Shown here piece by piece: positions 1 through 64,000 of a stretch of 64,000 nucleotides of DNA. Position 1 is the first letter of the stretch, and each line of letters opens with the position of its first letter. The translations under genes and the position numbers were made by a program. The DNA lies in NCBI GenBank assembly GCA_030057555.1, contig JASGUU010000006.1, positions 1 to 64,000 of the forward strand, read 5' to 3'. The notes beneath the pieces were generated by a model. The model did no database searches and was not told the DNA's origin. It saw only the letters and a list, made by a program, of their open reading frames with translations. The stretch is from Bacillota bacterium. Its GTDB lineage: Bacteria > Bacillota > Clostridia > Saccharofermentanales > Fastidiosipilaceae.

Positions 1-17
1 ACGACGCTCTTCCGATC
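1..17. other. Illumina adapter remnant at contig start
   Basis: The first 17 bases, ACGACGCTCTTCCGATC, are identical to the 3' part of the standard Illumina TruSeq read-1 adapter. They are not biological sequence. They lie in frame with trpB, so translation of the truncated gene runs into adapter for its last few codons. Anything inferred from the left edge, including the trpB truncation, reflects the assembly and not the genome. Confidence 0.9.
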
Positions 18-898
18 CAGAAGATATAACGCACCCCCGGGATGCTCCCGGGCTCCCCGCGGGTCTGTGTTGCGGGGGTGTCTACGGAGTCCACCCCGCG
101 GCCGGCGGCCTCACAGCCGATGAGACGGACTTCCGTGTCGGGAATGAAGTCGAAGAAAGCGCCGATGGCGTTGGATCCGCCGCCGACACAGGCGAGCACG
201 GCATCGGGCAGACGTCCCTCTGCCGCCAGCATCTGGCTGCGGATCTCGCGGGAAATGACAGCCTGAAAATCACGGACCAGGGTGGGGAAGGGGTGCGGCC
301 CCATCACCGAGCCGAGGCAGTAGTGTGTGTCCGTTATGCGCCGGGTCCACTCGCGCATGGTCTCATTGACAGCGTCCTTCAGCGTCGCGGTACCGCTCGA
401 CACCGCATGCACGGAGGCGCCGAGAAGGCGCATTTTGTTGACGTTCAGTGCCTGACGCCGGATGTCGTCCGCGCCCATGTAGATGTCGCACTCCATGCCG
501 AACAGGGCGGCGGCGGTGGCAGTCGCTACGCCGTGCATGCCAGCTCCGGTTTCTGCGATGAGGCGCTTTTTTCCCATGCGCCGGGCCAGCAGGGCCTGCC
601 CCAGAACGTTGTTGATCTTATGGGAACCGGAGTGGTTCATGTCCTCGCGCTTCAGGTAGATGCGGGCTCCGCCGAGGGTTTCTGTCAGACGCCGGGCGAA
701 GTAAAGGCGCGAGGGACGGCCGGCATAGTCCTGCTGCAGACGCAGGAGCTCCGCCTGGAAGTCTGGATCTTCGCGGTAGTGGAGGTAGGCGCTCTCAAGC
801 TCGGCGAGAGCGGGCATCAATATCTCGGGGACGTACTGGCCGCCGTGCACACCGAAGCGTCCGGGGCGGCTCGTGCTGGGAGCGGATACTGGGGTCAT
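1..898 (-). CDS. trpB: Tryptophan synthase beta chain, 3' end cut by contig edge
   Basis: TrpB condenses indole (from TrpA) with L-serine to make tryptophan, using pyridoxal phosphate, in the cytoplasm. Reading the minus strand from ATG at 898 gives about 295 residues that match TrpB throughout. They include the N-terminal [11 protein letters not shown] motif, the PLP-lysine loop [10 protein letters not shown], the substrate loop [14 protein letters not shown] (Met where Gln is usual), and the phosphate-binding [17 protein letters not shown] precedes the start by about 9 nt. The last third of the gene (family length about 390-400) is missing because the contig ends in adapter sequence. The gene is first behind a tryptophan T-box, so trpA or other trp genes may follow beyond the edge. 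Confidence 0.95.
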
Positions 899-1235
899 GG
901 CCGGTTTTCCTTTCTGGCTGTCAAATCTGACGGCGGAGAGGACAAAAAACTCGTCCTCAAACTACTCTCTGAGGACGAGTCCGAAAGACCCGCGGTGCCA
1001 CCTCGCTTCACAGACGGTGAATCTGTGCACTTCAAGGATACCAACATATCCTGGACAAATGACGCCTGTCCTCGCGTCGTGGAATACCCGGGCTCCTGAG
1101 GAACCTTTCATCCACGCCCTCAACGGTCCATTTGATGATCCGCTCACCGCCTGCTTCCAGCACGACAGGCTCTCTGGGGGCGCTGGATCACCGTTATCTC
1201 CGTCTCAACGGTTTGGTGCTCGCATATGAACTTAA
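899..1235 (-). promoter_or_regulatory. Tryptophan T-box leader (specifier UGG)
   Basis: On the minus strand the leader carries the T-box core AGGTGGCACCGCG (991-1003), which base-pairs with the uncharged tRNA acceptor end, followed by an intrinsic terminator (944-976). Upstream, AACGGT-GATC pairs with GATC...ACCGTT to form the base of Stem I. The unpaired 3' side, ATCAAATGG, holds the specifier codon TGG at 1130-1128, and an AGAGAG motif sits in Stem I. The specifier is the tryptophan codon, matching the trpB gene it precedes. By the established T-box mechanism, uncharged tRNA-Trp should stabilise the antiterminator and switch on trpB. Confidence 0.93.
944..976 (-). terminator. T-box regulated intrinsic terminator
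   Basis: On the minus strand GTCCTCA pairs with TGAGGAC and is followed by GAGTTTTTTG. It lies immediately after the T-box antiterminator core and before the trpB ribosome binding site, as expected for the alternative OFF structure. Confidence 0.88.
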
Positions 1236-1240
1236 TCGCG

Positions 1241-1270
1241 AATTTATCATGGATTCTGACGGAGCGTCAA
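1241..1270 (-). promoter_or_regulatory. Candidate sigma-A promoter for the trp T-box transcript
   Basis: On the minus strand TTGACG (1265-1270) and TAAATT (1241-1246) are 18 bp apart, or ATAAAT at 17 bp. The position puts the transcript start just upstream of Stem I of the T-box, which supports the call. Confidence 0.5.
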
Positions 1271-1403
1271 GGCTTTCGCGGCTGACTGTCGGGCCGCCAT
1301 ACCGGCCGCGCTCTCGAAACGTCGGTGGGCAGGTCTCAGAAAATTGTAGGGAAAAGCCAGTTGACTGGCAGCGATGCTTCAAGCCGCAAAACTCCCACTT
1401 CAG

Positions 1404-1433
1404 TTGACCTGCCAGTTATCTTATTGTTACTAT
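1404..1433 (+). promoter_or_regulatory. Candidate promoter for the wall-anchored surface gene
   Basis: TTGACC (1404-1409) and TACTAT (1428-1433) are 18 bp apart, followed by a very AT-rich stretch to about 1500 and then the surface-protein gene at 1554. A palindromic GCCAGTTGACTGGC lies just upstream (about 1356-1369) and a related CAGTTGACCTGCCAG overlaps the -35, so a regulator may bind here. The rest of 1271-1553 holds no gene. Confidence 0.4.
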
Positions 1434-1553
1434 TGTGTTGTTTTAATAGTTATTGTTTTTATTAGTACTTATATAAAACACATATATTACTTAATGATTT
1501 TGAAGGCTATATCTACAGCAGGCAGGAAATAGATGGAAGTACTGGAGGGAAGA

Positions 1554-4500
1554 ATGAGTAAACGGATGAAAAGACTGGCAGTGCTGCTGATCGCAGTCAT
1601 GCTGGCCTCGGTTTCACATGTCGGCCAGCTGTCGCTTTCGGCAGAAGAACGTATTGACAGCGGGAATCCGCCGGCAGAAGAGGCGCTGCTGTCTCTGTCG
1701 GGGGACACAGAGGCAGCGCTTCTGCCTGATACGGAAGAGACAGCAGACTATTCCGATGTCCCGAGTGTTCCGGAGGATCAAAGCGATGCCGGGGACGCGG
1801 CAGCGGAGGAGAATTCTGACTTTGCTGAAGCGAGTGCCGACAACCTGCCTTCACGCGAGAATGATCCTGAGGATATCTCCGATGACGCGCCGGTGTTGGA
1901 AGATGACGAAATGGAAGCTGTCACGGCTGCTGATCCGTCGGAGATCGAACAGGAAACGGCCGTTCGCGCTGCCAGCCTTCGGCAGGGGCGGGCCATCAAC
2001 TCCTTCGATACCCTGAAGGCAGCCATCGAGGACCCGGCCCGTGAGGAAGAAATCATCGTCCCGGGCGGAGACTATCTTTTCACGGATACGATCACGGTTT
2101 CGAAGCCTCTGGTGCTCAAAAATGCGGCGGGAGAAGGCGTGAACTTTCTCTTCGGACTGCCGAATGACAATGCTTCTTCCCTTGGCAAGACGATGATGGA
2201 CATCATCGCAGACGGCGCTCTGACACTGAACCCCGACAGCGATGCCAGCTTCGTTTTTGATGGCCAGTCGCAGGAGACAAATACGTCGGATAAGGGCGTG
2301 TTCATCACCGTCCGCAGCGATGCCTCTCTGACCGTCAACCACGGCCTGTTCCGCAACTCCATCAACGCCGGCATGCAGACGGCGCCCATCTATGTGGACG
2401 GCGGCAGCTTCACACTGAACGATGGCGTAATTGAGAACAACCAGATCAGCCATGTGGAAACGATTTCGAACTGGCGTCTGACCAGTCGCGAGCATGTGGC
2501 TCATGGCTACGCAAAAAGTGCAGCGGTTGCTGTACGGAATGCCGGCAGCTTCGTCATGAACGGCGGTGCGATCCGGAATAATGCAACTGTTGATAATCCC
2601 AATTTGGCAGGATCGCATCTGCCCACCGGCATTGCCGTCCAGAATGGAACAGTTGTCATAAACGGAGGAACCCTGTCAGGAAATGCTACTCTGACCCAGG
2701 GCGGAGCCCTGTATGCGGCACCCAGATCTCAGGTTACGATCAATGACGGTGAGTTCAGCAACAACATGGCCCGTGATGGGGGAGCCCTCTTTTTCGACTG
2801 GGCCAGCACGGGAACCATAAACGGAGGCACGTTCACAGGCAACAGCGCCGACGGCATGGGCGGCGCGGCTGCGATCACGGATCGCTACATGGTCGGCGAT
2901 GAAAATGGCAGTGCCATGGTAAATCCTTCGTTTTCCGGCTATACCCATGAACAGTGGGAAGCGATTGGACTGGGCGTCAAGCTCACCGTAAATGGCGGGG
3001 ATTTTACAGAGAACCAGGCCTTTGCCGGCGGCGCCTTCTATGTTTCGAGCAATAACACGGTGATCAATGCCGCCAACATCAGCAACAACACTGCCACCCG
3101 CTTCGGCGGAGGGATTTACCTCAGCTGTGTTCCCTATGTCCTGCAGCTGCGCAATGTCTATATCGACGCCAATACAGCGGATGACAGCCTCGATCAGTAC
3201 ATCTCGATGTCGGATGGCAGCGGGGGGACGATTGGCATGCCCGCCGGCAGCGGCGGCGGCGTCTGGTACTGCCCGACCGGCGACAGTGAGATCTATGTGT
3301 CGAACGGCGTTGCCTTCAATACGAACAGCGCGACCCACGACGGCGACGACTTCACCAGCGTGACGAAGAAAGACGCCAACTACGAGATTACGCTCTTCGA
3401 GCGCATGCTGGGTGGCGGTCTCGTCTCCTGGTACAGGGATGGCGACTCGCAGAGCGATGCCGTGCCCCGCTATGACGGCAGCGGCGATCCCATCAGCCCG
3501 ATTGCCGGCAGCTCCGATTCCTTCAGCCTCAAGGCTGTGGCGGGAGAGGATGCCTTCACGGCCGCGAGGGAGCTGGCCATGGTCATCATGTCCGGCAATA
3601 CCGCCGGCCGTGGTGGTGCCATAGGGACAAACGGCACCGTGATTTTCGGCGATCCGGACAAGGAGTTTTCCGTAACCGTAACGAAGACATGGGATGAGAA
3701 GCTGGCCGCTGACGCGCAGCCCGTTGAGATCGCTCTCTATGTGGTTCTCGGCGAGACAGAGCGTCAGATTCAGAAGGCGACTCTGACGGCGGACAGCGGC
3801 TGGCAGTTTACCTTCCCCAATCTGCCTCTCGAGGCCAGAAACGAGAGCATCCACTATCGTGTGAAGGAGCTCGGCAGCGGAGGCTACGATGTCGTCTATG
3901 AGAACAACGACTTCAGCACGGCGAATCTGACCGCCAATCAGGATGTGGCCGTTGGCATCACCAACAAATGGATCAGTACCAGCATTCCCGTGACCAAGTT
4001 CTGGGATGACAATGAGGATCAGGATGGCCTGAGGCCGGAGAGTGTCACAGTCTGGCTGCTGGCTGATGGTGAAGATACGGGCGAGAGGCTTGTCCTCTCT
4101 GAGGCCAACAGCTGGACGGATACGTTCAGCGATGTGGCTGTGTACAAGGGCAGTGAGAAGATCACATACAGCGTCACGGAAGATCCGGTGGAAGGATATA
4201 CGCCGGCTGTTGAAGGAGATGCCATAGAGGGCTTCCGCCTGACGAACAGCCATGTGCCCGAGCTGATCGACATCTCCGTGACCAAGACCTGGGATGACCA
4301 TGACGATCAGGATGGCCTGAGGCCGGAAAGTGTCACGGTCAGACTGCTGGCCGACGGTGAGGATACGGACGAGAGTCGCGTTCTCTCCGATGCCAATAAC
4401 TGGACGGACACGTTTACGGCTCTGGATGCATACAGGGACGGCACGAAGATAGACTACACAATCGAGGAGGATCCGGTTGGCGGATACACGCCGGCTGTTG

Positions 4501-5030
4501 ACGGTGACGCCGAACAGGGCTTCAGGCTGACGAACCTCCATGTGCCCGAGCTGATTGACATCCCTGTGACCAAGGTCTGGAATGACAATGACGATCCCGA
4601 GAGGCCGGAGACGATCACTGTCCAGCTGCTGGTAGACGATGTGGAGTCGGATACAGCGATTGAACTCAAGGCAACAGATAACTGGCAGGGTGCTTTCACC
4701 GGTCTGCCGAAATATCGCAATGGCGTGGAGCTGGTCTATACAGTCAGGGAAGTTATTGCTGCCGGCAGGTACGACGTCGAGATCAGCGGTAGCTCTGACA
4801 CAGGCTTTACCATTACCAATACACCTGTTCCAGAAGAGACGACTGCCACGACTGAGACGGAAGAGACGACGACGGAGCCAAGTGAGACACCGCCGGTGGA
4901 GCCGACGAGTCCGGAGACTTCTTCCGAGGTACCCAAAACAGGCAGGAACGACGGACCGTACTGGCTTGGCCTGCTGCTTCCTCTGTTCGGTCTCGTTCTG
5001 ATACTCAGGCGCAGGCGCAGCTTCGAGTAG
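1554..5030 (+). CDS. Wall-anchored surface protein: beta-helix, four Cna_B repeats, VPKTG anchor
   Basis: A secreted, probably sortase-anchored adhesin or stalk protein of 1158 residues. The start at 1554 is chosen because GGAGG lies 5 nt upstream. A signal peptide (about residues 1-31) is followed by an acidic, low-complexity region to about 145. Next comes a long right-handed beta-helix type region (about 155-690) with recurrent GGxFxxNxAxxGG turns. Four Cna_B domains follow, starting near residues 703, 806, 904 and 1001, each with VTKxWDD-type beginnings. After a Thr/Glu/Pro-rich linker the C-terminus has VPKTG near 1126, a hydrophobic helix and an RRRRSFE tail, a variant LPxTG sorting signal. 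The tail is nearly identical to that of the protein at 13576, so both probably use the same sortase, which is not in this window. Ligand unknown. Confidence 0.88.
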   Translation: MSKRMKRLAVLLIAVMLASVSHVGQLSLSAEERIDSGNPPAEEALLSLSGDTEAALLPDTEETADYSDVPSVPEDQSDAGDAAAEENSDFAEASADNLPSRENDPEDISDDAPVLEDDEMEAVTAADPSEIEQETAVRAASLRQGRAINSFDTLKAAIEDPAREEEIIVPGGDYLFTDTITVSKPLVLKNAAGEGVNFLFGLPNDNASSLGKTMMDIIADGALTLNPDSDASFVFDGQSQETNTSDKGVFITVRSDASLTVNHGLFRNSINAGMQTAPIYVDGGSFTLNDGVIENNQISHVETISNWRLTSREHVAHGYAKSAAVAVRNAGSFVMNGGAIRNNATVDNPNLAGSHLPTGIAVQNGTVVINGGTLSGNATLTQGGALYAAPRSQVTINDGEFSNNMARDGGALFFDWASTGTINGGTFTGNSADGMGGAAAITDRYMVGDENGSAMVNPSFSGYTHEQWEAIGLGVKLTVNGGDFTENQAFAGGAFYVSSNNTVINAANISNNTATRFGGGIYLSCVPYVLQLRNVYIDANTADDSLDQYISMSDGSGGTIGMPAGSGGGVWYCPTGDSEIYVSNGVAFNTNSATHDGDDFTSVTKKDANYEITLFERMLGGGLVSWYRDGDSQSDAVPRYDGSGDPISPIAGSSDSFSLKAVAGEDAFTAARELAMVIMSGNTAGRGGAIGTNGTVIFGDPDKEFSVTVTKTWDEKLAADAQPVEIALYVVLGETERQIQKATLTADSGWQFTFPNLPLEARNESIHYRVKELGSGGYDVVYENNDFSTANLTANQDVAVGITNKWISTSIPVTKFWDDNEDQDGLRPESVTVWLLADGEDTGERLVLSEANSWTDTFSDVAVYKGSEKITYSVTEDPVEGYTPAVEGDAIEGFRLTNSHVPELIDISVTKTWDDHDDQDGLRPESVTVRLLADGEDTDESRVLSDANNWTDTFTALDAYRDGTKIDYTIEEDPVGGYTPAVDGDAEQGFRLTNLHVPELIDIPVTKVWNDNDDPERPETITVQLLVDDVESDTAIELKATDNWQGAFTGLPKYRNGVELVYTVREVIAAGRYDVEISGSSDTGFTITNTPVPEETTATTETEETTTEPSETPPVEPTSPETSSEVPKTGRNDGPYWLGLLLPLFGLVLILRRRRSFE
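3973..4554 (+). repeat. Tandem Cna_B domain repeat in DNA
   Basis: Two consecutive units of about 290 bp (near 3973 and 4267) are highly similar at the DNA level. For example, a segment beginning GATCAGGATGGCCTGAGG occurs at about 4017 and again at about 4307. They encode Cna_B domains 2 and 3 of the surface protein. The similarity suggests recent duplication, so copy number may vary between strains. Confidence 0.8.
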
Positions 5031-5066
5031 AGCCGGGCGACAAAAGAAGGATTCTGTTAATAATCG

Positions 5067-5098
5067 AAAGCCGGGATGGAGATGTCCCGGCTTTCTTC
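5067..5098 (+). terminator. Intrinsic terminator after surface-protein gene
   Basis: AAAGCCGGGA (5067-5076) pairs with TCCCGGCTTT (5085-5094). It closely resembles the hairpins at 14612 and 34749, so it belongs to a shared terminator family. Confidence 0.85.
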
Positions 5099-5177
5099 AG
5101 CAATAGACGCTGTTTGACTGTTTCCTGCAGCCCAAACTGTGTGCTTGCCATGAAACAGGAGATACCAGAAAACTATC

Positions 5178-5206
5178 TTGAAAAAGTAGTGGGAGGTGTG
5201 TATAGT
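5178..5206 (+). promoter_or_regulatory. Promoter upstream of sipW-fibre operon
   Basis: TTGAAA (5178-5183) and TATAGT (5201-5206) are separated by exactly 17 bp, a good sigma-A promoter. Transcription should start near 5213 and run about 280 nt before the sipW start, passing a strong terminator hairpin at 5358-5406. Confidence 0.6.
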
Positions 5207-5357
5207 AAACCTAAAAGCTCCGCATAGAAACATTTTCCGCATGTAGTGAAGTATTTACAGACTGAAGGTCAGGTACACAGTAGTGACAGACGGGAATAGA
5301 CAAGTGACAAATACTGAGGCACTGTGCGAGTTGTCTCCAAAAGCAAAATAAAGGCTG

Positions 5358-5406
5358 CCCGCCCCTCTGTATCAGCTGAGCTGCTGATACGGAGGGGCGG
5401 GCTTTT
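5358..5406 (+). terminator. Strong leader hairpin with U tract ahead of sipW
   Basis: An 18-bp arm, CCCGCCCCTCTGTATCAG (5358-5375), is matched by its complement at 5384-5401 and followed by CTTTT. No coding gene lies between the promoter at 5178 and this hairpin. It therefore either ends a small RNA of about 190 nt (5213-5406) or acts as an attenuator in the 5' leader of the fibre operon. I did not recognise a known riboswitch core in 5213-5357. The stretch 5099-5177 holds nothing I could identify. Confidence 0.75.
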
Positions 5407-5496
5407 CCCATTCAATGAACAGATGAGGGACGTGCCGGTGAATGCCCGGGGCAGGCAGGGAGAATAAAACAGCAGCATTCACGGTGAGTGGACTTA

Positions 5497-6216
5497 ATGA
5501 AAAAAACAGTTAAAAAAGTTTGGAATATCGTTACAAGCATCATAGTTGCTCTCATTGTTCTGCTGGCCATCGCCCTGGTAGGTGTCCGGCTGGCTGGCTT
5601 CAAGGTCTTTACTGTACTATCCGGTTCCATGGAGCCCACCTATCATGTGGGTTCGCTTATCTATGTCAGGAATGTGAACTATCAGGAGCTGCAATCCGGC
5701 GATGTCATTACATTCATGCTGGATGAAAACACCGTGGCCACCCACCGTGTCGTGGGGGTCGTCCCTGACGATGAAGATCCAGCCGTCATACGCTTCCGTA
5801 CCAAGGGAGATGCCAATGAGGCAGAGGACGGCGCTCTGGTTCACTACAGGAACGTGATCGGCATGCCGGTCTTTTCCATTCCCCGTCTGGGCTATGTGGC
5901 GGATTACATCCAACATCCGCCTGGAATGTACATAGCGATCGCCGCCGGAGCAGTACTTCTGCTTCTGGTATTCATTCCCGACCTGTTCGAGGAGGATGAC
6001 AAGAAGAGGAAAGCGAGGGCACACAAAGAGGACGCTCGTGCCGATAGCCGCAGAGATTCTGGGTCTGATCCCGATGCAGCTGCATTGGCAGAGCGGGCGG
6101 GGCGGCTGAGACAGGCCGCGGAAACACTGGTTGCAAAGGAAGAACATCAGGCGCTCGATGGACGGCTGGCGCAGGCCACACAGGGCGAGACGACTGGCCG
6201 ATCCTCAGGCGCATGA
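5497..6216 (+). CDS. sipW: SipW-like signal peptidase I (Ser/His type)
   Basis: A membrane signal peptidase of the archaeal/ER type that processes TasA-like fibre subunits. The catalytic serine lies in SGSMEPTYHVG (Ser about 42). The general base is histidine in ATHRVVGV (His about 83) in place of the lysine of ordinary LepB, the hallmark of SipW-class enzymes. A TGD-like KGDAN motif follows. There is one N-terminal membrane helix, a second near residues 145-165, and a long charged cytoplasmic tail. ATG at 5497 is preferred over GTG at 5488 because GGTGAG sits 8 nt before it. The gene is first in an operon with five proteins carrying cognate SipW-type signal peptides, which defines its probable substrates. 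Confidence 0.92.
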   Translation: MKKTVKKVWNIVTSIIVALIVLLAIALVGVRLAGFKVFTVLSGSMEPTYHVGSLIYVRNVNYQELQSGDVITFMLDENTVATHRVVGVVPDDEDPAVIRFRTKGDANEAEDGALVHYRNVIGMPVFSIPRLGYVADYIQHPPGMYIAIAAGAVLLLLVFIPDLFEEDDKKRKARAHKEDARADSRRDSGSDPDAAALAERAGRLRQAAETLVAKEEHQALDGRLAQATQGETTGRSSGA

Positions 6217-6308
6217 AGCAGCGCGAGCGGAAGGTTCCGCTCGGCACGATTGACGAGGGCTATGCCGCAAGGCTCCCTATAAGACATCACAAAAGGAGGT
6301 TTTCACAG

Positions 6309-6962
6309 ATGAAAACAAGACGCAAAGCACTGTTCCTGGTTCTCTGTGCGGTAATGCTCGTTGCCGCTTCAGTGCTGGGAACCATGGCCTACCTGACCTC
6401 TACAGACGAGGTGAAGAACACGTTCACCGTCGGCAAGGTGGCTATTAAGCTCGACGAAGCCAAGACCGACAGTGACGGCTACGGCGTTCCGGATCCGTCT
6501 GCTCCCCGTGTCCAGGAGAACGATTATAAGCTGATTCCCGGCCACAAATACAGCAAGGATCCTATGGTCACGGTTCTAAATGGCAGTGAGCTGAGCTACA
6601 TCAGAATGATCGTCACTGTCAGCAAAGCCGATGAGCTCGATGCCATCTTCAGTCCTGACGGCGCCAGCCTGATCTCGATCTTTGGAGGCTATGATTCGAA
6701 TAACTGGATCTACAAGGGCAATGTCAAGGACGAGGTCGACAACACCCGCATCTACACGTTCTGGTACAAGGAGATGGTCGGTGCACCCTCGGCTGACGTA
6801 GCTCTTGACGCCCTGTTTGATTACATCGCTGTTCCCGGCAACATCACCAATGCGCAGCTCGCCACCATCGAGGGCATGACCATCACCGTCAATGCCCACG
6901 CGATTCAGGCTGACGGCTTCGCTAATGCGGCAGCGGCGTGGACCGCTTTCGACAGCCCGTAA
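6309..6962 (+). CDS. TasA/camelysin-like secreted protein 1
   Basis: A 217-residue secreted protein, probably a fibre subunit. AAGGAGG lies 9 nt before ATG 6309. The N-terminus has the SipW-type signal layout: a positive start, a hydrophobic stretch and then GTMAYLTSTDEVKNTFTVGK, the conserved post-cleavage region of camelysin/TasA proteins. The rest is predicted beta-sandwich with a LIPGHKYSKDPMVTV strand that recurs in its neighbours. It follows sipW directly and begins the run of paralogues. It could alternatively be a minor anchor or cap subunit; sequence alone does not separate these roles. Confidence 0.82.
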   Translation: MKTRRKALFLVLCAVMLVAASVLGTMAYLTSTDEVKNTFTVGKVAIKLDEAKTDSDGYGVPDPSAPRVQENDYKLIPGHKYSKDPMVTVLNGSELSYIRMIVTVSKADELDAIFSPDGASLISIFGGYDSNNWIYKGNVKDEVDNTRIYTFWYKEMVGAPSADVALDALFDYIAVPGNITNAQLATIEGMTITVNAHAIQADGFANAAAAWTAFDSP

Positions 6963-6997
6963 TTCCTCGTTCGTATTAAAGACAGGAGGAAACTGAT

Positions 6998-7558
6998 ATG
7001 AATAAAAAGAGACTCATGCTGGTCGTAGCGTTGGTGCTTCTCGTAGCAGGAGTGGTTGTCGGTACGATTGCCTGGCTGACAGACACGACGGATGAAGTCA
7101 AGAACACCTTCACCACCAGTGACATCGATATCACTCTTACAGAGTCCGAGAATCTGAATCTCAAGATGGTACCCGGCCATGTCATTACCAAAGACCCCGT
7201 GGTAACAGTCGAAGCAGATTCCGAGGCATGCTATCTGTTCGTAAAACTGGATAAATCAGCGAATTTTGACAGCTTTTTGACGTATTCAATGGCAGATGGC
7301 TGGACGCAGGGAAATGGGACCGATATTCCCTCAAATGTGTTCTATCGTACTGTTGCGTCCTCGAGTGCCGATCAGGAATTTGCTGTTCTGAAGAACAATG
7401 AAGTTACGGTTCTCGGCACAGTTACCAAGGAGATGATGAACGGGCTGACAGCGGAGACTTATCCCACCCTGACCATCACCGCCTACGCTTCCCAGCAGTA
7501 CAAGGCTGCCGGAACGGAATTCACCGCCAAAGAAGCTTGGGACAACGTAAATCCCTGA
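6998..7558 (+). CDS. TasA/camelysin-like secreted protein 2
   Basis: A 186-residue paralogue of the preceding protein, with GACAGGAGG ahead of the ATG. The signal region has GTIAWLTDTTDEVKNTFTTS, followed by the same PGHVITKDPVVTV strand seen in the protein encoded at 6309, then a variable C-terminal half. It is the shortest of the five. Its similarity to protein 1 within the first 100 residues suggests tandem duplication. Likely exported and processed by the SipW-like peptidase and assembled at the surface. Confidence 0.82.
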   Translation: MNKKRLMLVVALVLLVAGVVVGTIAWLTDTTDEVKNTFTTSDIDITLTESENLNLKMVPGHVITKDPVVTVEADSEACYLFVKLDKSANFDSFLTYSMADGWTQGNGTDIPSNVFYRTVASSSADQEFAVLKNNEVTVLGTVTKEMMNGLTAETYPTLTITAYASQQYKAAGTEFTAKEAWDNVNP

Positions 7559-7613
7559 TACATGAAGCTTATCGATACCCCATAGCTTTACGATCATCAA
7601 GGAGTAAAAGATC

Positions 7614-8357
7614 ATGAAAAAGAGAATCACAGCGATTTCCCTTGGCATTGCTCTTCTGGCAATTGCCATCGTAGGCGCATCCATCGCCTACTTCACGGAC
7701 ACTGATGCCGAGACCAATGTCTTCACCACGGGCAACGTGGATATCACTCTCATAGATGATTTCACGCAGAACTCCAAGCTTCTTCCCGGCAGTCAGACCA
7801 TGAATGCAGTTCCCAAGAAAGTCTCCATTAAGCTGGAAGACGGTTCCGAGGACGCTTATGTCTGGTATGAGTGGCTGATTCCCGCCGCGCTTGACAGCAC
7901 CGATGGCTCTACTGGCACCAACAATATTGTCCATGTCAACTCCCTTGGTCGTACCTGGGATAAGTACCGTGAGAATCCGAATTTTTGGGCCGAAGGCCAG
8001 ACGGAAGCTCTGCCTCTGGACCAGACTTGGGACCATGATCCCGATGTCGAGCTTAGCCTCACTGGTCCTCAGGGCTTTATCGGCACTGAGACCGTTGATG
8101 GCGTTCTTTACAACAAGTACCTGGTCCTCTACCACGGCATGCTGAGCGCTGGTGACGAGACTACTGTGTCCATGAGCCAGGTCTATCTGGACAACAAGGT
8201 CGACGCTTACACCAACGACGACGGAGATCTTGTCTATACCTATAATGGCGCTGACATTGACTATGACTTCACCAATGGTGTCAAAATCATTGTCCGTGCA
8301 TACGGCATGCAGGCCGCCGGCTTTGCCGACGTCTACGCTGCCTACTCCGCTTACTAG
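7614..8357 (+). CDS. TasA/camelysin-like secreted protein 3
   Basis: A 247-residue protein with the cognate signal GASIAYFTDTDAETNVFTTG followed by NVDITL, as in classical TasA. AAGGAG precedes ATG 7614. The mature part keeps a LLPGSQ turn in place of the PGH turn of paralogues 1 and 2, and is the longest of the simple fibre-type proteins, with a Trp/Tyr-rich centre. Of the five it looks most like a major TasA-type subunit, but that ranking is inference. A 264-bp gap with inverted repeats follows it before the next paralogue. Confidence 0.82.
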   Translation: MKKRITAISLGIALLAIAIVGASIAYFTDTDAETNVFTTGNVDITLIDDFTQNSKLLPGSQTMNAVPKKVSIKLEDGSEDAYVWYEWLIPAALDSTDGSTGTNNIVHVNSLGRTWDKYRENPNFWAEGQTEALPLDQTWDHDPDVELSLTGPQGFIGTETVDGVLYNKYLVLYHGMLSAGDETTVSMSQVYLDNKVDAYTNDDGDLVYTYNGADIDYDFTNGVKIIVRAYGMQAAGFADVYAAYSAY

Positions 8358-8621
8358 GAACAATCCATTTGATTTCTCCTGGTAAACACTTCCACCCATG
8401 GCGTGCGCTTCACCAGCTGCGCGCCTGAGGGGAAGTCAGCATGGCCGAACCGCCAGCTTAACTTTCTCACATATGGCTCTGTGCCCTTTGGGGTGTCGGG
8501 GTACAGACCATATGAGAGCACCCGGTAGTATCGGATGTTCTCATATGGTCGGAAGAGACCATGGAAAGTATCAGAACTCCGAATGGATATACACGAAAAC
8601 GGCTTGAGAGGAACAGGGACT
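8358..8621 (+). other. Intergenic gap with CATATGG inverted repeats
   Basis: This gap splits the fibre operon. It contains CTCACATATGGCTCTG (near 8465), CAGACCATATGAGAG (near 8505) and TTCTCATATGGTC (near 8540), which can form alternative stem-loops. No U-rich tract follows, so this is not a clear terminator. It may be a processing or attenuation element lowering expression of downstream genes. No gene is supported here. Confidence 0.45.
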
Positions 8622-9176
8622 ATGAAGCGGAAACTATTGATTCTGTCAGTGCTGGCCATCTGCATTGCCACGCTTGCCGTCGGAAGCATTGCTTTCTTCA
8701 CCTCGGAAGACAAGGCGCACAACGTGATCACGACCGGCGGCGTGGAGATCACGGTGCAGGAATGGGCAGACGCTGACAAGACAGAAGCCTTTGAAGACCT
8801 GACCGGCATCATGCCGGGCACGGCCGTAACCAAGATCGCGGAGATCAAGAATACGGGCGCGTCCGCCGCATGGGTAAGGGTAAAGGTCGACAAGGCCATC
8901 GAGCTCGATGGCGAGGGCACGCCCGATACGGATATGGTGGAGCTTGATCTCAACACAGTTGACTGGACGCTGGGTGCAGATGGCTACTGGTACTACAAAG
9001 TGGCTCTGGAACCCGGCGACGTAACCCAGCCGATCTTCACCTCTGTGACCTTCAACGCCACCATGGGTAACGAATACCAGAGTGCAACGGCAACTGTGGA
9101 CATTGCTGCCCAGGCCGTTCAGACCGCCAACAATGGCGCTACCGTCATGGACGCCATGGGTTGGCCCAGCCCCTAA
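8622..9176 (+). CDS. TasA/camelysin-like secreted protein 4
   Basis: A 184-residue member of the SipW-cognate family. ATG 8622 is taken as the start because a GAGAGGAACAGGG ribosome site precedes it and the hydrophobic signal begins there. The signal ends in GSIAFFTSEDKAHNVITTG followed by GVEITVQEW, and the mature part has the IMPGTAVTKIAEIKNTGAS strand that is closest to camelysin. It ends only 12 nt before the acidic protein gene, so the two are probably co-translated. Confidence 0.82.
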   Translation: MKRKLLILSVLAICIATLAVGSIAFFTSEDKAHNVITTGGVEITVQEWADADKTEAFEDLTGIMPGTAVTKIAEIKNTGASAAWVRVKVDKAIELDGEGTPDTDMVELDLNTVDWTLGADGYWYYKVALEPGDVTQPIFTSVTFNATMGNEYQSATATVDIAAQAVQTANNGATVMDAMGWPSP

Positions 9177-9188
9177 GGAGGCCCAGAA

Positions 9189-9920
9189 ATGAAGAAGAAG
9201 AAAGTATTCGCGCTTATTCTAGGCCTTGTACTGATTGGCAGCCTGGTGCTGCCAGGTGCGATGGCGCTCTCTTCCGACGCGGATTTCCCTTCGGATGAGC
9301 TTCCTGTCAGCGACGAGGCTGTGTCACCAGAGACAGAAGAGGCGCCAGACGCAGAAGACATGCCCGAAGCGGAGGACGTGTCCGAGGCAGAGGACGAAGA
9401 GCCTGAGGCAGAAGACGAAGCGCCCGAGGCAGAGGACGAAGAGCCTGAGGTGGAGGACCTTACTGGTCCCGAACCGGAAGATGTGACACCTGTGGAGACG
9501 CCCGCACCGGATGAAACCCCAGCACCAGATGAGGCGGAGGGGGAAGATACCGATGTGCCTGTGGCAGAAGAGCCTGCCGAGGAAATACCCTTGGGAGAGC
9601 CAAGCATCCAAAACTATGATGACAACAGTACCTTTGAGTTGGGTTTGTATGACAGACTCATGGCATGTACTTCCATCGAACAGATCGAAGCAATAGGAAA
9701 ACAAATCTCTGAGGACGAATTTCTTGAACTAACCGAAGAAGAGCTGGCAGAAGTCGAGAGTCACATCCTCTCGTTTGAACTCCTGCTTGAACCAGAGCCC
9801 ATCCCTGCAGTAGTTGTAGAAGACTCCGAGCCACCTGTGAAGAGCGAAATTGTTGTTCCTACCGTGTCCTTCACAAATGTAGCTCCCCTTGGTGATCCAG
9901 TTGTTGGCGGAGATGATTAA
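9189..9920 (+). CDS. Highly acidic secreted protein
   Basis: A 243-residue protein with a signal peptide (about 1-26, ending PGAMA) and an extremely acidic, repetitive region (about 28-140) built from EAEDEEPE-like units and then Pro/Glu/Thr stretches. The C-terminal third is less biased and has no recognised domain. AAGGAGG precedes the ATG. It has no membrane anchor or sorting signal. I do not recognise the family. Position between fibre proteins and the vWA adhesin suggests a secreted spacer, cation-binding or assembly-modulating role, which is only inference. The underlying DNA repeats (about 9384-9460) may vary in number. Confidence 0.75.
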   Translation: MKKKKVFALILGLVLIGSLVLPGAMALSSDADFPSDELPVSDEAVSPETEEAPDAEDMPEAEDVSEAEDEEPEAEDEAPEAEDEEPEVEDLTGPEPEDVTPVETPAPDETPAPDEAEGEDTDVPVAEEPAEEIPLGEPSIQNYDDNSTFELGLYDRLMACTSIEQIEAIGKQISEDEFLELTEEELAEVESHILSFELLLEPEPIPAVVVEDSEPPVKSEIVVPTVSFTNVAPLGDPVVGGDD

Positions 9921-9930
9921 GGAGGCTGGC

Positions 9931-12900
9931 ATGAAGACTAGAAAATTCATTTCATTAGTATTAATTTGCCTATTGTCTTGTGCCATGCTGATCCCCGCCA
10001 TTCCCGTTTCGGCAGAAGGTGAAACTCCGGGAGAGGGGATGGTCATCAACAAAACCGCCACGGATAATGATGACGGAACTTACGAGATACAGCTGGAAGC
10101 CTACGCCACCGGTGAGGCGATCATCAGCGAAGAGACGCGGGATATTCCCACGGACATCATCCTCGTGCTCGACCAGTCCGGGTCCATGGATTATGATTTT
10201 TCGACGACCGTTTTCAACAGTTACGGGACAAGAACCAACAGCTACTTTTATGACCGCCGCCATAATGGAGGGAGTAATAACCTCTGGTACCAATTGGATG
10301 ACGGCAGTTATGCTTCGGTCTCAGTGGTGAGGCAGGGAGTTTCAACGTATACGACATGGCCCGCCAACTACCGAAACCGCGATTATTATGATGTGAGTAA
10401 TAATCTGTGGGAGAAAGTCGGAGACGAGTACAGGCAGGTCACTCTAACTAGGGAATGGGTGTGGGATTGGTTTAACTCGCACTATGAATTTACTTACGAA
10501 TTTTCCGATGGTACGAGTGTTACTAGTAATGGGAATGACACTGTTCCGAATCTCGGATCTCATGCGCCACTTTATTCTGCCTATACTGATTACGAGTATA
10601 CTTACACTTATACCGATAACAATGGTGTGCTCCAAACCATCGGAACTTCCACCGGAGCAAACACCAATTTTACGGGTGCTACGTTCTATGAAAGAGGTAC
10701 CGCTAACATTACCCGGCTCGCCGCTTTGAAAAACGCTGTTACTACTTTTGCCAACAGTGTGGCAACCAAGGCCGCCGGCCCGGATGGTAACCTTGCCACC
10801 ACCGAGGACAACGTAAACCACCGCATAGCTGTGGTGGGCTTTGCCAGTCAATCCGGCTACGGGAACAATACGGAGTTGCTGTCCATCAGCGGCACAAACA
10901 GCGGAACCGTAGGTGTGGCTTACAACAACATAACCCCTCAGAACCTGCTCGACGTTGTCCAAGATATGGATACGACCGCCGGACAGACCATGGTCACAAA
11001 CGCCATCAATGCCCTGGCGGCTCGGGGCGCGACAGAGGTTGATCTCGGCATGGACATGGCGGAGCGCATTTTGAACGCCAATCCTGTTCCTCCGGAGCAG
11101 GAGCGCAATCGGGTCGTGGTTGTTTTTACTGATGGTTCTCCGACAAGGTCTGATGGATTCGAAAAGGATGTTGCTGAAGAGGCCATTTCGATTGCGGAAA
11201 ACATTAAAAATGCCGGGACGACCGTGTACTCCGTCGGTATTTTCGACGGAGCCGATGCCACCAGCCCCGGAACCGAACCCAGTGGAGATTTACCTCCAAA
11301 CAGTTCCAATTTGCCTGCGGCCTCCAACTGGTTCATGCAGAACCTGTCCAGCAATAACGGCGCCGTTCAGGATCCCAGCTATTACCTCTCCGCCGCCGAC
11401 GCTGAGACGCTGAACAATATCTTCCAGCAGATCGCGGAGCAGATCGAGGAAGGAGGTACCACCGTCACGCTGGGCAGCGAGACGATCATCAAGGACATCA
11501 TCGCCCCGTCTTTTGCTCTGCCCGACGGTGCAACAGCAAACGACATCACGCTGGAGACCTGGAAATACAACGGTCCCGACTATGGCGCGGCCAATGCCTG
11601 GACGAAGAATCCCGATGCCATGGGCGCCACAGCAGTCCTGGGAAGCACGAACCCCGGCGATCCGACGACCACGAATAATCAGCTGGATGTTACAGGATTT
11701 AATTATTCGGAAAACTGGGCCGGTCCCGTCATGGAAGATGGAGCCATAACCGGCTACCGCGGACACAAGCTGGTTATCAAATTTACTGTGAGACCACGCC
11801 CTGGCTTCTTGGGCGGCAACCAGGTTTTCACCAATACCAGCGCCGGTGTTTACGAGAATGCCGAAGCGACCGAGCCGGTCCTGACCTTCGATCGGCCCAC
11901 CGTGGACGTTCCCATCCAGACCATAAACATCACAACTCCTTCGGAGAATAAGAACGTTTATCTCCTGCAGGGAGTGCCCGCCACAGACATTCACGGCGGC
12001 GTTTCCGTCACAATCGGAACCGTGTCGCTGAATCTTGATCCGGCAGCCGTGAACTGGGGTTTGCAACCCTGGCAAAATGAATATGTCGATGTCTCTGTTG
12101 TATATAAGGATGCCAACGGGGATCCGATCCCGCCAGAAGGTTTGCAGAATGTCACCGAAGATACACATTACTCTGTCACCGTTACGGTAGAGCCCAAGGC
12201 AGCCGGAACGGTACCCGGAGCAGGTGTCACCCAGACCGGCAACGTTTCCCTCAATGTGTTCAAGCCGGAGCTGACCTTCAAAGACGGCTCGGTCTACTAT
12301 GGCGCAACTGCTCCAACAGATTCAGATTACGCTGCCAGCCTGACCAGCACTCTGTGGAAGCATAACGGCGTTCTGTCCACCGACGTTACCATGGTCGGCA
12401 CAGCCCCGGTTCTCGCTTTGACCTACACGCCGGAGCCAGGGAAGATCGTGGATGGCAAGGTGAACACAAAGCAGGATATCGCTGTTGACGCAACCGTGAA
12501 GATCGGGGCGACTGATGTAACGACTCACACCACGTTCCTGCACACCGCCTGTGATCCGCCCTGCGGCTGGAACGTAGAGAATCCGGACGGAAGCCCGGCT
12601 TTCCTGCTCCATGTTCAGACCTGTTCGCTGACTATCACAAAGACCGGCGGCGCTGCAGATGAATCCTATGTCTTCGATGTTTTCAAAGATGGTGTGAAAT
12701 ACTCCGAAGTCAGCATCTGGGGAAATGGCAGCGAGACGCTCTACGAGCTGCCTGTCGGCAGTTACACCATCGCGGAGAATACCGGCTGGAGCTGGCGCTA
12801 TTCCGCCAATAACGGAGGCACAGCCACCCTGACGGCAGTAAATCCCAACGGCAGCATCACCTGCAGCAACACGAAGACCAAGTACAGCTGGCTCAACGGC

Positions 12901-12945
12901 TTCAGTGAGATCGTTCGGAACATTTTTGCTCCGATTGAGGAATGA
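9931..12945 (+). CDS. Large secreted vWA-domain adhesin-like protein
   Basis: A 1004-residue secreted protein. AAGGAGG lies before ATG 9931 and the signal peptide ends near residue 28. The von Willebrand A domain has a MIDAS metal site (DQSGSMD near residue 80, later VVVFTDGSPTRSDG near 397), interrupted by a Tyr/Thr-rich insertion of about 170 residues after the first strand. Isopeptide/Cna-like beta domains fill 520-960. The C-terminus (WLNGFSEIVRNIF) lacks an LPxTG signal or membrane helix, unlike the two anchored proteins of the locus, so it may be held by fibre subunits. vWA proteins with this layout typically form pilus tips; ligand unknown. Its stop overlaps the next reading frame. Confidence 0.87.
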   Translation: MKTRKFISLVLICLLSCAMLIPAIPVSAEGETPGEGMVINKTATDNDDGTYEIQLEAYATGEAIISEETRDIPTDIILVLDQSGSMDYDFSTTVFNSYGTRTNSYFYDRRHNGGSNNLWYQLDDGSYASVSVVRQGVSTYTTWPANYRNRDYYDVSNNLWEKVGDEYRQVTLTREWVWDWFNSHYEFTYEFSDGTSVTSNGNDTVPNLGSHAPLYSAYTDYEYTYTYTDNNGVLQTIGTSTGANTNFTGATFYERGTANITRLAALKNAVTTFANSVATKAAGPDGNLATTEDNVNHRIAVVGFASQSGYGNNTELLSISGTNSGTVGVAYNNITPQNLLDVVQDMDTTAGQTMVTNAINALAARGATEVDLGMDMAERILNANPVPPEQERNRVVVVFTDGSPTRSDGFEKDVAEEAISIAENIKNAGTTVYSVGIFDGADATSPGTEPSGDLPPNSSNLPAASNWFMQNLSSNNGAVQDPSYYLSAADAETLNNIFQQIAEQIEEGGTTVTLGSETIIKDIIAPSFALPDGATANDITLETWKYNGPDYGAANAWTKNPDAMGATAVLGSTNPGDPTTTNNQLDVTGFNYSENWAGPVMEDGAITGYRGHKLVIKFTVRPRPGFLGGNQVFTNTSAGVYENAEATEPVLTFDRPTVDVPIQTINITTPSENKNVYLLQGVPATDIHGGVSVTIGTVSLNLDPAAVNWGLQPWQNEYVDVSVVYKDANGDPIPPEGLQNVTEDTHYSVTVTVEPKAAGTVPGAGVTQTGNVSLNVFKPELTFKDGSVYYGATAPTDSDYAASLTSTLWKHNGVLSTDVTMVGTAPVLALTYTPEPGKIVDGKVNTKQDIAVDATVKIGATDVTTHTTFLHTACDPPCGWNVENPDGSPAFLLHVQTCSLTITKTGGAADESYVFDVFKDGVKYSEVSIWGNGSETLYELPVGSYTIAENTGWSWRYSANNGGTATLTAVNPNGSITCSNTKTKYSWLNGFSEIVRNIFAPIEE

Positions 12946-12959
12946 GAAAGGAGGGAGCG

Positions 12960-13562
12960 ATGATGTATCAGAGAAAGAGCAAAGAAGCTAAAATGCGCAG
13001 ACTGCTGGGACGGCTCTTCAGAAACAGCCGCATGGCGACCATTACGGTATCTGTTGTGCTCCTTCTGGCGCTGACCATCGGCGGTACCATCGCCTGGCTC
13101 AGCACAAAGGCAGGACCCCTCGTAAATCCCTTCACGCCCTCCAAGGTGACCTGTGAGGTGACGGAGGAGGATTTTAACGACGAAACAGGCATAAAGACTA
13201 ATGTGAATGTGAAGAACACCGGCGACACGGAGGCCTATATCCGCGTCAAGCTGGTGACGTACCGGACGAATGATGCTGGTCAGCATATCGGCGGTACGGC
13301 AGCGCTGCCTACATTTACTCCCGGCGAAAACTGGGTGGCATATGGGGGTTTCTACTACTATACGCAGCCAGTTGCCGCGGGAGCATCGCCTGCAAGCGCT
13401 CTGATCAGCAGCATAACGCTGGTATCCTCATATGACGACGCTGACGGCGGCCGCCAAGCCATAGACATCGTAGCGGAAGCCATCCAGAGCAAGCCGGCAA
13501 CGGCAGTCGGCGAAGCCTGGGGTGTGAGCATTACGCCAGGCATCGTAAGCGACTATGATTAA
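12960..13562 (+). CDS. TasA/camelysin-like secreted protein 5
   Basis: About 200 residues. ATG 12960 is supported by AAAGGAGGGA directly upstream; an in-frame ATG at 12942 overlaps the previous stop and has no ribosome site. A longer basic N-terminal extension precedes the hydrophobic stretch and the variant SipW-type site GGTIAWLSTKAGPLVNPFTP, where the usual acidic cluster is replaced. The camelysin-like core carries NVNVKNTGDTEAYIRVKLV. Its position between the vWA adhesin and the wall-anchored protein suggests it joins these to the fibre, an inference from order only. Confidence 0.8.
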   Translation: MMYQRKSKEAKMRRLLGRLFRNSRMATITVSVVLLLALTIGGTIAWLSTKAGPLVNPFTPSKVTCEVTEEDFNDETGIKTNVNVKNTGDTEAYIRVKLVTYRTNDAGQHIGGTAALPTFTPGENWVAYGGFYYYTQPVAAGASPASALISSITLVSSYDDADGGRQAIDIVAEAIQSKPATAVGEAWGVSITPGIVSDYD

Positions 13563-13575
13563 GGAGGTGAAAGCA

Positions 13576-14571
13576 GTGAGAAAGTCATGTAAGGCGATCT
13601 TCTCGTTCGCGTTTGCCCTGCTCCTGGTCATGGGCCTGGCGTCCACAGCCTTTGCGGCAGGCCCCTCCATCACCTTTGAGGGCTTCTCCGGCGGCTTTGA
13701 TTTTGGACCGGACGGCGAGCACACGGAGACCGACCTGTTCGACAGCTTCAAGGGCGTCATGCCCGGCGATATCCTGACGGAAGAGATCACCTTTACCAAC
13801 GCCGCCACGGACTGTGCCTTTGTCAACCTCTACATGAGGGCCGAAGCTCATGACGAAGACAATCCCCTCAGCGAAGAAGTCGCGGCTTCCGGCGAGACCG
13901 TCGCGACCATGACAGAGTTCCTCTCCCAGCTTTCCATGAAGGTCTGGAATGGGTCGGAGCTGATCTACGACGCCTCCCCGGATGAGCTCGATGGACTGCA
14001 GGATAACAAGTTTCTCGGCACTTTCCGTACAGGAGAGACCACGGTACTCAAGGTGGAGCTGACAGTTCCCATCGACCTGGACAACAGGTTTGCCAACCGC
14101 ATGGGCGAGGTGGACTGGATATTCCTGGTGGAGGCCTTCGACGAGAGCGAGCTCATCGTCCGGAAAATCTGGTCCGATGGCAACGGCAATCACGCGGACG
14201 ACAGTGTAAGCATCACGCTTCTGAAGGATGGCCAGCCGACGGATGAGACGGCGGAACTGAATGCCTCCAACGGCTGGACCTACACCTTCGAGCGTCTGCT
14301 GGAAGGCCATGTCTGGTCGGTGGAGGAAGACGGGGTTCCCGAGGGCTATACCGTGAGCTATGAGACCGAGGGCAATACCGTTTTCATCACCAATACGCTG
14401 ATCCCGGAAGAGACGACAACGGAGCCGGTTGAGACAACGCCACCCGAGCAGACGGAACCGGACGAGGTACCCAGAACCGGACGAAATGACGGACCGCACT
14501 GGCCTGCGCTGCTCCTGCTGCCCCTCGCAGGACTGGCCCTGATCGTGAGGCGCAGACGCAGCTTCGAGTAG
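13576..14571 (+). CDS. Wall-anchored camelysin-like/Cna_B protein with VPRTG signal
   Basis: A 331-residue protein starting at GTG 13576, with AAGGAGGTGA six nt upstream. Signal peptide 1-26 is followed by a camelysin-type beta domain (about 27-190, with FKGVMPGDILTEEITFTN). One Cna_B stalk (about 192-275), a Thr/Pro/Glu linker and a VPRTGRNDGPHW sorting motif come next, then a hydrophobic helix and the RRRRSFE tail. The combination of fibre-type domain and wall anchor makes it the best candidate for tethering the fibres to peptidoglycan. The tail matches the protein encoded at 1554 almost residue for residue, implying one shared sortase encoded elsewhere. It is the last gene before a terminator. 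Confidence 0.86.
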   Translation: MRKSCKAIFSFAFALLLVMGLASTAFAAGPSITFEGFSGGFDFGPDGEHTETDLFDSFKGVMPGDILTEEITFTNAATDCAFVNLYMRAEAHDEDNPLSEEVAASGETVATMTEFLSQLSMKVWNGSELIYDASPDELDGLQDNKFLGTFRTGETTVLKVELTVPIDLDNRFANRMGEVDWIFLVEAFDESELIVRKIWSDGNGNHADDSVSITLLKDGQPTDETAELNASNGWTYTFERLLEGHVWSVEEDGVPEGYTVSYETEGNTVFITNTLIPEETTTEPVETTPPEQTEPDEVPRTGRNDGPHWPALLLLPLAGLALIVRRRRSFE

Positions 14572-14611
14572 CTTCGGACGACGGCTGCCAGAATTTGCAT
14601 CGCAAATCGGG

Positions 14612-14640
14612 AACCGGGATGGAAACATCCCGGTTTTTCG
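14612..14640 (+). terminator. Terminator of the fibre operon
   Basis: AACCGGGATG pairs perfectly with CATCCCGGTT around a GAAA tetraloop, followed by TTTCG. A smaller ATTTGC/GCAAAT hairpin lies just before it. It belongs to the same family as the terminators at 5067 and 34749. Confidence 0.9.
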
Positions 14641-14779
14641 TCAGCGGAAAACACGGAAGTGCTTTTTTTATTTCCGGGATAAGTTACAATCCTTAATAAT
14701 GGCCTGCTCGAAAGACCGGCCCAAATATACACCTGCCCGTCCGCACAGGCGAACGAGCTATTGCAAGGGGGGTATTTGA

Positions 14780-16837
14780 ATGCAGTGGTGGGTCTGGCCG
14801 CTTATCGCGGTCATCGTGTCACTGGCGTCGTTTGCTGTTGCTGCGTACTTCTATTCGTATGTCAAAAACATGAAGACAGACGACAGTGCCGTAGCTAAAT
14901 GGGGGAAGCTGATTCGTCAGGGGGCCTTTGCGTTCCTGAAAGTCGAATATAAGATTCTCGCCAAGTTCCTGGTCGGGGCCGCGGTGGTGATCTTTCTTTT
15001 CCTGCCGCCGGTGTGGACCTCGTCAAACATCGGCATGAATTTCCTGAATGCGGTCATCTATCTGGTCGGTGCAACCCTGTCTGGCCTCGCGGGCCTGCTG
15101 GGTATGAGCATCGCCACGATCGCGAACGTCAAGGCCGCCGCCGCTGCCCAGAAGGGCATCACCCCTTCGTACATGGCCGGCTTCCGCGGCGGTGCGGTCA
15201 TGGGCATCGCGGTGGTGGGTATCGGTCTCTTCGGCGCCTCAATCCTTTACCTGATCTTCCATGATGTTCCCGAAGTCGGCAACATCATCCTGGCCTTCAG
15301 TTTCGGCGCCTCCTCACTGGCCCTCTTCGCGAAGGCGGGCGGCGGCATCTTCACAAAGACGGCCGACATCGCCGCCGACCTGACGGGCAAGGTGGAGTTC
15401 GGCCTGCCCGAGGACGATCCGCGCAACCCGGCCGTCATCGCGGACAACGTCGGTGACAACGTCGGTGACGTGGCCGGCATGGGCGCCGACCTCTTCGACT
15501 CCAACATCGCCTCGATCGCCGCCGCGCTGGTCCTGGCCGCTCCGCTGGGCCAGACCGGCTATATTTTCCTGCTCGGAGCGCTGGGTCTTCTGGCCTCGCT
15601 TGTCGGCATGTACTTCTCCTCGGTAAAGGAGGGTCAGCACCCGGGCCGCGCCCTCAACCGCTCGACCTACCTGACCACAGCCCTCTTCTTCGTACTGACC
15701 CTGATCGCGACGCTCGCGAGCGGCTACAACCTGCGCCTCTGGGGCGCGGCGATGCTCGGCCTGCTGGCCGGCACGGTCATCGGCTTCACCTCGGAGCTCT
15801 TCACCTCGGATGAAGGGAAGTCCGTCCAGCATGTGGCGAAGGCCTCCGTTACCGGCCCCGCCTTCACGATCATCAGCGGCTTCTCCTACGGCCTGCTCTC
15901 CTGCTTCCCGGCCCTGATCGGCATCGCGGTCGCCGCCCTCGGCGCCTACAAGATCTGCGAGCCTCTGGGCCCCGGCTATGCTCTCTATGGCATCGCCCTC
16001 TCGGCGGTCGGCATGCTCTCGATCGTTGCCATGATCACCTCGAATGACGCCTACGGCCCGATCGTCGACAACGCCCGCGGCCTGGCGGAGATGGGCGGGC
16101 TCGGTGACGATGTGCTTGAGATCACCGACCAGCTCGACGCCGCCGGCAACACGGCGAAGGCCATCACGAAGGGATTCTCGATCGGCGCCGCCGGTCTGAC
16201 GGTCATCGCCCTGCTCGCCGCCTATCAGGAAATTCTCGTTGAGATCGGCAAGCCCGCCGACTTCAACCTCCTCGACCCGCTGGTCTTCTTCGGCGTCATC
16301 ATCGGCGTGGCCGTGCCTGCGGTCTTCTCCGCGATGCTGATGATGGGTGTCGACCACAACGCGACGCGCCTCGTCGCCGAGATCCACCGCCAGTTTGATG
16401 AGATCCCCGGCCTCCGCGAGGGGAAGGAGGACGTGCTGCCCGACTATGACCGCTGCATCGAGATCGCCACGGTCGGCGCGCTGAAGGAGCTTTTGCCTGC
16501 CGGCGTCATGGCCATCGTCTCAACCTTCGTCGTCGGCTTCATCGGCGGCGTGCGGGCGATCGGCGGCTTCCTGGCCGGCAACATCTTCAGCGGCCTCCTG
16601 CTCGCCCTGCTGATGTCGAACGCAGGCGGCATGTGGGACAACGCCAAGAAGTATATTGAGTCCGGCAACTTCGGCGGCAAGAACTCCGATGCGCACAAGG
16701 CCGCCGTCATCGGCGATACCGTCGGCGACCCCTTCAAGGACACCGCCGGCCCCTCGATCAACACGCAGATCACGGTGGTTTCGCTGGTGGCCTCGCTGGC
16801 CGCGACACTCTTCGCGATGTTCTCCCTGCTCGGCTGA
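14780..16837 (+). CDS. hppA: Membrane proton-pumping pyrophosphatase, K+-independent type
   Basis: An integral membrane enzyme of 685 residues that hydrolyses pyrophosphate and pumps ions out. The family signature is complete: about 16 membrane helices, GGGIFTKTADIAADLTGK, the acidic site DNVGDNVGDVAGMGADLFD, and the C-terminal GDTVGDPFKDTAGPSIN. The residue in the diagnostic motif GNTAKAITKG (Lys near 458) is the one found in K+-independent H+ pumps, where K+-dependent and Na+-pumping forms have Ala. This residue code is established for the family; its use here is my reading. The start follows a GGGGGG ribosome site. The gene is unusually GC-rich in third positions compared with the fibre locus and stands alone between terminators. 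Confidence 0.95.
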   Translation: MQWWVWPLIAVIVSLASFAVAAYFYSYVKNMKTDDSAVAKWGKLIRQGAFAFLKVEYKILAKFLVGAAVVIFLFLPPVWTSSNIGMNFLNAVIYLVGATLSGLAGLLGMSIATIANVKAAAAAQKGITPSYMAGFRGGAVMGIAVVGIGLFGASILYLIFHDVPEVGNIILAFSFGASSLALFAKAGGGIFTKTADIAADLTGKVEFGLPEDDPRNPAVIADNVGDNVGDVAGMGADLFDSNIASIAAALVLAAPLGQTGYIFLLGALGLLASLVGMYFSSVKEGQHPGRALNRSTYLTTALFFVLTLIATLASGYNLRLWGAAMLGLLAGTVIGFTSELFTSDEGKSVQHVAKASVTGPAFTIISGFSYGLLSCFPALIGIAVAALGAYKICEPLGPGYALYGIALSAVGMLSIVAMITSNDAYGPIVDNARGLAEMGGLGDDVLEITDQLDAAGNTAKAITKGFSIGAAGLTVIALLAAYQEILVEIGKPADFNLLDPLVFFGVIIGVAVPAVFSAMLMMGVDHNATRLVAEIHRQFDEIPGLREGKEDVLPDYDRCIEIATVGALKELLPAGVMAIVSTFVVGFIGGVRAIGGFLAGNIFSGLLLALLMSNAGGMWDNAKKYIESGNFGGKNSDAHKAAVIGDTVGDPFKDTAGPSINTQITVVSLVASLAATLFAMFSLLG

Positions 16838-16863
16838 GCGGGCACGGCAGTTCGCGAACACGA

Positions 16864-16905
16864 AAAAGAGCCTGCCACGGCATGTCGACCGCGGCAGGCT
16901 TTTTC
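16864..16905. terminator. Bidirectional terminator between hppA and sugar isomerase
   Basis: AGCCTGCC (16869-16876) pairs with GGCAGGCT (16893-16900). It is flanked by an A run on the left and TTTTTC on the right, so it can end both the plus-strand pump gene and the minus-strand gene converging on it. Confidence 0.85.
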
Positions 16906-16923
16906 ATGTCTCAGAGGCTTCCC

Positions 16924-17742
16924 TCAGCTCTGGAGCAGGCTGTTCAGAAAACGCATGCCCGCGACATAGTCCTCGCGTTCCGACATGTGCTCGAGCATCA
17001 GGCAGGCGTCGTCGCCCAGGGTCCTGAGGTTGCGGATCAGGGTGGGGTAGTCGAGCTGGCCCGTACCCGGCCGGCACTCGTCGAGGTGCAGGGTGAGGCC
17101 CGTGCCGAGGCGGATGTCCTTGGCATGGCAGGAGCGGATGTGGGGGCCCAGCTTCCGGAACCATTCGTCGATCAGCTCACCATTCCGATAGTACTTTTCG
17201 AGGCTGTTGATGACATTGACAAAGTCGAGATGGCAGCCGAAGCGTTCGCGGTCGACCGCGGCGAGCAGTTCGAGATAGCTGTCGGCCGTGTGCGGGAACA
17301 TCCAGGGCATCGGCTCCAGCGTGTAGAAGGTCCGGGTGGGCCTGGCCGCATCGATGATCTCCTGTGTGATGCGCACGACCTCGGCGAAGGTTTCCGGGGT
17401 CAGGTTCTCGGGGTGGGGGCCGTCCCACTGCCCGCTGCGGGAGCCCGAGATGTTGACGCAGCAGCGGGCGCCCACATGGTCGGCGAGCTCGAGCTGGCGC
17501 ACGGCCCGCTCCTGGTTGGCGCGCTGCTTTGCGGGATCGCGTTCGAGGAGATTGTTCCAGATGCCGACCTCCGCGATCACGAGGTCATGGGCCTCGGCTG
17601 CCGCCCGGAAGGCCTCAATGTCGGCATCCGAAGCGTGATAGTCAAGCGGAAAAAAGACCGCCCTGTAGCCCATCTCAAGGGCGAGCCCGGCCCACTCTTC
17701 GGGGCTGTCCCATATATCTACGATTGCACCGCCGAGTCTCAT
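16924..17742 (-). CDS. Sugar phosphate isomerase/epimerase-like TIM-barrel protein
   Basis: A 272-residue soluble protein of the xylose-isomerase-like/AP-endonuclease-2 TIM-barrel family. These enzymes bind a divalent metal and usually isomerise or epimerise keto-sugars or related polyols. Probable metal ligands are visible in LEPMPW, CHLDFVNV, SCHAKDI and MLEHM. GGGAGGAA lies about 9 nt before ATG 17742. The gene is alone and opposes hppA. The substrate cannot be read from sequence. Its proximity to the fucosidase (19295) only hints at sugar catabolism. Confidence 0.85.
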   Translation of the reverse strand: MRLGGAIVDIWDSPEEWAGLALEMGYRAVFFPLDYHASDADIEAFRAAAEAHDLVIAEVGIWNNLLERDPAKQRANQERAVRQLELADHVGARCCVNISGSRSGQWDGPHPENLTPETFAEVVRITQEIIDAARPTRTFYTLEPMPWMFPHTADSYLELLAAVDRERFGCHLDFVNVINSLEKYYRNGELIDEWFRKLGPHIRSCHAKDIRLGTGLTLHLDECRPGTGQLDYPTLIRNLRTLGDDACLMLEHMSEREDYVAGMRFLNSLLQS

Positions 17743-18147
17743 GATCTGGTTCCTCCCTGGCTGTCGCCGCGGCCTGCAGGGCCGCTCTTCGCATGCATAC
17801 AGTCTATGTCAAAGTGAGGACGCGTGCGCGTGGGTGCACGTCATATTTGTCGGGATGAGTAAAACCATTTTCCACGCCATTCGTCAAACACCTGAAACAC
17901 CGAAATGTAAGCGTAGCCTGCATGCAGGCACAGGGAAGATCCCTTCTCCCATGGCCAGCGTAGCGAAGCCTCACAAACTGCCGAAATGTGAGTGGCATGC
18001 GATAGGACAGCGAGCGGCGAGAATGGCAGGCACAGCCTGGTACTTTCAAGGAGATGGTGAAGCGATCCAGGTTCTGTAGCTCTGAAGCCGGATGATTAAC
18101 GTGATCCCGACAAGCAGCGCGCCGCGCAGCGAAGTGCGCGCCCCTTC
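17743..18147. other. Non-coding stretch upstream of sugar isomerase
   Basis: I find no supported gene here. A CCGAAATGT motif occurs twice (near 17900 and 17980), each in a short similar context that contains TGCATGC or GGCATGCG, suggesting a degenerate dispersed element. A promoter for the minus-strand isomerase gene should lie near 17760-17820, but I could not pick one with confidence. Confidence 0.4.
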
Positions 18148-18346
18148 GTGGTCAGGATAGCGGGTAATCCAAATCGCTTTTGGAGAACTCTTCGTTTTGA
18201 CCAGAAACGGCTCCTTTGTGGTCAAGATGGGGGACTTTGCCAAATCATTTTTTGGATTACTCCTCGTTTTGACCAGAAACAGCCCCTTTGTGGTCAAGAT
18301 AGCGAGTAATCCAAACCGTTTTTTGGATATCTCTTCGTTTTGACCA
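18148..18346. repeat. Three tandem ~71-bp hairpin-forming repeats
   Basis: Units begin with GTGGTC at 18148, 18218 and 18290, spaced 70 and 72 bp. Each starts GTGGTCAAGAT, contains a GTAATCCAAA / TTTTTTGGATT pair in its middle, and ends TCTTCGTTTTGACC, so each unit folds into a long imperfect hairpin (GGTCAA with TTTTGACC, TAATCCAAA with TTTGGATA). No spacer sequences separate them, so it is not a CRISPR array. No open reading frame explains the conservation. Confidence 0.8.
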
Positions 18347-18532
18347 TCTGAAGTCCGCAAGCTGCTTTTTCCCTTACCCACCGCCCTCCTGGCATGCTCA
18401 CCCACTTCCCGATATTTTTGGCGTACACTCCCGTGCGCGTGATGCGGTCGCCGCTGGCGGGCGGTGGTGCTAGAATGGCGCTGTATCGTCCAAGTGCCGC
18501 CTGGTGCGGCGGGATCGGAAGAGAGGTGCAGC

Positions 18533-18994
18533 ATGGCAGGAACGATCGGAACGAACCAGGTGACCCAGATTGGCTTTGTGGTCCGGGATATTGGGAAAAC
18601 AAAGGCGGCCTGGGCGAAGTTTCTCGGCGTGGCGGAGCCGCCTGTCGTCGATGGCGGGGACTACGCCGTGACGGGAACCCGCTACCTGGGCGAGGCGGCG
18701 CCGCGGGCGAACTGCCTGATGGCCTTCTTCGATGTAGGGGAGGGGCTGCAGCTGGAGCTGATCGAGCCGAACGGTGAGCCGAGCGCCTGGCAGGACTACC
18801 TCGACGAGCATGGCGAGGGCTTCCACCACATCGCCTTCGGGGTGCGCGGCATGGATAAGCAGATCGCGAATCTCGAGCGCGACGGCATGAGCCTGCTGCA
18901 GCGCGGCAAGTATGGTGACGCGAGCGGCGAGTATGCCTATGTCGACGGGCTGGGTGAGCTCAAGACCCTGATCGAGCTGCTGGAGTCCTTCTAG
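18533..18994 (+). CDS. VOC-family protein (glyoxalase/methylmalonyl-CoA epimerase-like)
   Basis: A 153-residue protein with two babbb modules of the vicinal oxygen chelate fold. Putative metal ligands are Gln in TQIGFVVRD, Glu in LQLELIEP, His in EGFHHIAFGV and Glu in TLIELLESF. This Gln/Glu/His/Glu set resembles human glyoxalase I, where bacterial epimerases more often start with His. ATG 18533 is preceded by GAGAGGTG. The reaction could be epimerisation, lactoylglutathione-type lyase or an isomerase; sequence does not decide. It is monocistronic. Confidence 0.85.
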   Translation: MAGTIGTNQVTQIGFVVRDIGKTKAAWAKFLGVAEPPVVDGGDYAVTGTRYLGEAAPRANCLMAFFDVGEGLQLELIEPNGEPSAWQDYLDEHGEGFHHIAFGVRGMDKQIANLERDGMSLLQRGKYGDASGEYAYVDGLGELKTLIELLESF

Positions 18995-19237
18995 CGGGGA
19001 TCTGCTGAATGGGGCTCTAGCGAACAGCCGCATGTTTGGCGTGATGCATAAAGGGCTTGTGAGCGAAAATACAGCTTATCCACAGCGGACCGCGCATAAG
19101 TCGAAATTCTGAGCCTGAAACCACCACTCGCGGCTGATTATGTGCAGATTTTCGAGTTGTACACACCCGAAGCGCGTACAAGTGCGATTATTGCACCTTG
19201 CATACTCTACCCAGCTTGAAGAGTGCAGCGGGAACGA
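18995..19237. other. Non-coding stretch between VOC gene and converging fucosidase
   Basis: No gene is supported. A single DnaA-box-like TTATCCACA lies at 19076-19084, without the clustering expected of an origin. Short diverged inverted motifs (GTCGAAATTCTG near 19100 and GCAGATTTTCGA near 19143) suggest a degenerate dispersed element. Confidence 0.4.
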
Positions 19238-19276
19238 CCGAAACGCACTGGCCCAGGCGTTTCGGCCGTCTCTTCT
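19238..19276. terminator. Bidirectional terminator between VOC gene and fucosidase
   Basis: CCGAAACGC (19238-19246) pairs with GCGTTTCGG (19257-19265), followed by CCGTCTCTTC. It shares the segment GTTTCGGCCGTCTCTTC with the terminator at 61397-61440, 42 kb away. Confidence 0.75.
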
Positions 19277-19294
19277 CTGGCGCGGAAAGCCCTC

Positions 19295-20596
19295 TCAGGA
19301 CTTCAGCCGGATCTCGACCACCGTGTCGATCTCGTCCGGCAGGCAGCAGTCATGGGTGACGGGGCTCAGGGCGATAAAGGTCTCCCCCTCATAGGACTCT
19401 GTTATCCAGTTGCGGTTGATCTCAAGTTCGCTGCCGTCGGCGAGCAGGCGTAACGCCGCGATGTCTTCGCTGTCAACACCCGGCAGGTGCAGGGGACCGA
19501 TCGGAACTTCGAAGACATGGGCGTAGAGGGTGCTGCCGTTCTGTGTATAGCGCCCCCACTCGGGCTTGGGCAGCGGGCTTCCGAGGCAGCCGTAGATGCT
19601 GGCGGAATTGCGCTCCATCCAGCGCCCGACCCCGGCGAGGATCGCGAGCGATTCATCCGGGATGCGGCCGCGCGCGTCCGGGCCGACGTTCAGGAGAAGG
19701 TTGCCGTTTTTGCTCACGCACTCTACGAGCTTGCGCACCACGACCGAGGCGGGCTTGAAGTGGCGGTCACGCGAGCTGTAGCCCCAGTTCTGATTCATGG
19801 TCACGCAGGCCTCCCAGGGGATGGGCTCGCCTGCTTTGTTCACGATGCCCCGGGGCGGGATGATCTGCTCGGGCGAGGCGAAGTCGCCGCTCCAGTATGT
19901 CGGTTCCTCCTCGATCAGGCTGCCGAAGCTGCCGCCGCTCGCCTCGAGGCGGTTGTCGAGCAGGACATGGGGCTGGTGCTCACGGATCATGCGGACCAGT
20001 CTCCCGGCCTCCCACTTCTCGGCGCTCATGTCATCGTAGGAGAAGTCAAACCACATGATGTCGAGGCAGCCATACTGTGTGCACAGCTCGTGCACCTGAC
20101 CGTGCATGTAGTCGAGGTAGTTCGCGAAGTCGTGTTTCGCATCGCGCCAGGCCGGGTTGTCGCGCATCGGATGGTGGGCATCGCCGTAGTGGGGGTAGTC
20201 AGGGTGATGCCAGTCGATGATGGAGTAGTAGAGGCCGACCTTCAGCCCTTCGGCCCGGAAGGCATCGAGGTACTCGCGGACGAGATCGCGGCCGGCGGGG
20301 GTCTTTGTAGACTTATAGTCGGTCAGCCGGCTGTCGAAGAGGCAGAAGCCATCGTGATGCTTCGCCGTCATGACGGCGTACTTCATGCCCGCCGCCTTCG
20401 CCGCCCTGGCCCAGGCTGCAGGATCGTAGTCGACCGGATTGAAGCTGTCGAAATAGGGCTGGTAGTCCTCAACCGTCAGCCTTTCGGGGCTGCGCACCCA
20501 CTCGCCGCGGGCGGGAATGGCATAGAGCCCCCAGTGGATAAACATGCCGAAGCGGTTGTGACGGAACCAGTCGCTGCGTGCGAACTTCTCATACAT
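19295..20596 (-). CDS. Alpha-L-fucosidase, GH29 family, cytoplasmic
   Basis: A 433-residue glycoside hydrolase that releases L-fucose from fucosylated glycans by a retaining mechanism. GH29 features include RFGMFIHWG near the start, AKHHDGFCLF, and the nucleophile Asp184 in LDIMWFDFS. There is no signal peptide, so it acts on imported oligosaccharides. AGGAGG lies 10 nt before ATG 20596. It is transcribed divergently from the FadH-like gene, and a paired palindromic operator lies between them. Activity on other alpha-L-linked sugars is possible within GH29. Confidence 0.92.
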   Translation of the reverse strand: MYEKFARSDWFRHNRFGMFIHWGLYAIPARGEWVRSPERLTVEDYQPYFDSFNPVDYDPAAWARAAKAAGMKYAVMTAKHHDGFCLFDSRLTDYKSTKTPAGRDLVREYLDAFRAEGLKVGLYYSIIDWHHPDYPHYGDAHHPMRDNPAWRDAKHDFANYLDYMHGQVHELCTQYGCLDIMWFDFSYDDMSAEKWEAGRLVRMIREHQPHVLLDNRLEASGGSFGSLIEEEPTYWSGDFASPEQIIPPRGIVNKAGEPIPWEACVTMNQNWGYSSRDRHFKPASVVVRKLVECVSKNGNLLLNVGPDARGRIPDESLAILAGVGRWMERNSASIYGCLGSPLPKPEWGRYTQNGSTLYAHVFEVPIGPLHLPGVDSEDIAALRLLADGSELEINRNWITESYEGETFIALSPVTHDCCLPDEIDTVVEIRLKS

Positions 20597-20707
20597 TTCA
20601 AGCTGCCTCCTGATACTGTCTGATGAATGCCGGGGTCGCTTCCCCGCCTGCCTGTCATTCTATCTCTTCTGTTAAGACTATGTTACAGGTGGCAAATCTG
20701 GACCTTA

Positions 20708-20773
20708 TGTCGACAAAGTGGCAGAGTAACGGGTGATAAAATGGGTAAAATATGGTATATTAAACTGTCGACA
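20708..20773 (+). promoter_or_regulatory. Promoter with two TGTCGACA operators ahead of fadH-like gene
   Basis: Two identical 8-bp palindromes, TGTCGACA, lie at 20708-20715 and 20766-20773, 58 bp apart. Their flanks are inverted: TTATGTCGACA at one and TGTCGACATTA at the other. Between them are a candidate -35 (GTGATA, 20733-20738) and -10 (TATATT, 20756-20761) with a 17-bp spacer. One operator is upstream of the promoter and one covers the start site, as in repression by looping. The fucosidase gene could share this control. Confidence 0.55.
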
Positions 20774-20794
20774 TTAATTAGGAGGTCCGTTCGA

Positions 20795-22807
20795 ATGAAA
20801 GCTTATCCCCATCTCACCAGGCCCGGCCGCATCGGTACGATGTGGCTCAAAAACCGCATGATCATGCCCGCCATGGGCACCAACCTCGGCAACGCCGACG
20901 GCACAATTTCCGACAACATCGTCAACTACTACGCCCGCCGCGCGGCCGGCGGCATCGGCCTGGTCATCACCGAGGTCTGTTCACCGGAGCATGAGGGCAT
21001 CTGCATCCCCGGCGAAATGGAGATCGGAGATATCAAGTTCATGCCGGGTCTGTCGCGCATCCCGCACGCCGTCCATGCCAACGGGGGGAAGGTCGCCCTG
21101 CAGCTCGCCCATGCCGGCTGCTTCTCGACCGAGGCCCTGATTGGCACCAGGGCAAAGACCCCGTCCGGCATCGGCTCCCTGCAGCTGCCGGGCGAGAACC
21201 CCCGCCCCTTCACGCTCGAAGAGATCCGTGACCTGATCCAGAAGTACGGCGTCGCCGCCAAGCGCGGCCGCATCTGCGGCTATGACGCGATCGAGCTCCA
21301 CGGCGCCCACGGCTATCTGCCGCTGCAGTTCTTCAGTCCCTACACCAACAAGCGCGACGACGAGTATGGCGGCTCGCTGGAGAAGCGCGCCCGCTTCGCC
21401 CTCAATGTCATCCGCGAGATCAAGGCCCAGGCCGGCGCTGACTTCCCCCTGATCTACCGCATGTCCGGCGCCGAGTATGTTGAGGGCGGCTTCACGACCG
21501 AGATGGCCTGCCAGCTCGCCATCTGGGCCCAGGAGGCCGGCGCCGACGCCATCCATGTCTCCGCCGGTACCTGGGATGCGCGCATCCAGAACTTCTTCGA
21601 TGTCATGGCCGGCAAGCTCTCGAGCGAGGGCCTGAACCTCACCGACGGTATCGGCACATCCGTCTGGGTGCCGCCGCACTACACCCGCCGCGGCAGCATG
21701 ATGCACCTGGCAGCCGAAATCAAGCGCCATGTCACGATCCCGGTCGTCGCCGTCTGCAGCATTACCCCTGATATGGGCGAAGAGATGCTCGCCGCCGGAG
21801 ATGCCGACTTCATCGCCTTCGGCCGCCAGACCATCGCGGATGCCGACTTCCCGAAGAAGCTGCTGGCCGGCAGGCCCGAGACCATCCGCACCTGCCTGCG
21901 CTGCAACGAGTGCCTCGCCGAGGTCATGAACAACTGCGGTCTGCTCTGTGCCGTCAACCCCGAAGCCGGCCAGGAGTACGAGGTCTACCAGCAGTGCCTG
22001 CCGACCCGGGCGCCGAAGAAGGTCGCCATCGTCGGCGGCGGCCCCGCCGGCATGCAGGCGGCCCTGACCGCATCGGAGCGCGGCCACAGCGTCACGCTCT
22101 ATGAAAAGTGCGGGCGCCTCGGCGGCCAGCTCTACTATGCTTCGATCCCCGACTTCAAGCTCGAGTTCCGTGAGTATCTCGACTACCTGATCCGCACGGT
22201 GGAGGCCGCCCCGATCGAGGTCAAGCTTGGCATTGAGGCCGATGTCGACACGCTCAAGGGCGGCGGCTACGACGAGGTCATCGTCGCCACCGGCGCCGTC
22301 CCGATGACACCCGATATCATCGAGGGCGATAAGGCCGACATCCTCGACCCGCTCGCAGTGCTGGACGGCCAGATCACGCCGGGCCAGTCCGTGCTGGTCT
22401 GCGGCGGCGGTCTCGTCGGCTGCGAAGTCGCCCTCCAGCTCGGCGAGAAGGGCCACGACGTGACCATGATCGACCTGCTCGACGGCATCGCGCCCGACAT
22501 GGCCATCTACTCGAAGTGGGTGCTGCAGGCCCGCCTCGCCGAGGCGGGTGTGAAGATCTACGCCCACCACGCGATTACGAAGATGGAGAAGAACGACGTC
22601 ACCTGCCGCAATCTGGAGACCGAGGAGAGCGTCGAGCTGACCGGCGACAGCGTCATCTGCTGCCTCGGCATGCGCCCGGATCGCGCCCTGCTCGAGGCCC
22701 TCATCGAGGACGGCAGCCTGCCGGTTACTCCGGTCGGCGATGTCAACAGTGCCCGGAAGCTGATGCAGGCCACGCAGGAGGGCCACGCCGCCGCCCGCCT
22801 GATCTAG
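20795..22807 (+). CDS. NADH:flavin oxidoreductase / 2,4-dienoyl-CoA reductase-like (FadH family)
   Basis: A 670-residue, three-domain iron-sulfur flavoenzyme. An old-yellow-enzyme TIM barrel (about 1-340, starting HLTRPGRIGTMWLKNRM, with the LHGAHGYL active-site segment) is followed by a [4Fe-4S] cluster region CLRCNECLAE...CGLLC. A C-terminal FAD/NAD(P) disulfide-reductase-like half follows, with dinucleotide motifs VAIVGGGPAGMQAA and VLVCGGGLVGCEVA. AGGAGG precedes ATG 20795. The family includes 2,4-dienoyl-CoA reductase, 2-enoate reductase, trimethylamine dehydrogenase-like enzymes and bile-acid oxidoreductases; the substrate here is undetermined. Likely repressed through the TGTCGACA operators. 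Confidence 0.9.
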   Translation: MKAYPHLTRPGRIGTMWLKNRMIMPAMGTNLGNADGTISDNIVNYYARRAAGGIGLVITEVCSPEHEGICIPGEMEIGDIKFMPGLSRIPHAVHANGGKVALQLAHAGCFSTEALIGTRAKTPSGIGSLQLPGENPRPFTLEEIRDLIQKYGVAAKRGRICGYDAIELHGAHGYLPLQFFSPYTNKRDDEYGGSLEKRARFALNVIREIKAQAGADFPLIYRMSGAEYVEGGFTTEMACQLAIWAQEAGADAIHVSAGTWDARIQNFFDVMAGKLSSEGLNLTDGIGTSVWVPPHYTRRGSMMHLAAEIKRHVTIPVVAVCSITPDMGEEMLAAGDADFIAFGRQTIADADFPKKLLAGRPETIRTCLRCNECLAEVMNNCGLLCAVNPEAGQEYEVYQQCLPTRAPKKVAIVGGGPAGMQAALTASERGHSVTLYEKCGRLGGQLYYASIPDFKLEFREYLDYLIRTVEAAPIEVKLGIEADVDTLKGGGYDEVIVATGAVPMTPDIIEGDKADILDPLAVLDGQITPGQSVLVCGGGLVGCEVALQLGEKGHDVTMIDLLDGIAPDMAIYSKWVLQARLAEAGVKIYAHHAITKMEKNDVTCRNLETEESVELTGDSVICCLGMRPDRALLEALIEDGSLPVTPVGDVNSARKLMQATQEGHAAARLI

Positions 22808-22845
22808 GCTTTTCCAGGAGGCCTGCGACCTTCTGAAACAACAGG

Positions 22846-22877
22846 GACCCGTCTCTGCCTCCCGGCAGGGGCGGGTC
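22846..22877. terminator. Terminator between converging fadH-like and mutT genes
   Basis: A two-part stem: GACCCG (22846-22851) pairs with CGGGTC (22872-22877), and inside it CTGCC pairs with GGCAG. The U tract is weak on both sides. Confidence 0.6.
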
Positions 22878-22885
22878 GCCTCGTT

Positions 22886-23275
22886 TCAGCCGTAGCGCTT
22901 CTGCAGGTGTTCCAGAATCACAAGGTCAGCCGGGCAGAAGGGCAGGGATGCCATTTCCTCGATCCGCACCCAGGCGAGGGCGGCATGTTCGAGCCGCTGA
23001 GGCTCACCGGCCGTGATCCGGGTGCGGTAGAGAGACAGAGCGATGCTGCGATCGGGGTATTCATGGTGGATCTGTATTTCCAGTTCACCGACCTCGACCT
23101 CGATCGCGAGCTCCTCCCGGCATTCGCGGGCGAGCGCCTGGGCGTGCGTCTCGCCCGGCTCCACCTTGCCGCCGGGAAACTCCCAGTGCAGAGGGAGGTT
23201 TTTACTGGCCGGCCGCTGACAGACGAAAAAGCGCTCGCCACGGCGGATGAGGGCGGCGACGACATCCAGTCTCAC
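22886..23275 (-). CDS. MutT-type Nudix hydrolase
   Basis: A 129-residue Nudix enzyme, probably 8-oxo-dGTP diphosphatase that cleans the nucleotide pool. The Nudix box GKVEPGE-x7-RECREEL is complete. The reading frame extends upstream to 23503, but similarity starts at VRLDVVAALI. GTG 23275 has GGAG 9 nt upstream, and gives the normal MutT length, so the longer N-terminus is not used. It lies downstream of the HTH/membrane pair but behind a hairpin, so it is probably transcribed separately. Confidence 0.87.
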   Translation of the reverse strand: MRLDVVAALIRRGERFFVCQRPASKNLPLHWEFPGGKVEPGETHAQALARECREELAIEVEVGELEIQIHHEYPDRSIALSLYRTRITAGEPQRLEHAALAWVRIEEMASLPFCPADLVILEHLQKRYG

Positions 23276-23438
23276 GGCCGGCAGCTCCGTCGGGACGGGC
23301 AGAAGAACAGATATAAGCTGACAGGCATTCTCATACCCGCCATGATGACATAAAGTCGCAGCTTCATGCACGCTGCGGCACGGGACGGCAGGGAGGCCCG
23401 GCCGGCGGAATGCTCTGCATGATGCTTTAACATGCAAA

Positions 23439-23459
23439 GAGCCGGCCCGGGGCCGGCTC
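23439..23459 (-). terminator. GC-rich hairpin after the HTH/membrane gene pair
   Basis: On the minus strand GAGCCGGCC pairs with GGCCGGCTC and is followed by TTTGCATG. The position, just after the membrane-protein gene and before mutT, fits a terminator with a weak U tract. Confidence 0.55.
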
Positions 23460-23511
23460 CCTGCAATGCGGCTGACGTGACAGGCGGACAGCTGCCCGTG
23501 CATCCCCGCCC

Positions 23512-23952
23512 TCAGAACCTGCGGTTGTAGATCCAGTTCGTGATGTAGTTGACGGCGATGGTGAAGACGGTAGCGCCGAGCAGTGTCAGGGCGACCACGC
23601 GATGGATACTGGCCGCGACGACCATGGCAATCGCGAGTCCCATCAGGACGATCTTGATCCCGGTCTTCGCGGCACTGGCCTGCACGGCGAGCGTTCGTTC
23701 ATCGTTTTCCCGGATATAGAGCTTTTTCAGTTCATCCTCGTTTTTCAGCACGCTGGCGTTGCGGGCCATGATGCCAACGGCGACGAGCGCGATGCCGATG
23801 AGAAAACCCGACGTGAAGGCCCTGCTCAGGGCATCGGGGTTCTCCGGCAGAACAAACCACACCAGTGGCTGGCAGAGCGCAATGACAGAGACCATGATGA
23901 CGCCGGCCACGATGTCGCCTTTCAGTCTCGCTTTAAATGCTTCCATTTTCAT
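23512..23952 (-). CDS. Four-helix membrane protein of unknown function
   Basis: A 146-residue protein with four predicted membrane segments (about 16-35, 45-62, 100-118, 122-140) and a charged loop KNEDELKKLYIRENDERT between the second and third. It overlaps the upstream HTH gene by 4 nt (ATGA) and GGAGG lies 5 nt before its start, so the two are translationally coupled. Small DUF membrane proteins paired with a YozG-like HTH repressor are common in Firmicutes. The function is not known to me; a stress or antimicrobial response role is only a guess. Confidence 0.85.
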   Translation of the reverse strand: MKMEAFKARLKGDIVAGVIMVSVIALCQPLVWFVLPENPDALSRAFTSGFLIGIALVAVGIMARNASVLKNEDELKKLYIRENDERTLAVQASAAKTGIKIVLMGLAIAMVVAASIHRVVALTLLGATVFTIAVNYITNWIYNRRF

Positions 23953-24155
23953 TCATCCTCCAGGTCCGAGAAGTCGAAGACTTCTTCAATTGTCAGGCCG
24001 AAATGTCGTGCAATCCGCCAGGCGAGAGGGAGGGAAGCGGTGTATTTTCCCGTCTCGATCGAGGTGATGGTCTGCCTCGTCACGCCCACGGCCTGCGCCA
24101 GTTCCTCCTGCGAGAGCTTGGCCTCTCTGCGCAGGCGGGGAATTTCGGTTCTCAT
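23949..24155 (-). CDS. XRE-family HTH transcriptional regulator (YozG-like)
   Basis: A 68-residue protein that is almost only a helix-turn-helix: LSQEELAQAVGVTRQTITSIE. An ATG at 24164 touches the ribosome site GAAAGGA, so the start is placed at 24155, where spacing is 9 nt. Its promoter region carries four evenly spaced CTTTGCA boxes, so it most likely represses its own operon with the membrane-protein gene. Confidence 0.9.
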   Translation of the reverse strand: MRTEIPRLRREAKLSQEELAQAVGVTRQTITSIETGKYTASLPLAWRIARHFGLTIEEVFDFSDLEDE

Positions 24156-24180
24156 GGAATCCATCCTTTCTGCAATGCAT

Positions 24181-24258
24181 GCTTTGCAGTTTCAGTATAG
24201 TGAGCTTTGCAGAATATGTCAAGTCTGCTTTGCATAATTTGTCAGGCGAACTTTGCAA
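24181..24258 (-). promoter_or_regulatory. Promoter overlaid by four 23-bp-spaced operator boxes
   Basis: On the minus strand TTGACA (24217-24222) and TATACT (24194-24199) are separated by exactly 17 bp, an almost consensus sigma-A promoter. On the plus strand (G/A)CTTTGCA occurs at 24181, 24204, 24227 and 24250, each exactly 23 bp from the next. One box sits between -35 and -10, one after -10 and two upstream of -35. The regular spacing, about two helix turns, points to cooperative binding by the adjacent HTH protein. Confidence 0.75.
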
Positions 24259-24407
24259 AGAATACTGTCGGCCGCTCCCGGGTCCCGCTCAGCGCCGCTG
24301 GAAGCCCCGCGCAGACCGACGGTAACTGCTGCCCCCGAAAAAGCAGGGTATACTCGTTTGTGAAGCCAGCAACAGACCCGACGAATCAGCGCTGAAGGGA
24401 GTATTGT

Positions 24408-25280
24408 GTGAGAATTTCAAAGCAGCATGTTATCTATCAGATGCACAGGAACAATCCGGCGGTGACCCGCTGCCGCAGCGGCGACACGGTCGTCTTTGAG
24501 ACCTGTGACTGCTTTCACGACAGCGTGCGCAGCGAGACGGATCTCGTCAGCGGGGTCGACTTCAGCCGCATCAATCCGGCTACCGGTCCTCTCTACGTGG
24601 AGGGGGCGGAGGCGGGTGACCTGCTGCGGGTCGATATTCTCTCCATCCGGCTGGATTCCCGGGGAGCCATCGTGTCCGCCCCGGGCCTCGGCCGTCTGGC
24701 CGACCTGATCGGGAAGGAGCAGACCGTAATCGGCGAGGTCTCGGGCGACAGCATCCGGATCCTGGGCCGGGAGCTCCCCGTCAGGAAGATGGTCGGCGTC
24801 ATCGGCACTGCGCCGGCAGGGGAGGGCGTCCCCACCGGAAGCCCGCATGACCACGGCGGCAATCTGGACTGCACCGAAATCCGCGAAGGGGCCAGTCTCT
24901 ATCTGCCCGTCGAGGTGGAAGGTGCGCTGCTGGCCATGGGTGACCTCCATGCCGGCATGGGCGACGGCGAGATCATGGGCGCGGGCCTCGAAATCGCCGG
25001 AGAGGTGGAGGTGCGGGTCGAGGTCGTGAAGAACCGGAAGCTGCCGACGCCCTTCATCGAGACCTCCGAACAGGTGATGACCCTGGCCTCCGGAGAGAGC
25101 ATGGAGGAGGCCGCCGAACGCGCGATCCGTAACATGGCCGACTATCTGACGCAGACAACGAAGCTCAGCCTCGAAGAGGCCGGCATGCTGCTGTCCATGG
25201 CCGGCGACCTCAGAGTCTGTCAGATCGTCAATCCCAACGTGACCATGCGCATGGAGCTGGACAGGCGCTGCCTGGCGTGA
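24408..25280 (+). CDS. Acetamidase/formamidase family protein
   Basis: A 290-residue amidohydrolase of the FmdA/AmdA family, which hydrolyses short aliphatic amides such as formamide or acetamide to ammonia and acid. Recognisable features are the family N-terminus HRNNPAVTRCRSGDTVVFET, NPATGPLYVEGAEAGDLLRV, the PHDHGGNLDCTEI segment with likely metal-binding His and Asp, and LAMGDLHAGMGDGEI. Start GTG 24408 follows GAAGGGA. It has no obvious operon partner. The exact amide substrate is unknown. Confidence 0.9.
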   Translation: MRISKQHVIYQMHRNNPAVTRCRSGDTVVFETCDCFHDSVRSETDLVSGVDFSRINPATGPLYVEGAEAGDLLRVDILSIRLDSRGAIVSAPGLGRLADLIGKEQTVIGEVSGDSIRILGRELPVRKMVGVIGTAPAGEGVPTGSPHDHGGNLDCTEIREGASLYLPVEVEGALLAMGDLHAGMGDGEIMGAGLEIAGEVEVRVEVVKNRKLPTPFIETSEQVMTLASGESMEEAAERAIRNMADYLTQTTKLSLEEAGMLLSMAGDLRVCQIVNPNVTMRMELDRRCLA

Positions 25281-25406
25281 GGCCTCTGGGCCCATACATC
25301 ACGGGATCCTGCTCCCTGAATCCGCCAGTTCTCATGGGCCCTCTCCCGCCGCGCGCCTGCCTGAGAAGATCAGGTCCTGAGGCGGAGAGCAGGGTTTCCG
25401 CAGGAA
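25281..25406. other. Long-range inverted repeat after formamidase-like gene
   Basis: GGGCCCAT (near 25288) and ATGGGCCC (near 25332) form the base of a long stem directly after the amidase stop. No U tract follows. No gene is seen. Confidence 0.35.
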
Positions 25407-25462
25407 CGGTGAAGAGATCTTCACCGCACATGCTTGCCTGGCGTTGCCTGCAGTGGTATAAA
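25407..25462 (+). promoter_or_regulatory. Palindromic operator and promoter of the methyltransferase-ABC operon
   Basis: A 20-bp perfect palindrome, CGGTGAAGA-GA-TCTTCACCG, occupies 25407-25426. Directly downstream are TTGCCT (25434-25439) and TATAAA (25457-25462) with a 17-bp spacer. The palindrome sits just above the -35, a normal site for an activator or repressor dimer. Confidence 0.6.
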
Positions 25463-25467
25463 AAACA

Positions 25468-25566
25468 AAGCTACAGAAGTAGCTTCATGAACGCAGAAGC
25501 GTTCGCCTTTTTCATTATGGAGAGCTGACCGGGCGAATGTATGCCACGAAGGCATACGGTTTTTCA
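25468..25566 (+). terminator. Tandem leader hairpins with two U tracts
   Basis: Three consecutive stem-loops follow the promoter: AAGCTAC-AGAA-GTAGCTT (25468-25485), GAACGC-AGAA-GCGTTC then GCCTTTTTC (25489-25511), and GTATGCC-ACGAA-GGCATAC then GGTTTTTC (25539-25566). The second and third look like intrinsic terminators. They lie between the promoter and the first gene, so transcription of the importer operon may be attenuated. I could not match this to a named riboswitch class. Confidence 0.65.
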
Positions 25567-25677
25567 GAGGAAGAACCGTGTGCTTTTTTGTCGTTCTGCC
25601 GGCGACTCAGAGCAGGCGTGATCAGGAGCAGGCGGCGCATCAGGAGCTTTTGAGAGACAGATCATGGGGGACAGAGA

Positions 25678-26430
25678 ATGCTGCTCAAAGAGATAGGACA
25701 GTACTGGGATACAAGAGCAGAAGGTTACTCCATCTCCGTTAACAGTCAGCTGGCCGGCGACGCGGCGAAGCACTATCAGGAGCTGCTGCGCCAGGCCAAA
25801 CCGGCAGGAGAACAGCTCTGCTGTCTGGACATCGGCTGCGGGCCGGGCTTTTTCTCCATTTTGCTCGCCCGGGACGGACACCAGGTCACGGCGCTGGATT
25901 ATTCCCGTGAGATGCTGAAACGGGCCGAGGCCAATTTCGCCGCCGCCGGTGTGCATCCCACTGTGCTCGTGGGTGATGCCCAGAACCTTCCCTTTGCAGA
26001 TAACAGCTTCGATATGCTTGTCTCGAGGGATCTCGTCTGGAATCTCGAACAGCCCGTTCGAGCCTATTCCGAATGGCTGCGGGTTCTGAAACCCGGAGGG
26101 CGGGTCTTTGTATCGGATGGGAACTACTACCTCCACTATTACCACCCTGACTACAAACGGGCCAGGGAGCTCCTGCGTCGCGGCTCCCATTCCTGTTACG
26201 GCGTGGATCCCACACCCATCAACGATATGGCCCGCGACCTTCCCCTTTCGAGACAGCTGCGGCCGGACTGGGATGTCAGGATTCTGACGGGGCTGGGATT
26301 CCAGAACATTCAGACCCGCATCCACTACAGGGATTATAAGGACCCGGATACGGGGGAGACCAGGAAGCTTGGCTCTCATTTTGTCCTCTGGGGTGAAAAG
26401 TGCAGCCGGGGCTGTGAGTCAGCAGAATGA
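25678..26430 (+). CDS. Class I SAM-dependent methyltransferase in an ABC importer operon
   Basis: A 250-residue Rossmann-fold methyltransferase (Methyltransf_11/UbiE-like). Motif I is LDIGCGPGFFS (about 50-60), the acidic strand end is VTALDYS, and GDAQNLPFADNSFD binds the adenine side. The post-motif LKPGGRVFVSDGNYY is present. It is first in the operon and its stop overlaps the start of the permease gene by 4 nt (ATGA), so it is tightly coupled to import. It may modify the imported substrate or help make a metal-binding ligand; neither is shown by sequence. Confidence 0.88.
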   Translation: MLLKEIGQYWDTRAEGYSISVNSQLAGDAAKHYQELLRQAKPAGEQLCCLDIGCGPGFFSILLARDGHQVTALDYSREMLKRAEANFAAAGVHPTVLVGDAQNLPFADNSFDMLVSRDLVWNLEQPVRAYSEWLRVLKPGGRVFVSDGNYYLHYYHPDYKRARELLRRGSHSCYGVDPTPINDMARDLPLSRQLRPDWDVRILTGLGFQNIQTRIHYRDYKDPDTGETRKLGSHFVLWGEKCSRGCESAE

Positions 26431-27368
26431 AAAGATACATTGCACAGAGACTGCTGCAGCTCATCATCGTCATTATCGGTGTCACGTTTCTGACCTTTTT
26501 TGTCACCACCCTTACACCCAGCGATGCTGCCGAGATGCACTTTCTGTCCATGGGCATTCTGCCTTCCGAGGAGGAGCTGGAGGCGACGAGAGAAAAATTC
26601 GGTCTGAACGATCCCTTTCTGCTGCGCTACTTCAACTGGCTCGGCGGGGTGATCCGGGGCGATTTCGGACAGTCACTGATGGACCAGGAGTCCATCATGA
26701 CGAAGTTTCTGCGCAAGCTCCCCATGACGCTGATTTTGACCGGTGCCACGCTGCTGCTGGTGGTGATCGTCTCCTTTCCGTTAGGGGTATTCATCGCGGT
26801 CTACAGCAACCGGCTGCCGGATTATCTGACCCGCCTGATCATGTTCATCGGAAATGCCGTGCCGGGCTTCTGGATGTCGCTGATGGTCATGTATTTCCTG
26901 GGTGTGCAGCTGAAGCTGTTCCCGATCATCGGCAGGGGGGATGCCGAGAGTCTGGTGATGCCCATGCTCTCGCTCGCCATTCCGATGATCTGCTCCTATA
27001 CCCGTCAGGTGCGCACGGCCGTGCTCGAAGAGCTGTCCGGAGACTATATCGTTGGGCTGCGCTCCCGGGGTGTCGGCGAAGGCCGCATTCTTTTTGCCCA
27101 TGTGCTGCCCAATGCCATGATCCCCATCGTCAATATGCTGGGCCTGTCCCTCGGCGGACTGCTGGGCGGCTCCACCATTGTCGAATCCATTTACAACTGG
27201 AAGGGCATCGGCAGCATGGTCGTCGGCGCCATAGGCAACCGTGACTATCCCATCATCCAGTGCTATGTCCTGTGGATGTCCGTGATCTATGTGCTGTCGA
27301 ATCTGCTGGTGGACATTTCCCATTACTTCATGGACCCCCAGCTGCGCATCAGAGAAACGGTGAGGTGA
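26427..27368 (+). CDS. ABC transporter permease, DppB/NikB type
   Basis: A 313-residue inner-membrane permease with an N-terminal helix (RYIAQRLLQLIIVIIGVTFL), a periplasmic-type loop with GLNDPFLLRYFNWLGGVIRG, and five further helices. The EAA loop for ATPase contact reads EELSGDYIVGLRSRGVGEG. These are standard for dipeptide/nickel/opine family permeases. It starts inside the methyltransferase stop codon and is followed 3 nt later by the second permease. Confidence 0.92.
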   Translation: MKRYIAQRLLQLIIVIIGVTFLTFFVTTLTPSDAAEMHFLSMGILPSEEELEATREKFGLNDPFLLRYFNWLGGVIRGDFGQSLMDQESIMTKFLRKLPMTLILTGATLLLVVIVSFPLGVFIAVYSNRLPDYLTRLIMFIGNAVPGFWMSLMVMYFLGVQLKLFPIIGRGDAESLVMPMLSLAIPMICSYTRQVRTAVLEELSGDYIVGLRSRGVGEGRILFAHVLPNAMIPIVNMLGLSLGGLLGGSTIVESIYNWKGIGSMVVGAIGNRDYPIIQCYVLWMSVIYVLSNLLVDISHYFMDPQLRIRETVR

Positions 27369-27371
27369 GCC

Positions 27372-28244
27372 ATGGCAAAGCTTAAGCAGGCTCCCGCCGG
27401 CGGGGAAATTCGCCTGAAACGGGGACTTCAGAGAGGGACCGTGATCCGGATCAAGTTCTATGCCATCCTGACGATCGCCATTTTGTTTGTGCTGTTCGCC
27501 ATGAATGCAGAGCACTTTGCCCCCTACGATCCCATTGCCAATGACTATGCCTGTTCCCTGCAGCCGCCTTCGGCGGAGCACATCTGCGGCACGGACAAGC
27601 TCGGACGGGATGTCTATTCCCGCATCCTCTGCGGTGCCGGCGGCTCCTTCTCCATGGCCTTCGTCATGCTCATTTTTGTCTCGACGATTGGCACCACCAT
27701 CGGCATGCTCTGCGGCTATTTCGGCGGCAGGTTCGATGTGATCATGATGCGCTTTGTTGATGTTCTGCTGGCCTTCCCGGATACCGTATTTGCCATTGCG
27801 GTGGCGGGCATGCTGGGGCCCGGTGTTCTGAATGCCGTGATCGCTCTGGGCCTGCTGAGCTGGACCAGCTTTGCCCGCATGGCCCGCAGCCTGACAGCGT
27901 CGGTCCGGGAGAAGGATTTCATCGCCCAGGCGCGCTTCAACGGCGCTTCCACCCCCAGAATCATTCTCAAGTACATTTTTCCCAATGTGGCGCCTCAGAT
28001 CATCGTCATGGCCACCATGCGTATCGGCGGGACCATTCTGTCCCTGTCCAGCCTCTCCTTTCTGGGTCTGGCCTCCCAGCCGCCGGCTCCGGAGTGGGGC
28101 GTCATGGTTTCCGAGAGCAAGGCCTATATGCAGACGGCTCCCTGGATGATGATCTATCCCGGTCTGGCTCTGGTGCTGACCGTCGTGATATTCAATCTAT
28201 TGGGCGACAGCCTGAGAGATGTAATGGACACAAAGAAACAGTAG
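27372..28244 (+). CDS. ABC transporter permease, DppC/NikC type
   Basis: A 290-residue second permease. It has an N-terminal helix, the family motif GTDKLGRDVYSRILCGAGGS after it, and the EAA loop ASVREKDFIAQARFNGASTP. It pairs with the upstream permease to form the channel. GAGGTGAG precedes its ATG. Confidence 0.92.
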   Translation: MAKLKQAPAGGEIRLKRGLQRGTVIRIKFYAILTIAILFVLFAMNAEHFAPYDPIANDYACSLQPPSAEHICGTDKLGRDVYSRILCGAGGSFSMAFVMLIFVSTIGTTIGMLCGYFGGRFDVIMMRFVDVLLAFPDTVFAIAVAGMLGPGVLNAVIALGLLSWTSFARMARSLTASVREKDFIAQARFNGASTPRIILKYIFPNVAPQIIVMATMRIGGTILSLSSLSFLGLASQPPAPEWGVMVSESKAYMQTAPWMMIYPGLALVLTVVIFNLLGDSLRDVMDTKKQ

Positions 28245-28261
28245 AGAAAGGATGTAAGCAA

Positions 28262-29983
28262 ATGAACATCAAAAAGACCCTGTGTCTCGTGCTGGTCCTG
28301 TGCCTGTCTCTGGCAGCGCTGGCCGCCTGCGGCCGGAAACCTGAGGAGACCGCCGCACCCACGACCACAGCCGCCGAAAAGACCGCCGCTCCGGAGGAGA
28401 CCACGGCAGCCGCCGAGAAGACCACGGCAGCTCCCGAGGAGACGACAGCCGCTCCCGAGGAGACGACAGCCGCTCCCGAGGAGACCACGGCCGCTCCGGA
28501 GGAGACCACAGCCGCACCTGAGGAGACGACAGCCGCCCCGGTGGAGGAGCCCCGGCACCTGAATGCGGCATCCTTCATGGTCGGCACGACTCTGGATGCC
28601 GCCGTCCGCTATCAGGGCTGGACCCTGACCCGTACCGGCATCGGCGAGACGCTGGTCAAGCTGGACAACAATGTCGAGCTCGAAGCCTGCGTCGCCGACT
28701 CCTGGGAGTGGGTGGACGAGTATTCCCTGAAGCTGCATGTCCGCGAGGGCATCACCTTCCACAGCGGCAAAGCTGTTGACGCTGCGGCCGTCAAGCTCTG
28801 CTTCGAGCATGCCGCCGAGACCAACGAACGCTTCCCCAACTACATCGATCTGAAGGAGTTCATCGCCGACGGCCAGGACCTGACCATTGTCTCCAACAGC
28901 AAAAATCCCCAGATGCTGTGGAACCTGACCGAACCCCTGTTCTGCGTGATGGATGTCACCGTCGAGGACATCGCGAACAAACCCGCCGGCACCGGGCCCT
29001 ACATGGTCACCTCCTTTGTTGAGGACCGCATTGAGCTCGAAGCCAACCGCAACTACTGGAACGGCGAGGTGGGCCTGGACACGATTACCTTTACCAGAGT
29101 CAGCGACGCCGAGGCCCGTGTCATGGCTTTGCAGTCCGGCGAGCTGGACATGACCATCACCATCGACCACACCAACATTAAGCTCTTCGAGAACGAGGAC
29201 TACAACGTCTCCGTTGTTTCCGGCGTCCGCACCAACGTCGTCAAGATGAATCATGCCCGGCCCTTCCTGAAGTATAAGGAGCTGCGTCAGGCCATCAGCT
29301 ATGCCATTGACCGCGAGACCTACGGCGCCAATATCACCGGCGGCGCCCCCTCCGTCTGCCTGTTCCCGGCCAGCGTTCCCTTTGATATCGACTCCATCGA
29401 GGGCTACAGCTACGATGTTGACCGGGCCGTGCAGATTCTCGATGATGCCGGCTTTGTGGACACGGACGGCGATGGCATCCGCGAGATTGACGGCGAGAAC
29501 ATCCATCTGGAGTACTATCAGTCTGCCGCCCACGGCTCCGCCGAGGCGGGCCTGATTGCCCAGGCCATTCAGGCCGATCTGCTGAAGATCGGCGTTGATG
29601 TCGAGATCATGTCCTCCGAGAACATGTCCGATATCAAGAATGCCGGCCTCTACGATTTCTGCTCCGACAACTCCAACACTGTTCCCACCGGCGACGGCCA
29701 GTATTTCCTGACCAACATGTACCTCAGCACCTCCGGTTCCAACAAGTCCGGCTATAACAATCCCGAATTTGACGCCCTGATCGAACGCTTCAATGACGCC
29801 TACAGCGCCGAGGAGCGCTATGCGATCGCGCATGAGGCCGCGCAGCTGCTGAACGATGACGCCGCAGATCTGTTTGTCACCACCGTTCCCATGAGCACGG
29901 TCTCCAGAGCCTATGTAAAGAACGCGGTACAGCCCACCGTCGACTACTACATGATCACCAAGGACATCACCATTGTGAGGTGA
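28262..29983 (+). CDS. ABC transporter substrate-binding lipoprotein, DppA/NikA family
   Basis: A 573-residue lipoprotein. The lipobox LAALAAC gives Cys about 22. A tether of TTAAPEE repeats (to about residue 98) projects the SBP_bac_5 domain, recognisable by ADSWEWVDEYSLKLHVREGITFHSGKAVDAAAVKLCFEH and PFLKYKELRQAISYAIDRE. The reading frame extends further upstream, but AGAAAGGA lies before ATG 28262 and the signal starts there. The domain size (about 470) and its company with short ATPases resemble nickel/opine importers as much as peptide importers; the ligand cannot be read by eye. Confidence 0.9.
   Translation: MNIKKTLCLVLVLCLSLAALAACGRKPEETAAPTTTAAEKTAAPEETTAAAEKTTAAPEETTAAPEETTAAPEETTAAPEETTAAPEETTAAPVEEPRHLNAASFMVGTTLDAAVRYQGWTLTRTGIGETLVKLDNNVELEACVADSWEWVDEYSLKLHVREGITFHSGKAVDAAAVKLCFEHAAETNERFPNYIDLKEFIADGQDLTIVSNSKNPQMLWNLTEPLFCVMDVTVEDIANKPAGTGPYMVTSFVEDRIELEANRNYWNGEVGLDTITFTRVSDAEARVMALQSGELDMTITIDHTNIKLFENEDYNVSVVSGVRTNVVKMNHARPFLKYKELRQAISYAIDRETYGANITGGAPSVCLFPASVPFDIDSIEGYSYDVDRAVQILDDAGFVDTDGDGIREIDGENIHLEYYQSAAHGSAEAGLIAQAIQADLLKIGVDVEIMSSENMSDIKNAGLYDFCSDNSNTVPTGDGQYFLTNMYLSTSGSNKSGYNNPEFDALIERFNDAYSAEERYAIAHEAAQLLNDDAADLFVTTVPMSTVSRAYVKNAVQPTVDYYMITKDITIVR
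28374..28541 (+). repeat. 21-bp coding repeats in lipoprotein tether
   Basis: Successive 21-bp units of the type ACGACAGCCGCTCCCGAGGAG encode TTAAPEE heptads, with one divergent AAAEK unit. Such runs change copy number by slippage, altering the length of the tether between the membrane anchor and the binding domain. Confidence 0.75.
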
Positions 29984-30003
29984 TTCTCCGTCTGGTATCC
30001 GGT

Positions 30004-30031
30004 GCGCAGGTGATCCCACGATCACCTGCGC
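30004..30031 (+). other. Perfect 12-bp intercistronic hairpin
   Basis: GCGCAGGTGATC (30004-30015) pairs perfectly with GATCACCTGCGC (30020-30031) around CCAC. It sits between the binding-protein gene and the first ATPase gene. It has no U tract, so it more likely protects or processes the mRNA, giving more binding protein than ATPase, as known for other ABC operons. Confidence 0.7.
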
Positions 30032-30057
30032 CTGCATCGCTGCCCAGGGAGCCGTCA

Positions 30058-30852
30058 GTGGAAAACATACTGCAAATTAAAAGCTTGTCGATCGTGTACA
30101 AGGAATCCCAGATCGCTGTAAATCAGTTGAGTATGGATGTTCCCAGGGGCTCTGTCGTTGCCATCGTGGGTGAGAGTGGCAGCGGGAAATCCACGGTTCT
30201 GCGTTCGCTCATCGGGCTCCTCTCCAGTGAGGGACGCATCGCAGGAGGCCAGATCCTTTTCCAGGGAGAGGATCTCGTCAAGGTATCCCAAAAACGCCTT
30301 TATCAGATCCGCGGCCGCGGCATGTCCATGATCTTTCAGGATGCGGCAGCGTCTTTTGATCCGCGGAAGAAAATCGGATATCAGTATGTAGAAGTGCTGC
30401 GCTCCCATTTCCGACTTTCCGTGGAGGAGGCGGGAAGGCAGGCACGGGAGATGCTGGAGCGCATGCAGCTGCCCGACCCGGAGCGGGTCATGGATTCCTA
30501 TCCCTTCGAACTCTCCGGAGGCATGATCCAGCGTGTGGCCATTGCCATGTCCGTTTCCATGCGCTCCGAGCTGCTGCTGGCCGATGAGCCGACCAGCGCA
30601 CTGGATGTGACCATTCAGGCGCAGGTGGTGAACCTGCTTTTGGAACTGCGCAGGAACTTTGGCACAACCATCATCATTGTGACCCATAACCTGGGTCTGG
30701 CGGCAAACATCGCGGATTTCATCGCGGTCATGCGCAGCGGCGTTCTGGTGGAGAAGGGAAGCCGGGACAGCATCATCCATTCTCCCACGGAGGAATATAC
30801 CAGGCTGCTGGTGGCCTCTGTGCCGGATATGGAGGTGGCGAGCTTTGACTGA
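30058..30852 (+). CDS. ABC transporter ATP-binding protein, DppD/NikD type
   Basis: A 264-residue ATPase with Walker A GESGSGKS, signature LSGGM in ELSGGMIQRVAIAMS, and Walker B LLADEPTSALD. The open frame extends to 29980, but GTG 30058 has GGGAG 6 nt upstream and starts at ENILQIKSLSIVY, the normal N-terminus. It lacks the C-terminal oligopeptide-type extension present in its partner. It ends 8 nt inside the next gene. Confidence 0.9.
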   Translation: MENILQIKSLSIVYKESQIAVNQLSMDVPRGSVVAIVGESGSGKSTVLRSLIGLLSSEGRIAGGQILFQGEDLVKVSQKRLYQIRGRGMSMIFQDAAASFDPRKKIGYQYVEVLRSHFRLSVEEAGRQAREMLERMQLPDPERVMDSYPFELSGGMIQRVAIAMSVSMRSELLLADEPTSALDVTIQAQVVNLLLELRRNFGTTIIIVTHNLGLAANIADFIAVMRSGVLVEKGSRDSIIHSPTEEYTRLLVASVPDMEVASFD

Positions 30853-31804
30853 AGAGAAAAGGGTGGTTCTGGATGTCGAGGATCTGTGCAAGGACTTTGT
30901 GCTGGAGAATGGCAGCCGCCTGAGCGCTGTTGACCATGTGAGTTTTCAGATCAGAGAAGGCGAATGCTTCGCCGTGATCGGCGAGAGCGGCTGCGGCAAG
31001 ACGACTCTGGCCAAGCTCATCACCCGCGTCGAAGAGGCCACATCGGGCCGCGTGATCTTTCAGGACAGGGATATCACCGCGCTGGGCAGAGGGAAGATGA
31101 AGAGCGTCCTGCGGGATATGCAGATGATTTTCCAGAATGTTCTGAGCGTGGTAAGCCCGAAGATGAAGATCCAGGATTTTCTTCTGGAGCCCTATCGAAA
31201 CTTCAGGCTGATGCCGAAGCGGGAAGCACTGGAGAACATCCGCAGAATGCTCAAAAGCGTGCGCCTGACCGAGGCGGTGCTGAAGAAGTATCCGCATCAG
31301 CTGTCCGGCGGCGAACTGCAGCGCATCTGCATTTCAAGAGCCTTTGGCATGAATCCCCAGCTGCTGATCTGTGATGAGATCACCAGCGCCCTGGATGTGT
31401 CGGTTCAGGACGATGTGATGAAGCTGTTCCGCGAGCTGCAGTCGCAGCACGGCATAGCCTGCCTGTTCATCTGCCATGATCTGGCCCTGGTCAGTAACTA
31501 TTCCGACCGGATCATGGTCATGTATCTGGGCCAGAATGTGGAAATCATAGACAGCGCGGATCTGGGCACAAAAGCCCTGCATCCGTATACCAGAGGCCTG
31601 CTGCAGTCGTTTCTGTTTATCAGCTCCGACCGGGGGCGTGCGATCAGGACCATTAGCGGCGAACCGCAAAGCCCGGTCGATGTCAGTGCTAACTGCCGTT
31701 TCTGCACCCGCTGTCCCAAAGCATCAAGCCGCTGTTTTGAGGAGGTACCGCCTCTTCGGGAGGTCGGGCCGGGTCATTATGTAGCCTGTTTTCTGCTTGA
31801 GTAA
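30845..31804 (+). CDS. ABC transporter ATP-binding protein, DppF type, TTG start
   Basis: A 319-residue ATPase: Walker A GESGCGKTT, signature LSGGELQRICISRA, Walker B LLICDEITSALD. The C-terminal oligopeptide-transporter extension has CRFCTRCPKASSRCFEE and GHYVACF, a cysteine-rich segment that in relatives can hold a metal cluster. Translation starts at the rare codon TTG 30845, supported by GGAGGTG 7 nt upstream and an 8-nt overlap with the preceding gene. It is the last gene of the operon. Confidence 0.9.
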   Translation: MTEEKRVVLDVEDLCKDFVLENGSRLSAVDHVSFQIREGECFAVIGESGCGKTTLAKLITRVEEATSGRVIFQDRDITALGRGKMKSVLRDMQMIFQNVLSVVSPKMKIQDFLLEPYRNFRLMPKREALENIRRMLKSVRLTEAVLKKYPHQLSGGELQRICISRAFGMNPQLLICDEITSALDVSVQDDVMKLFRELQSQHGIACLFICHDLALVSNYSDRIMVMYLGQNVEIIDSADLGTKALHPYTRGLLQSFLFISSDRGRAIRTISGEPQSPVDVSANCRFCTRCPKASSRCFEEVPPLREVGPGHYVACFLLE

Positions 31805-31827
31805 GCGCAGGCTGCTGACCGACCCTG

Positions 31828-33081
31828 TCAGTCTTCGAATGTGACACCGTTCAGGACATACTCGACCGTTCCGTCACTCTGGATCTCGCAGCTGATGTCG
31901 AGAATGATGTCGCCCCTGAGGCCGTTCCAGATTCCCCCGGTGCCGCCGGTACCGGGCTTTTCGTGGTAGGACTGGTACTCGAACTCAAATTCGACCAGGA
32001 AGTTTTCTCTGTCGATGGCGTTCACGTCCGTGTCGCTGGATGTCCTGATCTTCTGGAAGCTCTTTGCGCCGACGAGATGCATGTTGCGCAGTCCCAGATT
32101 GAAGGAGTTGGCGGCGTCGCTTTTGATCTTGTCGTCTTCGATGGATGTGAAGACAGTGGCATCAATGGGGCCGTCTTCCGCGCTGGAAAACGCTTCATCC
32201 AGCAGCGTATTAGCCATTTCAATGCCTGCTTCCAGAGCATCGTCGTTCAGCTGAACATCCCTGGCACCTGCCTGGCCGTACCAGGGATCAATCTCATAGC
32301 CGGCCTTCAGCTCGAAGGTAAAGGGTTCCAGCTTCAGATAGGAAGCGCCAAAGCTTACTTCGTACCTGCCCATCGGCAGCTTCTCAATGACGACCTTTGA
32401 GACACCCTTTCTGGCCTTGTTGATGGACTCGAATTCTACTTTCCTGCCATTGAGATAGACATCCGCAAAGGCAGCCGGAATCTCAAACTCGAAGTTGTCC
32501 ATTCCCAGGGGGCGCGGCCGGCCTTCCCCGTTGACATTCAGGGTCTCTCTCATCAGGCTCGTGAGAGGCTTCATGTTGGCCGTGATGTCACCATCCGTAT
32601 CATAGTAGTGGATATTAAACATGCTGTTGCCGAGGTCTTCGATGACGATATTCCTGACATCATCGCGCAGAAGAGTCTGCAAATTCTGCATCAGGGACGG
32701 ATTCCTGGCGAGATAGGCCTTGACCGTCTTCAGATAATCGACCGGAACGGCGCCTTCGCCCTTCACCGGCCACATGTTGCTGACAGCCTTTTCTTCGTCT
32801 TCTTCCACGAAGCCCATGAAGTACTGGTAGATATGGCTGTCTTCACCCAGAATAATCGCCTCGTCCCAGTACCGTTCAGAGGATGTCGTCTCAGCTGCTT
32901 CCTCAGATGCCTTCAGGCTCTCCTCTGTCTCTCCGCTCGTCTCAACTGTTGCCTCGACGGTTGTTTCAGCAGCCGTCCGGCTCGGGCGGGCAGTGCTGTC
33001 CTCGATTTTATCGTTCCGGCCACAGGACGATAATGCGAGAATCATGGCCATTATAATAATTATTAATCTTTTTGTGCTCAC
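31828..33081 (-). CDS. Lipoprotein of unknown function, possibly TcaA-like
   Basis: A 417-residue lipoprotein. The frame is open further upstream, but GTG 33081 has GGAGGT 6 nt before it and opens directly into a signal with lipobox ALSSC. A Thr/Glu-rich tether (about 25-65) leads to a folded body. The segment VYLNGRKVEFES...KLPMGRYEVSFGASYLKLEP recalls the repeated small beta domains of TcaA/YvbJ-type wall proteins, but the N-terminal zinc ribbon and membrane helix of those are absent. I do not recognise a specific function. Confidence 0.8.
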   Translation of the reverse strand: MSTKRLIIIIMAMILALSSCGRNDKIEDSTARPSRTAAETTVEATVETSGETEESLKASEEAAETTSSERYWDEAIILGEDSHIYQYFMGFVEEDEEKAVSNMWPVKGEGAVPVDYLKTVKAYLARNPSLMQNLQTLLRDDVRNIVIEDLGNSMFNIHYYDTDGDITANMKPLTSLMRETLNVNGEGRPRPLGMDNFEFEIPAAFADVYLNGRKVEFESINKARKGVSKVVIEKLPMGRYEVSFGASYLKLEPFTFELKAGYEIDPWYGQAGARDVQLNDDALEAGIEMANTLLDEAFSSAEDGPIDATVFTSIEDDKIKSDAANSFNLGLRNMHLVGAKSFQKIRTSSDTDVNAIDRENFLVEFEFEYQSYHEKPGTGGTGGIWNGLRGDIILDISCEIQSDGTVEYVLNGVTFED

Positions 33082-33644
33082 AAAAACACCTCCAAATTCT
33101 TTCCAGTACAAACCCGGGGGAGTATAACATATTTTAGCAAACGGCTCATGGACCGTTTGCCGGGTAGTCAGGCCGCGTTGCCAGAATGGCGACATCATGC
33201 TGGTGTTTTCTGTGTTTTTGCAGTGATAAATCCCATGATTGTTATGGATGCGAGACAGGCTTGTCAGGTGCACATGACCATCGCAGCTTTTCATAGCAAA
33301 TTCAGGAAAACAGCACATGTCGCTGCCACGAGTTCCATGCCTCCGCCATCACGGCAGAGGAGATGATTCCCGGCGCCTGTGTAACCCGTTAGGATGGCAT
33401 GGATCCCAGGCCGCCTTTACGGACCCAGACGGTACAGCTGTCTGCTATCCCGATGCAGCTCCACCGGAAGCTCTGAGCAGCATACGCGTTGCCTGCTGTC
33501 GGACTGCACTCCAGCACTGTTTTCTCAGGTGCGGTCAACGAGAGGAAGAAAAATGATCATAAAAGAGCAATTTGTGATTGACTTTTCCGCGTGCACACCA
33601 TAGGCTGGTAGAGATTGTTTCCGGAGGGGAAAGGAGAATCAATA
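33082..33644. other. Divergent regulatory gap between lipoprotein and yeiH
   Basis: For the minus-strand lipoprotein gene a -10 TATACT lies at 33121-33126 (minus), just below a CAAACGG/CCGTTTG hairpin (33138-33160). The remainder, about 33170-33640, has no supported gene. It should contain the yeiH promoter, but I could not choose one with confidence. Confidence 0.4.
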
Positions 33645-34703
33645 GTGAACAAGGTACTGGATAAGATTAAAGTGCTTCTGCCGGGGCTCCTCTACAGCGT
33701 GGCAGTTGCCATTCCGGCGCATCTGCTGGGGAAAAAGTTCCCTATCGCGGGAGGAGCCGTGATCGCCATTCTGATGGGCATGCTCATCAACGTCTTCTAT
33801 AAGCCGGGGAAAGCTCTGGCACCAGGTGTCAAATTTGCTTCGAAGACCATCCTGCAGGCAGCGGTGGTCCTGCTCGGTTTCGGCCTCAATCTCTCTGTTG
33901 TAGTCCAGATCGGCGTATCTTCGTTGCCCATCATCATGAGTACCATCGCCACTTCGCTGCTTGTGGCCTATGTCATGCATAAAGCCTTGAAGGTGGACGG
34001 GCAGATTTCCACCCTGATTGGCGTGGGAACCTCCATCTGCGGCGGTTCTGCCGTCGCTGCAACGGCACCAGTTATCGATGCCGACGACGAGAAAGTAGCT
34101 CAGGCGATCTCCGTTATCTTCTTCTTCAATGTTCTGGCGGCTATCTTTTTCCCGACCTTTGGCAACTGGATCGGCATTCCCCATGTTGACGGAGAGGCCT
34201 TCGGCCTTTTTGCGGCTACGGCAGTCAACGACACATCGAGTGTCACAGCTACGGCGTCCACCTGGGATACGATGCATAATCTCGGCTCGCAGACACTGAA
34301 CCATGCCGTTACTGTCAAGCTGACCCGTACTCTGTTCATTATTCCCATTACCGTAGGCCTGGCTTTTATCAGAGGCAGGAAGGGAGCGGAGGGCCAGGGC
34401 GCCCGCAAAGAGAAATTCAACATCAAAAAGGCGGTCCCTCTTTTCATTGGCCTCTTCGTTCTGGCTTCTCTCGCCACGACCATCGTCGAAGCTCTTTCCG
34501 TGCCCTATGCCCATGAAGTCTTTGGCTTCTTCAAGTCCGCCAGCAAGTTCTTCATCGTCTGGGCCATGGCTGCCATAGGCCTCAACACCGATGTGGTCAA
34601 ACTGGTCAAGACCGGCGGCAAACCCATTCTGCTTGGCTTTACCTGCTGGGTGGCAGTAACCGCCATGGGCCTGCTTATGATGAAGCTGACGGGTGTGTTT
34701 TAG
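33645..34703 (+). CDS. YeiH-family putative sulfate/anion exporter
   Basis: A 352-residue membrane protein of the UPF0324/YeiH family, with about ten hydrophobic segments and the signature IGVGTSICGGSAVAATAPVI. Members are annotated as putative sulfate exporters, related to cysteine/taurine metabolism. GTG 33645 has AAGGAGA 7 nt upstream; an earlier in-frame ATG lacks one. The next two genes handle sulfur redox chemistry, which supports a sulfur-anion substrate (sulfate or sulfite) here. Confidence 0.88.
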   Translation: MNKVLDKIKVLLPGLLYSVAVAIPAHLLGKKFPIAGGAVIAILMGMLINVFYKPGKALAPGVKFASKTILQAAVVLLGFGLNLSVVVQIGVSSLPIIMSTIATSLLVAYVMHKALKVDGQISTLIGVGTSICGGSAVAATAPVIDADDEKVAQAISVIFFFNVLAAIFFPTFGNWIGIPHVDGEAFGLFAATAVNDTSSVTATASTWDTMHNLGSQTLNHAVTVKLTRTLFIIPITVGLAFIRGRKGAEGQGARKEKFNIKKAVPLFIGLFVLASLATTIVEALSVPYAHEVFGFFKSASKFFIVWAMAAIGLNTDVVKLVKTGGKPILLGFTCWVAVTAMGLLMMKLTGVF

Positions 34704-34748
34704 GCCCGTTTCCGGACGGGGAACTGGCAGCGGCCGGACAGGCGATTT

Positions 34749-34783
34749 GAAAGCCGGGATGGAACGTGTTCCGGCTTTCTTTG
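34749..34783 (+). terminator. Terminator after yeiH
   Basis: GAAAGCCGG (34749-34757) pairs with CCGGCTTTC (34771-34779), followed by TTT. Its core, GAAAGCCGGGATGGA, is nearly the same as the terminator at 5067. Confidence 0.82.
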
Positions 34784-34984
34784 CAGTCTGCCAGCGGGCT
34801 GCATATGCCCGGGACGCATTATTATCTGTTTAAAATCAGTCGAGGACGGGTACAACTTGCGCTATATCTCTGCCCAAATGTAAATCGTTCCTTATTGATT
34901 CGTTCAGTGGCGCAGTGTTAGACTGTGCCCAATGTGCCGTAACTTCACGTGGTGCCAAATTTCAAAAGAAGAAGGTGTATGTCA

Positions 34985-36616
34985 ATGAAAGTTCTCATCA
35001 TCGGAGGCGTAGCTGCCGGAACAAAGGTTGCTGCCAAACTCAAACGCGAAGACCGTAGCTGTGAAGTTACCATGCTGACGAAGAGCAGGGACATCTCCTA
35101 TGCCGGCTGCGGACTGCCGTACTATGTTGGCAAGGTGATCCCGGAGCGCGGCCAGCTGATCGTCAACACCCCCGACAGCTTCGCAGGTCTGACCGGTGTC
35201 ACGGTCCAGACGGAAACGGAAGTCACCAGGGTCAATCCCGGCGATAAGACGGTTGAGGCGAAGGACCTGAAGACAGGGAAGTACAGCACCTACTCCTACG
35301 ACAAGCTCGTTATCGCCACGGGTGCCGATGCCATCAGGCCCCGTATCGAGGGAATCGATCTGGAGAATGTCTTCCTGATGCGCACACCCGATGATGCCGT
35401 GGCACTTCGTGACGCGGTCGAAGCCGGAAAGATCAGGCGTGCCGTTGTTGTCGGCGGCGGCTTTATCGGACTGGAGATTGCCGAGAACCTGGATGTTCAG
35501 GGAGTCAGAGTTACGCTCGTCGATATGGCCGATCAGATCCTGCCCGGCTTTGAGAAGGGGCTCGCCGAATACGCAGCCAACCACATGATCGAGAACGGCA
35601 TCATGATCTTCACCAACACCCCGCTCGAAGCCATTACCGGCGAAGGGAAGGTTGCGGGTGTCAGGGCCGGCGGCCGCAATTTTAAAACCGACGCCGTTGT
35701 GCTCTCTGTTGGAGTCAGGCCCAATACCGCCTTCCTCGCGGATTCGGGCATCGAGCTCATGCCGAACCGAACGATCAGGACCAACGAATACCTCGAAACC
35801 AATATCAAGGACATCTATGCCGTTGGCGACTGCGCCATGGTGACGAATATCCTGACCAGGGCTCCCAGCTGGTCTCCCATGGGTTCGACGGCCAATATCG
35901 CGGGCCGCATAGCCGCCACGAACATCGCGGGTGCCAGGGAAAAACGGGGCTATCGGGGCGTGCTGGGAACCGCAGTTGTCAAGCTGCCCGGACTCAACGC
36001 CGCGAGAACCGGCCTGACCGAGGCCGATGCCGCCGAGGCGGGCTACAGTCCTGTCAGTGTCGTGACTGTTGTCGATGACAAGGCACACTACTATCCCGAC
36101 GCCTCGATCTTTATCGTCAAGATGGTGGCCGACAGGAATACCAGGAAACTGCTGGGCCTGCAGGTACTGGGCAAGGGCGCGGTCGACAAGATGGCCGACA
36201 TCGCCGTCACGGCCATGACCCTGGGTGCGACGCTCGATGATGTCGCGAATCTGGATCTGTCCTATGCTCCGCCGTTCTCGACTGCCATCCATCCCTTCGC
36301 CCACACGGTGAACATCCTGCTGAACAAGATCGACGGTGCCTTTGAGACCATCACGCCGGCTGCCTATGCGAACGGCGAAGCCAAAGACTATAAGGTCATC
36401 GACGCCTCGACGATGCCGTCCATCCCCGGAGCTCCGTATCTCGATCTCGTGAAGGTCGAGGGCGAGGTTCCCGGATATGCGAAGGACGAGAAGCTGCTCC
36501 TGGTCTGCACGAGGGGCAAGAGAGCATATATGCTGCAGAACCGGTTGAAATATTACGGATATACCAATACACTGGTTCTCGAAGGTGGCACAACTGTAAA
36601 TGAAATTGAATTATAA
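34985..36616 (+). CDS. CoA-disulfide reductase-like flavoprotein with C-terminal rhodanese domain
   Basis: A 543-residue enzyme. The FAD/NAD part has VLIIGGVAAGTKVAAKL and VVGGGFIGLEIAENL, and the redox-active Cys42 in SYAGCGLPYY that defines CoA-disulfide reductases and NADH oxidases. The dimerisation domain follows, and a rhodanese domain (about 455-543) carries the loop CTRGKR, with Cys near 507. Fusions of this kind reduce CoA-persulfide or polysulfide and handle sulfane sulfur. ATG 34985 is preferred to 34979 because AAGG is 9 nt away. It is 38 nt upstream of the sulfite reductase-like gene. Confidence 0.9.
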   Translation: MKVLIIGGVAAGTKVAAKLKREDRSCEVTMLTKSRDISYAGCGLPYYVGKVIPERGQLIVNTPDSFAGLTGVTVQTETEVTRVNPGDKTVEAKDLKTGKYSTYSYDKLVIATGADAIRPRIEGIDLENVFLMRTPDDAVALRDAVEAGKIRRAVVVGGGFIGLEIAENLDVQGVRVTLVDMADQILPGFEKGLAEYAANHMIENGIMIFTNTPLEAITGEGKVAGVRAGGRNFKTDAVVLSVGVRPNTAFLADSGIELMPNRTIRTNEYLETNIKDIYAVGDCAMVTNILTRAPSWSPMGSTANIAGRIAATNIAGAREKRGYRGVLGTAVVKLPGLNAARTGLTEADAAEAGYSPVSVVTVVDDKAHYYPDASIFIVKMVADRNTRKLLGLQVLGKGAVDKMADIAVTAMTLGATLDDVANLDLSYAPPFSTAIHPFAHTVNILLNKIDGAFETITPAAYANGEAKDYKVIDASTMPSIPGAPYLDLVKVEGEVPGYAKDEKLLLVCTRGKRAYMLQNRLKYYGYTNTLVLEGGTTVNEIEL

Positions 36617-36654
36617 AGTCAATTTCATAATTTAGAACAGGGAGGATAATGTTT

Positions 36655-37608
36655 ATGTCGACTTTGACAATCAGCGCTGAAGACACCAGAAGAGTGAAGG
36701 GTCTCGGTTTCCTGAGCAACAAGGGCACGGACAACTTCTCCGGGCGGATCATCACCGTCAACGGGAAGATCACGGCGGCACAGAGCCAGTGCATCGCGGA
36801 AGCGGCCGATCTGTTCGGGAACGGGAATATCACGTTCACATCCAGATTGACGATCGAAGTGCCCGGGATCCCCTATCACAAGATCGAGGAATTCAGAGCC
36901 TATATTGCCAAAGAAGGCCTTATGACGGGCGGTACCGGCTCGAAAACGCGTCCGGTTGTCTCCTGCAAAGGCACCACCTGCCAGTATGGCCTGATCGATA
37001 CCTTTGCGGTTTCCGAAAAGATCCATGAGCTGTTCTTCCTGGGCTACGCCGATGTGCGGCTGCCCCATAAGTTCAAGATCGCCGTCGGCGGCTGCCCCAA
37101 CAACTGTGTGAAGCCCGACCTGAACGATCTGGGTGTCATCGGTCAGCTGCGGCCCAACTTCGACGAGAGCCTGTGCATGGGCTGCAGGAAGTGCCCTGTC
37201 GAGGATGTCTGCCCGATGTTTGCCGCTAAAGTTGAGAACCGCATGCTGGTCATCGATCATGAGAAGTGCAACAACTGCGGCCTCTGTGTTGACAAGTGCC
37301 ACTTCGACTCCATTCCCGACGGCAATCAGGGCTACAAGGTCACCATCGGCGGCATGTGGGGCAAGCGCGGTCGTCCCGGTACTCCGCTTGGCAGGATCTT
37401 CGACACCGAGCAGGAGCTCTACGACGTCATCGAGAAGGCCATCCTCCTGTACCGGGAGCAGGGCATCACCGGTGAGAGATTCGCCCAGACCATCGACAGG
37501 CTCGGCTTCGAGAACGTTGAAGCTCAGCTGCTGGCGAATGACCTGCTCGAGAGAAAGCAGGAGATTCTGGATGCCGCACTGCACCTTTCGGGCGGAGCCA
37601 CCTGCTGA
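36655..37608 (+). CDS. Siroheme sulfite/nitrite reductase-like protein with ferredoxin domain
   Basis: A 317-residue single-subunit protein of the dissimilatory-type sulfite reductase superfamily. The coupled siroheme/[4Fe-4S] site is CKGTTC and GGCPNNC. Two ferredoxin clusters follow inside the chain: CMGCRKCPVEDVC and CNNCGLCVDKC. The first siroheme-site motif is CX4C, where many relatives have CX5C. Such short Clostridial proteins are probably reductases of sulfite or another sulfur oxyanion. ATG 36655 is chosen because GGAGG is 9 nt away. It is co-oriented with the CoA-disulfide reductase and yeiH. Confidence 0.88.
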   Translation: MSTLTISAEDTRRVKGLGFLSNKGTDNFSGRIITVNGKITAAQSQCIAEAADLFGNGNITFTSRLTIEVPGIPYHKIEEFRAYIAKEGLMTGGTGSKTRPVVSCKGTTCQYGLIDTFAVSEKIHELFFLGYADVRLPHKFKIAVGGCPNNCVKPDLNDLGVIGQLRPNFDESLCMGCRKCPVEDVCPMFAAKVENRMLVIDHEKCNNCGLCVDKCHFDSIPDGNQGYKVTIGGMWGKRGRPGTPLGRIFDTEQELYDVIEKAILLYREQGITGERFAQTIDRLGFENVEAQLLANDLLERKQEILDAALHLSGGATC

Positions 37609-37670
37609 TCCGGAGGACATCCGCCAGGCTTTGGCAAAGTTCCAGGGCCCGGCTGGCTGAAAGCTGAAAG

Positions 37671-37704
37671 GAGAGAGGGAAGCGTCTCGTTTCCCTCTCT
37701 TTTC
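37671..37704 (+). terminator. Terminator after the sulfur module
   Basis: GAGAGAGGGAA pairs with TTTCCCTCTCT, followed by TTTC. A strong hairpin directly downstream of the sulfite reductase-like gene and converging on the minus-strand fec genes. Confidence 0.88.
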
Positions 37705-37728
37705 ATGTCAATATGCCGCCAGAGTCAC

Positions 37729-38511
37729 CTATGCTTTCAGAGAGAACAGGTACTGTTTCTGCTCTCCGCCTCCCGCTTCGAACTCCAGACGGATCTGTGT
37801 CGATGAGACATGAAAAACCCGGTCAATCTCCCCGCTCTCAAAGACCTTTTCCGGGCTGTCGAAAATTACCACTTCTCCCTGATCCAGCAGACAGACTCTG
37901 TCGGAATACATCAGGGCATTGCCGAGATCGTGCAGCACCATGACGATGGTTTTTCCCATCTCCTTCAGCTGCCTGATGACCTCCAGAATTTCCAGCTTAT
38001 GATTGATGTCCAGATAGATGGTCGGTTCATCCAGAAAGACCAGGTCGGTATTCTGGGCCAGCAGCATCGCCAGATAGACCTTCTGGCACTGTCCACCGGA
38101 CAGCTGGCGTACATTTTTGTGGATGTATTCTTCGAGGTTCAGGCTCTCAATCGCCTGTCTGACGATGTCACGGTCCTCCTCCCGGGGCGTTCGGGAGAAG
38201 CCCAGATATGGGTATCTCCCATGCATGACCAGATTATAGGCCGTGATATTGGGTATGCTGCGGGTCTGGGGCAGGAAAGACAGCAGCTTCGCCAGCTCCT
38301 TCCCCGGGAAGGTCGCGATGTCTCTGCCGTCCAGGCTGACCGTGCCGGCCAGAGGCTTCAGTATGCTGGCGGCTGTTTTCAGAAGGGTGGTCTTGCCGCA
38401 GCCATTCTTGCCAATGATCGAGGTGATGCTGCCCTTCTCAAAAGACAGATTGATGTTGTGCAGTATCCTGGTCCGGTTGTAGCCGGCGCTGATGTCTCGC
38501 AGCTCAATCAT
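37729..38511 (-). CDS. ABC transporter ATP-binding protein, FecE/BtuD type
   Basis: A 260-residue ATPase for iron-siderophore or cobalamin import. Walker A is GKNGCGKTT, the signature LSGGQCQKVYLAML, and Walker B LVFLDEPTIYLD. The start at 38511 lies within the end of the permease gene (8-nt overlap), and the longer open frame upstream is only permease shadow. It is the last gene of a three-gene operon. Confidence 0.92.
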   Translation of the reverse strand: MIELRDISAGYNRTRILHNINLSFEKGSITSIIGKNGCGKTTLLKTAASILKPLAGTVSLDGRDIATFPGKELAKLLSFLPQTRSIPNITAYNLVMHGRYPYLGFSRTPREEDRDIVRQAIESLNLEEYIHKNVRQLSGGQCQKVYLAMLLAQNTDLVFLDEPTIYLDINHKLEILEVIRQLKEMGKTIVMVLHDLGNALMYSDRVCLLDQGEVVIFDSPEKVFESGEIDRVFHVSSTQIRLEFEAGGGEQKQYLFSLKA

Positions 38512-39583
38512 AGAGCTGCCCTCTGCTGCCCCTCGAGAGCAGCCAGAGAAAGAACGGTCCACCCAGAAAGGACATGATGATTCCCACGGGCAGCTCGTAG
38601 GGTGCAAAGATCACTCTGGCGACGAGATCGCAGGACAGGGTGAAAATGCTGCCCAGCAGGGCGGAGACGGGGAGCAGGATGCGGTTGTCATAGCCGACGA
38701 TAATGCGGGAGGTATGCGGGACAATCAACCCGACAAAACCCAGTATGCCGGTAAAGCTGATGGAGCTTCCCACCATGATGGCAGCCAGGATCAGGTAGAA
38801 AAAGCGAAATACCCCGACGTTCATGCCGAGAGACCTGGCGCTGTCGTCGCCCAGTGCGAGCACGTTCATGTCGTAGCTGCGAATCAGGGTGATGATAAAC
38901 GTGAGCACAATGAGAAGCCCGGCAAATTTCAGCCTGTCCAGGGTCACGGCGGAAAAACCGCCAATGAGAAAGGCGGCACGGTCCACCACCGCGTCGGGCT
39001 TCAGTATGATGACGGTATCGATCATGGCCCCGATAAAGCTGCCTACCGCCACACCTGAGAGGATGATGGTGACTCTGGAAGCCCCGGTCTTCTGTGCCAC
39101 CAGATAGACAAGCAGCGTCGTCACGATGGCGCCGGTGAAGGCCGCTACCGTCTTCAGGTAGAAGCTCATGGGGAAGAACACCGCAGCCAGGACGGCGAAG
39201 AGGCCGGCCCCCGAGTTGATGCCGATGATGTTGGGTCCTGCGAGAGAGTTGTTCAGCACCGACTGGAGAATGACACCCGCCACCGACAGGGCGGCGCCGG
39301 CCAGTATGGCTGCCAGTGTCCGGGGTATTCTCACATATTTGATGGTTCTGTAGACGGTGGAAGATGCATCGCCTTCCCCGAGCGCGCTGACGATGGCTGA
39401 CAGGGGAATTTTCGTTGAGCCGAAGCTGATGCTGAAAAAAACTGTGAGCGCAAGCAGGAGCAGGAGAAGAGCTATAACGGTCAGGTTATAGCTCTTCCGG
39501 CTCTTTTCCATGGCGACTGCTTCGCCATGCGATTCAGCTTTATTCAAATATCTCCGGGTAAAGAATTTTTGCAATATATTCAT
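38504..39583 (-). CDS. FecCD-family permease (iron/corrinoid importer)
   Basis: A permease of about 335-359 residues with around ten membrane helices. Family signatures are visible: FFSISFGSTKIP, RIPRTLAAILAGAALSVAGVILQ, NSLAGPNIIGINSGA, and GFVGLIVPHTSRIIVG near the ATPase contact. The start is uncertain: ATG 39583 has GGGGTG 7 nt upstream but overlaps fecB by 44 nt, while ATG 39511 gives the more usual length without a clear ribosome site. Confidence 0.9.
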   Translation of the reverse strand: MNILQKFFTRRYLNKAESHGEAVAMEKSRKSYNLTVIALLLLLLALTVFFSISFGSTKIPLSAIVSALGEGDASSTVYRTIKYVRIPRTLAAILAGAALSVAGVILQSVLNNSLAGPNIIGINSGAGLFAVLAAVFFPMSFYLKTVAAFTGAIVTTLLVYLVAQKTGASRVTIILSGVAVGSFIGAMIDTVIILKPDAVVDRAAFLIGGFSAVTLDRLKFAGLLIVLTFIITLIRSYDMNVLALGDDSARSLGMNVGVFRFFYLILAAIMVGSSISFTGILGFVGLIVPHTSRIIVGYDNRILLPVSALLGSIFTLSCDLVARVIFAPYELPVGIIMSFLGGPFFLWLLSRGSRGQLYD

Positions 39584-40616
39584 AGCTTTCACCCCAGCGC
39601 ACATTGGGCTTGTAGTGGAACAATTCCTTGGGGAGCACATGGTATCTGCCGTTCTCGACGGCAGTCAAAGTATTCCAGGCGGGGTTGCTCTGTATGCCAT
39701 CGGCCAGGGCCTGCAGGGATTTTTCGGGGTCGGCCATCGTCACGACAAAGATATAGTCCGGGTCCTCCTGGATGATGATCTCCAGGCTCAGCTCTTCGAG
39801 AAGTGACTCATGCTTTGCTGCGATGTTGACGGTCCCGAGGTCGTCCAGGATTTTGCAGGTCATGTTGTCTTCGCTTTTGGCCTTTGCACCGCTGGAAAAC
39901 GCACGAATGAACAGGATTTCGGGCTTTTCAGCCTCGGCCATGTCCGGAACCCGGGCCAGAATGTTCTCAATCTGCTCCTTCACTTCCAGGCCGTTCTTTT
40001 CATACAGCTCTTCATGTCCGGTGATGTCCGTGCAGATCCTCAGCATGTTCAGGTAGTCTGCAAAGTACTCCACCTTGAAGAAGGCGTGTACGATACCCAT
40101 CTGCCGGAAGGATTCGGCGATATTCACGTGGCCCGCCACGTCAGGGGAGAGGATGACGAAATCGGGAGAAAGAGCGATGATCTCCTCGAGGTTCGGTTCC
40201 TTGACCGTGCCAATGATATGGGTGTCGGCAGGGAGGCCCAGATCCCTTTCGCTCATGACGTCGCTGGTCACACCGATAAGCTCTCCGCCGGCCAGCAGCC
40301 AGGTTTCGGCGAACGAGCCCATCAGTGAAACGACTTTCCGGGGCTGTGCGGGCAGCTCAACGACATATCCTGCGGCGTCGGTGAAGCTGTAGTAGAGCTC
40401 ACCAGCGGTTTCTGAATCCTCTGTACTGCCTGCCTCCGTGGCAGCTTCCAGACTGGTGTTCGGGGTGACGCTGTCCTTGACGGGATACGTCTTTTCCTGA
40501 CAGCCGGTCACCAGTGATATGAGCAAAACAGGGACCAGAAGGAGATGAATCACCCTTTCTGACTGGATAGATAATGCTGAATCTCGAAATAGAATCATAT
40601 TTATGATGTTCTTCAT
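39540..40616 (-). CDS. Periplasmic-type iron/corrinoid-binding lipoprotein, FecB/BtuF type
   Basis: A 358-residue lipoprotein with lipobox LVTGC near residue 39. After an acidic linker, the TroA-like fold begins with DAAGYVVELPAQPRKVVSLMGSFAETWLLAG and includes PNLEEIIALSPDFVILSP, the strand pair typical of siderophore or vitamin B12 binders. AGAGGAA precedes ATG 40616. It is first in the operon, downstream of a near-consensus promoter. The ligand may be a ferric siderophore, heme or a corrinoid. Confidence 0.9.
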   Translation of the reverse strand: MKNIINMILFRDSALSIQSERVIHLLLVPVLLISLVTGCQEKTYPVKDSVTPNTSLEAATEAGSTEDSETAGELYYSFTDAAGYVVELPAQPRKVVSLMGSFAETWLLAGGELIGVTSDVMSERDLGLPADTHIIGTVKEPNLEEIIALSPDFVILSPDVAGHVNIAESFRQMGIVHAFFKVEYFADYLNMLRICTDITGHEELYEKNGLEVKEQIENILARVPDMAEAEKPEILFIRAFSSGAKAKSEDNMTCKILDDLGTVNIAAKHESLLEELSLEIIIQEDPDYIFVVTMADPEKSLQALADGIQSNPAWNTLTAVENGRYHVLPKELFHYKPNVRWGESYEYIAKILYPEIFE

Positions 40617-40695
40617 AATGTTTCAATTCCTCTGGCTGATATAATTACAGCTTCACTTGGAGCGCACATAAGCGCATCCTCCAGGCTGTCCTAGC

Positions 40696-40724
40696 ATTGT
40701 AGTGTTTGGGCTGTTCATTGTAAA
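40696..40724 (-). promoter_or_regulatory. Promoter of the fecBCD-type operon
   Basis: On the minus strand TTTACA (40719-40724) and TACAAT (40696-40701) are 17 bp apart. The transcript would start about 75 nt ahead of the binding-protein gene. I did not find a clear Fur box. Confidence 0.65.
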
Positions 40725-40860
40725 GAATGGCCATGGAGAAGAAAAGCAACTGCGTCTGCTCTAATTGCGTTTATCTGGAAGAATTGTGTTTATAGTGCCT
40801 GCAATTTAATAGTAATGTGACTAATAGCGCTCTTGTATTTTCGTTTCCTGTAATAGTTGT

Positions 40861-41030
40861 TCCTCCCGGGCCTGGGTGCGGGTGCCAGTGTCCGGAAGCA
40901 ATCCCCTCTCCCTCACGGGTACGGGCGGCGAAATCTGTTTTACGTTCTCTGCTCCTGTGCCAGACCGGATTTGCCAGGTCTTGTCCGGGAGAAAGCTCTG
41001 CTGCACATGTTCTGCATTCCTCAAAACTCG
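40861..41030 (-). promoter_or_regulatory. Degenerate cobalamin-riboswitch-like sequence
   Basis: On the minus strand CCGGACACTG (about 40882-40893), preceded by CGCCGCCCGTACCCGTGAGGG and followed by CCCGGGAGGA, recalls the GGACACTG and GGGAAGG core of cobalamin riboswitches. The conserved B12 box (AGYCMGRAGACCTGCC) is not present downstream, and the operon promoter at 40696 lies below it. It may be a decayed leader or a chance match. Confidence 0.22.
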
Positions 41031-41044
41031 GTGTTCTCGGGGAA

Positions 41045-41340
41045 CGAACCCTTTTCCTGCGACCTGATGTCGCTGTACCTGATCGCCGGAAAGTCGGGGA
41101 GCGGGTCTGGCGTCATCGCGCTGACCATGTCGATGGAGGCAAACTGACAGGTTGACGGCGACGTGTCTCCATGTTCTCGGGATCGGCGAAGACCACCCGG
41201 TTCAGGACCTCGGCAACCCGGGCGTACGCGCCGTTGTCAAAGTCCCCCTGCGCCCGGCTCAGAATCGTCTCCTTCGTTTCGAACGCGACGACAGGCAGGC
41301 CACCTCCTGCGAAGTGATGGCACGGCACCGCTGGTTCCGC
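41045..41340 (-). pseudogene. Decayed alkylsulfatase (MBL-fold) gene fragment
   Basis: On the minus strand one frame reads ETILSRAQGDFDNGAYARVA then EVLNRVVFADPENMETRRRQ, which matches the alkyl-sulfatase dimerisation domain of SDS-hydrolase (YjcS-type) enzymes. After about 41155 the homology switches frame to ASIDMVSAMTPDPLPDFPAI, a later part of the same family. The metallo-beta-lactamase half and roughly 50 residues between the two pieces are missing. It is a frameshifted, deleted relic. It is closer to canonical alkylsulfatases than is the intact gene at 45887. Confidence 0.7.
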
Positions 41341-41680
41341 ATCCGGTCGCTTGACAGCTGTACAGGAAGTGAAGAAACTGGCCTAACACCTAATACTAGA
41401 CGGAATTTCTTTTCAAAACACACCCGTTTTCCGGTAAAATAGTATGTAAATCCGTTGCAGAGTTGTTCGCACAGCTTGTGCAGTGTCACCTGGCGCCTGG
41501 CGATCTGTCGTCTCAGAATGCTGCTTCCGCAGCAGTTGGCCACGGACGCGAGTCGTGTTTTGCATGGCAGAAGCTGGTCCTACAGGAGCTTACACAGTTT
41601 CTCAGATGCCAGGACTCCCTGTTACTGCTGTTTTAACATCTGCCTGGAGACACAATGATCGTTAGAGGAGCTTCAAGCAA
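41341..41680 (+). promoter_or_regulatory. Upstream region and promoter of the LuxR-type gene
   Basis: TTCAAA (41412-41417) and TAAAAT (41435-41440) are separated by 17 bp, a plausible promoter giving a leader of about 230 nt. The leader has no recognised riboswitch. No gene is supported in this stretch. Confidence 0.5.
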
Positions 41681-42760
41681 GTGGATTGCATGGCGGAGAA
41701 GGTTCACAGCGACAGCGCGGGGTGTAAATCGGAGGATGCGTTTGTGGCTGCCCGGAGGCACGGTGAAGGAGCGAGGGCTATCCTGGAATATCTGTTTCCC
41801 GATCTGACTCTGGGCAACGGTTCACCAGACGACCCGGTTGTGGCGCTGTCCGATGAGGAAGAAGACGCAGTCGCAAATATGGTGCACTTCTTTTTACAGG
41901 CGCGATATGAGGAAGCCTCTGCCGAGGCCATACGCTGCAGGCGCAGCCGTCACCCGGAAATACGTGAACTGGCGTTGCTGGGACATGTCATGACCAACGT
42001 GGCACAGCACAATACCGAGGCTATCCTGAATGACTTTCAAACCCTGAACGTGAAAGCGCAGCATCCGGAAAACAGGCGAGTTGCCGTGCTCAATGATGTT
42101 TCCCGTTTCGTTTTGTCGGTCTTTTTCCATCTGAGTGAAGATATTGCTCCGCTGCCGCAGGTAGATTTCCGCGATAGTTCCGAGGGCATCCGGCTCTTTT
42201 CACTGTACGCGCGGTCTTACGCGCATTATCTGCAGCAGGAATATGCACAGGCGCTGGGTGTGGCTGAGGCGGCGCTGTTGATGGCTGCTGATCGTCATCA
42301 GATCATCAGCATCTACCTGAATCTGGCGGCTTCCATGGCGGCCATGAATCTGTCCCGTTTTGAGCAGGCCGACCAGTTCTTTCTCCATGCGCTGGAGCTG
42401 GCCATTCCGGACGGATACATCCAGCCCTTTATCGGGCATCACGGACCATTGCAGGGAATGGTGGAGAAACACATCCGTGACCGGGAACCAGAACTGTACA
42501 AGCTGATCGCGGAGAAGGTCGTGCGCTTCAGAGGCGGATGGACGAAGATTCACAATCCGCAGTCCCCCGACAAGGTTACCGACCTGTTGACTCCCTACGA
42601 ATATGCACTGGCCATGCTGGCAGCCAAGGGCAGGACCAATCAGGAAATTGCCGATTTCATGTACCTTTCTATCAACACGGTGAAATCCTACCTTTCGGTG
42701 ATTTATCAGAAGCTCGGCATTACAAAACGTACCGATCTGAAAGCGTGCTTGAGCAAATGA
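41681..42760 (+). CDS. LuxR-type transcriptional regulator with helical-repeat sensor region
   Basis: A 359-residue regulator. A long all-helical N-terminal region (about 50-260) has TPR-like repeats such as ARSYAHYLQQEYAQALGVAE and LNLAASMAAMNLSRFEQADQ, like MalT-type sensors but without the ATPase. The C-terminal HTH (about 295-355) reads LTPYEYALAMLAAKGRTNQE...NTVKSYLSVIYQKLG. GTG 41681 has AGAGGAG 10 nt upstream. It opens the signalling/NRPS region and is a likely cluster-situated regulator, an inference from position. No receiver domain is present. Confidence 0.88.
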   Translation: MDCMAEKVHSDSAGCKSEDAFVAARRHGEGARAILEYLFPDLTLGNGSPDDPVVALSDEEEDAVANMVHFFLQARYEEASAEAIRCRRSRHPEIRELALLGHVMTNVAQHNTEAILNDFQTLNVKAQHPENRRVAVLNDVSRFVLSVFFHLSEDIAPLPQVDFRDSSEGIRLFSLYARSYAHYLQQEYAQALGVAEAALLMAADRHQIISIYLNLAASMAAMNLSRFEQADQFFLHALELAIPDGYIQPFIGHHGPLQGMVEKHIRDREPELYKLIAEKVVRFRGGWTKIHNPQSPDKVTDLLTPYEYALAMLAAKGRTNQEIADFMYLSINTVKSYLSVIYQKLGITKRTDLKACLSK

Positions 42761-42874
42761 CAGATCATGACCAGGGTGGACGCTCTTTCCGACTGGCAGC
42801 CGCCCCGGCGCCATACCGTGTCATTGTTCTCCGGTTCTCGAAGCGCCCTGACGTCAGCGGGGCAAACCTGCAAT

Positions 42875-43192
42875 CTAGTCGGCCTGCTCGCTCAAAGGCA
42901 GAATGTGAATCCTGCTGTCGAGATTGGTCAATCTGAAGATCTCCAGCACATCGCTGCCCACGTTGATGACGGAGAAGTCAGCCTCCAGGGTCATGGCCTT
43001 TTTATAGGCGGACACGACCTGCCGGAGTCCGGATGAAGAAATGTACTCCAGCTCCCTGAAATCGAGCACAATCGATTCCGCCTCCGTGATCTTCTCCATC
43101 TCCGCTCCCAGGGCAGGCGCCGACTCGGTGTTCATCCAGCCTGCCGTGTGGATAATGAAGTCGAGATTGTTCTTTTCTACTGTAATGGTCAT
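42875..43192 (-). CDS. Anti-sigma factor antagonist (STAS domain)
   Basis: A 105-residue single STAS-domain protein of the SpoIIAA/RsbV type. The phosphorylatable serine lies in YISSSGLRQVV (about residues 50-60), preceded by SIVLDFRELE. Its ATG overlaps the stop of the PP2C phosphatase gene by 4 nt, so the two are co-expressed. In partner-switching systems the unphosphorylated form binds an anti-sigma kinase. No sigma factor gene is nearby, so its partner may be the ATPase domain of the phosphatase or of the MATE transporter at 57817. Confidence 0.93.
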   Translation of the reverse strand: MTITVEKNNLDFIIHTAGWMNTESAPALGAEMEKITEAESIVLDFRELEYISSSGLRQVVSAYKKAMTLEADFSVINVGSDVLEIFRLTNLDSRIHILPLSEQAD

Positions 43193-45141
43193 GTACGCTC
43201 CTCCTTGGCATAGGTAATGATACGCAAAACATTCTTTCCGTCCAGGTTCACATAGCGGCAGCAGTCCGCCAGGGATTGGAAGATCAGCCTCCCCAGACCG
43301 CCGATTTGCTCATCCGGATTGTAATCCTCCGCCCTGATTGTATCTTTTGTCTGGTCAAAGGGCCTGCCGCTGTCCGTGAACTGGATGGCAACCGTACCAT
43401 CTTCCCAGCTCTGCTTATGACAGCTCACGATCCCTCCCGGCAGGTCATAGGCGTAGGAACAGATATTGACAAAGCACTCTTCGGCTATCAGGCAGAGGCG
43501 CTTGCGCATCTCTGCGGGGATCCCTTCATCCGTGCGAATCCAGTTGTGCAGGCTGCCAAGTGCCGACAGCTCGGCCGGCAGGGTGAGCCTCGCCGAACGG
43601 GAGGTGAAGGAAAGCATGGTGATATCATCGTTCTGTTCGCTGCCGGCCGTAAAACGGTCCAGCTCGTTTTTAACCTGCGCCACCGCATCCGCACCATCCG
43701 TCTCCGAAAGGATCGTTTCAAGCCGTTCCATGCCGAAGAACTTCGCATTCAGGTCAATGGCTTCACTGACGCCGTCGGTATAGAGAAAGAGCGTGCTGCC
43801 GAGCGGAAAGGCCAGCTCGACAGTCTGGTATGTTTCACCGGAGAAAAGCCCCAGCGGTACTCCGCCCGCAGAGGAAAGGGGCGCGCGCTTCCCCTCATGC
43901 AGGAGGTAGGGAGGATTGTGCCCGGCGTTGGCATAGCGGACCACCCCCGCCTTCGGATCGGCATAGGCCAGAAAAACCGTAATGAACATCATGTTCGGGT
44001 TGGAATGTTCCAGTTCGGCATTCACGGCTTCCAGTACCTCGCCCGGCGTCAGGCCCTGTTTGACGAAGCCCCGGATCAGGGTGATGACGCTGGCCATGAA
44101 TATGGCTCCGCTGATACCCTTCCCCGATACATCCGCGACAACCAGCACCATATGGCCGCGGTCTGCGAAATAGTCGTAGAAGTCACCGCCTACATTCCTG
44201 GCAGGCAGCATGAGTGCGTGGATTTCCGAGACGGCATCCGCCTGGTGCGCTGCGGGCAGAAATCCCTGCTGGATTTTGGAGGCAACGCTGAACTCGTACT
44301 CCTGCCGGTTCTGCAGTTCCGTATAGGCCTTGATACGGGCGATATAGTCACGCGTATTCGCCGCCATGTGATTGAATGCCGTTCCGATATGGCTGAATTC
44401 ATTGTCGCCCCGGATGACCAGCGGCTCTACATCGTAATTGTCATGTTCGCCAAATGCCCTCATGCTGGCGCTGATGGTCTCAGCGGGCCGGATGACCTTC
44501 TTTTTCAGAACATGGTACAAAACAAAGGAGACGACGATCACGAGGCCGAGAAAGAAGACAATCTTCCAGATGAGCACTCTTTCAAAGCGGCTCGACAGAT
44601 CATCGGCTCTGATGTCGGCCCCGACAACCGCCGTCACTGATCCGTCCTGATCCCGCAGCGGCACATAGGCCGAAAACACATGTCCATATTGATTGTTTGT
44701 TTCGCGGGTGACGAGCGTCGTTTCGCCATGCATGACCGCTGTCAGCTCGGAGGAAATGTCCCGTTTTCTGACCGTGCCTGGCGGAAGGCTCCAGGCAATC
44801 TCGCGTTTCTCCTCATTTCCCTCGACACAGACATAGGTGATCTGCCCGGTATCTGTGTCCGGAATCATGATGTACAGATACTCCAGCTGAAAGCTTTGGA
44901 TCAGGATCTGAAAGGTCTGCGACATCACCGTGGCGACCTGCTCGTCGGCCATTACCGTCTCGGGAAGCACGCCATCGTAGAGGACGGCAATCACCTGCGC
45001 GGCATTGCTGGCCCTGGAAACCACCGTTTCCCGCACGAACACATCGGCTTCATACACACTCATGGCCGTCGTGATTCCGATTGTCAGGAGGCTGACAAGG
45101 AGGATCAGAACGAAGATGGATCTGGCAATGGAGTGTTTCAT
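43189..45141 (-). CDS. Membrane sensor PP2C phosphatase (SpoIIE/RsbU type) with C-terminal HATPase
   Basis: A 650-residue signalling protein. Two membrane helices (about 8-28 and 185-205) flank an extracellular sensor resembling a CACHE domain. A HAMP linker follows, then a SpoIIE-type PP2C domain (about 290-505) with NVGGDFYDYF, VVADVSGKGISGA, LFLYTDGVSEAID and EQNDDITML metal ligands. A C-terminal anti-sigma-kinase HATPase domain (about 515-650) keeps the N-box Asn in EECFVNICSYAY and DSGRPF and GGLGR boxes. One chain thus carries both phosphatase and kinase modules for the STAS protein. ATG 45141 is set by AAGGG 9 nt upstream. Confidence 0.93.
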   Translation of the reverse strand: MKHSIARSIFVLILLVSLLTIGITTAMSVYEADVFVRETVVSRASNAAQVIAVLYDGVLPETVMADEQVATVMSQTFQILIQSFQLEYLYIMIPDTDTGQITYVCVEGNEEKREIAWSLPPGTVRKRDISSELTAVMHGETTLVTRETNNQYGHVFSAYVPLRDQDGSVTAVVGADIRADDLSSRFERVLIWKIVFFLGLVIVVSFVLYHVLKKKVIRPAETISASMRAFGEHDNYDVEPLVIRGDNEFSHIGTAFNHMAANTRDYIARIKAYTELQNRQEYEFSVASKIQQGFLPAAHQADAVSEIHALMLPARNVGGDFYDYFADRGHMVLVVADVSGKGISGAIFMASVITLIRGFVKQGLTPGEVLEAVNAELEHSNPNMMFITVFLAYADPKAGVVRYANAGHNPPYLLHEGKRAPLSSAGGVPLGLFSGETYQTVELAFPLGSTLFLYTDGVSEAIDLNAKFFGMERLETILSETDGADAVAQVKNELDRFTAGSEQNDDITMLSFTSRSARLTLPAELSALGSLHNWIRTDEGIPAEMRKRLCLIAEECFVNICSYAYDLPGGIVSCHKQSWEDGTVAIQFTDSGRPFDQTKDTIRAEDYNPDEQIGGLGRLIFQSLADCCRYVNLDGKNVLRIITYAKEERT

Positions 45142-45794
45142 GAAGCGACGCCCTTTCCTGTCAGAAATGAATCGCCTGCCATGATAAGGCGTAAATCGCG
45201 CATGTCGTGAGACAGAGTGCCTTCCCGTCACCTGCCGGGACTCTACCGACAGCCCCGGATCCAGGGAGGAAGGAAACGAGCCTCGTGTAAATTATACCGT
45301 GGAACAGAGGGCTGAAGAAGAAGGAAGCCCTTCTCCTTCGCTGAGAGATGAAGCAGTGCCGCACAATCCGTGCGGCGGACACGGAACGGCTTTATAGACT
45401 ATTTCGCCCGGAAACGGGTATTTGTTATAAGGGCTTTCTGTTTATTATTGAAAAGGAAGAAGCCAGTCTGTTCATCCATGTAGCCGGCTTTGTTTCTACG
45501 CAGCAAACAAAGGAGAGGCCCCATGAAATGAATGTTGGCCCGTTCGGACAAGCGAAATGTACCTGGGCCACAGGCAGCGGCGCAGCTGCATTGAACGCCC
45601 GCACACCCTTGAGCGCCAGTTGCTCTCTTATCCGGAGCAATTGCCCGCCTTCTGGCGTGAACGGTGGATAACCACCCTGCGAAGACCTGCATCCGAGGTA
45701 ATGGATATTCCACCCGCTGGAAAGGAGGAGCTGTTGAAGGCTTCGGACCCGATCGAACTCACCCGCATCAGGGGTGAGGCTGGGAAGGGAGATT
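45142..45794. other. Gap upstream of the phosphatase and MBL genes
   Basis: On the minus strand a TATAAT -10 lies at 45291-45296, about 150 nt before the phosphatase start; its -35 is weak. The region 45350-45790 contains no supported gene. A GCACGGTGAA/TTCGCCGTGC hairpin lies at 45830-45852, just below this gap and ahead of the MBL gene, without a U tract. Confidence 0.4.
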
Positions 45795-45890
45795 ATGGAG
45801 AAGAATAGCAACGGCTATGAGGAAACAAAGCACGGTGAATCGTTCGCCGTGCAGCGATCGTTGTTCAAAAGAAAAGGAGAAAGGCAGTGA
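45795..45890 (+). CDS. Possible 31-residue leader peptide overlapping the MBL start
   Basis: A small frame from ATG 45795 to TGA 45888-45890 encodes a basic, hydrophilic peptide (MEKNSNGYEETKHGES...). Its stop overlaps the GTG start of the next gene (GTGA), and GGGAG lies just before it. That arrangement suits translational coupling, but the peptide has no recognised family and could be chance. Confidence 0.25.
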   Translation: MEKNSNGYEETKHGESFAVQRSLFKRKGERQ

Positions 45891-47698
45891 AAACGAAATT
45901 ACAAGTATTTGCTCTCGTGATCATTCTGGCTCTGGCCGGGACAGCCGGTTACGTGGCGGCAGAGGAAGCTGAAGCCGTGTCAGCGACATATGAGCCGGAG
46001 ACAGTACCCGTCCATCCAACGCTCCTGGCCAAGTATGAGGAATTCTTTCCAGCCGCAGTGTTGCAGGTGACAGACGGTGTCTGGGTTGCCAGAGGATACA
46101 ACCGTGACAATCCCGTGCTTATCGAGGGCGACGACGGCCTGATTGTCGTAGATCCCGGGGAGAGCATTCCCGCGGCAGAGACGGTCAAGGATGCGTTCAA
46201 TGCCAGCCTGGACAACATCTTTGACAGGAAACCCGTCATGGCAATCATCTACACCCATCACCATGACTGCCATATCAACGGCGCCTCTGTCTTTGCCGAC
46301 GAGCAGACGGAGATCATCGCACACGAGAGCCTGCTTGACAACATGTTCAGCGAGTGGTTTGGCCCGGTCTATCCGTCGCGCGTCGAGGGCGGCATCAAGA
46401 TGACAGGAATCATGTTCCAGGACGCACCCGTCCAGGACGGGGAAGGCTGGTTTGTCGGCTACGGCCTAGCCGGGACGCAGACGACCGGGCCAACAGGCTT
46501 CCTGGCGCCGACAAAGAGCATCGAGGAAGAGACCAGACTGACGATTGCCGGTGTTGATGTGGATCTCATTCCTGTGGCCGGTGAGACAACAGATGTCCTC
46601 CTGGTGTGGTTGCCGCAAAAAGAAGTCCTGATCCAGATCGCCGTCGTCTATGAGGCTTTTCCGGCTATCTCGACCACGCGGGGCAGCCGTCTGAGGGATC
46701 CGCTGGATTATGTCAACACCCTGAAGATTGCCAGGGGACTCAACCCCGAATACCTGGTGACGATCCATGGCCCCAATCCCGTCACCAGCGGAAAAGAAGA
46801 TGTCAACCAATACCTCACCAACTTCAGCGATGCCATTCAGTTCGTGAATGACCAGACACTCTACTACATGAACAGAAGCTATACAGCGGGGGAGATGATG
46901 GACCTGATCGAGCTGCCGCCCCATCTTGCCTCCAGTCCCTATCTGCAGGAGATTTATGGATCGAAAGAATGGAACATCGTCCACATCTTCCGCTATTACC
47001 GCGGTTATTACACCGGCGAAGTAAGAGATCTGTTTCCACAGACGACCCAGAGTGAGGCGGAGATGTCGGCCTTCCTCGCGGAAGGCGATGGTGATCTGGC
47101 AGCCAAAGCCCAGGCGGCTCTGGAGTTCAACCCGGAATGGGCATTGAGACTCGCCGACGATGCGCTCCTGCTGGACCCGGATAACTCTGTGGCATTCGAG
47201 ACCAAGAAGTCGGCCATGCTGGCCCTGGCAGAAAGCACGATGAATTCACAGGCGCGCAACATGCTTCTGTCCGACTACCTGCTGCTGACCGATCAGGCCA
47301 ACAGAGTCTACCCATTCGGTAATCCAGAGCATGTTTATGCGAATATCGACGATAGATTTGTTGAGTTGATGCCCCTGGCCACCCTGCATCGCATTCTGGC
47401 CGTCAATCTCAATGCAGCGAAATCGCTGGAGACGGACATCGTCGTCAGCCTTCAGCTGACCGACATCGAAGACCCCGAGGCGCCGGATCACTACACGCTG
47501 AACGTTCGTAAGGGCATCCTCGAGGTGGATCCCCCATCCGCAGGCGAGAGCCAGTTTGAGATCGTGACCGACCAGCTGACCTGGAAGCAACTGGTTCTGA
47601 CCAGGCTCAGTCCTGAAGAAGCCGTAGCAAATGGAAAGGTGGTTGTTTCGGGAGAAACTCCGGAAAGCTTCTACTCTTTCATGGATCTATTCTATTGA
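45887..47698 (+). CDS. Secreted alkylsulfatase-like MBL-fold hydrolase with variant metal site
   Basis: A 603-residue exported protein. The signal peptide (about 1-25) is followed by a metallo-beta-lactamase domain (about 50-310), an alkyl-sulfatase dimerisation domain (about 385-520, RNMLLSDYLLLTDQ) and a C-terminal SCP2-like domain (about 525-600). The metal motif at 124-129 reads HHHDCH, where the family normally has HxHxDH; a Cys takes the conserved Asp position. GTG 45887 follows AAAGGAGAAAGG. Related enzymes cleave alkyl sulfate esters. The altered site could mean a different metal or substrate. It precedes the phosphopantetheinyl transferase of the NRPS cluster. Confidence 0.87.
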   Translation: MKTKLQVFALVIILALAGTAGYVAAEEAEAVSATYEPETVPVHPTLLAKYEEFFPAAVLQVTDGVWVARGYNRDNPVLIEGDDGLIVVDPGESIPAAETVKDAFNASLDNIFDRKPVMAIIYTHHHDCHINGASVFADEQTEIIAHESLLDNMFSEWFGPVYPSRVEGGIKMTGIMFQDAPVQDGEGWFVGYGLAGTQTTGPTGFLAPTKSIEEETRLTIAGVDVDLIPVAGETTDVLLVWLPQKEVLIQIAVVYEAFPAISTTRGSRLRDPLDYVNTLKIARGLNPEYLVTIHGPNPVTSGKEDVNQYLTNFSDAIQFVNDQTLYYMNRSYTAGEMMDLIELPPHLASSPYLQEIYGSKEWNIVHIFRYYRGYYTGEVRDLFPQTTQSEAEMSAFLAEGDGDLAAKAQAALEFNPEWALRLADDALLLDPDNSVAFETKKSAMLALAESTMNSQARNMLLSDYLLLTDQANRVYPFGNPEHVYANIDDRFVELMPLATLHRILAVNLNAAKSLETDIVVSLQLTDIEDPEAPDHYTLNVRKGILEVDPPSAGESQFEIVTDQLTWKQLVLTRLSPEEAVANGKVVVSGETPESFYSFMDLFY

Positions 47699-47774
47699 GA
47701 AAGACACGGAAGCGGCTCAGTTGCGAATCCAAATGGAGATGGACGTGATTCCTGACTTTCGGACCTGTTGAGGC

Positions 47775-47824
47775 ACAAAGCCCGGGGAGGTTTGCAGCGC
47801 AGCCGTCTTCGGGCTTTGTCCTCT
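47775..47824 (+). terminator. Terminator after the MBL gene
   Basis: ACAAAGCCCG (47775-47784) pairs with CGGGCTTTGT (47810-47819), followed by CCTCTTAT. The rest of 47699-48075 has no supported gene; it probably contains the promoter of the PPTase/NRPS genes, which I could not fix. Confidence 0.7.
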
Positions 47825-48075
47825 TATCCTGTTCTGTGAAGCATGAGCATGTATGAAGACGGGAGGAGAATCAGATGCCGGCACCTGCTGCGATCGTCGC
47901 CATGTTTGCCAGATTACACCCGGCGAACATGCCCGTTATGGGACGGACATCGACAGACAGGGTCGGCAACGGACAACGTGAACACACCTCCGCTATGTGT
48001 TGATAAAGCGTATTTCGCAGATGATGGATTATAGTGCAGCCAGCAGAAGTGGGATGTGTTCCGGGGAATAGGTGA

Positions 48076-48699
48076 ATGAAACTCTATATAGGCGATATCA
48101 GGGGTCTGTTTGATCTTCCCGGAGTGGCATTGCTGGATGAAAGCCGCAGAAACCGTGTCTACAGGTATCACCGGCTGGAGGATCGGGCACGTTGTCTGAC
48201 GGCTGGACTCATGCTGCGCCGTGTCTTTGGAGAGGATAATGTTTCCTCTATGACCGTATCCCCATTTGGCAAACCGATTCTGCCGGACGGTCCCTGTTTC
48301 AACCTTTCCCATTCCGGTAACATGGTTGTACTGCTTGCAGATGAGCGGTCGGTGGGTGTGGATGTTGAGTTCATTACCCCGTATTCACAAAGTGTGGCCA
48401 GGAAAGTCTTCACCACCGTGGAGCAGAACTGGCTCAGCTGTCAGGCAACGGACGAAGCCTTTTTCCGCCTGTGGACGGGCAAGGAAGCCATTATGAAGGC
48501 GCTGGGACTGGGATTTCATCTGCCGCCGGAGAGTTTTGAGATCTGTCCGGATGACGGCATGGCCAATATCGTGGGTGGCCAGAGCTGGTATTTGCACTGG
48601 CTTGCCCTGGATCATCATATAATTTGCCAGGTGGCAGAGCATCCCGGCAGGCCCGCGATGCCTGTATGGCTGTCAAGAAACGAATTGCTGCAGAGATGA
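48076..48699 (+). CDS. Sfp-type 4'-phosphopantetheinyl transferase
   Basis: A 207-residue enzyme that loads phosphopantetheine from CoA onto the carrier domains of NRPSs. Family motifs are FNLSHSGNMV, VGVDVEF (Mg-binding Asp and Glu) and FFRLWTGKEAIMKALG. It starts after an AGGTG ribosome site. It lies 157 nt upstream of the NRPS and is its obvious activating enzyme. Confidence 0.94.
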   Translation: MKLYIGDIRGLFDLPGVALLDESRRNRVYRYHRLEDRARCLTAGLMLRRVFGEDNVSSMTVSPFGKPILPDGPCFNLSHSGNMVVLLADERSVGVDVEFITPYSQSVARKVFTTVEQNWLSCQATDEAFFRLWTGKEAIMKALGLGFHLPPESFEICPDDGMANIVGGQSWYLHWLALDHHIICQVAEHPGRPAMPVWLSRNELLQR

Positions 48700-48856
48700 A
48701 GTCCAGGTGGAGATGCCTGAATGTTTGCCGAAACGAAAATCAATGCTGGAAGACAGATGGAAGTCAATGATTAAAGGGTCTCTTCATCCCGCTGAAGAAC
48801 CGCTTCCACGCCTGCAACGCTGAATACCGTGACATATGGTAGAAGGAGTCTTTTCT

Positions 48857-51800
48857 ATGTTTCTGGATTTATTTGCCCGTACCGTTCGGGAATATGCCGA
48901 TAAGCCTGCCCTTGTCTTTGCAGGGACACCCATCAGCTATGCCGGGCTGGATGACGAAAGCAGCCGCATCGCCTCTTGCCTGATGGCCGGGGGCATCGGG
49001 CGCGGTGATATTGTTGTCATCCGACTGCCCCGCTGCAGGGAAGCCGTTGCCGCGATTCTGGGTGTGATGAAATCCGGCGCCGCTGTCTGTGTCACGGAAG
49101 AAGGATATCCAGAGGAACGCATAGATTTCGTGATTCGCGATACCCAGGCCAGAGTTGTGATCGATTTCAACTGGCTCGAACAACTGCCTGCCGCAGCCAA
49201 GCCTGTCTCATTCCCTGAATGGCAGAAGGATGACCCGGCGATCGTTGTGTATACATCCGGCTCCACGGGCAATCCCAAGGGTGTCGTCAATTCACAGCGG
49301 GCTCTCTCCCTGGCTGTGCGTGGCAATACCTTAGGCCGCACGGAGCATGACACGTTCCTGTCCGTTGCCTCTTTCTCCTTCATTGCCGTGGTACTGGAAA
49401 TCCTCACGCCCCTTTCGCTGGGCGGCACGATCCATATAGCCGGAGACAATCTGCGCCAGGATGCCAGGGCGCTTGTAGACTACATACGTCAGCATGGCAT
49501 CACCACTTCCTTCTTCCCCCCGCAGATGGCGCGCATCATCCTGCCGCAGCTGGAGAATCAGCTCTCCAGTATGGTCATCGGCTCCGACCGCGTAACGAAT
49601 ATCTACAGCGACAGGGTGCGTCTCTTTAATGTCTACGGCTCGAGCGAAACCTGCGGCCCGCTCACGAGCTTTCAGATCGACCGCGCCTATCCCGATGTCA
49701 CGCCCATCGGACAGGCCTATGCCGGCAGCCGGGTATACATTCTGGATGACGAAAACCATCTGCTCCCGGAGGGAGAAGAGGGCGAAATCTGTGTCAGCGG
49801 ACAGGTGGCGCTGGGTTATGTAAATCTCCCGGAGCTGACCGCAGAACGCTTCATCCCGAATCCCTGGTCCGAGAGCGAAGATGACAAGATTCTGTTCAAG
49901 ACCAATGATATCGGACGGATCAATGAACACGGGCAGCTCGAATATGTGCAGCGCAGGGACTGGATGATCAAGGTGCGCGGCTACCGCGTGGAGCCCGGTG
50001 AGATCGAGGCCACGATTGTCCGTCTGACCTCTGCGGATCAGGCTGTCGTGAAGGGCTTCGAAAATGCCAATGGGGAAACGAGCCTGTTCTGTGTCTACAC
50101 GGCAGAGGAAGCCCTGGCGCCGGAAGCCGTTACAGCGGCCATTCGCGGCTTCCTTCCGGCCTATATGATGCCTGCCTTCCTGCAGCAGGTGGATAGGCTG
50201 CCGGTAAATGCCAACGGTAAGGTCGACCGCCAGAGTATTCTGCCGCCGGACGCGGCAAAGTTCCGCTCTGCCTATCAGGCTCCGGAAAATGACCGGGAGG
50301 CTGCCATTTGTGCTGCCTTCCAGCGTGTGCTGGGCCTGGACCGTGTGGGTACGCTGGAGGATTTCAACCTGATCGGCGGTGACTCCATCTCAGCGGCGAA
50401 GGTGCAGACAGAGTTGGAGGGAATGAATCTGTCGGCCAGCGACATTCTCTCACTGGGCACTCCGCAGAAACTCGCTGCACGGGTGAAAGCCGGCCTGACC
50501 AGGGCGGAAAAACGCGATTGCTGGCCGTTGACCTTTGCCGAGCGGCAGATGGTCGTGGAACAGGGCATGAATCCCCAGTCCATCGCCTATAACATCAACT
50601 TCCTGGCCATGGAGATCGCAGGCGAATTTGATGTCGCTCGCCTGGAGCAGGCGCTGGGCGCCATGCTTAAGCGCCATGCGGTGCTGCGCAGTTTCTACCC
50701 TATGGAAAAGGGAGAATATGTACACCGCATTCTGGATGAACTTGACATTCCCGTTGTGCGCCGCAGCTGTGCCAGGGAAGAACTGCCAGGCATCCTGGAA
50801 AGAGAGAACCGCCCGTTTGATCTGGCAAAGCCGCCACTTCTGCGCTGCCAGGTCTTTGAACATACCCCCGACCTTTGTACATTGCATTTTTGCTTCCACC
50901 ACATCATTATGGACGGCTCCGGCTGGCCCACGTTTGTAGACGAGCTGTTCCGGCTTTACCATGGAGAGACGCTGCCGGATCTGGTCTTCGATCATCTGGA
51001 TTTCGCTGTCTGGCAGGCGGAACATGACGATCTTACAGGACAGGAAGCGTTCTTTAGGGACATGTTTGCCGACGGTGTTCCGGAGAATGAAATGCCGACC
51101 CATGTGAAGCGGCCCTCCGAGCTGCCGGAGGCAGATGAGGATATGGTGGCCACCTGGTCCGGGGCTCTCATCAAAGAAGCGGCTGGGCGCCTTGGTGTGA
51201 CGCAGTATGCTTTCCTGTTTGGCGTGCTGGGCATGACCCTGGCCAAGTATTGTGGCAGCGAGGACGTCGTGGTGGGTACGGCCATGAGCGGCCGAACCCT
51301 GAAGGAACAGGAAAAAATGCTTGGCATGTTTGTCAACACCCTGCCGGTGCGCCTGAAGCCCGCTGGGGATACCCTGTTAAAGGACTACCTGCTCCAGACG
51401 GCACAGACCATCCGGGGTGTACAGGCCAACCAGACCTATCCGTTCGAACGGCTGGTGCCCATGCTGGCTCCGGACCGCAACGCTTCCCGCTCCCCGGTCT
51501 TTGATGTGATCTTTAACTACCTGCAGGAGCTGCCTCTGCCTGAAATCGAGGGCGCCAGGGCCGCATACATTCCCGTTAAGGGTCAGGCACTGCAAATGGA
51601 TCTGGTGCTGGAGGCGGTGCCGGAAGGCCCCGATTTCAGGTTTAAGCTCTCCTATTCCCGTCAGCTCTATGATGTTGCGGTCGTGGAGAACTTTTTAGAG
51701 CAGTTCCTCGTCACTCTGCAGCGCTGCTGTGACGATGGTGATAACCAGATGCTGGTCGATCTTGTCGAACTGCCCGAACGTCAGAGACAGGAGATTCTCT

Positions 51801-54800
51801 GCGATTTCCCAGGTAAAACGGTGGCAGGCTGGGGTGGAAGAACGATTATTTCTCTCTTCAGGGAGCAGGCTGCCAGGACTCCCGACAACACGGCGGTCGT
51901 ATTCGGTAAGGAGACTCTGAGTTATCGTCAGCTGGATGAGGCAACCGAACGTCTGGCTGTCCATCTGAGGCAGGGAGGTGCCGATCGCGGAAGCGTTGTG
52001 GGCATCATGGTCAAGCGAAGCATGATGATGCCGATAGGCGCACTGGCTGCATTGAAAACGGGTGCGGCCTATCTGCCTCTTGATCCCGGCTATCCTGCCG
52101 ACCGCCTGCAGTATATGCTCGAGGACGCAAATGCAAAGTTGCTGATCTGTGACAGCGACCTGTTGGACCGTGTACCGGAGTATTCCGGCTTTATCGTGGA
52201 CAGCGCCAGCGTAGATACCCTTCCTGCTGTAGAAGCGCTGGAAGATCTCTCGCGTCCGGAGGATCTCTTCATCCTGCTTTACACCTCCGGCACCACCGGC
52301 AAGCCCAAGGGCGTCATGCTGACCAACGCCAATATGGCGAATTACCTTCACTTCTACGCGGACAGCTATGAGCTTGGCGAAAGCGACAATATTACTGCCT
52401 ATGCCAGTTTCGGCTTTGATGCGCACATGATGGATTTGTATCCCACCCTGCTCAGGGGGGCCTGCCTCCATATCCTGCCGGAGGAAATGCGTCTGGATCT
52501 GCCGGGCATTCGCAGGTATTTTGAAGAGAATAAAATCACCGTGGCATTTTTGACCACACAGCTGGGCAGGCAGTTTGCTGAAAGCATCTACGTTCCCACA
52601 CTGCGCGCCCTGTCGGTGGGCGGCGAAGCGCTGGTGCCGCTGGAGCCGCCGGAATATGCCCTGTTTAATCTCTACGGCCCCACGGAATGTGCGATTGCCT
52701 GTACCCGACAGCAGGTCGACAGGCTCTATGATCGTGTTCCCATCGGCAGGGCCACCTACAACACAGCTCTCTATGTGGTGGATGGACGGGGCCGGCTGGC
52801 GCCTGTGGGTGTTCCCGGAGAACTCTATATCTCCGGTGTACAGGTAGCGGATGGCTATCTGAACCGCCCTGACCTGACCGCAGAGAAATTCATTCGTAAT
52901 CCCTTCACCGACGAGCCGCTCTATGAACGGGTGTACAAGAGCGGCGATGTGGTGCGCTTCCTGCCGGACGGTGCGATCGACTTCGTTGGCAGGCGTGACT
53001 TCCAGGTGAAGATCCGCGGCTTCCGCGTAGAACTGACAGAGATTGAGGGCCGCATCCGCGCGTTTGAAGGCATCAGGGATGCAGCGGTCATCGCCCAGGA
53101 CGATGCCGGCGGCGGCAAGCGTGTGGTGGCCTATGTAGTTTCCGATAAACCAGTGGACATCAAGGCCATGAATGCCTTCATCGAAGATGAGCTGCCCGCC
53201 TACATGGTGCCCTCTGCCACCATGCAGATCGAGCGCATTCCGCTGAACCAGAACGGCAAGGTCAATCGCCGTGAACTGCCGCGCATTCAGCTGCAGGTGG
53301 AAGAGATTGTCGCACCGAGAAACGAAGAGGAAAAGGCCATTTTTGACGCAGTTGTGTCAGTGCTGAAGCATGAGGATTTCGGCGTGACCACGGACCTGAT
53401 GTATGCAGGGTTGAACTCTCTCTCTGCCATCAAGGCCGCGGCACGGATCACGGAAAACACCGGTAGAGATCTGCGCACTGCTGATCTCATGCGGGAAAAG
53501 ACCATTGAAAAAATCGCTCTGCTGATGGCTGACAGCGGCGACTATCAGATCAGGACCTATGACAGGCAGGCCTGGTATCCGCTGACGCAGAACCAGATGG
53601 GCCTGTATTTCGCCTGCGTGAAGGATCCCGGCACGCTGGTGTATAACATTCCTGTTGAGCTGTCCTTTGGCAGCGGCGTGGAGCCGGAAAGACTGCACAG
53701 CGCCATCCTGCGGGTGATTGAAGCCCATCCCTATATCAAGACCCGCTTCTCCATGCGGGACAATGAGCCGGTACAACTGCGTCTGGACGACGCTGAGACA
53801 GAGATACCGGTGATACACTGCACGGCGGAAGAATATGCCAGCCGCAGGGCCGCGTTCGTGCGCCCCTTCTCCTTCTTCGAAGGGGCGCTGTTCCGCATGG
53901 AAATCTGCGTGCTGCCCGATGCCGTGAAGCTGCTCGTGGATTTCCATCACATGATTTTTGACGGCGGCTCCATGGATATTTTCCTGCACGATCTGGCCGC
54001 GGCTTACGAAGGCGCCCGGATTGCGGCGGAAAGCTTCACCAGCTTTGACCTCGCGCTGCTGGAGCAGGAAAAGACCAGTGGCAGTGCCTGGGCAGAGGAT
54101 AAGGCTTTCTTCCAGCAGCGGCTGGGCGATGGAGAAGGCGCCACCGTATTCCCTGCTGACAAAAAGAGTGATGTCCCCGGTGTGCCCCGGTCAGTGAAAG
54201 CCACTGTAGCCAAAAGCAGCGTGGAGCAGGCCATCAAGGGCATGGGCCTTACAGCCTCGAATCTCTTCCTGGCTGCAAGCATGCTGGTTTCCGGGCGCTT
54301 TGCCTCTGCGAAGGATGTGCGGATCGCTGCCATCAGCAACGGTCGTGAGGGAGCTCATGTGCAGCGCAATTTCGGCATGCTGGTCAAAACACTGCCCATG
54401 GTCATGACGATTGACCCGGCTGCGACTGCCGCCGCCTACCTGGCTGGCGTGCAGCAGGAAATGAATGAGGTGCTGGCACATCAGGCCTATTCCTACCTGC
54501 AGGCGGCGTCGGATTACGGCTACCATGCCGAGATGCTCTATGCCTATCAGGGCGGTGTCGTTTCTCATTATGAAGTGGGCGACAGCCCTGTCAGCATGCG
54601 CCCCCTCAGCCTGAACAGCGCCAAATTCCCCATTTCCGTCAACATTCAGGAAAACGATACGGACTTCATCGTGGAAGCGGAATACGACGATGCCGTGTTT
54701 AACGCCTCTACCATGCGCACGCTGGCAGCATGTATCGCCCATACCGCCGGCATGCTGGTCCGCAATCCGGACGCGCCTGTCGGCAGCCTTTCGATCTCTA

Positions 54801-57800
54801 CCCCGGAGCAGCTGGCGCTGGTGAATTCCTTCAGCCCCCAGCTTCCCGCCAGGCCGGTCGGCGGACTGCATCAGCTCTTTGAGCGCTGGGCCGGCCAGAC
54901 ACCGGATGCTCCGGCTCTGATGGCGTCGGATGCCGTTCTCAGCTTCGCCGAGCTGAACCGGCGTGCCAATCGGCTGGCACACAGCCTGCTGGCTCTGGGC
55001 GTCAGGCGTGAGGATCGCGTGGCTTTTATGCTGGGGCGTGACAGCCGCATCCTGGTGTCCATGCTGGGCATTATCAAGGCCGGCTGCGCCTATATTCCCG
55101 TGGATCCGGACTACCCCCGGGAGCGTGTCGAGCATGTGCTGGAGGACAGCCAGGCCCGCTTCATTCTGACGGACGGTCCTTCTTCTTTGACGAACAGTCT
55201 GGATATAAACGCATTGTTGGCGAACGAAAATACGCGCAATCCGAATCTGCCCGTACGTCAGGAGCAGCTCTGCTACATCATCTATACCTCAGGTTCCACC
55301 GGAAAGCCCAAGGGCGTGATGCTCTCCCACGGCGGCATCATCAACTATGTGCTCGATGATGAGCAGAACCGCCATGTGCGGGCGCTGGTGGAGCAGCGCT
55401 GCACCATGTGCTCGGTGACCACGGTCAGTTTTGACATGTTCCTGAAGGAAGCCTTCACCACGCTGATGAATGGCCTGACACTGGTGCTGGCTGACGATGA
55501 GGAAGCCAGGAACCCGGATCGGCTGGCTGCCCTGTTTGCGCGCACGGGCGCCAATGCCTTCAATGCTACACCGTCCCGTATGCTGCAGTATATGGAACTG
55601 CCTGCCATGAAGGAGGCACTGGCGAAGTGTCGGGTCATCATGGCAGGTGGTGAGGCGTATCCCCCTGTCTTGTATCGAAAGCTGCGCGAAGTGACCGACG
55701 CGGTGCTGATTAATACCTATGGTCCGACCGAAATCACGGTATCTTCCAACGGAAAACTGCTCACGAGCGAAGTCATTACCATCGGTGCGCCGCTGCGCGG
55801 CGTGGTGGAGCAGGTGATGGATATCTATGGCCAGCCCCTGCCGGCAGGCTTTATCGGTGAACTGTGGATTGCAGGCTATGGTGTGGCACGGGGCTACTTT
55901 GGCAATCCCGAAATGACCGCCGAACGCTTTGTGGAATACGATGGACAGCGCTGGTACAAATCCGGTGATCTCGCCAGATGGACGGAGGATGGCGAAATCG
56001 TCGTTCTGGGCAGAAATGACGGGCAGATCAAGCTGCGCGGCCTGCGCATTGAACTGGGTGAAATCGAAAATACGCTGAACGCGGTGGACGCTGTGCGTTC
56101 CTGCGCTGTCCTGGTGCAGAAGCTGCACGGACAGGAGCATCTCTGTGCCTACTATACCGCCACGCGTGAACTGCCCGCGGAAGAACTGCGTGAGACCCTG
56201 CTAAAGACCCTCACGAAATACATGGTGCCCACTGCCTATCTGCAGCTGGATGAAATGCCCCTGACTCCCAACGGCAAGATCGACCGCAAACGTCTCACGG
56301 ACGCCAGACTGATGCAGCGTCAGGAATACCAGGCTCCTGCCAATGAGGCAGAGCAGACCTACTGCGATATCTTTGCCGGCATTCTGCACCTGGAACGCGT
56401 GGGGGCAACGGACAATTTCTTTGATCTCGGTGGTACTTCGCTGCTGGTGACGCAGGTGACCATCGATGCCGCACAAAAAGGCATCGGACTGAGCTATGGC
56501 GATGTCTTTGCCAATCCCACTCCCAGAGAACTGGCTGCCATCCGCCAGCAGGCGGAGCCGTCGCATGAGCAGGATGAGATTGCGGATTATGATTACGCGC
56601 CCATCCAGCAGCTGCTGGAGGAAAACAGCATCGAAGCCCTGCGGGGCGGCAGGCTGCGTGAGCTGGGGAATGTCTGTATCACAGGTGCCAGCGGTTTCCT
56701 GGGCATCCATGTCCTGCGTGCCTATCTGCAGATGGAGAAGGGAACAGCCTTCTGTGTCGTCCGCGGCAGAAAGAACCTGGGCGCCGAAAAGCGGCTCAGG
56801 AGCATGCTCGCCTACTATTTCGGCGGAGACACGCTGAAGATCAATGGCAAGCCCTTTCTGAACGCGATGGATGAATTATTCTCCAGCCGCATTGTGGTGA
56901 TTGACGGCAGCATCACGGATGAGTCCCTGTATCAGGAACTTGACCGGCTGCCCATTGATACCTATATCAACTGTGCCGCCAACGTGAAACACTTCTCCGC
57001 TGGTACGGATATTGAGGACATTAACTACGGCGGCGTCAAGCTGGCGCTGGACTTCTGCCGCCGGAAGAAATGCCGTTTTGTGCAGGTGTCCACCGCCAGC
57101 ATCGCCGGCATGAGCATCAATGGCAGACCGGATGAAACGCTCCTTCTGAGTGAGCGGATGCTCTATTTTGGCCAGGATCTTTCCAACAAGTATGCCCGCA
57201 GCAAATTCCTGGCGGAGCGTGCCGTGCTCCAGTCTGCGCTAGAGGGTGTGGATGTGAAGATCATGCGCGTGGGCAACCTGATGGCCCGCGATGCGGATGG
57301 GGAATTCCAGATCAATTTTACGACCAACAACTTCCTCGGCCGGCTCAAGGCATACAGTCTCATTGGCAGGATTCCCTATGAAGCCATGGGCATGAATACG
57401 GAATTTGCGCCCATTGATTTCACTGCCGTGGCGGTGCTGCTGCTGGCGAAAACGCCCGCAGCGTGCCGCGTGTTCCATCCCTACAACGATCATCATATCT
57501 TCCTGGGCGATGCCATCGAGGTTATGCGCCGACGGGGCCTGGACATTAAACCCTGTGAGACGGAGGAATATGAGCGCTGCTTTGGCGAGGCCATGCGGGA
57601 TCCCGCCAGGGCGCGTTATCTCAATTCGCTGATCGCCTACAGCGAGCATGGCAAGCGCATCGTGCCCATCAGGTCCAGCAACAGCTACACCTCTCAGGTG
57701 CTGCTGCGTCAGGGCTTTAAGTGGCCCATCACGTCCGATGCCTATCTGGATCGCTTCTTTGCCATGATGGAAGGCCTCGGTTTCTTCGATCAGGATTCTG

Positions 57801-57817
57801 AAATTGGGATGGAGTAA
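48857..57817 (+). CDS. Three-module NRPS with terminal reductase (A-T-C-A-T-C-A-T-R)
   Basis: A 2986-residue nonribosomal peptide synthetase. AAGGAG sits 8 nt before ATG 48857. Domain order: A1 (VYTSGSTGNPKG near 131, VNANGKVDR), T1 (GGDS, Ser near 510), C1 (HHIIMDG near 680), A2 (LLYTSGTTGKPKG near 1140), T2 (GLNSLS, Ser near 1520), C2 (HHMIFDG near 1697), A3 (IYTSGSTGKPKG near 2142), T3 (GGTS near 2528), and an SDR reductase (TGASGFLG near 2609, catalytic YARSK near 2778). Release is therefore reductive, giving an aldehyde or alcohol. By my alignment A2 and A3 keep the Asp that binds the substrate amino group (FDAHM, FDMFL), but A1 lacks it (FSFIAVV), so the first unit may not be an ordinary amino acid. 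No starter C or epimerase domain is present. Confidence 0.95.
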   Translation: MFLDLFARTVREYADKPALVFAGTPISYAGLDDESSRIASCLMAGGIGRGDIVVIRLPRCREAVAAILGVMKSGAAVCVTEEGYPEERIDFVIRDTQARVVIDFNWLEQLPAAAKPVSFPEWQKDDPAIVVYTSGSTGNPKGVVNSQRALSLAVRGNTLGRTEHDTFLSVASFSFIAVVLEILTPLSLGGTIHIAGDNLRQDARALVDYIRQHGITTSFFPPQMARIILPQLENQLSSMVIGSDRVTNIYSDRVRLFNVYGSSETCGPLTSFQIDRAYPDVTPIGQAYAGSRVYILDDENHLLPEGEEGEICVSGQVALGYVNLPELTAERFIPNPWSESEDDKILFKTNDIGRINEHGQLEYVQRRDWMIKVRGYRVEPGEIEATIVRLTSADQAVVKGFENANGETSLFCVYTAEEALAPEAVTAAIRGFLPAYMMPAFLQQVDRLPVNANGKVDRQSILPPDAAKFRSAYQAPENDREAAICAAFQRVLGLDRVGTLEDFNLIGGDSISAAKVQTELEGMNLSASDILSLGTPQKLAARVKAGLTRAEKRDCWPLTFAERQMVVEQGMNPQSIAYNINFLAMEIAGEFDVARLEQALGAMLKRHAVLRSFYPMEKGEYVHRILDELDIPVVRRSCAREELPGILERENRPFDLAKPPLLRCQVFEHTPDLCTLHFCFHHIIMDGSGWPTFVDELFRLYHGETLPDLVFDHLDFAVWQAEHDDLTGQEAFFRDMFADGVPENEMPTHVKRPSELPEADEDMVATWSGALIKEAAGRLGVTQYAFLFGVLGMTLAKYCGSEDVVVGTAMSGRTLKEQEKMLGMFVNTLPVRLKPAGDTLLKDYLLQTAQTIRGVQANQTYPFERLVPMLAPDRNASRSPVFDVIFNYLQELPLPEIEGARAAYIPVKGQALQMDLVLEAVPEGPDFRFKLSYSRQLYDVAVVENFLEQFLVTLQRCCDDGDNQMLVDLVELPERQRQEILCDFPGKTVAGWGGRTIISLFREQAARTPDNTAVVFGKETLSYRQLDEATERLAVHLRQGGADRGSVVGIMVKRSMMMPIGALAALKTGAAYLPLDPGYPADRLQYMLEDANAKLLICDSDLLDRVPEYSGFIVDSASVDTLPAVEALEDLSRPEDLFILLYTSGTTGKPKGVMLTNANMANYLHFYADSYELGESDNITAYASFGFDAHMMDLYPTLLRGACLHILPEEMRLDLPGIRRYFEENKITVAFLTTQLGRQFAESIYVPTLRALSVGGEALVPLEPPEYALFNLYGPTECAIACTRQQVDRLYDRVPIGRATYNTALYVVDGRGRLAPVGVPGELYISGVQVADGYLNRPDLTAEKFIRNPFTDEPLYERVYKSGDVVRFLPDGAIDFVGRRDFQVKIRGFRVELTEIEGRIRAFEGIRDAAVIAQDDAGGGKRVVAYVVSDKPVDIKAMNAFIEDELPAYMVPSATMQIERIPLNQNGKVNRRELPRIQLQVEEIVAPRNEEEKAIFDAVVSVLKHEDFGVTTDLMYAGLNSLSAIKAAARITENTGRDLRTADLMREKTIEKIALLMADSGDYQIRTYDRQAWYPLTQNQMGLYFACVKDPGTLVYNIPVELSFGSGVEPERLHSAILRVIEAHPYIKTRFSMRDNEPVQLRLDDAETEIPVIHCTAEEYASRRAAFVRPFSFFEGALFRMEICVLPDAVKLLVDFHHMIFDGGSMDIFLHDLAAAYEGARIAAESFTSFDLALLEQEKTSGSAWAEDKAFFQQRLGDGEGATVFPADKKSDVPGVPRSVKATVAKSSVEQAIKGMGLTASNLFLAASMLVSGRFASAKDVRIAAISNGREGAHVQRNFGMLVKTLPMVMTIDPAATAAAYLAGVQQEMNEVLAHQAYSYLQAASDYGYHAEMLYAYQGGVVSHYEVGDSPVSMRPLSLNSAKFPISVNIQENDTDFIVEAEYDDAVFNASTMRTLAACIAHTAGMLVRNPDAPVGSLSISTPEQLALVNSFSPQLPARPVGGLHQLFERWAGQTPDAPALMASDAVLSFAELNRRANRLAHSLLALGVRREDRVAFMLGRDSRILVSMLGIIKAGCAYIPVDPDYPRERVEHVLEDSQARFILTDGPSSLTNSLDINALLANENTRNPNLPVRQEQLCYIIYTSGSTGKPKGVMLSHGGIINYVLDDEQNRHVRALVEQRCTMCSVTTVSFDMFLKEAFTTLMNGLTLVLADDEEARNPDRLAALFARTGANAFNATPSRMLQYMELPAMKEALAKCRVIMAGGEAYPPVLYRKLREVTDAVLINTYGPTEITVSSNGKLLTSEVITIGAPLRGVVEQVMDIYGQPLPAGFIGELWIAGYGVARGYFGNPEMTAERFVEYDGQRWYKSGDLARWTEDGEIVVLGRNDGQIKLRGLRIELGEIENTLNAVDAVRSCAVLVQKLHGQEHLCAYYTATRELPAEELRETLLKTLTKYMVPTAYLQLDEMPLTPNGKIDRKRLTDARLMQRQEYQAPANEAEQTYCDIFAGILHLERVGATDNFFDLGGTSLLVTQVTIDAAQKGIGLSYGDVFANPTPRELAAIRQQAEPSHEQDEIADYDYAPIQQLLEENSIEALRGGRLRELGNVCITGASGFLGIHVLRAYLQMEKGTAFCVVRGRKNLGAEKRLRSMLAYYFGGDTLKINGKPFLNAMDELFSSRIVVIDGSITDESLYQELDRLPIDTYINCAANVKHFSAGTDIEDINYGGVKLALDFCRRKKCRFVQVSTASIAGMSINGRPDETLLLSERMLYFGQDLSNKYARSKFLAERAVLQSALEGVDVKIMRVGNLMARDADGEFQINFTTNNFLGRLKAYSLIGRIPYEAMGMNTEFAPIDFTAVAVLLLAKTPAACRVFHPYNDHHIFLGDAIEVMRRRGLDIKPCETEEYERCFGEAMRDPARARYLNSLIAYSEHGKRIVPIRSSNSYTSQVLLRQGFKWPITSDAYLDRFFAMMEGLGFFDQDSEIGME

Positions 57818-59574
57818 TGGCCATGTATGAACGAAGCGGACAGATCATCCGGCAAAAGTTTGGGGAATATCTGCTGCCCACGGTACTGACCTCCATGGCG
57901 ATTTCCATGGCTTCGGTGGTGGATGGCATCATCGTGGGCAGTCTGCTGGGTGATGTGGCACTGGCTGCCGTTGGCCTGTCCGGCCCGCTCATCTTCGGCA
58001 TCAATCTTATTTATATGCTCTTTGCCGTCGGCGGGCTTAGCTGTGCTTCCGTCTCGCTGGGTAAACGTGATTTTGCCATGGCGAACCAGTACTTCACCAT
58101 GTCCGTCGGCGGAGGACTCGGCGCGATGGGCATCTTCCTGCTGGTGATGCAGATCATTCTGCACCCGCTCTGCTCCGGCCTCGCCGGCGGGGATCTGCAG
58201 CTGGCCGCCCTGACGGAGAGCTACCTGCGCCCGTTGCTGTTCACCGGTCCGGCACTGATGTTTTCCTCCGGCATGGCTGTGTTCATCCGGATGGACGGCA
58301 ATCCCAAAGTCTCTGCTGTGATTGTGGTGATCGCCAACGCGGTCAATCTGGTGCTGGACTATGTTCTGATCCGCTTCTTGAACACCGGTATCGCCGGGGC
58401 AGGCCTGTCTACCGCACTGGGCTATGTGGCCGGTTCTGTCATTGTGATTCCCTATCTGCTGAACAAAAAGCGCAGTTTCCATTTTGTCCGCCCCGGGAAA
58501 GGCATCCTGAAAACCCTGCGTGATATCCTGAAGAGCGGCATGCCCAAGGCCGTCAGCCAGGTCTGCAATCTGCTGCGCTCTCTGGTGATCAACACCGTGA
58601 TTGTCGCCAAACTGGGTTCCATCGGCATGTCCATCATGACGGTATGTACCAATATGCTGATGATCTCCAATATCTTTGAGGCCGGTATTGCGGACACCCT
58701 GCTGCCCATTGTCGGCACGCTCTATGGCGAACGGGATTTCTTCGGTATCCGTCAGGCCATGATAACCGCCCGGCGTGTGCTGATGGTGACAAGTGCCGTG
58801 CTGGTGGCCTTTTTCCTGACGGCACCACAGCTGATGGGTATGCTCTTTGGCCTGACATCGCTGGAAGCGTTGGCTCTGCTCAAGCCTGCGCTGCGGCTGT
58901 TCGCGCTGTACCTTCCCTTTTCAGGTGCTTTACTGCTGCTGCAAAATTTCTATAACATCACCGAGCGCCAAAGTCTGGCCACCAGCCTGGTGGTGATGGA
59001 TGGCCTTGTGTTTGTGGTTCCCTTCGCATTGCTGCTGTCCGGCATCGAGGCCAATCTGCTCTGGCTGAGCAATGCCGCTTCCGGCGCATGTACGCTGCTA
59101 GTTCTGCTGCTCCTGGCCCGCCGCATCCAGAAAAAAGAAGACGTACAGGGATTGCTGATGATCCGCGAGAGGGACGACTACATCGACAGATTTGATTTTA
59201 CGATCACGGCCAGCAGGGAAGAGGCTGTCCGACTGTCTGAGCGGGTTTTGGCTCTGGCGGAGAAAGCGACTGTTAACACCCGCCTGCTGAAGAGACTGGC
59301 GCTGGTGCTGGAAGAAATGACGCTCGCATCCGTTCACTATGCCCATGCAGACAGAAGCGGCCTGATTGACATCCTGGTCCATGTGACGGATAGAGAGGTG
59401 ACTATCCTGATGCGCGATAATGGAAAACCCTTCAACCCCCTGGAGTATATTCCTGAAGAGAATGACGGCCTGATAACCGACAGCATCGGGCTGGTGAAAA
59501 AGCTGGCTTCACGCATGGAATACAGCCGTCAACTGGGGTTCAATACCAGCGTTCTGACCTTTAACATCCAATAA
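57817..59574 (+). CDS. MATE efflux transporter fused to anti-sigma-kinase-like HATPase domain
   Basis: A 585-residue protein whose start shares the last base of the NRPS stop. Residues 1-440 form a twelve-helix MATE transporter (Na+ or H+ driven export of small molecules), the likely exporter of the peptide. Residues about 455-585 are cytoplasmic and match the SpoIIAB/RsbW-like HATPase fold: ASREEAVRLSERVLALAEKA, LVLEEMTLASVHYAH, ILMRDNGKPFNP and SIGLVKKLASRM. The N-box Asn is replaced by Ala and the second glycine box is reduced, while the DxG box stays, so kinase activity is doubtful. It may bind the STAS protein encoded at 42875. Confidence 0.92.
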   Translation: MAMYERSGQIIRQKFGEYLLPTVLTSMAISMASVVDGIIVGSLLGDVALAAVGLSGPLIFGINLIYMLFAVGGLSCASVSLGKRDFAMANQYFTMSVGGGLGAMGIFLLVMQIILHPLCSGLAGGDLQLAALTESYLRPLLFTGPALMFSSGMAVFIRMDGNPKVSAVIVVIANAVNLVLDYVLIRFLNTGIAGAGLSTALGYVAGSVIVIPYLLNKKRSFHFVRPGKGILKTLRDILKSGMPKAVSQVCNLLRSLVINTVIVAKLGSIGMSIMTVCTNMLMISNIFEAGIADTLLPIVGTLYGERDFFGIRQAMITARRVLMVTSAVLVAFFLTAPQLMGMLFGLTSLEALALLKPALRLFALYLPFSGALLLLQNFYNITERQSLATSLVVMDGLVFVVPFALLLSGIEANLLWLSNAASGACTLLVLLLLARRIQKKEDVQGLLMIRERDDYIDRFDFTITASREEAVRLSERVLALAEKATVNTRLLKRLALVLEEMTLASVHYAHADRSGLIDILVHVTDREVTILMRDNGKPFNPLEYIPEENDGLITDSIGLVKKLASRMEYSRQLGFNTSVLTFNIQ

Positions 59575-59631
59575 AGTGAAAAAAGATATCTTCCGCTCAT
59601 AAGAAAACCATGAAACGCAGGAGAAATTGAT

Positions 59632-61008
59632 ATGGAATTCATTGACGCAAAAGAGGCGGCTGCTCTGGTGGCCGGTGCCGATCGGCGGGACAGGAAAGAG
59701 ATTGAGGCTCTGGCGCAGCAGCGTCTTCATTTCCTGGTGGACTATGCGCGGGAGCATTCTCCCTACCTGAAGGAAAAATACGCGGATCTTCCTGATAACT
59801 ATGGTCTGGCGGATATTCCCATCTCCACCCGGGAAGAGATGACGCAGCAGTTTGATCGCTGGGTCTCAGATCCCGAGATCACGAGCGAAAAAGTGAATGA
59901 ATATCTGGCTGATTTTGAAAACCTGTTCACGCCGTTCCTCGGGAAGTACAGGGTCATCAGCACCTCCGGGACGACGGCGAAGCCGCTGCGCATCATCCGT
60001 GACAGCCGACACCTGGCTATTCATGATGCATTGATGGCCCAGCGCTATTTTGGCGGTCCCCTTCTGAAGGATGTGGAGGGACTCGATGAGCCGGATCTGA
60101 AACAGTGCGCCATCATCTCGCCCGGCGGCATGAATTCTTCCTATCTTTCCTTTGAACGTTTACGCAGAAGCTACAAGGCCCGCGGGATGGAGGACCGTAC
60201 GCTTTTTTTGTCAACGCTTACGCCTCCGGAGGAAATGATCCTGAAACTGAACGCATTTCAGCCCGATATCATCGGCTGCTATCCTTCCGTGATCTATTCT
60301 CTGGCCTTTGAGCAGCAGGCGGGCAGGCTCGATATTCATCCAAAGATCATCGGCTGTTCTGCAGAAAAGCTGCCTGAGGAAAACAGAAAATTCATCAGCG
60401 AGGTTTTCGGCTGTCCGGTAAATGACAATTACTGCAGTACCGAAGGCGGCGAGGTTGCCATGCTCTGTCCCAACGGTCATCTGCATGTAAACAGCGACTG
60501 GGTCATCGTGGAGCCGGTAGATCGGGAAGACAATCCCGTGCCCTGCGGTGTCAAATCCGAAGGTATCCTGATGACCAATCTGGCCTGTCTGGTGCAGCCG
60601 GTGATTCGATATCATATGTCCGACAGCGTGATCATGCACGATGAGATCTGCGGCTGCGGTCTGAATACCCCCTGGATCGAAATTGAAGGCCGAGTGGAAG
60701 ACGTTCTGGAGTTTGATCGCAACGGTACAGCGGTACGCATTCCGGGTTTTCTGTTTCAGGTGTGTACGGACGAATTCTCCGGATGTGATCACTGTCAGGT
60801 GATCCAGCGGGCCCCGGATGCCATCGAGATAAGAGCTTCAATTCAGCAGGGCTATGACCGAATCGAAACAGAGCAGAAGCTTCTTTTCGCTATTCGGAAG
60901 TTTCTGGAGGGCAACGGACTGCATTCCATCCGGATTGAACTGGTGGATAAGCCTCTCCAGCGAACCCGAAGCGGCAAACTCCGTATTGCGTTTAAAGACT
61001 TTGTCTGA
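59632..61008 (+). CDS. PaaK-like adenylate-forming ligase
   Basis: A 458-residue enzyme of the phenylacetate-CoA ligase/coenzyme F390 synthetase type. It has the P-loop-like ISTSGTTAKPLRI, NDNYCSTEGGE before the adenylation centre, and a PaaK C-terminal domain ending in TRSGKLRI with the catalytic lysine. CAGGAGA precedes its ATG. It lies 57 nt after the MATE gene in the same direction and is probably co-transcribed. It could activate an aryl or short acid for the NRPS or further modify the product. Confidence 0.88.
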   Translation: MEFIDAKEAAALVAGADRRDRKEIEALAQQRLHFLVDYAREHSPYLKEKYADLPDNYGLADIPISTREEMTQQFDRWVSDPEITSEKVNEYLADFENLFTPFLGKYRVISTSGTTAKPLRIIRDSRHLAIHDALMAQRYFGGPLLKDVEGLDEPDLKQCAIISPGGMNSSYLSFERLRRSYKARGMEDRTLFLSTLTPPEEMILKLNAFQPDIIGCYPSVIYSLAFEQQAGRLDIHPKIIGCSAEKLPEENRKFISEVFGCPVNDNYCSTEGGEVAMLCPNGHLHVNSDWVIVEPVDREDNPVPCGVKSEGILMTNLACLVQPVIRYHMSDSVIMHDEICGCGLNTPWIEIEGRVEDVLEFDRNGTAVRIPGFLFQVCTDEFSGCDHCQVIQRAPDAIEIRASIQQGYDRIETEQKLLFAIRKFLEGNGLHSIRIELVDKPLQRTRSGKLRIAFKDFV

Positions 61009-61270
61009 TCCGGACAAAAGCGACGCAGTGAGGGAGATCCCGCGTGACGAGCGAAATCCTCTACCGTGCCGGCTCGTCGATCGCGGGAGATCATAGCTCG
61101 AGGGCTTTTCACAGGCAAAGGGGGGTGTGGAGACAACGGTGCCACAGCCCTTTTGAGTGCGCCGGGTCTGGTGGACGGTTCCGGGCTGGCAGGCGTCGTG
61201 CCTTGGCCGCCAGGCCGGCAAGGCTGCACGTTGCATAACAGGACCGCGAGCATCAATTCGAGTAGTGCAC
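61009..61270. other. Gap after paaK-like gene, no gene recognised
   Basis: Several overlapping short frames exist on both strands but none shows ribosome sites or family similarity. No terminator is clear here for the NRPS operon. Confidence 0.4.
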
Positions 61271-61311
61271 GGATATTCCGGTGATTCATGACATGAATCA
61301 CCGGAATATCC
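61271..61311. repeat. 41-bp near-perfect palindrome
   Basis: GGATATTCCGGTGATTCATG (61271-61290) is followed by a single A and then its exact complement (61292-61311). There is no U tract. The symmetry with a one-base centre is unusual for a terminator and suggests a protein-binding, recombination or cruciform site. Confidence 0.88.
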
Positions 61312-61396
61312 ACAATCCGAATACTTGTTCCTTATTCTGTTTCCGTTTGGAGGTGAGCTTGAATCGTCTGGAGAAACTTGAGCAGCAGCACAGCGA

Positions 61397-61440
61397 GAGA
61401 ACGGCCGAAACGCTTATACCTCAGTCGTTTCGGCCGTCTC
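61397..61440. terminator. Bidirectional terminator ending the assT-like operon
   Basis: GAGAACGGCCGAAACG (61397-61412) pairs with CGTTTCGGCCGTCTC (61426-61440), followed by TTCGTTT. It lies immediately downstream of the minus-strand sulfotransferase-like gene and shares its right arm with the terminator at 19238. Confidence 0.8.
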
Positions 61441-61465
61441 TTCGTTTCTGGTTCAGAATGTCACA

Positions 61466-63352
61466 CTAGGCTCTGATCGTGACTCCGGTAGCGTACTTTT
61501 TGTCGTCGATGATGAAGCTCAGCCTGTAGTCCCCAGACAGGCCGTCCTTGGTAATGACCGTTCTGGTGTCGCGGTCATCTTCGGGCAGGAAGGTCCCGGT
61601 GCACATGGCGCCGCGCTTGCCCTTGGCCGTGGAGATGAAGTAGCGGCGGGTTTCCCCGTCCGATTCAAGCAGCAGCATGACCAGCTGGCCCTTTTCGAAT
61701 TTGGCTTCGACGGTGAGCATGTCCATCTCGTCGGTCACACGCACTTCGTTTCTGGCAGGAATCAGCTCGCCGGTGTCTTCCGCCGGGATCTCGATATCCA
61801 TCTGCGGTGTTTCACCGAGACGCCCCAGGACCTGCCCCACACCGAGCGTGAGATTGTTCTGGCCGGGTCCTTTTGCGTAGAGCGGGAACTTGTTGGCGCG
61901 ATAGTAGTTGGAGTAGACCGCCAGCTCCAGCATCTTCTCATCGTTGATGGTCTCAACGGTGATGGATTCCAGCGTCACATCCGGGTCGTCGAGCCGGGCG
62001 AAGGGTCCCAGTTCGGTGGAGGCGTTTCCGTCTCCGTCAAAGGCGATGCCTCCGGAGTGCGTCAGGTAATGCCCCTCATTCCAGTAGATGACATTGCAGA
62101 TGTAGGGGGAGAAGAAATCCTTGCCGCGCTCCTTGCCATACTGCCAGAGCTGCTCGATCTCCATTTTGTCGACATCGATGCGGTACTTCACGCCTCTGGA
62201 GAAACTGTCATTCGGGGCGAGATATCTGGCCGGATCCTGGGCGCCGTAGTGGTGGTTGTCAAAGCACATGACATCACCCAGCGGCGTGATCAGGTTGGCG
62301 TGCTGCTCGTACTGCCAGTCAAACTCACCATCGCCGACGACTTTGAACATGTACTTCTGGTACTCTTCCGGCCATCTGTCCGGATCGGAGATGATCCAGT
62401 TGAGTTCCTCGGTATCGAAGTCGATGTTCACCATGGCGTTGATATGACGTCCGGAGAAGGTCAGAGAGTTGGAGGCTTCGTCGTACCAGACCGCGTTGCA
62501 GTGGAACCAGTCTTCGTCCGACCAGGAACCGGACTTCTGCGAGCCGGGCTTCAGGAAGTTTCTGAAATAAATGGTGCGCTTGACGTGCCCCGTCTCTCTG
62601 TCGATGATCAGGCAGGTGTCCTCCACCGTGCCGTTGTCGAAGTCGCTGCCCAGGGCCACGATATCGCCGTTTGGCAGGCAGACCTGATCGTGGTGATAGC
62701 CGTGGGGCAGGCGGTATTCCCTGTATACCTTCCCGACGGCGCTCATCTCATAGACGCCTGACACGAAGTAGGGCATTTTCAGGAGACGTTCGGAGCCGAG
62801 CATGAGATTGCCGTTCGGCAGCCGCTTGATATCCCAGACCATCGGAACAGTGAAGCTCAGACGCACATCACCGGCATAGTCGACGGCAATGGCGAGGTCG
62901 GCGACGGCAGGGCAGAGGAAGATGACATTGTCCTGCAGATATTCCGCCGTAGTCTCCATGGACTTCACCAGATTGGCCCCCGGCACTTCCGGTGTTTTGA
63001 TGGTGTGGACGCACTTTTTGCTGTACTGCTGGTAGGGGTAGACTTCGATTTTGTTCTCGTAGTCGCTGTACAGGCCCAGAATCGGAATGATGTGCTCTTT
63101 GGCCCTGGGGAAGGTCTGGGAGATGTCCGCCGCCTTCGTCTTGCCCACGACACGGATCGTGATGGCGACTTCTTCTTCCGTCCGGAACAGCATGACGGCC
63201 GACAGGCTGTTGACGAGATAGGGGTTGTACTTGATGAGAGGCTTCTCGATGCTGTAATCACCCTGGCGGAATTCCTTCAGCATCGCGGCCTCGGCCTTCG
63301 CCTGCCTGGTGATCAGATGCTCGAGAAACTGATACTTGACTGTCGTTTCCAT
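61466..63352 (-). CDS. Arylsulfate sulfotransferase-like protein, cytoplasmic
   Basis: A 628-residue beta-propeller protein of the AssT (Arylsulfotrans) family, which moves sulfate between phenolic compounds via a sulfated histidine. The probable active His is in DWFHCNAVWYD (about 284). Others are in LPHGYHHDQVCLPNGDIVALG and EQHANLITPLGDVMCFDNHH, and propeller repeats of the LPNGNLMLGS kind are seen. Unlike periplasmic E. coli AssT there is no signal peptide. It is downstream of thioredoxin (3-nt gap) and thioredoxin reductase genes, so redox control of cysteines may be involved. Confidence 0.87.
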   Translation of the reverse strand: METTVKYQFLEHLITRQAKAEAAMLKEFRQGDYSIEKPLIKYNPYLVNSLSAVMLFRTEEEVAITIRVVGKTKAADISQTFPRAKEHIIPILGLYSDYENKIEVYPYQQYSKKCVHTIKTPEVPGANLVKSMETTAEYLQDNVIFLCPAVADLAIAVDYAGDVRLSFTVPMVWDIKRLPNGNLMLGSERLLKMPYFVSGVYEMSAVGKVYREYRLPHGYHHDQVCLPNGDIVALGSDFDNGTVEDTCLIIDRETGHVKRTIYFRNFLKPGSQKSGSWSDEDWFHCNAVWYDEASNSLTFSGRHINAMVNIDFDTEELNWIISDPDRWPEEYQKYMFKVVGDGEFDWQYEQHANLITPLGDVMCFDNHHYGAQDPARYLAPNDSFSRGVKYRIDVDKMEIEQLWQYGKERGKDFFSPYICNVIYWNEGHYLTHSGGIAFDGDGNASTELGPFARLDDPDVTLESITVETINDEKMLELAVYSNYYRANKFPLYAKGPGQNNLTLGVGQVLGRLGETPQMDIEIPAEDTGELIPARNEVRVTDEMDMLTVEAKFEKGQLVMLLLESDGETRRYFISTAKGKRGAMCTGTFLPEDDRDTRTVITKDGLSGDYRLSFIIDDKKYATGVTIRA

Positions 63353-63354
63353 GA

Positions 63355-63669
63355 CTACATCGCCTCTTCAATCATTTTGACGATGACCGGCTTTGGCTGC
63401 AGTCCTGCTTTGCGAGAGAGCTCCTCGCCGTCCTTGAACAGGATCATCGTCGGATAACCTTCGATCTTGTGCTCTGCCACCAGTTCAGGGTTCGCCTCGA
63501 AATCGATCTGAATGATCTTGAGCCTGTCCCCATAGGTCTTATCGAGATCCTTCAGGATAAAACCCAGCATCTTGCACGGGCCGCAGGTTTTGGAATAGAA
63601 CTCCAGCATGACTGCTCCCTGTTCCAGATCCTGGGCCAGTTCTTCTTTGGCCTGCAATTCCTTGATCAT
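63355..63669 (-). CDS. trxA: Thioredoxin
   Basis: A 104-residue thioredoxin with active site CGPC in YSKTCGPCKMLG (Cys about 29 and 32) and the cis-Pro loop EGYPTMILF. It lies between thioredoxin reductase and the sulfotransferase-like gene, only 3 nt before the latter. AGGAGG lies before its ATG. Confidence 0.93.
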   Translation of the reverse strand: MIKELQAKEELAQDLEQGAVMLEFYSKTCGPCKMLGFILKDLDKTYGDRLKIIQIDFEANPELVAEHKIEGYPTMILFKDGEELSRKAGLQPKPVIVKMIEEAM

Positions 63670-63692
63670 CTGAGCCTCCTTTTTTTGATAGC

Positions 63693-64000
63693 TTAGTGCT
63701 TTTCTCTTCTCAGTGCCTTGATATAGGCGGCAGCTTCCTGAGCCGCTATGGCTCCGTCGGATGTGGCGGTCACGATCTGGCGCAGATGCTTGCTGACGCA
63801 GTCTCCGGCGCCGAAGATGCCTTTTTGAGCGGTACGCATGTGGCTGTCGGTTTCGATATAGCCATGGCTCTCAATGAAGTCGGTGCCCTGCAGAAACTCG
63901 GTAGAGGGGATGGCCCCGATGTATTCGAACACGCCGTCACAGTTGACGACCATTTCATTTTCACCCGTGTCCTTGTCGCAGAACCTGACGCCGGCCAGCC
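63693..64000 (-). CDS. trxB: Thioredoxin-disulfide reductase, C-terminal part
   Basis: The last about 102 residues of an NADPH-dependent FAD enzyme that reduces thioredoxin; the rest runs off the right edge of the window. The C-terminal family segment is clear: DGVFEYIGAIPSTEFLQG, KGIFGAGDCVSKHLRQIVTA and DGAIAAQEAAAYI. It is upstream of trxA by 23 nt on the same strand and forms one operon with it. Confidence 0.92.
   Translation of the reverse strand, partial: LAGVRFCDKDTGENEMVVNCDGVFEYIGAIPSTEFLQGTDFIESHGYIETDSHMRTAQKGIFGAGDCVSKHLRQIVTATSDGAIAAQEAAAYIKALRREKH

Follow-up and report, generated by a model that had tools for sequence, protein, structure and literature searches.

Gene content of the locus

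The window, i.e. the whole stretch of 64,000 nucleotides that was analysed, is the start of contig C6 in a 2.9 Mb genome. Its plus strand carries one tight, almost gapless run of genes encoding a SipW-type signal peptidase, the TasA-like subunits T1 to T4, an acidic secreted protein, a vWA protein, a further TasA-like subunit (T5) and a TasA-like protein with a sorting motif (Anc). All frames are open, and both frames and order are as described in the original prediction, including the 1004-residue vWA protein without an anchor. The features are:

1533..5030, + strand: neighbouring surface protein with CnaB domains and VPKTG, outside the conserved set
5178..5206, + strand: sigma-70-like promoter match TTGAAA-17-TATAGT, about 280 nt upstream of sipW
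5488..6216, + strand: SipW-type signal peptidase, GTG start, or ATG at 5497
6309..6962, + strand: TasA-like subunit T1, frame open from 6213 (TIGR04088 above cut-off; orthologue alignment)
6998..7558, + strand: TasA-like subunit T2 (TIGR04088 above cut-off; 61% identity to the orthologue in genome G001)
7614..8357, + strand: TasA-like subunit T3 (Peptidase_M73 22.9 bits, cut-off 22.5; TIGR04088 28.7 bits)
8622..9176, + strand: TasA-like subunit T4, frame open from 8535, immediately 5' of the acidic/vWA genes in most loci
8691..8750, + strand: SipW-cleavage and putative donor-strand box of T4, AFFTSEDKAHNVITTGGVEI, of the type found in T1-T3 and T5
9189..9920, + strand: acidic secreted protein, counterpart of the N-terminal region that fused vWA proteins have elsewhere
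9858..9917, + strand: C-terminal strand-like conserved motif of the acidic protein, PTVSFTNVAPLGDPVVGGDD
9931..12945, + strand: vWA adhesin-like protein, 1004 residues (Pfam VWA match), without sorting motif
12942..13562, + strand: TasA-like subunit T5, immediately 3' of the vWA gene in 39 loci
13555..14571, + strand: Anc, with a TasA-like domain, one CnaB domain and VPRTG (about 14467-14481)

The peptidase scores 102.7 bits with TIGR02228 (cut-off 51.9) and matches NF046067 with an E-value of 2.5e-33. The match at 5178 is the best promoter-like one upstream of sipW; it reflects similarity to the consensus only, with a total number of matches close to the shuffled expectation, and is no proof alone. 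No RNA elements from Rfam were detected at gathering thresholds. Downstream of Anc, a gene at 14780-16837 resembles, as read from its sequence, a membrane H+-pyrophosphatase, and at the other end of the region the minus strand holds the start of a gene that is trpB-like in translation (2-961) and truncated by the contig end.

T1-T5 and the putative donor strand

The TIGR04088 model of SipW-dependent signals matches T1, T2 and T3 above its cut-off and T4 below it, with no match reported for T5, and every TIGR04088 match found in the genome falls within the locus. Profile comparison (hhalign) connects T4 with T1 (E = 7e-28) and with T5 (E = 8e-30), and T2 and T3 cross-match other subunits. Judged by these comparisons, T1-T5 are a single family within the TasA/camelysin superfamily. 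Profiles of T1, T2 and T5 searched against the PDB gave no useful match.

In TasA the donor strand consists of N-terminal residues 28-38, directly after the SipW site (PMC9674648). At this position T1-T5 contain a box of the form A-aromatic-hydrophobic ... N-x-F ... VxI, which recurs in 101 of 136 T proteins, in two of 39 Anc proteins and in none of 39 vWA proteins. A simple AxA signal-peptidase expression was dropped, as it did not separate T proteins from Anc proteins.

Predicted folds of T4 and Anc

The TasA-like domain of Anc is homologous to the subunits: it aligns to T4 with an E-value of 5e-14 (98.2%; hhalign), more distantly than T1 and T5 do. We modelled T4 and Anc with AlphaFold, each as a single chain, with a mean pLDDT of 79 for T4 and of 63 for Anc, the N-terminal domain of the latter reaching about 74-88. 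For both models the best solved match in Foldseek is the TasA fibre 8aur (T4, E = 3.7e-4; Anc, E = 2.2e-5; probability 1.00), at TM-scores below 0.5. In the VIA comparison 8aur is the top match of Anc (Z 8.2, 3.5 Å across 138 residues); ranked below it, among other sandwiches, are cannulae, TasA crystal forms and pilins. With T4 as query, TasA (Z 6.6, 3.2 Å across 125 residues) is tied with unrelated beta sandwiches, and the T4 rows, mostly middling sandwiches, were not taken as a family assignment. At the level of sequence profiles, T4 finds only the archaeal bundling proteins AbpX in the PDB (E = 0.18 and 0.86, not significant) and a 12-sequence Anc profile finds only TasA (E = 0.13 and 0.18, not significant), a match that a 39-sequence Anc profile did not repeat. 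Both proteins are thus predicted to adopt a TasA-type jelly-roll fold, the kind of fibre fold that had been expected of the paralogues. The T4 box has a pLDDT mostly below 50 in the monomer model, which may indicate a strand awaiting its partner, and would fit any uncertain stretch equally well.

The vWA protein and the acidic protein

The metal site of the vWA domain (DQSGS, at about 10171) keeps the DxSxS pattern at residue 81, and the domain contains inserted loops of varying length. It is followed at the C-terminus by a SpaA/CnaB-like domain and a WLNG tail. An isopeptide-forming CnaB domain is expected to have invariant Lys, Glu and Asn residues. Lys904, Glu949 and Asn980 are invariant in a four-row alignment, as expected if the C-terminal domain is of this sort. 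A sorting signal is found in none of the 39 vWA proteins of the module.

The acidic protein had been listed among the components of the system. It is present and is not unrelated to its neighbour, as it matches the N-terminal part of a relative's fused vWA protein (E = 4e-10), with which it shares LYxRLMAC...EE and the strand-like motif PTVxFxNVAPxGxPV. This C-terminal motif occurs in 18 of the 39 loci, in eight of them on a separate protein and in ten fused ahead of the vWA domain. Since the acidic and the vWA protein of the window each have their own signal peptide, the arrangement suggests a split gene rather than a frameshift. A further variation is seen in a genome of the same family, where a Thr-rich protein (272-1573 of locus L023) replaces the vWA protein, keeping its C-terminal part only, and is followed by T5 and Anc.

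Sorting signals and sortases

Anc ends in VPRTG, a hydrophobic stretch and RRRRSFE, i.e. in an LPXTG-like sorting signal; in a few of its relatives the motif is degenerate, e.g. QPDTD in locus L054. LPXTG-model matches elsewhere in the genome were set aside, as this model also responds in E. coli and archaea. The system had been proposed to be sortase-assisted, for which the support in this genome is weak. The window locus contains no sortase gene, and the only sortase match of the genome is on contig C44, away from the locus; class E and class C models fit it best, yet no class cut-off is reached. In 14 of the 39 loci, however, a sortase-like gene directly follows or overlaps Anc, and the five of these that were checked against family models are sortases. 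Nine of the 14 are of a divergent type ending in LVLYTC (L073, at 14663-15334, L085, L075, L076, L077, L078, L083, L090 and L058); the three that were scanned score below every class cut-off. Given these 14 loci, wall anchoring of Anc by a sortase is probable in the relatives and possible in the genome of the window.

Conservation of the gene set

To gather related loci, we started searches from the vWA protein or from SipW-dependent signals. In four of 188 genomes of the order (G000, G001, G019 and G020), vWA matches coincide with those to TIGR04088. An even sampling of the class comprised 391 genomes, of which 66 gave matches to TIGR04088 and 20 a vWA match, mostly a weak one; the strong matches G559, G425 and G475 contain T2, T1, T4, vWA, T5 and Anc with the polarity seen in the window, and SipW stands in front of the set in G559 and G475. 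Named genomes yielded no relative when scanned with the single vWA sequence and 70 loci when scanned with the vWA alignment. Removal of three duplicates and addition of the earlier loci gave 77 loci with a vWA relative.

In 39 of these 77 loci, the window included, T5 and then Anc directly follow the vWA gene. This applies to 32 of the 33 loci whose vWA protein has a C-terminal domain of the WSWRY type and to seven of the 44 without it; among strong vWA relatives it is 37 of 54. Within the 39, SipW lies upstream in 25 and T4 at most two genes upstream in 31, counts that are affected by several contigs stopping short of that point. The gaps between vWA and T5 and between T5 and Anc mostly range from an overlap to 20 bases. 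The Hungatella genome UBA5385 (L073) has exactly the set of the window, SipW-T1-T2-T3-T4-acidic-vWA-T5-Anc. Distances between the genes correlate for every pair (Mantel r 0.32-0.68, p 0.001), to which shared genome ancestry contributes. As the vWA alignment used as seed contains neither T5 nor Anc, their presence next to vWA is an independent result for the loci found with it; a few earlier loci had been chosen because of their TIGR04088 matches. With the same order recurring in 38 other loci, a chance local assembly of genes was rejected, and the multi-subunit set that had been noticed in the window alone proves conserved on comparison of locus content.

The record titles name Lachnospiraceae, Oscillospiraceae, Christensenellaceae, Erysipelotrichaceae and one Coriobacteriia MAG; most loci are metagenome bins, and isolated odd placements could be binning errors. 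The module is also present in Cuneatibacter caecimuris DSM 29486, Clostridium porci and Proteiniclasticum ruminis. A second layout, vWA-T-SipW-T-T-Anc, is found in some other loci, e.g. L110, with variants in L097 and L103. More generally, the vWA gene comes first and TasA-like genes surround SipW in L056, L097, L103, L110, L118, L119 and L133, several of which have an anchored protein.

The pyrophosphatase gene has a counterpart with 97% protein identity in the congener G047. Identity to the window at the DNA level (91%) ends at 14678, just before this gene, and a search of G047, a draft of 240 contigs, returned no match for the 13 kb. This absence from a draft is suggestive of gain or loss of the module between congeners and is no proof. 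In this congener (locus L153), short tandem repeats occur in the unrelated sequence past the 14678 breakpoint.

Discussion

In our view the product of the operon is probably a surface fibre of TasA type that is built by donor-strand exchange, rooted in the wall by an acceptor protein and tipped by the vWA protein. SipW would cleave the signal peptides of T1-T5 and thereby expose an N-terminal strand on each, which would occupy the groove of the neighbouring subunit. The shaft may consist of T1-T4, with T5 as an adaptor. As Anc combines a TasA fold with the lack of a donor box, we infer that it is an acceptor without a donor, i.e. it would accept a strand yet pass none on, and together with its sorting signal this would suit the base, which a sortase would attach to peptidoglycan. 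The vWA protein, with an ordinary signal peptide and no sorting signal, would sit non-covalently at the tip as an adhesin, and the acidic protein may provide a plug strand or a chaperone segment. Donor-strand exchange between the paralogues, the base and tip positions, adhesion and assembly into a single organelle are deductions from the conserved gene order, the near-touching genes, the TasA folds, the distribution of the donor box, the sortases after Anc and the lack of a sorting signal in vWA. Against them we count the missing locus sortase, the single sortase of the genome, the degenerate Anc motifs, the TM-scores below 0.5, the tie of T4 in VIA, the 39-sequence Anc profile without TasA and the restriction of the acidic motif to 18 of 39 loci.

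In a different reading, the T proteins are matrix polymers for biofilms of the TasA/BsaA kind, and vWA and Anc are separate proteins that are merely co-regulated, with no organelle made of tip, shaft and base. There are precedents, as C. perfringens BsaA polymerises alone, remains largely outside the cell and can dispense with the sortase encoded next to it (PMC7395162), and in the matrix of B. cereus TasA and CalY assemble together independently of sortase (PMC13082335). The alternative layout with vWA ahead of sipW also points this way. However, vWA is succeeded by T5 and Anc in 39 loci, and a TasA fold lacking the donor box would be less expected of an unrelated adhesin than of a base, so that we regard mere co-regulation as unlikely.

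A Spa-type pilus polymerised by sortase from unusual pilins is very improbable. It would account for the tip-type vWA protein with its SpaA/CnaB-like domain, for an anchored protein with CnaB and for the sortases in 14 relatives, but neither T1-T5 nor vWA have sorting signals and the window locus lacks a sortase. Moreover, in loci from the same search that do resemble sortase pili (L099, L101 and L105) the vWA protein is anchored, anchored proteins are more numerous and the sortase is of the TLVTC type. That the TasA-like proteins are camelysin-type metallopeptidases instead of fibre subunits can be dismissed almost entirely, since against weak Pfam Peptidase_M73 matches, one of them barely above cut-off, stand invariant columns in T1, T2, T4 and T5 that are structural (A, N, G, P, W, Q etc.) with no conserved His pair, and the TasA fibre as the best fold match of T4.

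TasA fibres are known chiefly from Bacillus, where they serve as biofilm scaffolds. The tapA-sipW-tasA operon of B. subtilis shares with our locus the SipW-type peptidase, subunits of TasA fold and a strand box that lies N-terminally, past the SipW site. The locus differs from it, as anticipated, in having five diverged subunits, a TasA-fold protein with a wall anchor, an unanchored vWA protein and no TapA match above cut-off, the only match to the TapA model being T4 with 12.6 bits (cut-off 80). Among clostridial systems on record, the nearest is sipW-bsaABCRSD of C. perfringens (PMC7395162), likewise a clostridial SipW operon of secreted polymer proteins, to whose BsaA family (TIGR04090) T1-T5 show matches of 12.5-39.6 bits, all below the cut-off of 60. 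In the bsa operon a sortase gene adjoins sipW, and three other secreted proteins are encoded along with a two-component system, whereas the gene run in the window has five subunits, vWA, the anchored protein and no two-component system; BsaB, BsaC and BsaD were compared by description only. Spa-type pili resemble the locus in their vWA tip adhesin of the RrgA/SpaC kind with a CnaB-like domain and in their wall-anchored base protein. In contrast to them, the shaft subunits and the vWA protein of the window lack sorting signals, and the locus has no pilin-polymerising (class C) sortase. Archaeal bundling pili (AbpX) and cannulae are beta-sandwich filaments formed by strand exchange, with weak profile and fold matches to our proteins, but these systems are archaeal, and we know of no SipW-vWA-anchor operon among them.

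A description of the T-vWA-T5-Anc set was not found in the literature searched, outside of which lie preprints and many subscription journals, in line with the earlier view that this is no pilus type already on record. The operon is a real, conserved and apparently undescribed type; it is neither a tapA-sipW-tasA operon nor a sortase pilus and most likely encodes a seemingly complete hair-like fibre of gut-type Clostridia. One may go further and see in it a separate assembly class of Gram-positive pili, with a donorless base of TasA fold, a dedicated sortase and a non-covalent vWA tip held by a plug strand from the detachable acidic N-terminal segment; in this full form the proposal is tentative and rather doubtful. 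If true, a wall-rooted TasA fibre with a vWA tip would give Gram-positive commensals a second route to adhesive hairs beside sortase pili, and the named strains that carry the module make the fibre model testable.

Two VPxTG anchors had been assigned to the system. Anc belongs to the conserved set, but the protein encoded at 1533-5030, a large surface protein with four CnaB domains and VPKTG, lies outside the interval given for the system and outside the set in the loci read. The 3' ends of the two genes have 73-78% DNA identity across two stretches, and one anchor tail seems to have been copied from the other.

Follow-up and report, generated by a model that had tools for sequence, protein, structure and literature searches.

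The locus at positions 41681-61008 of the window, the 64,000-nucleotide stretch of DNA analyzed here, raises the question of what a partner-switching system controls when no sigma factor accompanies it. Pfam and NCBIfam searches identified a LuxR-type regulator, a STAS protein, a sensor PP2C phosphatase with its own HATPase domain, a phosphopantetheinyl transferase (PPTase), a nonribosomal peptide synthetase (NRPS) with the architecture A-T-C-A-T-C-A-T-R, a MATE exporter fused to a second HATPase domain and a PaaK-like ligase. All of these genes, which had been listed in a preliminary description of the sequence, were found intact and in place. The same description considered the role of the switch to be unexplained. 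However, a regulatory role had already been proposed in 2010 for the M. ruminantium cluster mru0066-0071, in which serine phosphatases, an anti-sigma antagonist and a MatE exporter surround an NRPS, and for which both an export function and regulation of NRPS expression were suggested (Leahy et al. 2010, PMC2812497). The M. ruminantium NRPS, compared by its description, ends in a thioesterase rather than a reductase, and the published account does not describe the MatE protein as carrying a HATPase, nor does it mention degenerate kinase motifs or the lack of a sigma partner (PMC2812497).

The first gene of the locus (41681-42760, plus strand) encodes a 359-residue LuxR/GerE-type transcriptional regulator (Pfam GerE, E=2e-10) that is likely to be specific for the cluster. 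The STAS protein (42875-43192, minus strand; 105 residues) is RsbV/SpoIIAA-like (Pfam STAS, E=4e-13) and scored above the cut-off of the anti-sigma antagonist model TIGR00377. Its reading frame lies downstream of, and overlaps by 4 bp, that of a 680-residue membrane sensor phosphatase with the Pfam domains HAMP, SpoIIE (PP2C) and HATPase_c_2 (43189-45231, minus strand). The two switch genes and the NRPS operon are thus read in opposite directions, away from each other. The plus strand then carries an Sfp/AcpT-type 4'-phosphopantetheinyl transferase (48076-48699; Pfam ACPS, E=8e-18) and the 2993-residue NRPS (48836-57817). The stop codon of the latter overlaps by 1 bp the start of the MATE exporter with its C-terminal RsbW-like HATPase domain (57817-59574, plus strand; Pfam MatE and HATPase_c_2). 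The last gene (59632-61008, plus strand) encodes a PaaK/F390-synthetase-like adenylate-forming ligase; its Pfam AMP-binding score was below the cut-off, and it was recognized by F390-synthetase/PaaK-type models (TIGR02304, E=3e-28, also below cut-off) and by matches to PaaK-like ligases in the PDB (6siw, E=6e-15). The ligase is a conserved neighbor in two related genomes, G001 and G037, and at locus L074, and might supply a starter acid. A gene that the preliminary description had overlooked lies between the phosphatase and the PPTase (45887-47698, plus strand) and encodes an alkylsulfatase-like, secreted hydrolase of the metallo-beta-lactamase fold (Pfam Alkyl_sulf_dimr, Lactamase_B and Alkyl_sulf_C); it is syntenic in the nearest relative, G001.

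The NRPS is of the reductase-releasing type, with three AMP-binding, two Condensation and three PP-binding domains and a terminal NAD_binding_4 reductase in Pfam, and the reductase motifs ITGASGFLG and YARSK are visible in its translation. The specificity codes, as read from an alignment to a GrsA adenylation domain, were IALFVGVGPK for A1, DAMFSGLIAK for A2 and DMKNMGTVSK for A3. The residue equivalent to Asp235, which binds the amino group, is absent from A1 and retained in A2 and A3. Because of this pattern and the reductive release, our guess is that the product is probably an acyl-dipeptide aldehyde or alcohol.

Related MAG lineages share the gene set. A search of genome contigs with close homologs matched only four MAG contigs. 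The whole order (PaaK-like ligase, MATE-HATPase, NRPS, PPTase, alkylsulfatase, PP2C-HATPase, STAS, LuxR) is retained in G001. In G037, where the MATE-HATPase is 84% identical, the set is kept but the STAS and PP2C genes are oriented in the same direction as the NRPS and the alkylsulfatase-like gene is situated elsewhere. The LuxR gene adjoins the switch genes in both genomes. The survival of the linkage through this inversion argues for function. Conservation of the set, along with the purifying selection acting on the fused HATPase domain of the exporter (dN/dS 0.04-0.25), indicates that the grouping exceeds what chance would produce.

The sensor phosphatase consists of a transmembrane segment, an alpha/beta extracytoplasmic domain, a second transmembrane segment, HAMP, a SpoIIE-type PP2C domain and an RsbW-like HATPase domain (approximately 43213-43569). 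The reading frame opens at a GTG codon at 45231, but the first 32 residues of the AlphaFold2 (AF2) model have a pLDDT below 50 and the protein is therefore likely to start at the ATG at 45141. The PP2C domain matched Pfam SpoIIE with E=2e-49, and the GGDFYD, DVSGKG and DD motifs varied little or not at all across the alignment. The model as a whole (pLDDT 78) most closely resembled the RsbU-RsbW protein Rv1364c in the PDB and also matched the SiaA PP2C domain. The N, G1 and G2 boxes of the phosphatase-borne HATPase are intact (EECFVN, DSGRPF and GGLG), and it is the only RsbW-type kinase domain in the window that retains its ATP-binding motifs. Ser53 of the STAS protein (codon 43034-43036) aligns with the phosphorylated Ser56 of RsbV (reference 6m36_B), and the equivalent serine is present in all 27 STAS domains found at MATE-HATPase loci.

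The absence of a sigma factor, remarked upon in the preliminary description, was borne out on the contig, and no sigma partner was found in the rest of the genome. No sigma factor is encoded on the contig. A search of the 2.9-Mb assembly, which is 96% complete and on which the absence of a partner rests, with sigma-70 region 2 gave eight sigma factors, assigned by inspection to the SigA, SigI-like, SigH-like and ECF types; none was of the group-3 type (SigB, SigF or SigG). The only STAS protein, the only strong SpoIIE-type PP2C and the only two RsbW-like HATPases in the genome are all encoded in this locus. One further SpoIIE-type match, on contig C44, was weak, and three other HATPase_c_2 matches (L147-L149) were histidine kinases upon sequence inspection. 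Thus, these searches for STAS, HATPase_c_2 and sigma-70 region 2 revealed no distant sigma factor that would fit as the partner. The G001 genome likewise has a single STAS protein.

The second HATPase domain is a candidate partner for STAS. The protein that carries it is a MATE transporter by Pfam (MatE, E=9e-26), by Foldseek, where MATE structures matched with TMt of approximately 0.8, and by Asp36 in TM1, which is at least 90% conserved. In the AF2 model (pLDDT 89, pTM 0.88) the HATPase forms a predicted alpha/beta domain, and the profile of the MATE-borne HATPase family matched RsbW (6m36_A, E=5e-6) and SpoIIAB (E=1e-3). In the window protein (HATPase domain at 59185-59565) Ala504 (codon 59326-59328) stands in place of the N-box Asn, and the G2 box has disappeared. 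The same tendency was apparent across 54 MATE-borne domains (49 recognizable and 5 vestigial), of which only one retained the N-box Asn, the G1 Asp and the G2 glycines, as compared to 18 of 19 HATPases encoded nearby as free, PP2C-fused or STAS-APH-fused proteins; the sequences counted are not all independent, but the pattern holds across clusters at 50% identity. In view of the low dN/dS of this part of the protein, decay was rejected as the cause of the motif loss. The MATE-borne HATPase is therefore predicted to be a pseudokinase, and the two HATPases of the window, judged by their motifs, are not equivalent, one having intact kinase motifs and the other lacking them.

It could be argued that the MATE-borne domain is instead a working STAS kinase or a sensor of ATP levels, through which the state of the transporter feeds into STAS phosphorylation. 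The catalytic Glu of the N-box is kept in almost all members, the G1 Asp in most and the Asn in about half, and for the single member with all of the motifs, at locus L061, no other RsbW-like HATPase was detected in the vicinity. However, the G2 motif is missing in 53 of the 54 domains, the N-box Asn is absent from the window protein as well, and many loci provide an intact HATPase in another protein, making this explanation rather improbable.

To see how the exporter and the switch are associated elsewhere, homologs were gathered by the MATE-HATPase sequence alone from 58 genomes of relatives, 398 of the phylum and 391 of the class. The sample comprised drafts and MAGs, mostly of one bacterial phylum, in which contig ends sometimes cut the flanks. 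The 52 loci obtained formed 35 clusters at 50% identity, and neighboring genes were detected with profiles built from MATE-HATPase loci and, for selected proteins, with Pfam. A hint of a frame transition in a 'MATE efflux' cluster proved unrelated. A STAS, PP2C or RsbW-like gene lay within 10 kb of the MATE-HATPase in 24 of the 35 clusters, in many cases abutting it, whereas none of 21 ordinary MATE loci had switch genes within that distance (Fisher p=1e-7). When the ordinary MATEs were taken mostly from fusion-bearing genomes, switch genes were nearby in 2 of 20 (p=2e-5), and one of these two matches was a sporulation operon of the sigma-F type. The window lineage, with the switch 12.6 kb from the MATE-HATPase, is a twenty-fifth cluster; counting it as linked, 10 of the 35 lacked any switch gene at that range, among them fusions of one genus that are linked to an NRPS (L115, L118-L120). 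In all, 22 STAS/MATE pairs were obtained. Sigma genes were not enriched, occurring near 1 of the 35 fused clusters and 4 of the 21 control loci. A mirror-tree comparison was weak and did not discriminate, as STAS distances correlated with those of the MATE-HATPase (r=0.30) and of its transmembrane part (r=0.25) to a similar extent.

The pairing of exporter and switch, as judged from gene neighborhoods, thus recurs in many unrelated clostridia. The suggestion that the association is conserved was correct to this extent, and the M. ruminantium record agrees with it, but the recurring unit is the MATE-HATPase with the switch and not the set that includes the NRPS. Outside the window lineage, only one of the genomes sampled had the complete combination of NRPS, STAS, PP2C and MATE-HATPase (G546; L123, L194). 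Condensation domains were encoded near 8 of the 35 clusters. An NRPS is therefore just one kind of biosynthetic neighbor among several, the others including ATP-grasp enzymes, GH3-type ligases, acyltransferases and APH-type kinases. Four loci (L064-L067) encode a fusion of STAS to an NRPS Condensation domain in which the second His and the Asp-Gly of HHxxxDG are retained, and the fusion gene is 0-24 bp from the MATE-HATPase. Elsewhere the partner fused to STAS beside the MATE-HATPase is an APH-type kinase, accompanied in some cases by an intact HATPase.

Two further explanations place the output of the switch elsewhere. The NRPS cluster may be its transcriptional target, acted upon directly, via the LuxR protein or via an unrecognized anti-sigma/sigma pair, with the MATE-borne HATPase only a membrane-tethered sink for STAS that feeds back the status of export. 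Transcription is the classical target of STAS, PP2C and HATPase proteins, the conserved LuxR regulator adjoins the switch, and it is NRPS expression that was proposed to be regulated in M. ruminantium (PMC2812497). We nevertheless regard a transcriptional output as unlikely, since the genome encodes neither a SigB/F/G-type sigma factor nor a free RsbW, the surroundings of MATE-HATPases show no enrichment of sigma genes, and across genomes the switch is linked to nothing as tightly as to the transporter, often with no NRPS at all. The STAS protein might, on the other hand, act mainly on the synthase, recruiting it or switching it, with the MATE-borne HATPase serving as an anchor through which synthesis and export are coupled. 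While the STAS-Condensation fusions that abut the exporter and the STAS-APH-kinase fusions beside other MATE-HATPases would be accommodated by such a scheme, the STAS protein of the window is free and its NRPS has no recognizable docking domain, and we consider an action mainly on the synthase quite improbable.

A switch that acts on the transporter, one of the two targets suggested in the preliminary description, fits the wider gene comparison better than a sigma output, and we place the probability that the locus encodes a partner switch that works without a sigma factor and has the MATE exporter as its output at about one half. In the mechanism proposed, the PP2C protein would sense an extracytoplasmic signal, which would shift the balance between its phosphatase and its HATPase kinase and thereby set the phosphorylation of STAS Ser53. 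The sensor would then both phosphorylate and dephosphorylate STAS, a dual role that has been reviewed for SypE and PA3346 (PMC8256260). Unphosphorylated STAS would bind the RsbW-like pseudokinase domain at the cytosolic end of the MATE protein, much as RsbV binds RsbW, and when docked would permit or block transport, while phosphorylated STAS would be released. The cargo would be the NRPS product. In the loci with STAS-Condensation fusions, docking of this kind could draw the biosynthetic enzyme to the exporter as well. Several observations speak against the model: the clusters that have no switch genes nearby, the weak mirror-tree signal, the divergent orientation of the switch genes and the NRPS operon in the window, and the LuxR gene, which could still be a transcriptional output.

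Several known systems share parts of this scheme. The RsbU-RsbV-RsbW-SigB and SpoIIE-AA-AB-SigF pathways have the same three signaling domains and the conserved phosphoserine, but no cognate sigma factor accompanies the window switch, and the second RsbW-like domain, devoid of the kinase motifs, forms part of an exporter. In the SiaABC partner switch of Pseudomonas aeruginosa, which acts on biofilm formation (PMC7647112), SiaC is reported to activate the cyclase SiaD (PMC8457831). The Sia system resembles the window in having a membrane PP2C phosphatase, a kinase, a STAS-like protein and a non-sigma output, and among NCBIfam models the window phosphatase matched SiaA best, though below cut-off. 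It differs in that the output is a diguanylate cyclase, the kinase is a separate protein and the phosphorylated residue is Thr68 (PMC7647112, PMC8457831); no diguanylate cyclase is encoded in the window locus. The STAS protein MlaB binds the transporter ATPase MlaF and so also acts on a transporter, but the partner is an ABC ATPase and no PP2C/HATPase switch is described in the excerpted text of that report (PMC7367683). In SLC26/SulP proteins a STAS domain likewise acts on the transporter but is fused to it. ClbM (PDB 4z3n), a MATE exporter of the NRPS-PKS cluster for colibactin, represents exporters that share the MATE fold but have neither a C-terminal HATPase nor a switch. Non-sigma outputs and STAS binding to a transporter ATPase are therefore known, but searches of the open-licence PMC literature found no account of a partner switch that includes a MATE-HATPase fusion. 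What is new here is the co-occurrence statistics, the presence of all parts of the switch in one locus, the pseudokinase pattern of the MATE proteins and the STAS-Condensation fusions.

Extended to the family, the proposal is that in a widespread group of MATE proteins a decayed RsbW kinase domain has become a phosphorylation-controlled dock for STAS, that sigma-free partner switching gates export, and that STAS-enzyme fusions bring natural-product enzymes to the exporter. We put this generalization forward tentatively, as somewhat less probable than the reading of the single locus. If it is correct, partner switching, known mainly for the release of sigma factors and for the activation of a few enzymes, would also act on a secondary transporter, and the puzzling gene association noted since 2010 would be explained. 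It would provide a mechanism for timing the export of natural products from anaerobes, and the MATE-HATPase and STAS pair would serve as a genome-mining marker for regulated small-molecule exporters.

In the window, a gene for a secreted alkylsulfatase-like metallo-hydrolase (45887-47698) separated the sensor phosphatase gene from the PPTase gene, with synteny kept in G001, the nearest relative. The metal motif of this protein, THHHDCH, departed from the HxHxDH that is usual. The SiaA system of Pseudomonas, which is related to the window switch, reacts to the alkyl sulfate SDS (PMC7647112), although the correspondence with the alkylsulfatase-like gene beside the switch may be a coincidence. 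An arylsulfotransferase (ASST) gene lay on the reverse strand (61466-63352), immediately past the PaaK-like ligase; none was found next to the cluster in the G001 surroundings examined. The NRPS of G037, also of this lineage, was split into two ORFs (L016 7887-16871) by a break inside the first adenylation domain, either a frameshift or an assembly error.

In other genomes, the MATE-HATPase gene was adjoined by STAS-Condensation fusions of about 530 residues (L064 11540-13144, L065 8251-9843, L066 8101-9696, L067 7786-9390) that retained the condensation catalytic histidine (YHxxMDG/YHATVDG). Elsewhere it stood beside three-domain STAS-APH(kinase)-HATPase proteins (L111 10451-12040, L112 13201-14808, L140 7139-8701) or STAS-APH proteins (L110 8317-9525, L136 15801-17036).

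Among the MATE-HATPases found, only one had every kinase motif intact (L061 9713-11431); its locus contained both STAS and PP2C, and no other RsbW-like HATPase was detected there. The NRPS-linked MATE proteins of a single genus (L132-L135) had a C-terminal extension devoid of the catalytic Glu pair and the G2 box. Because this extension resembles a vestigial HATPase, the sequences suggest that the regulatory domain was lost late in these proteins.
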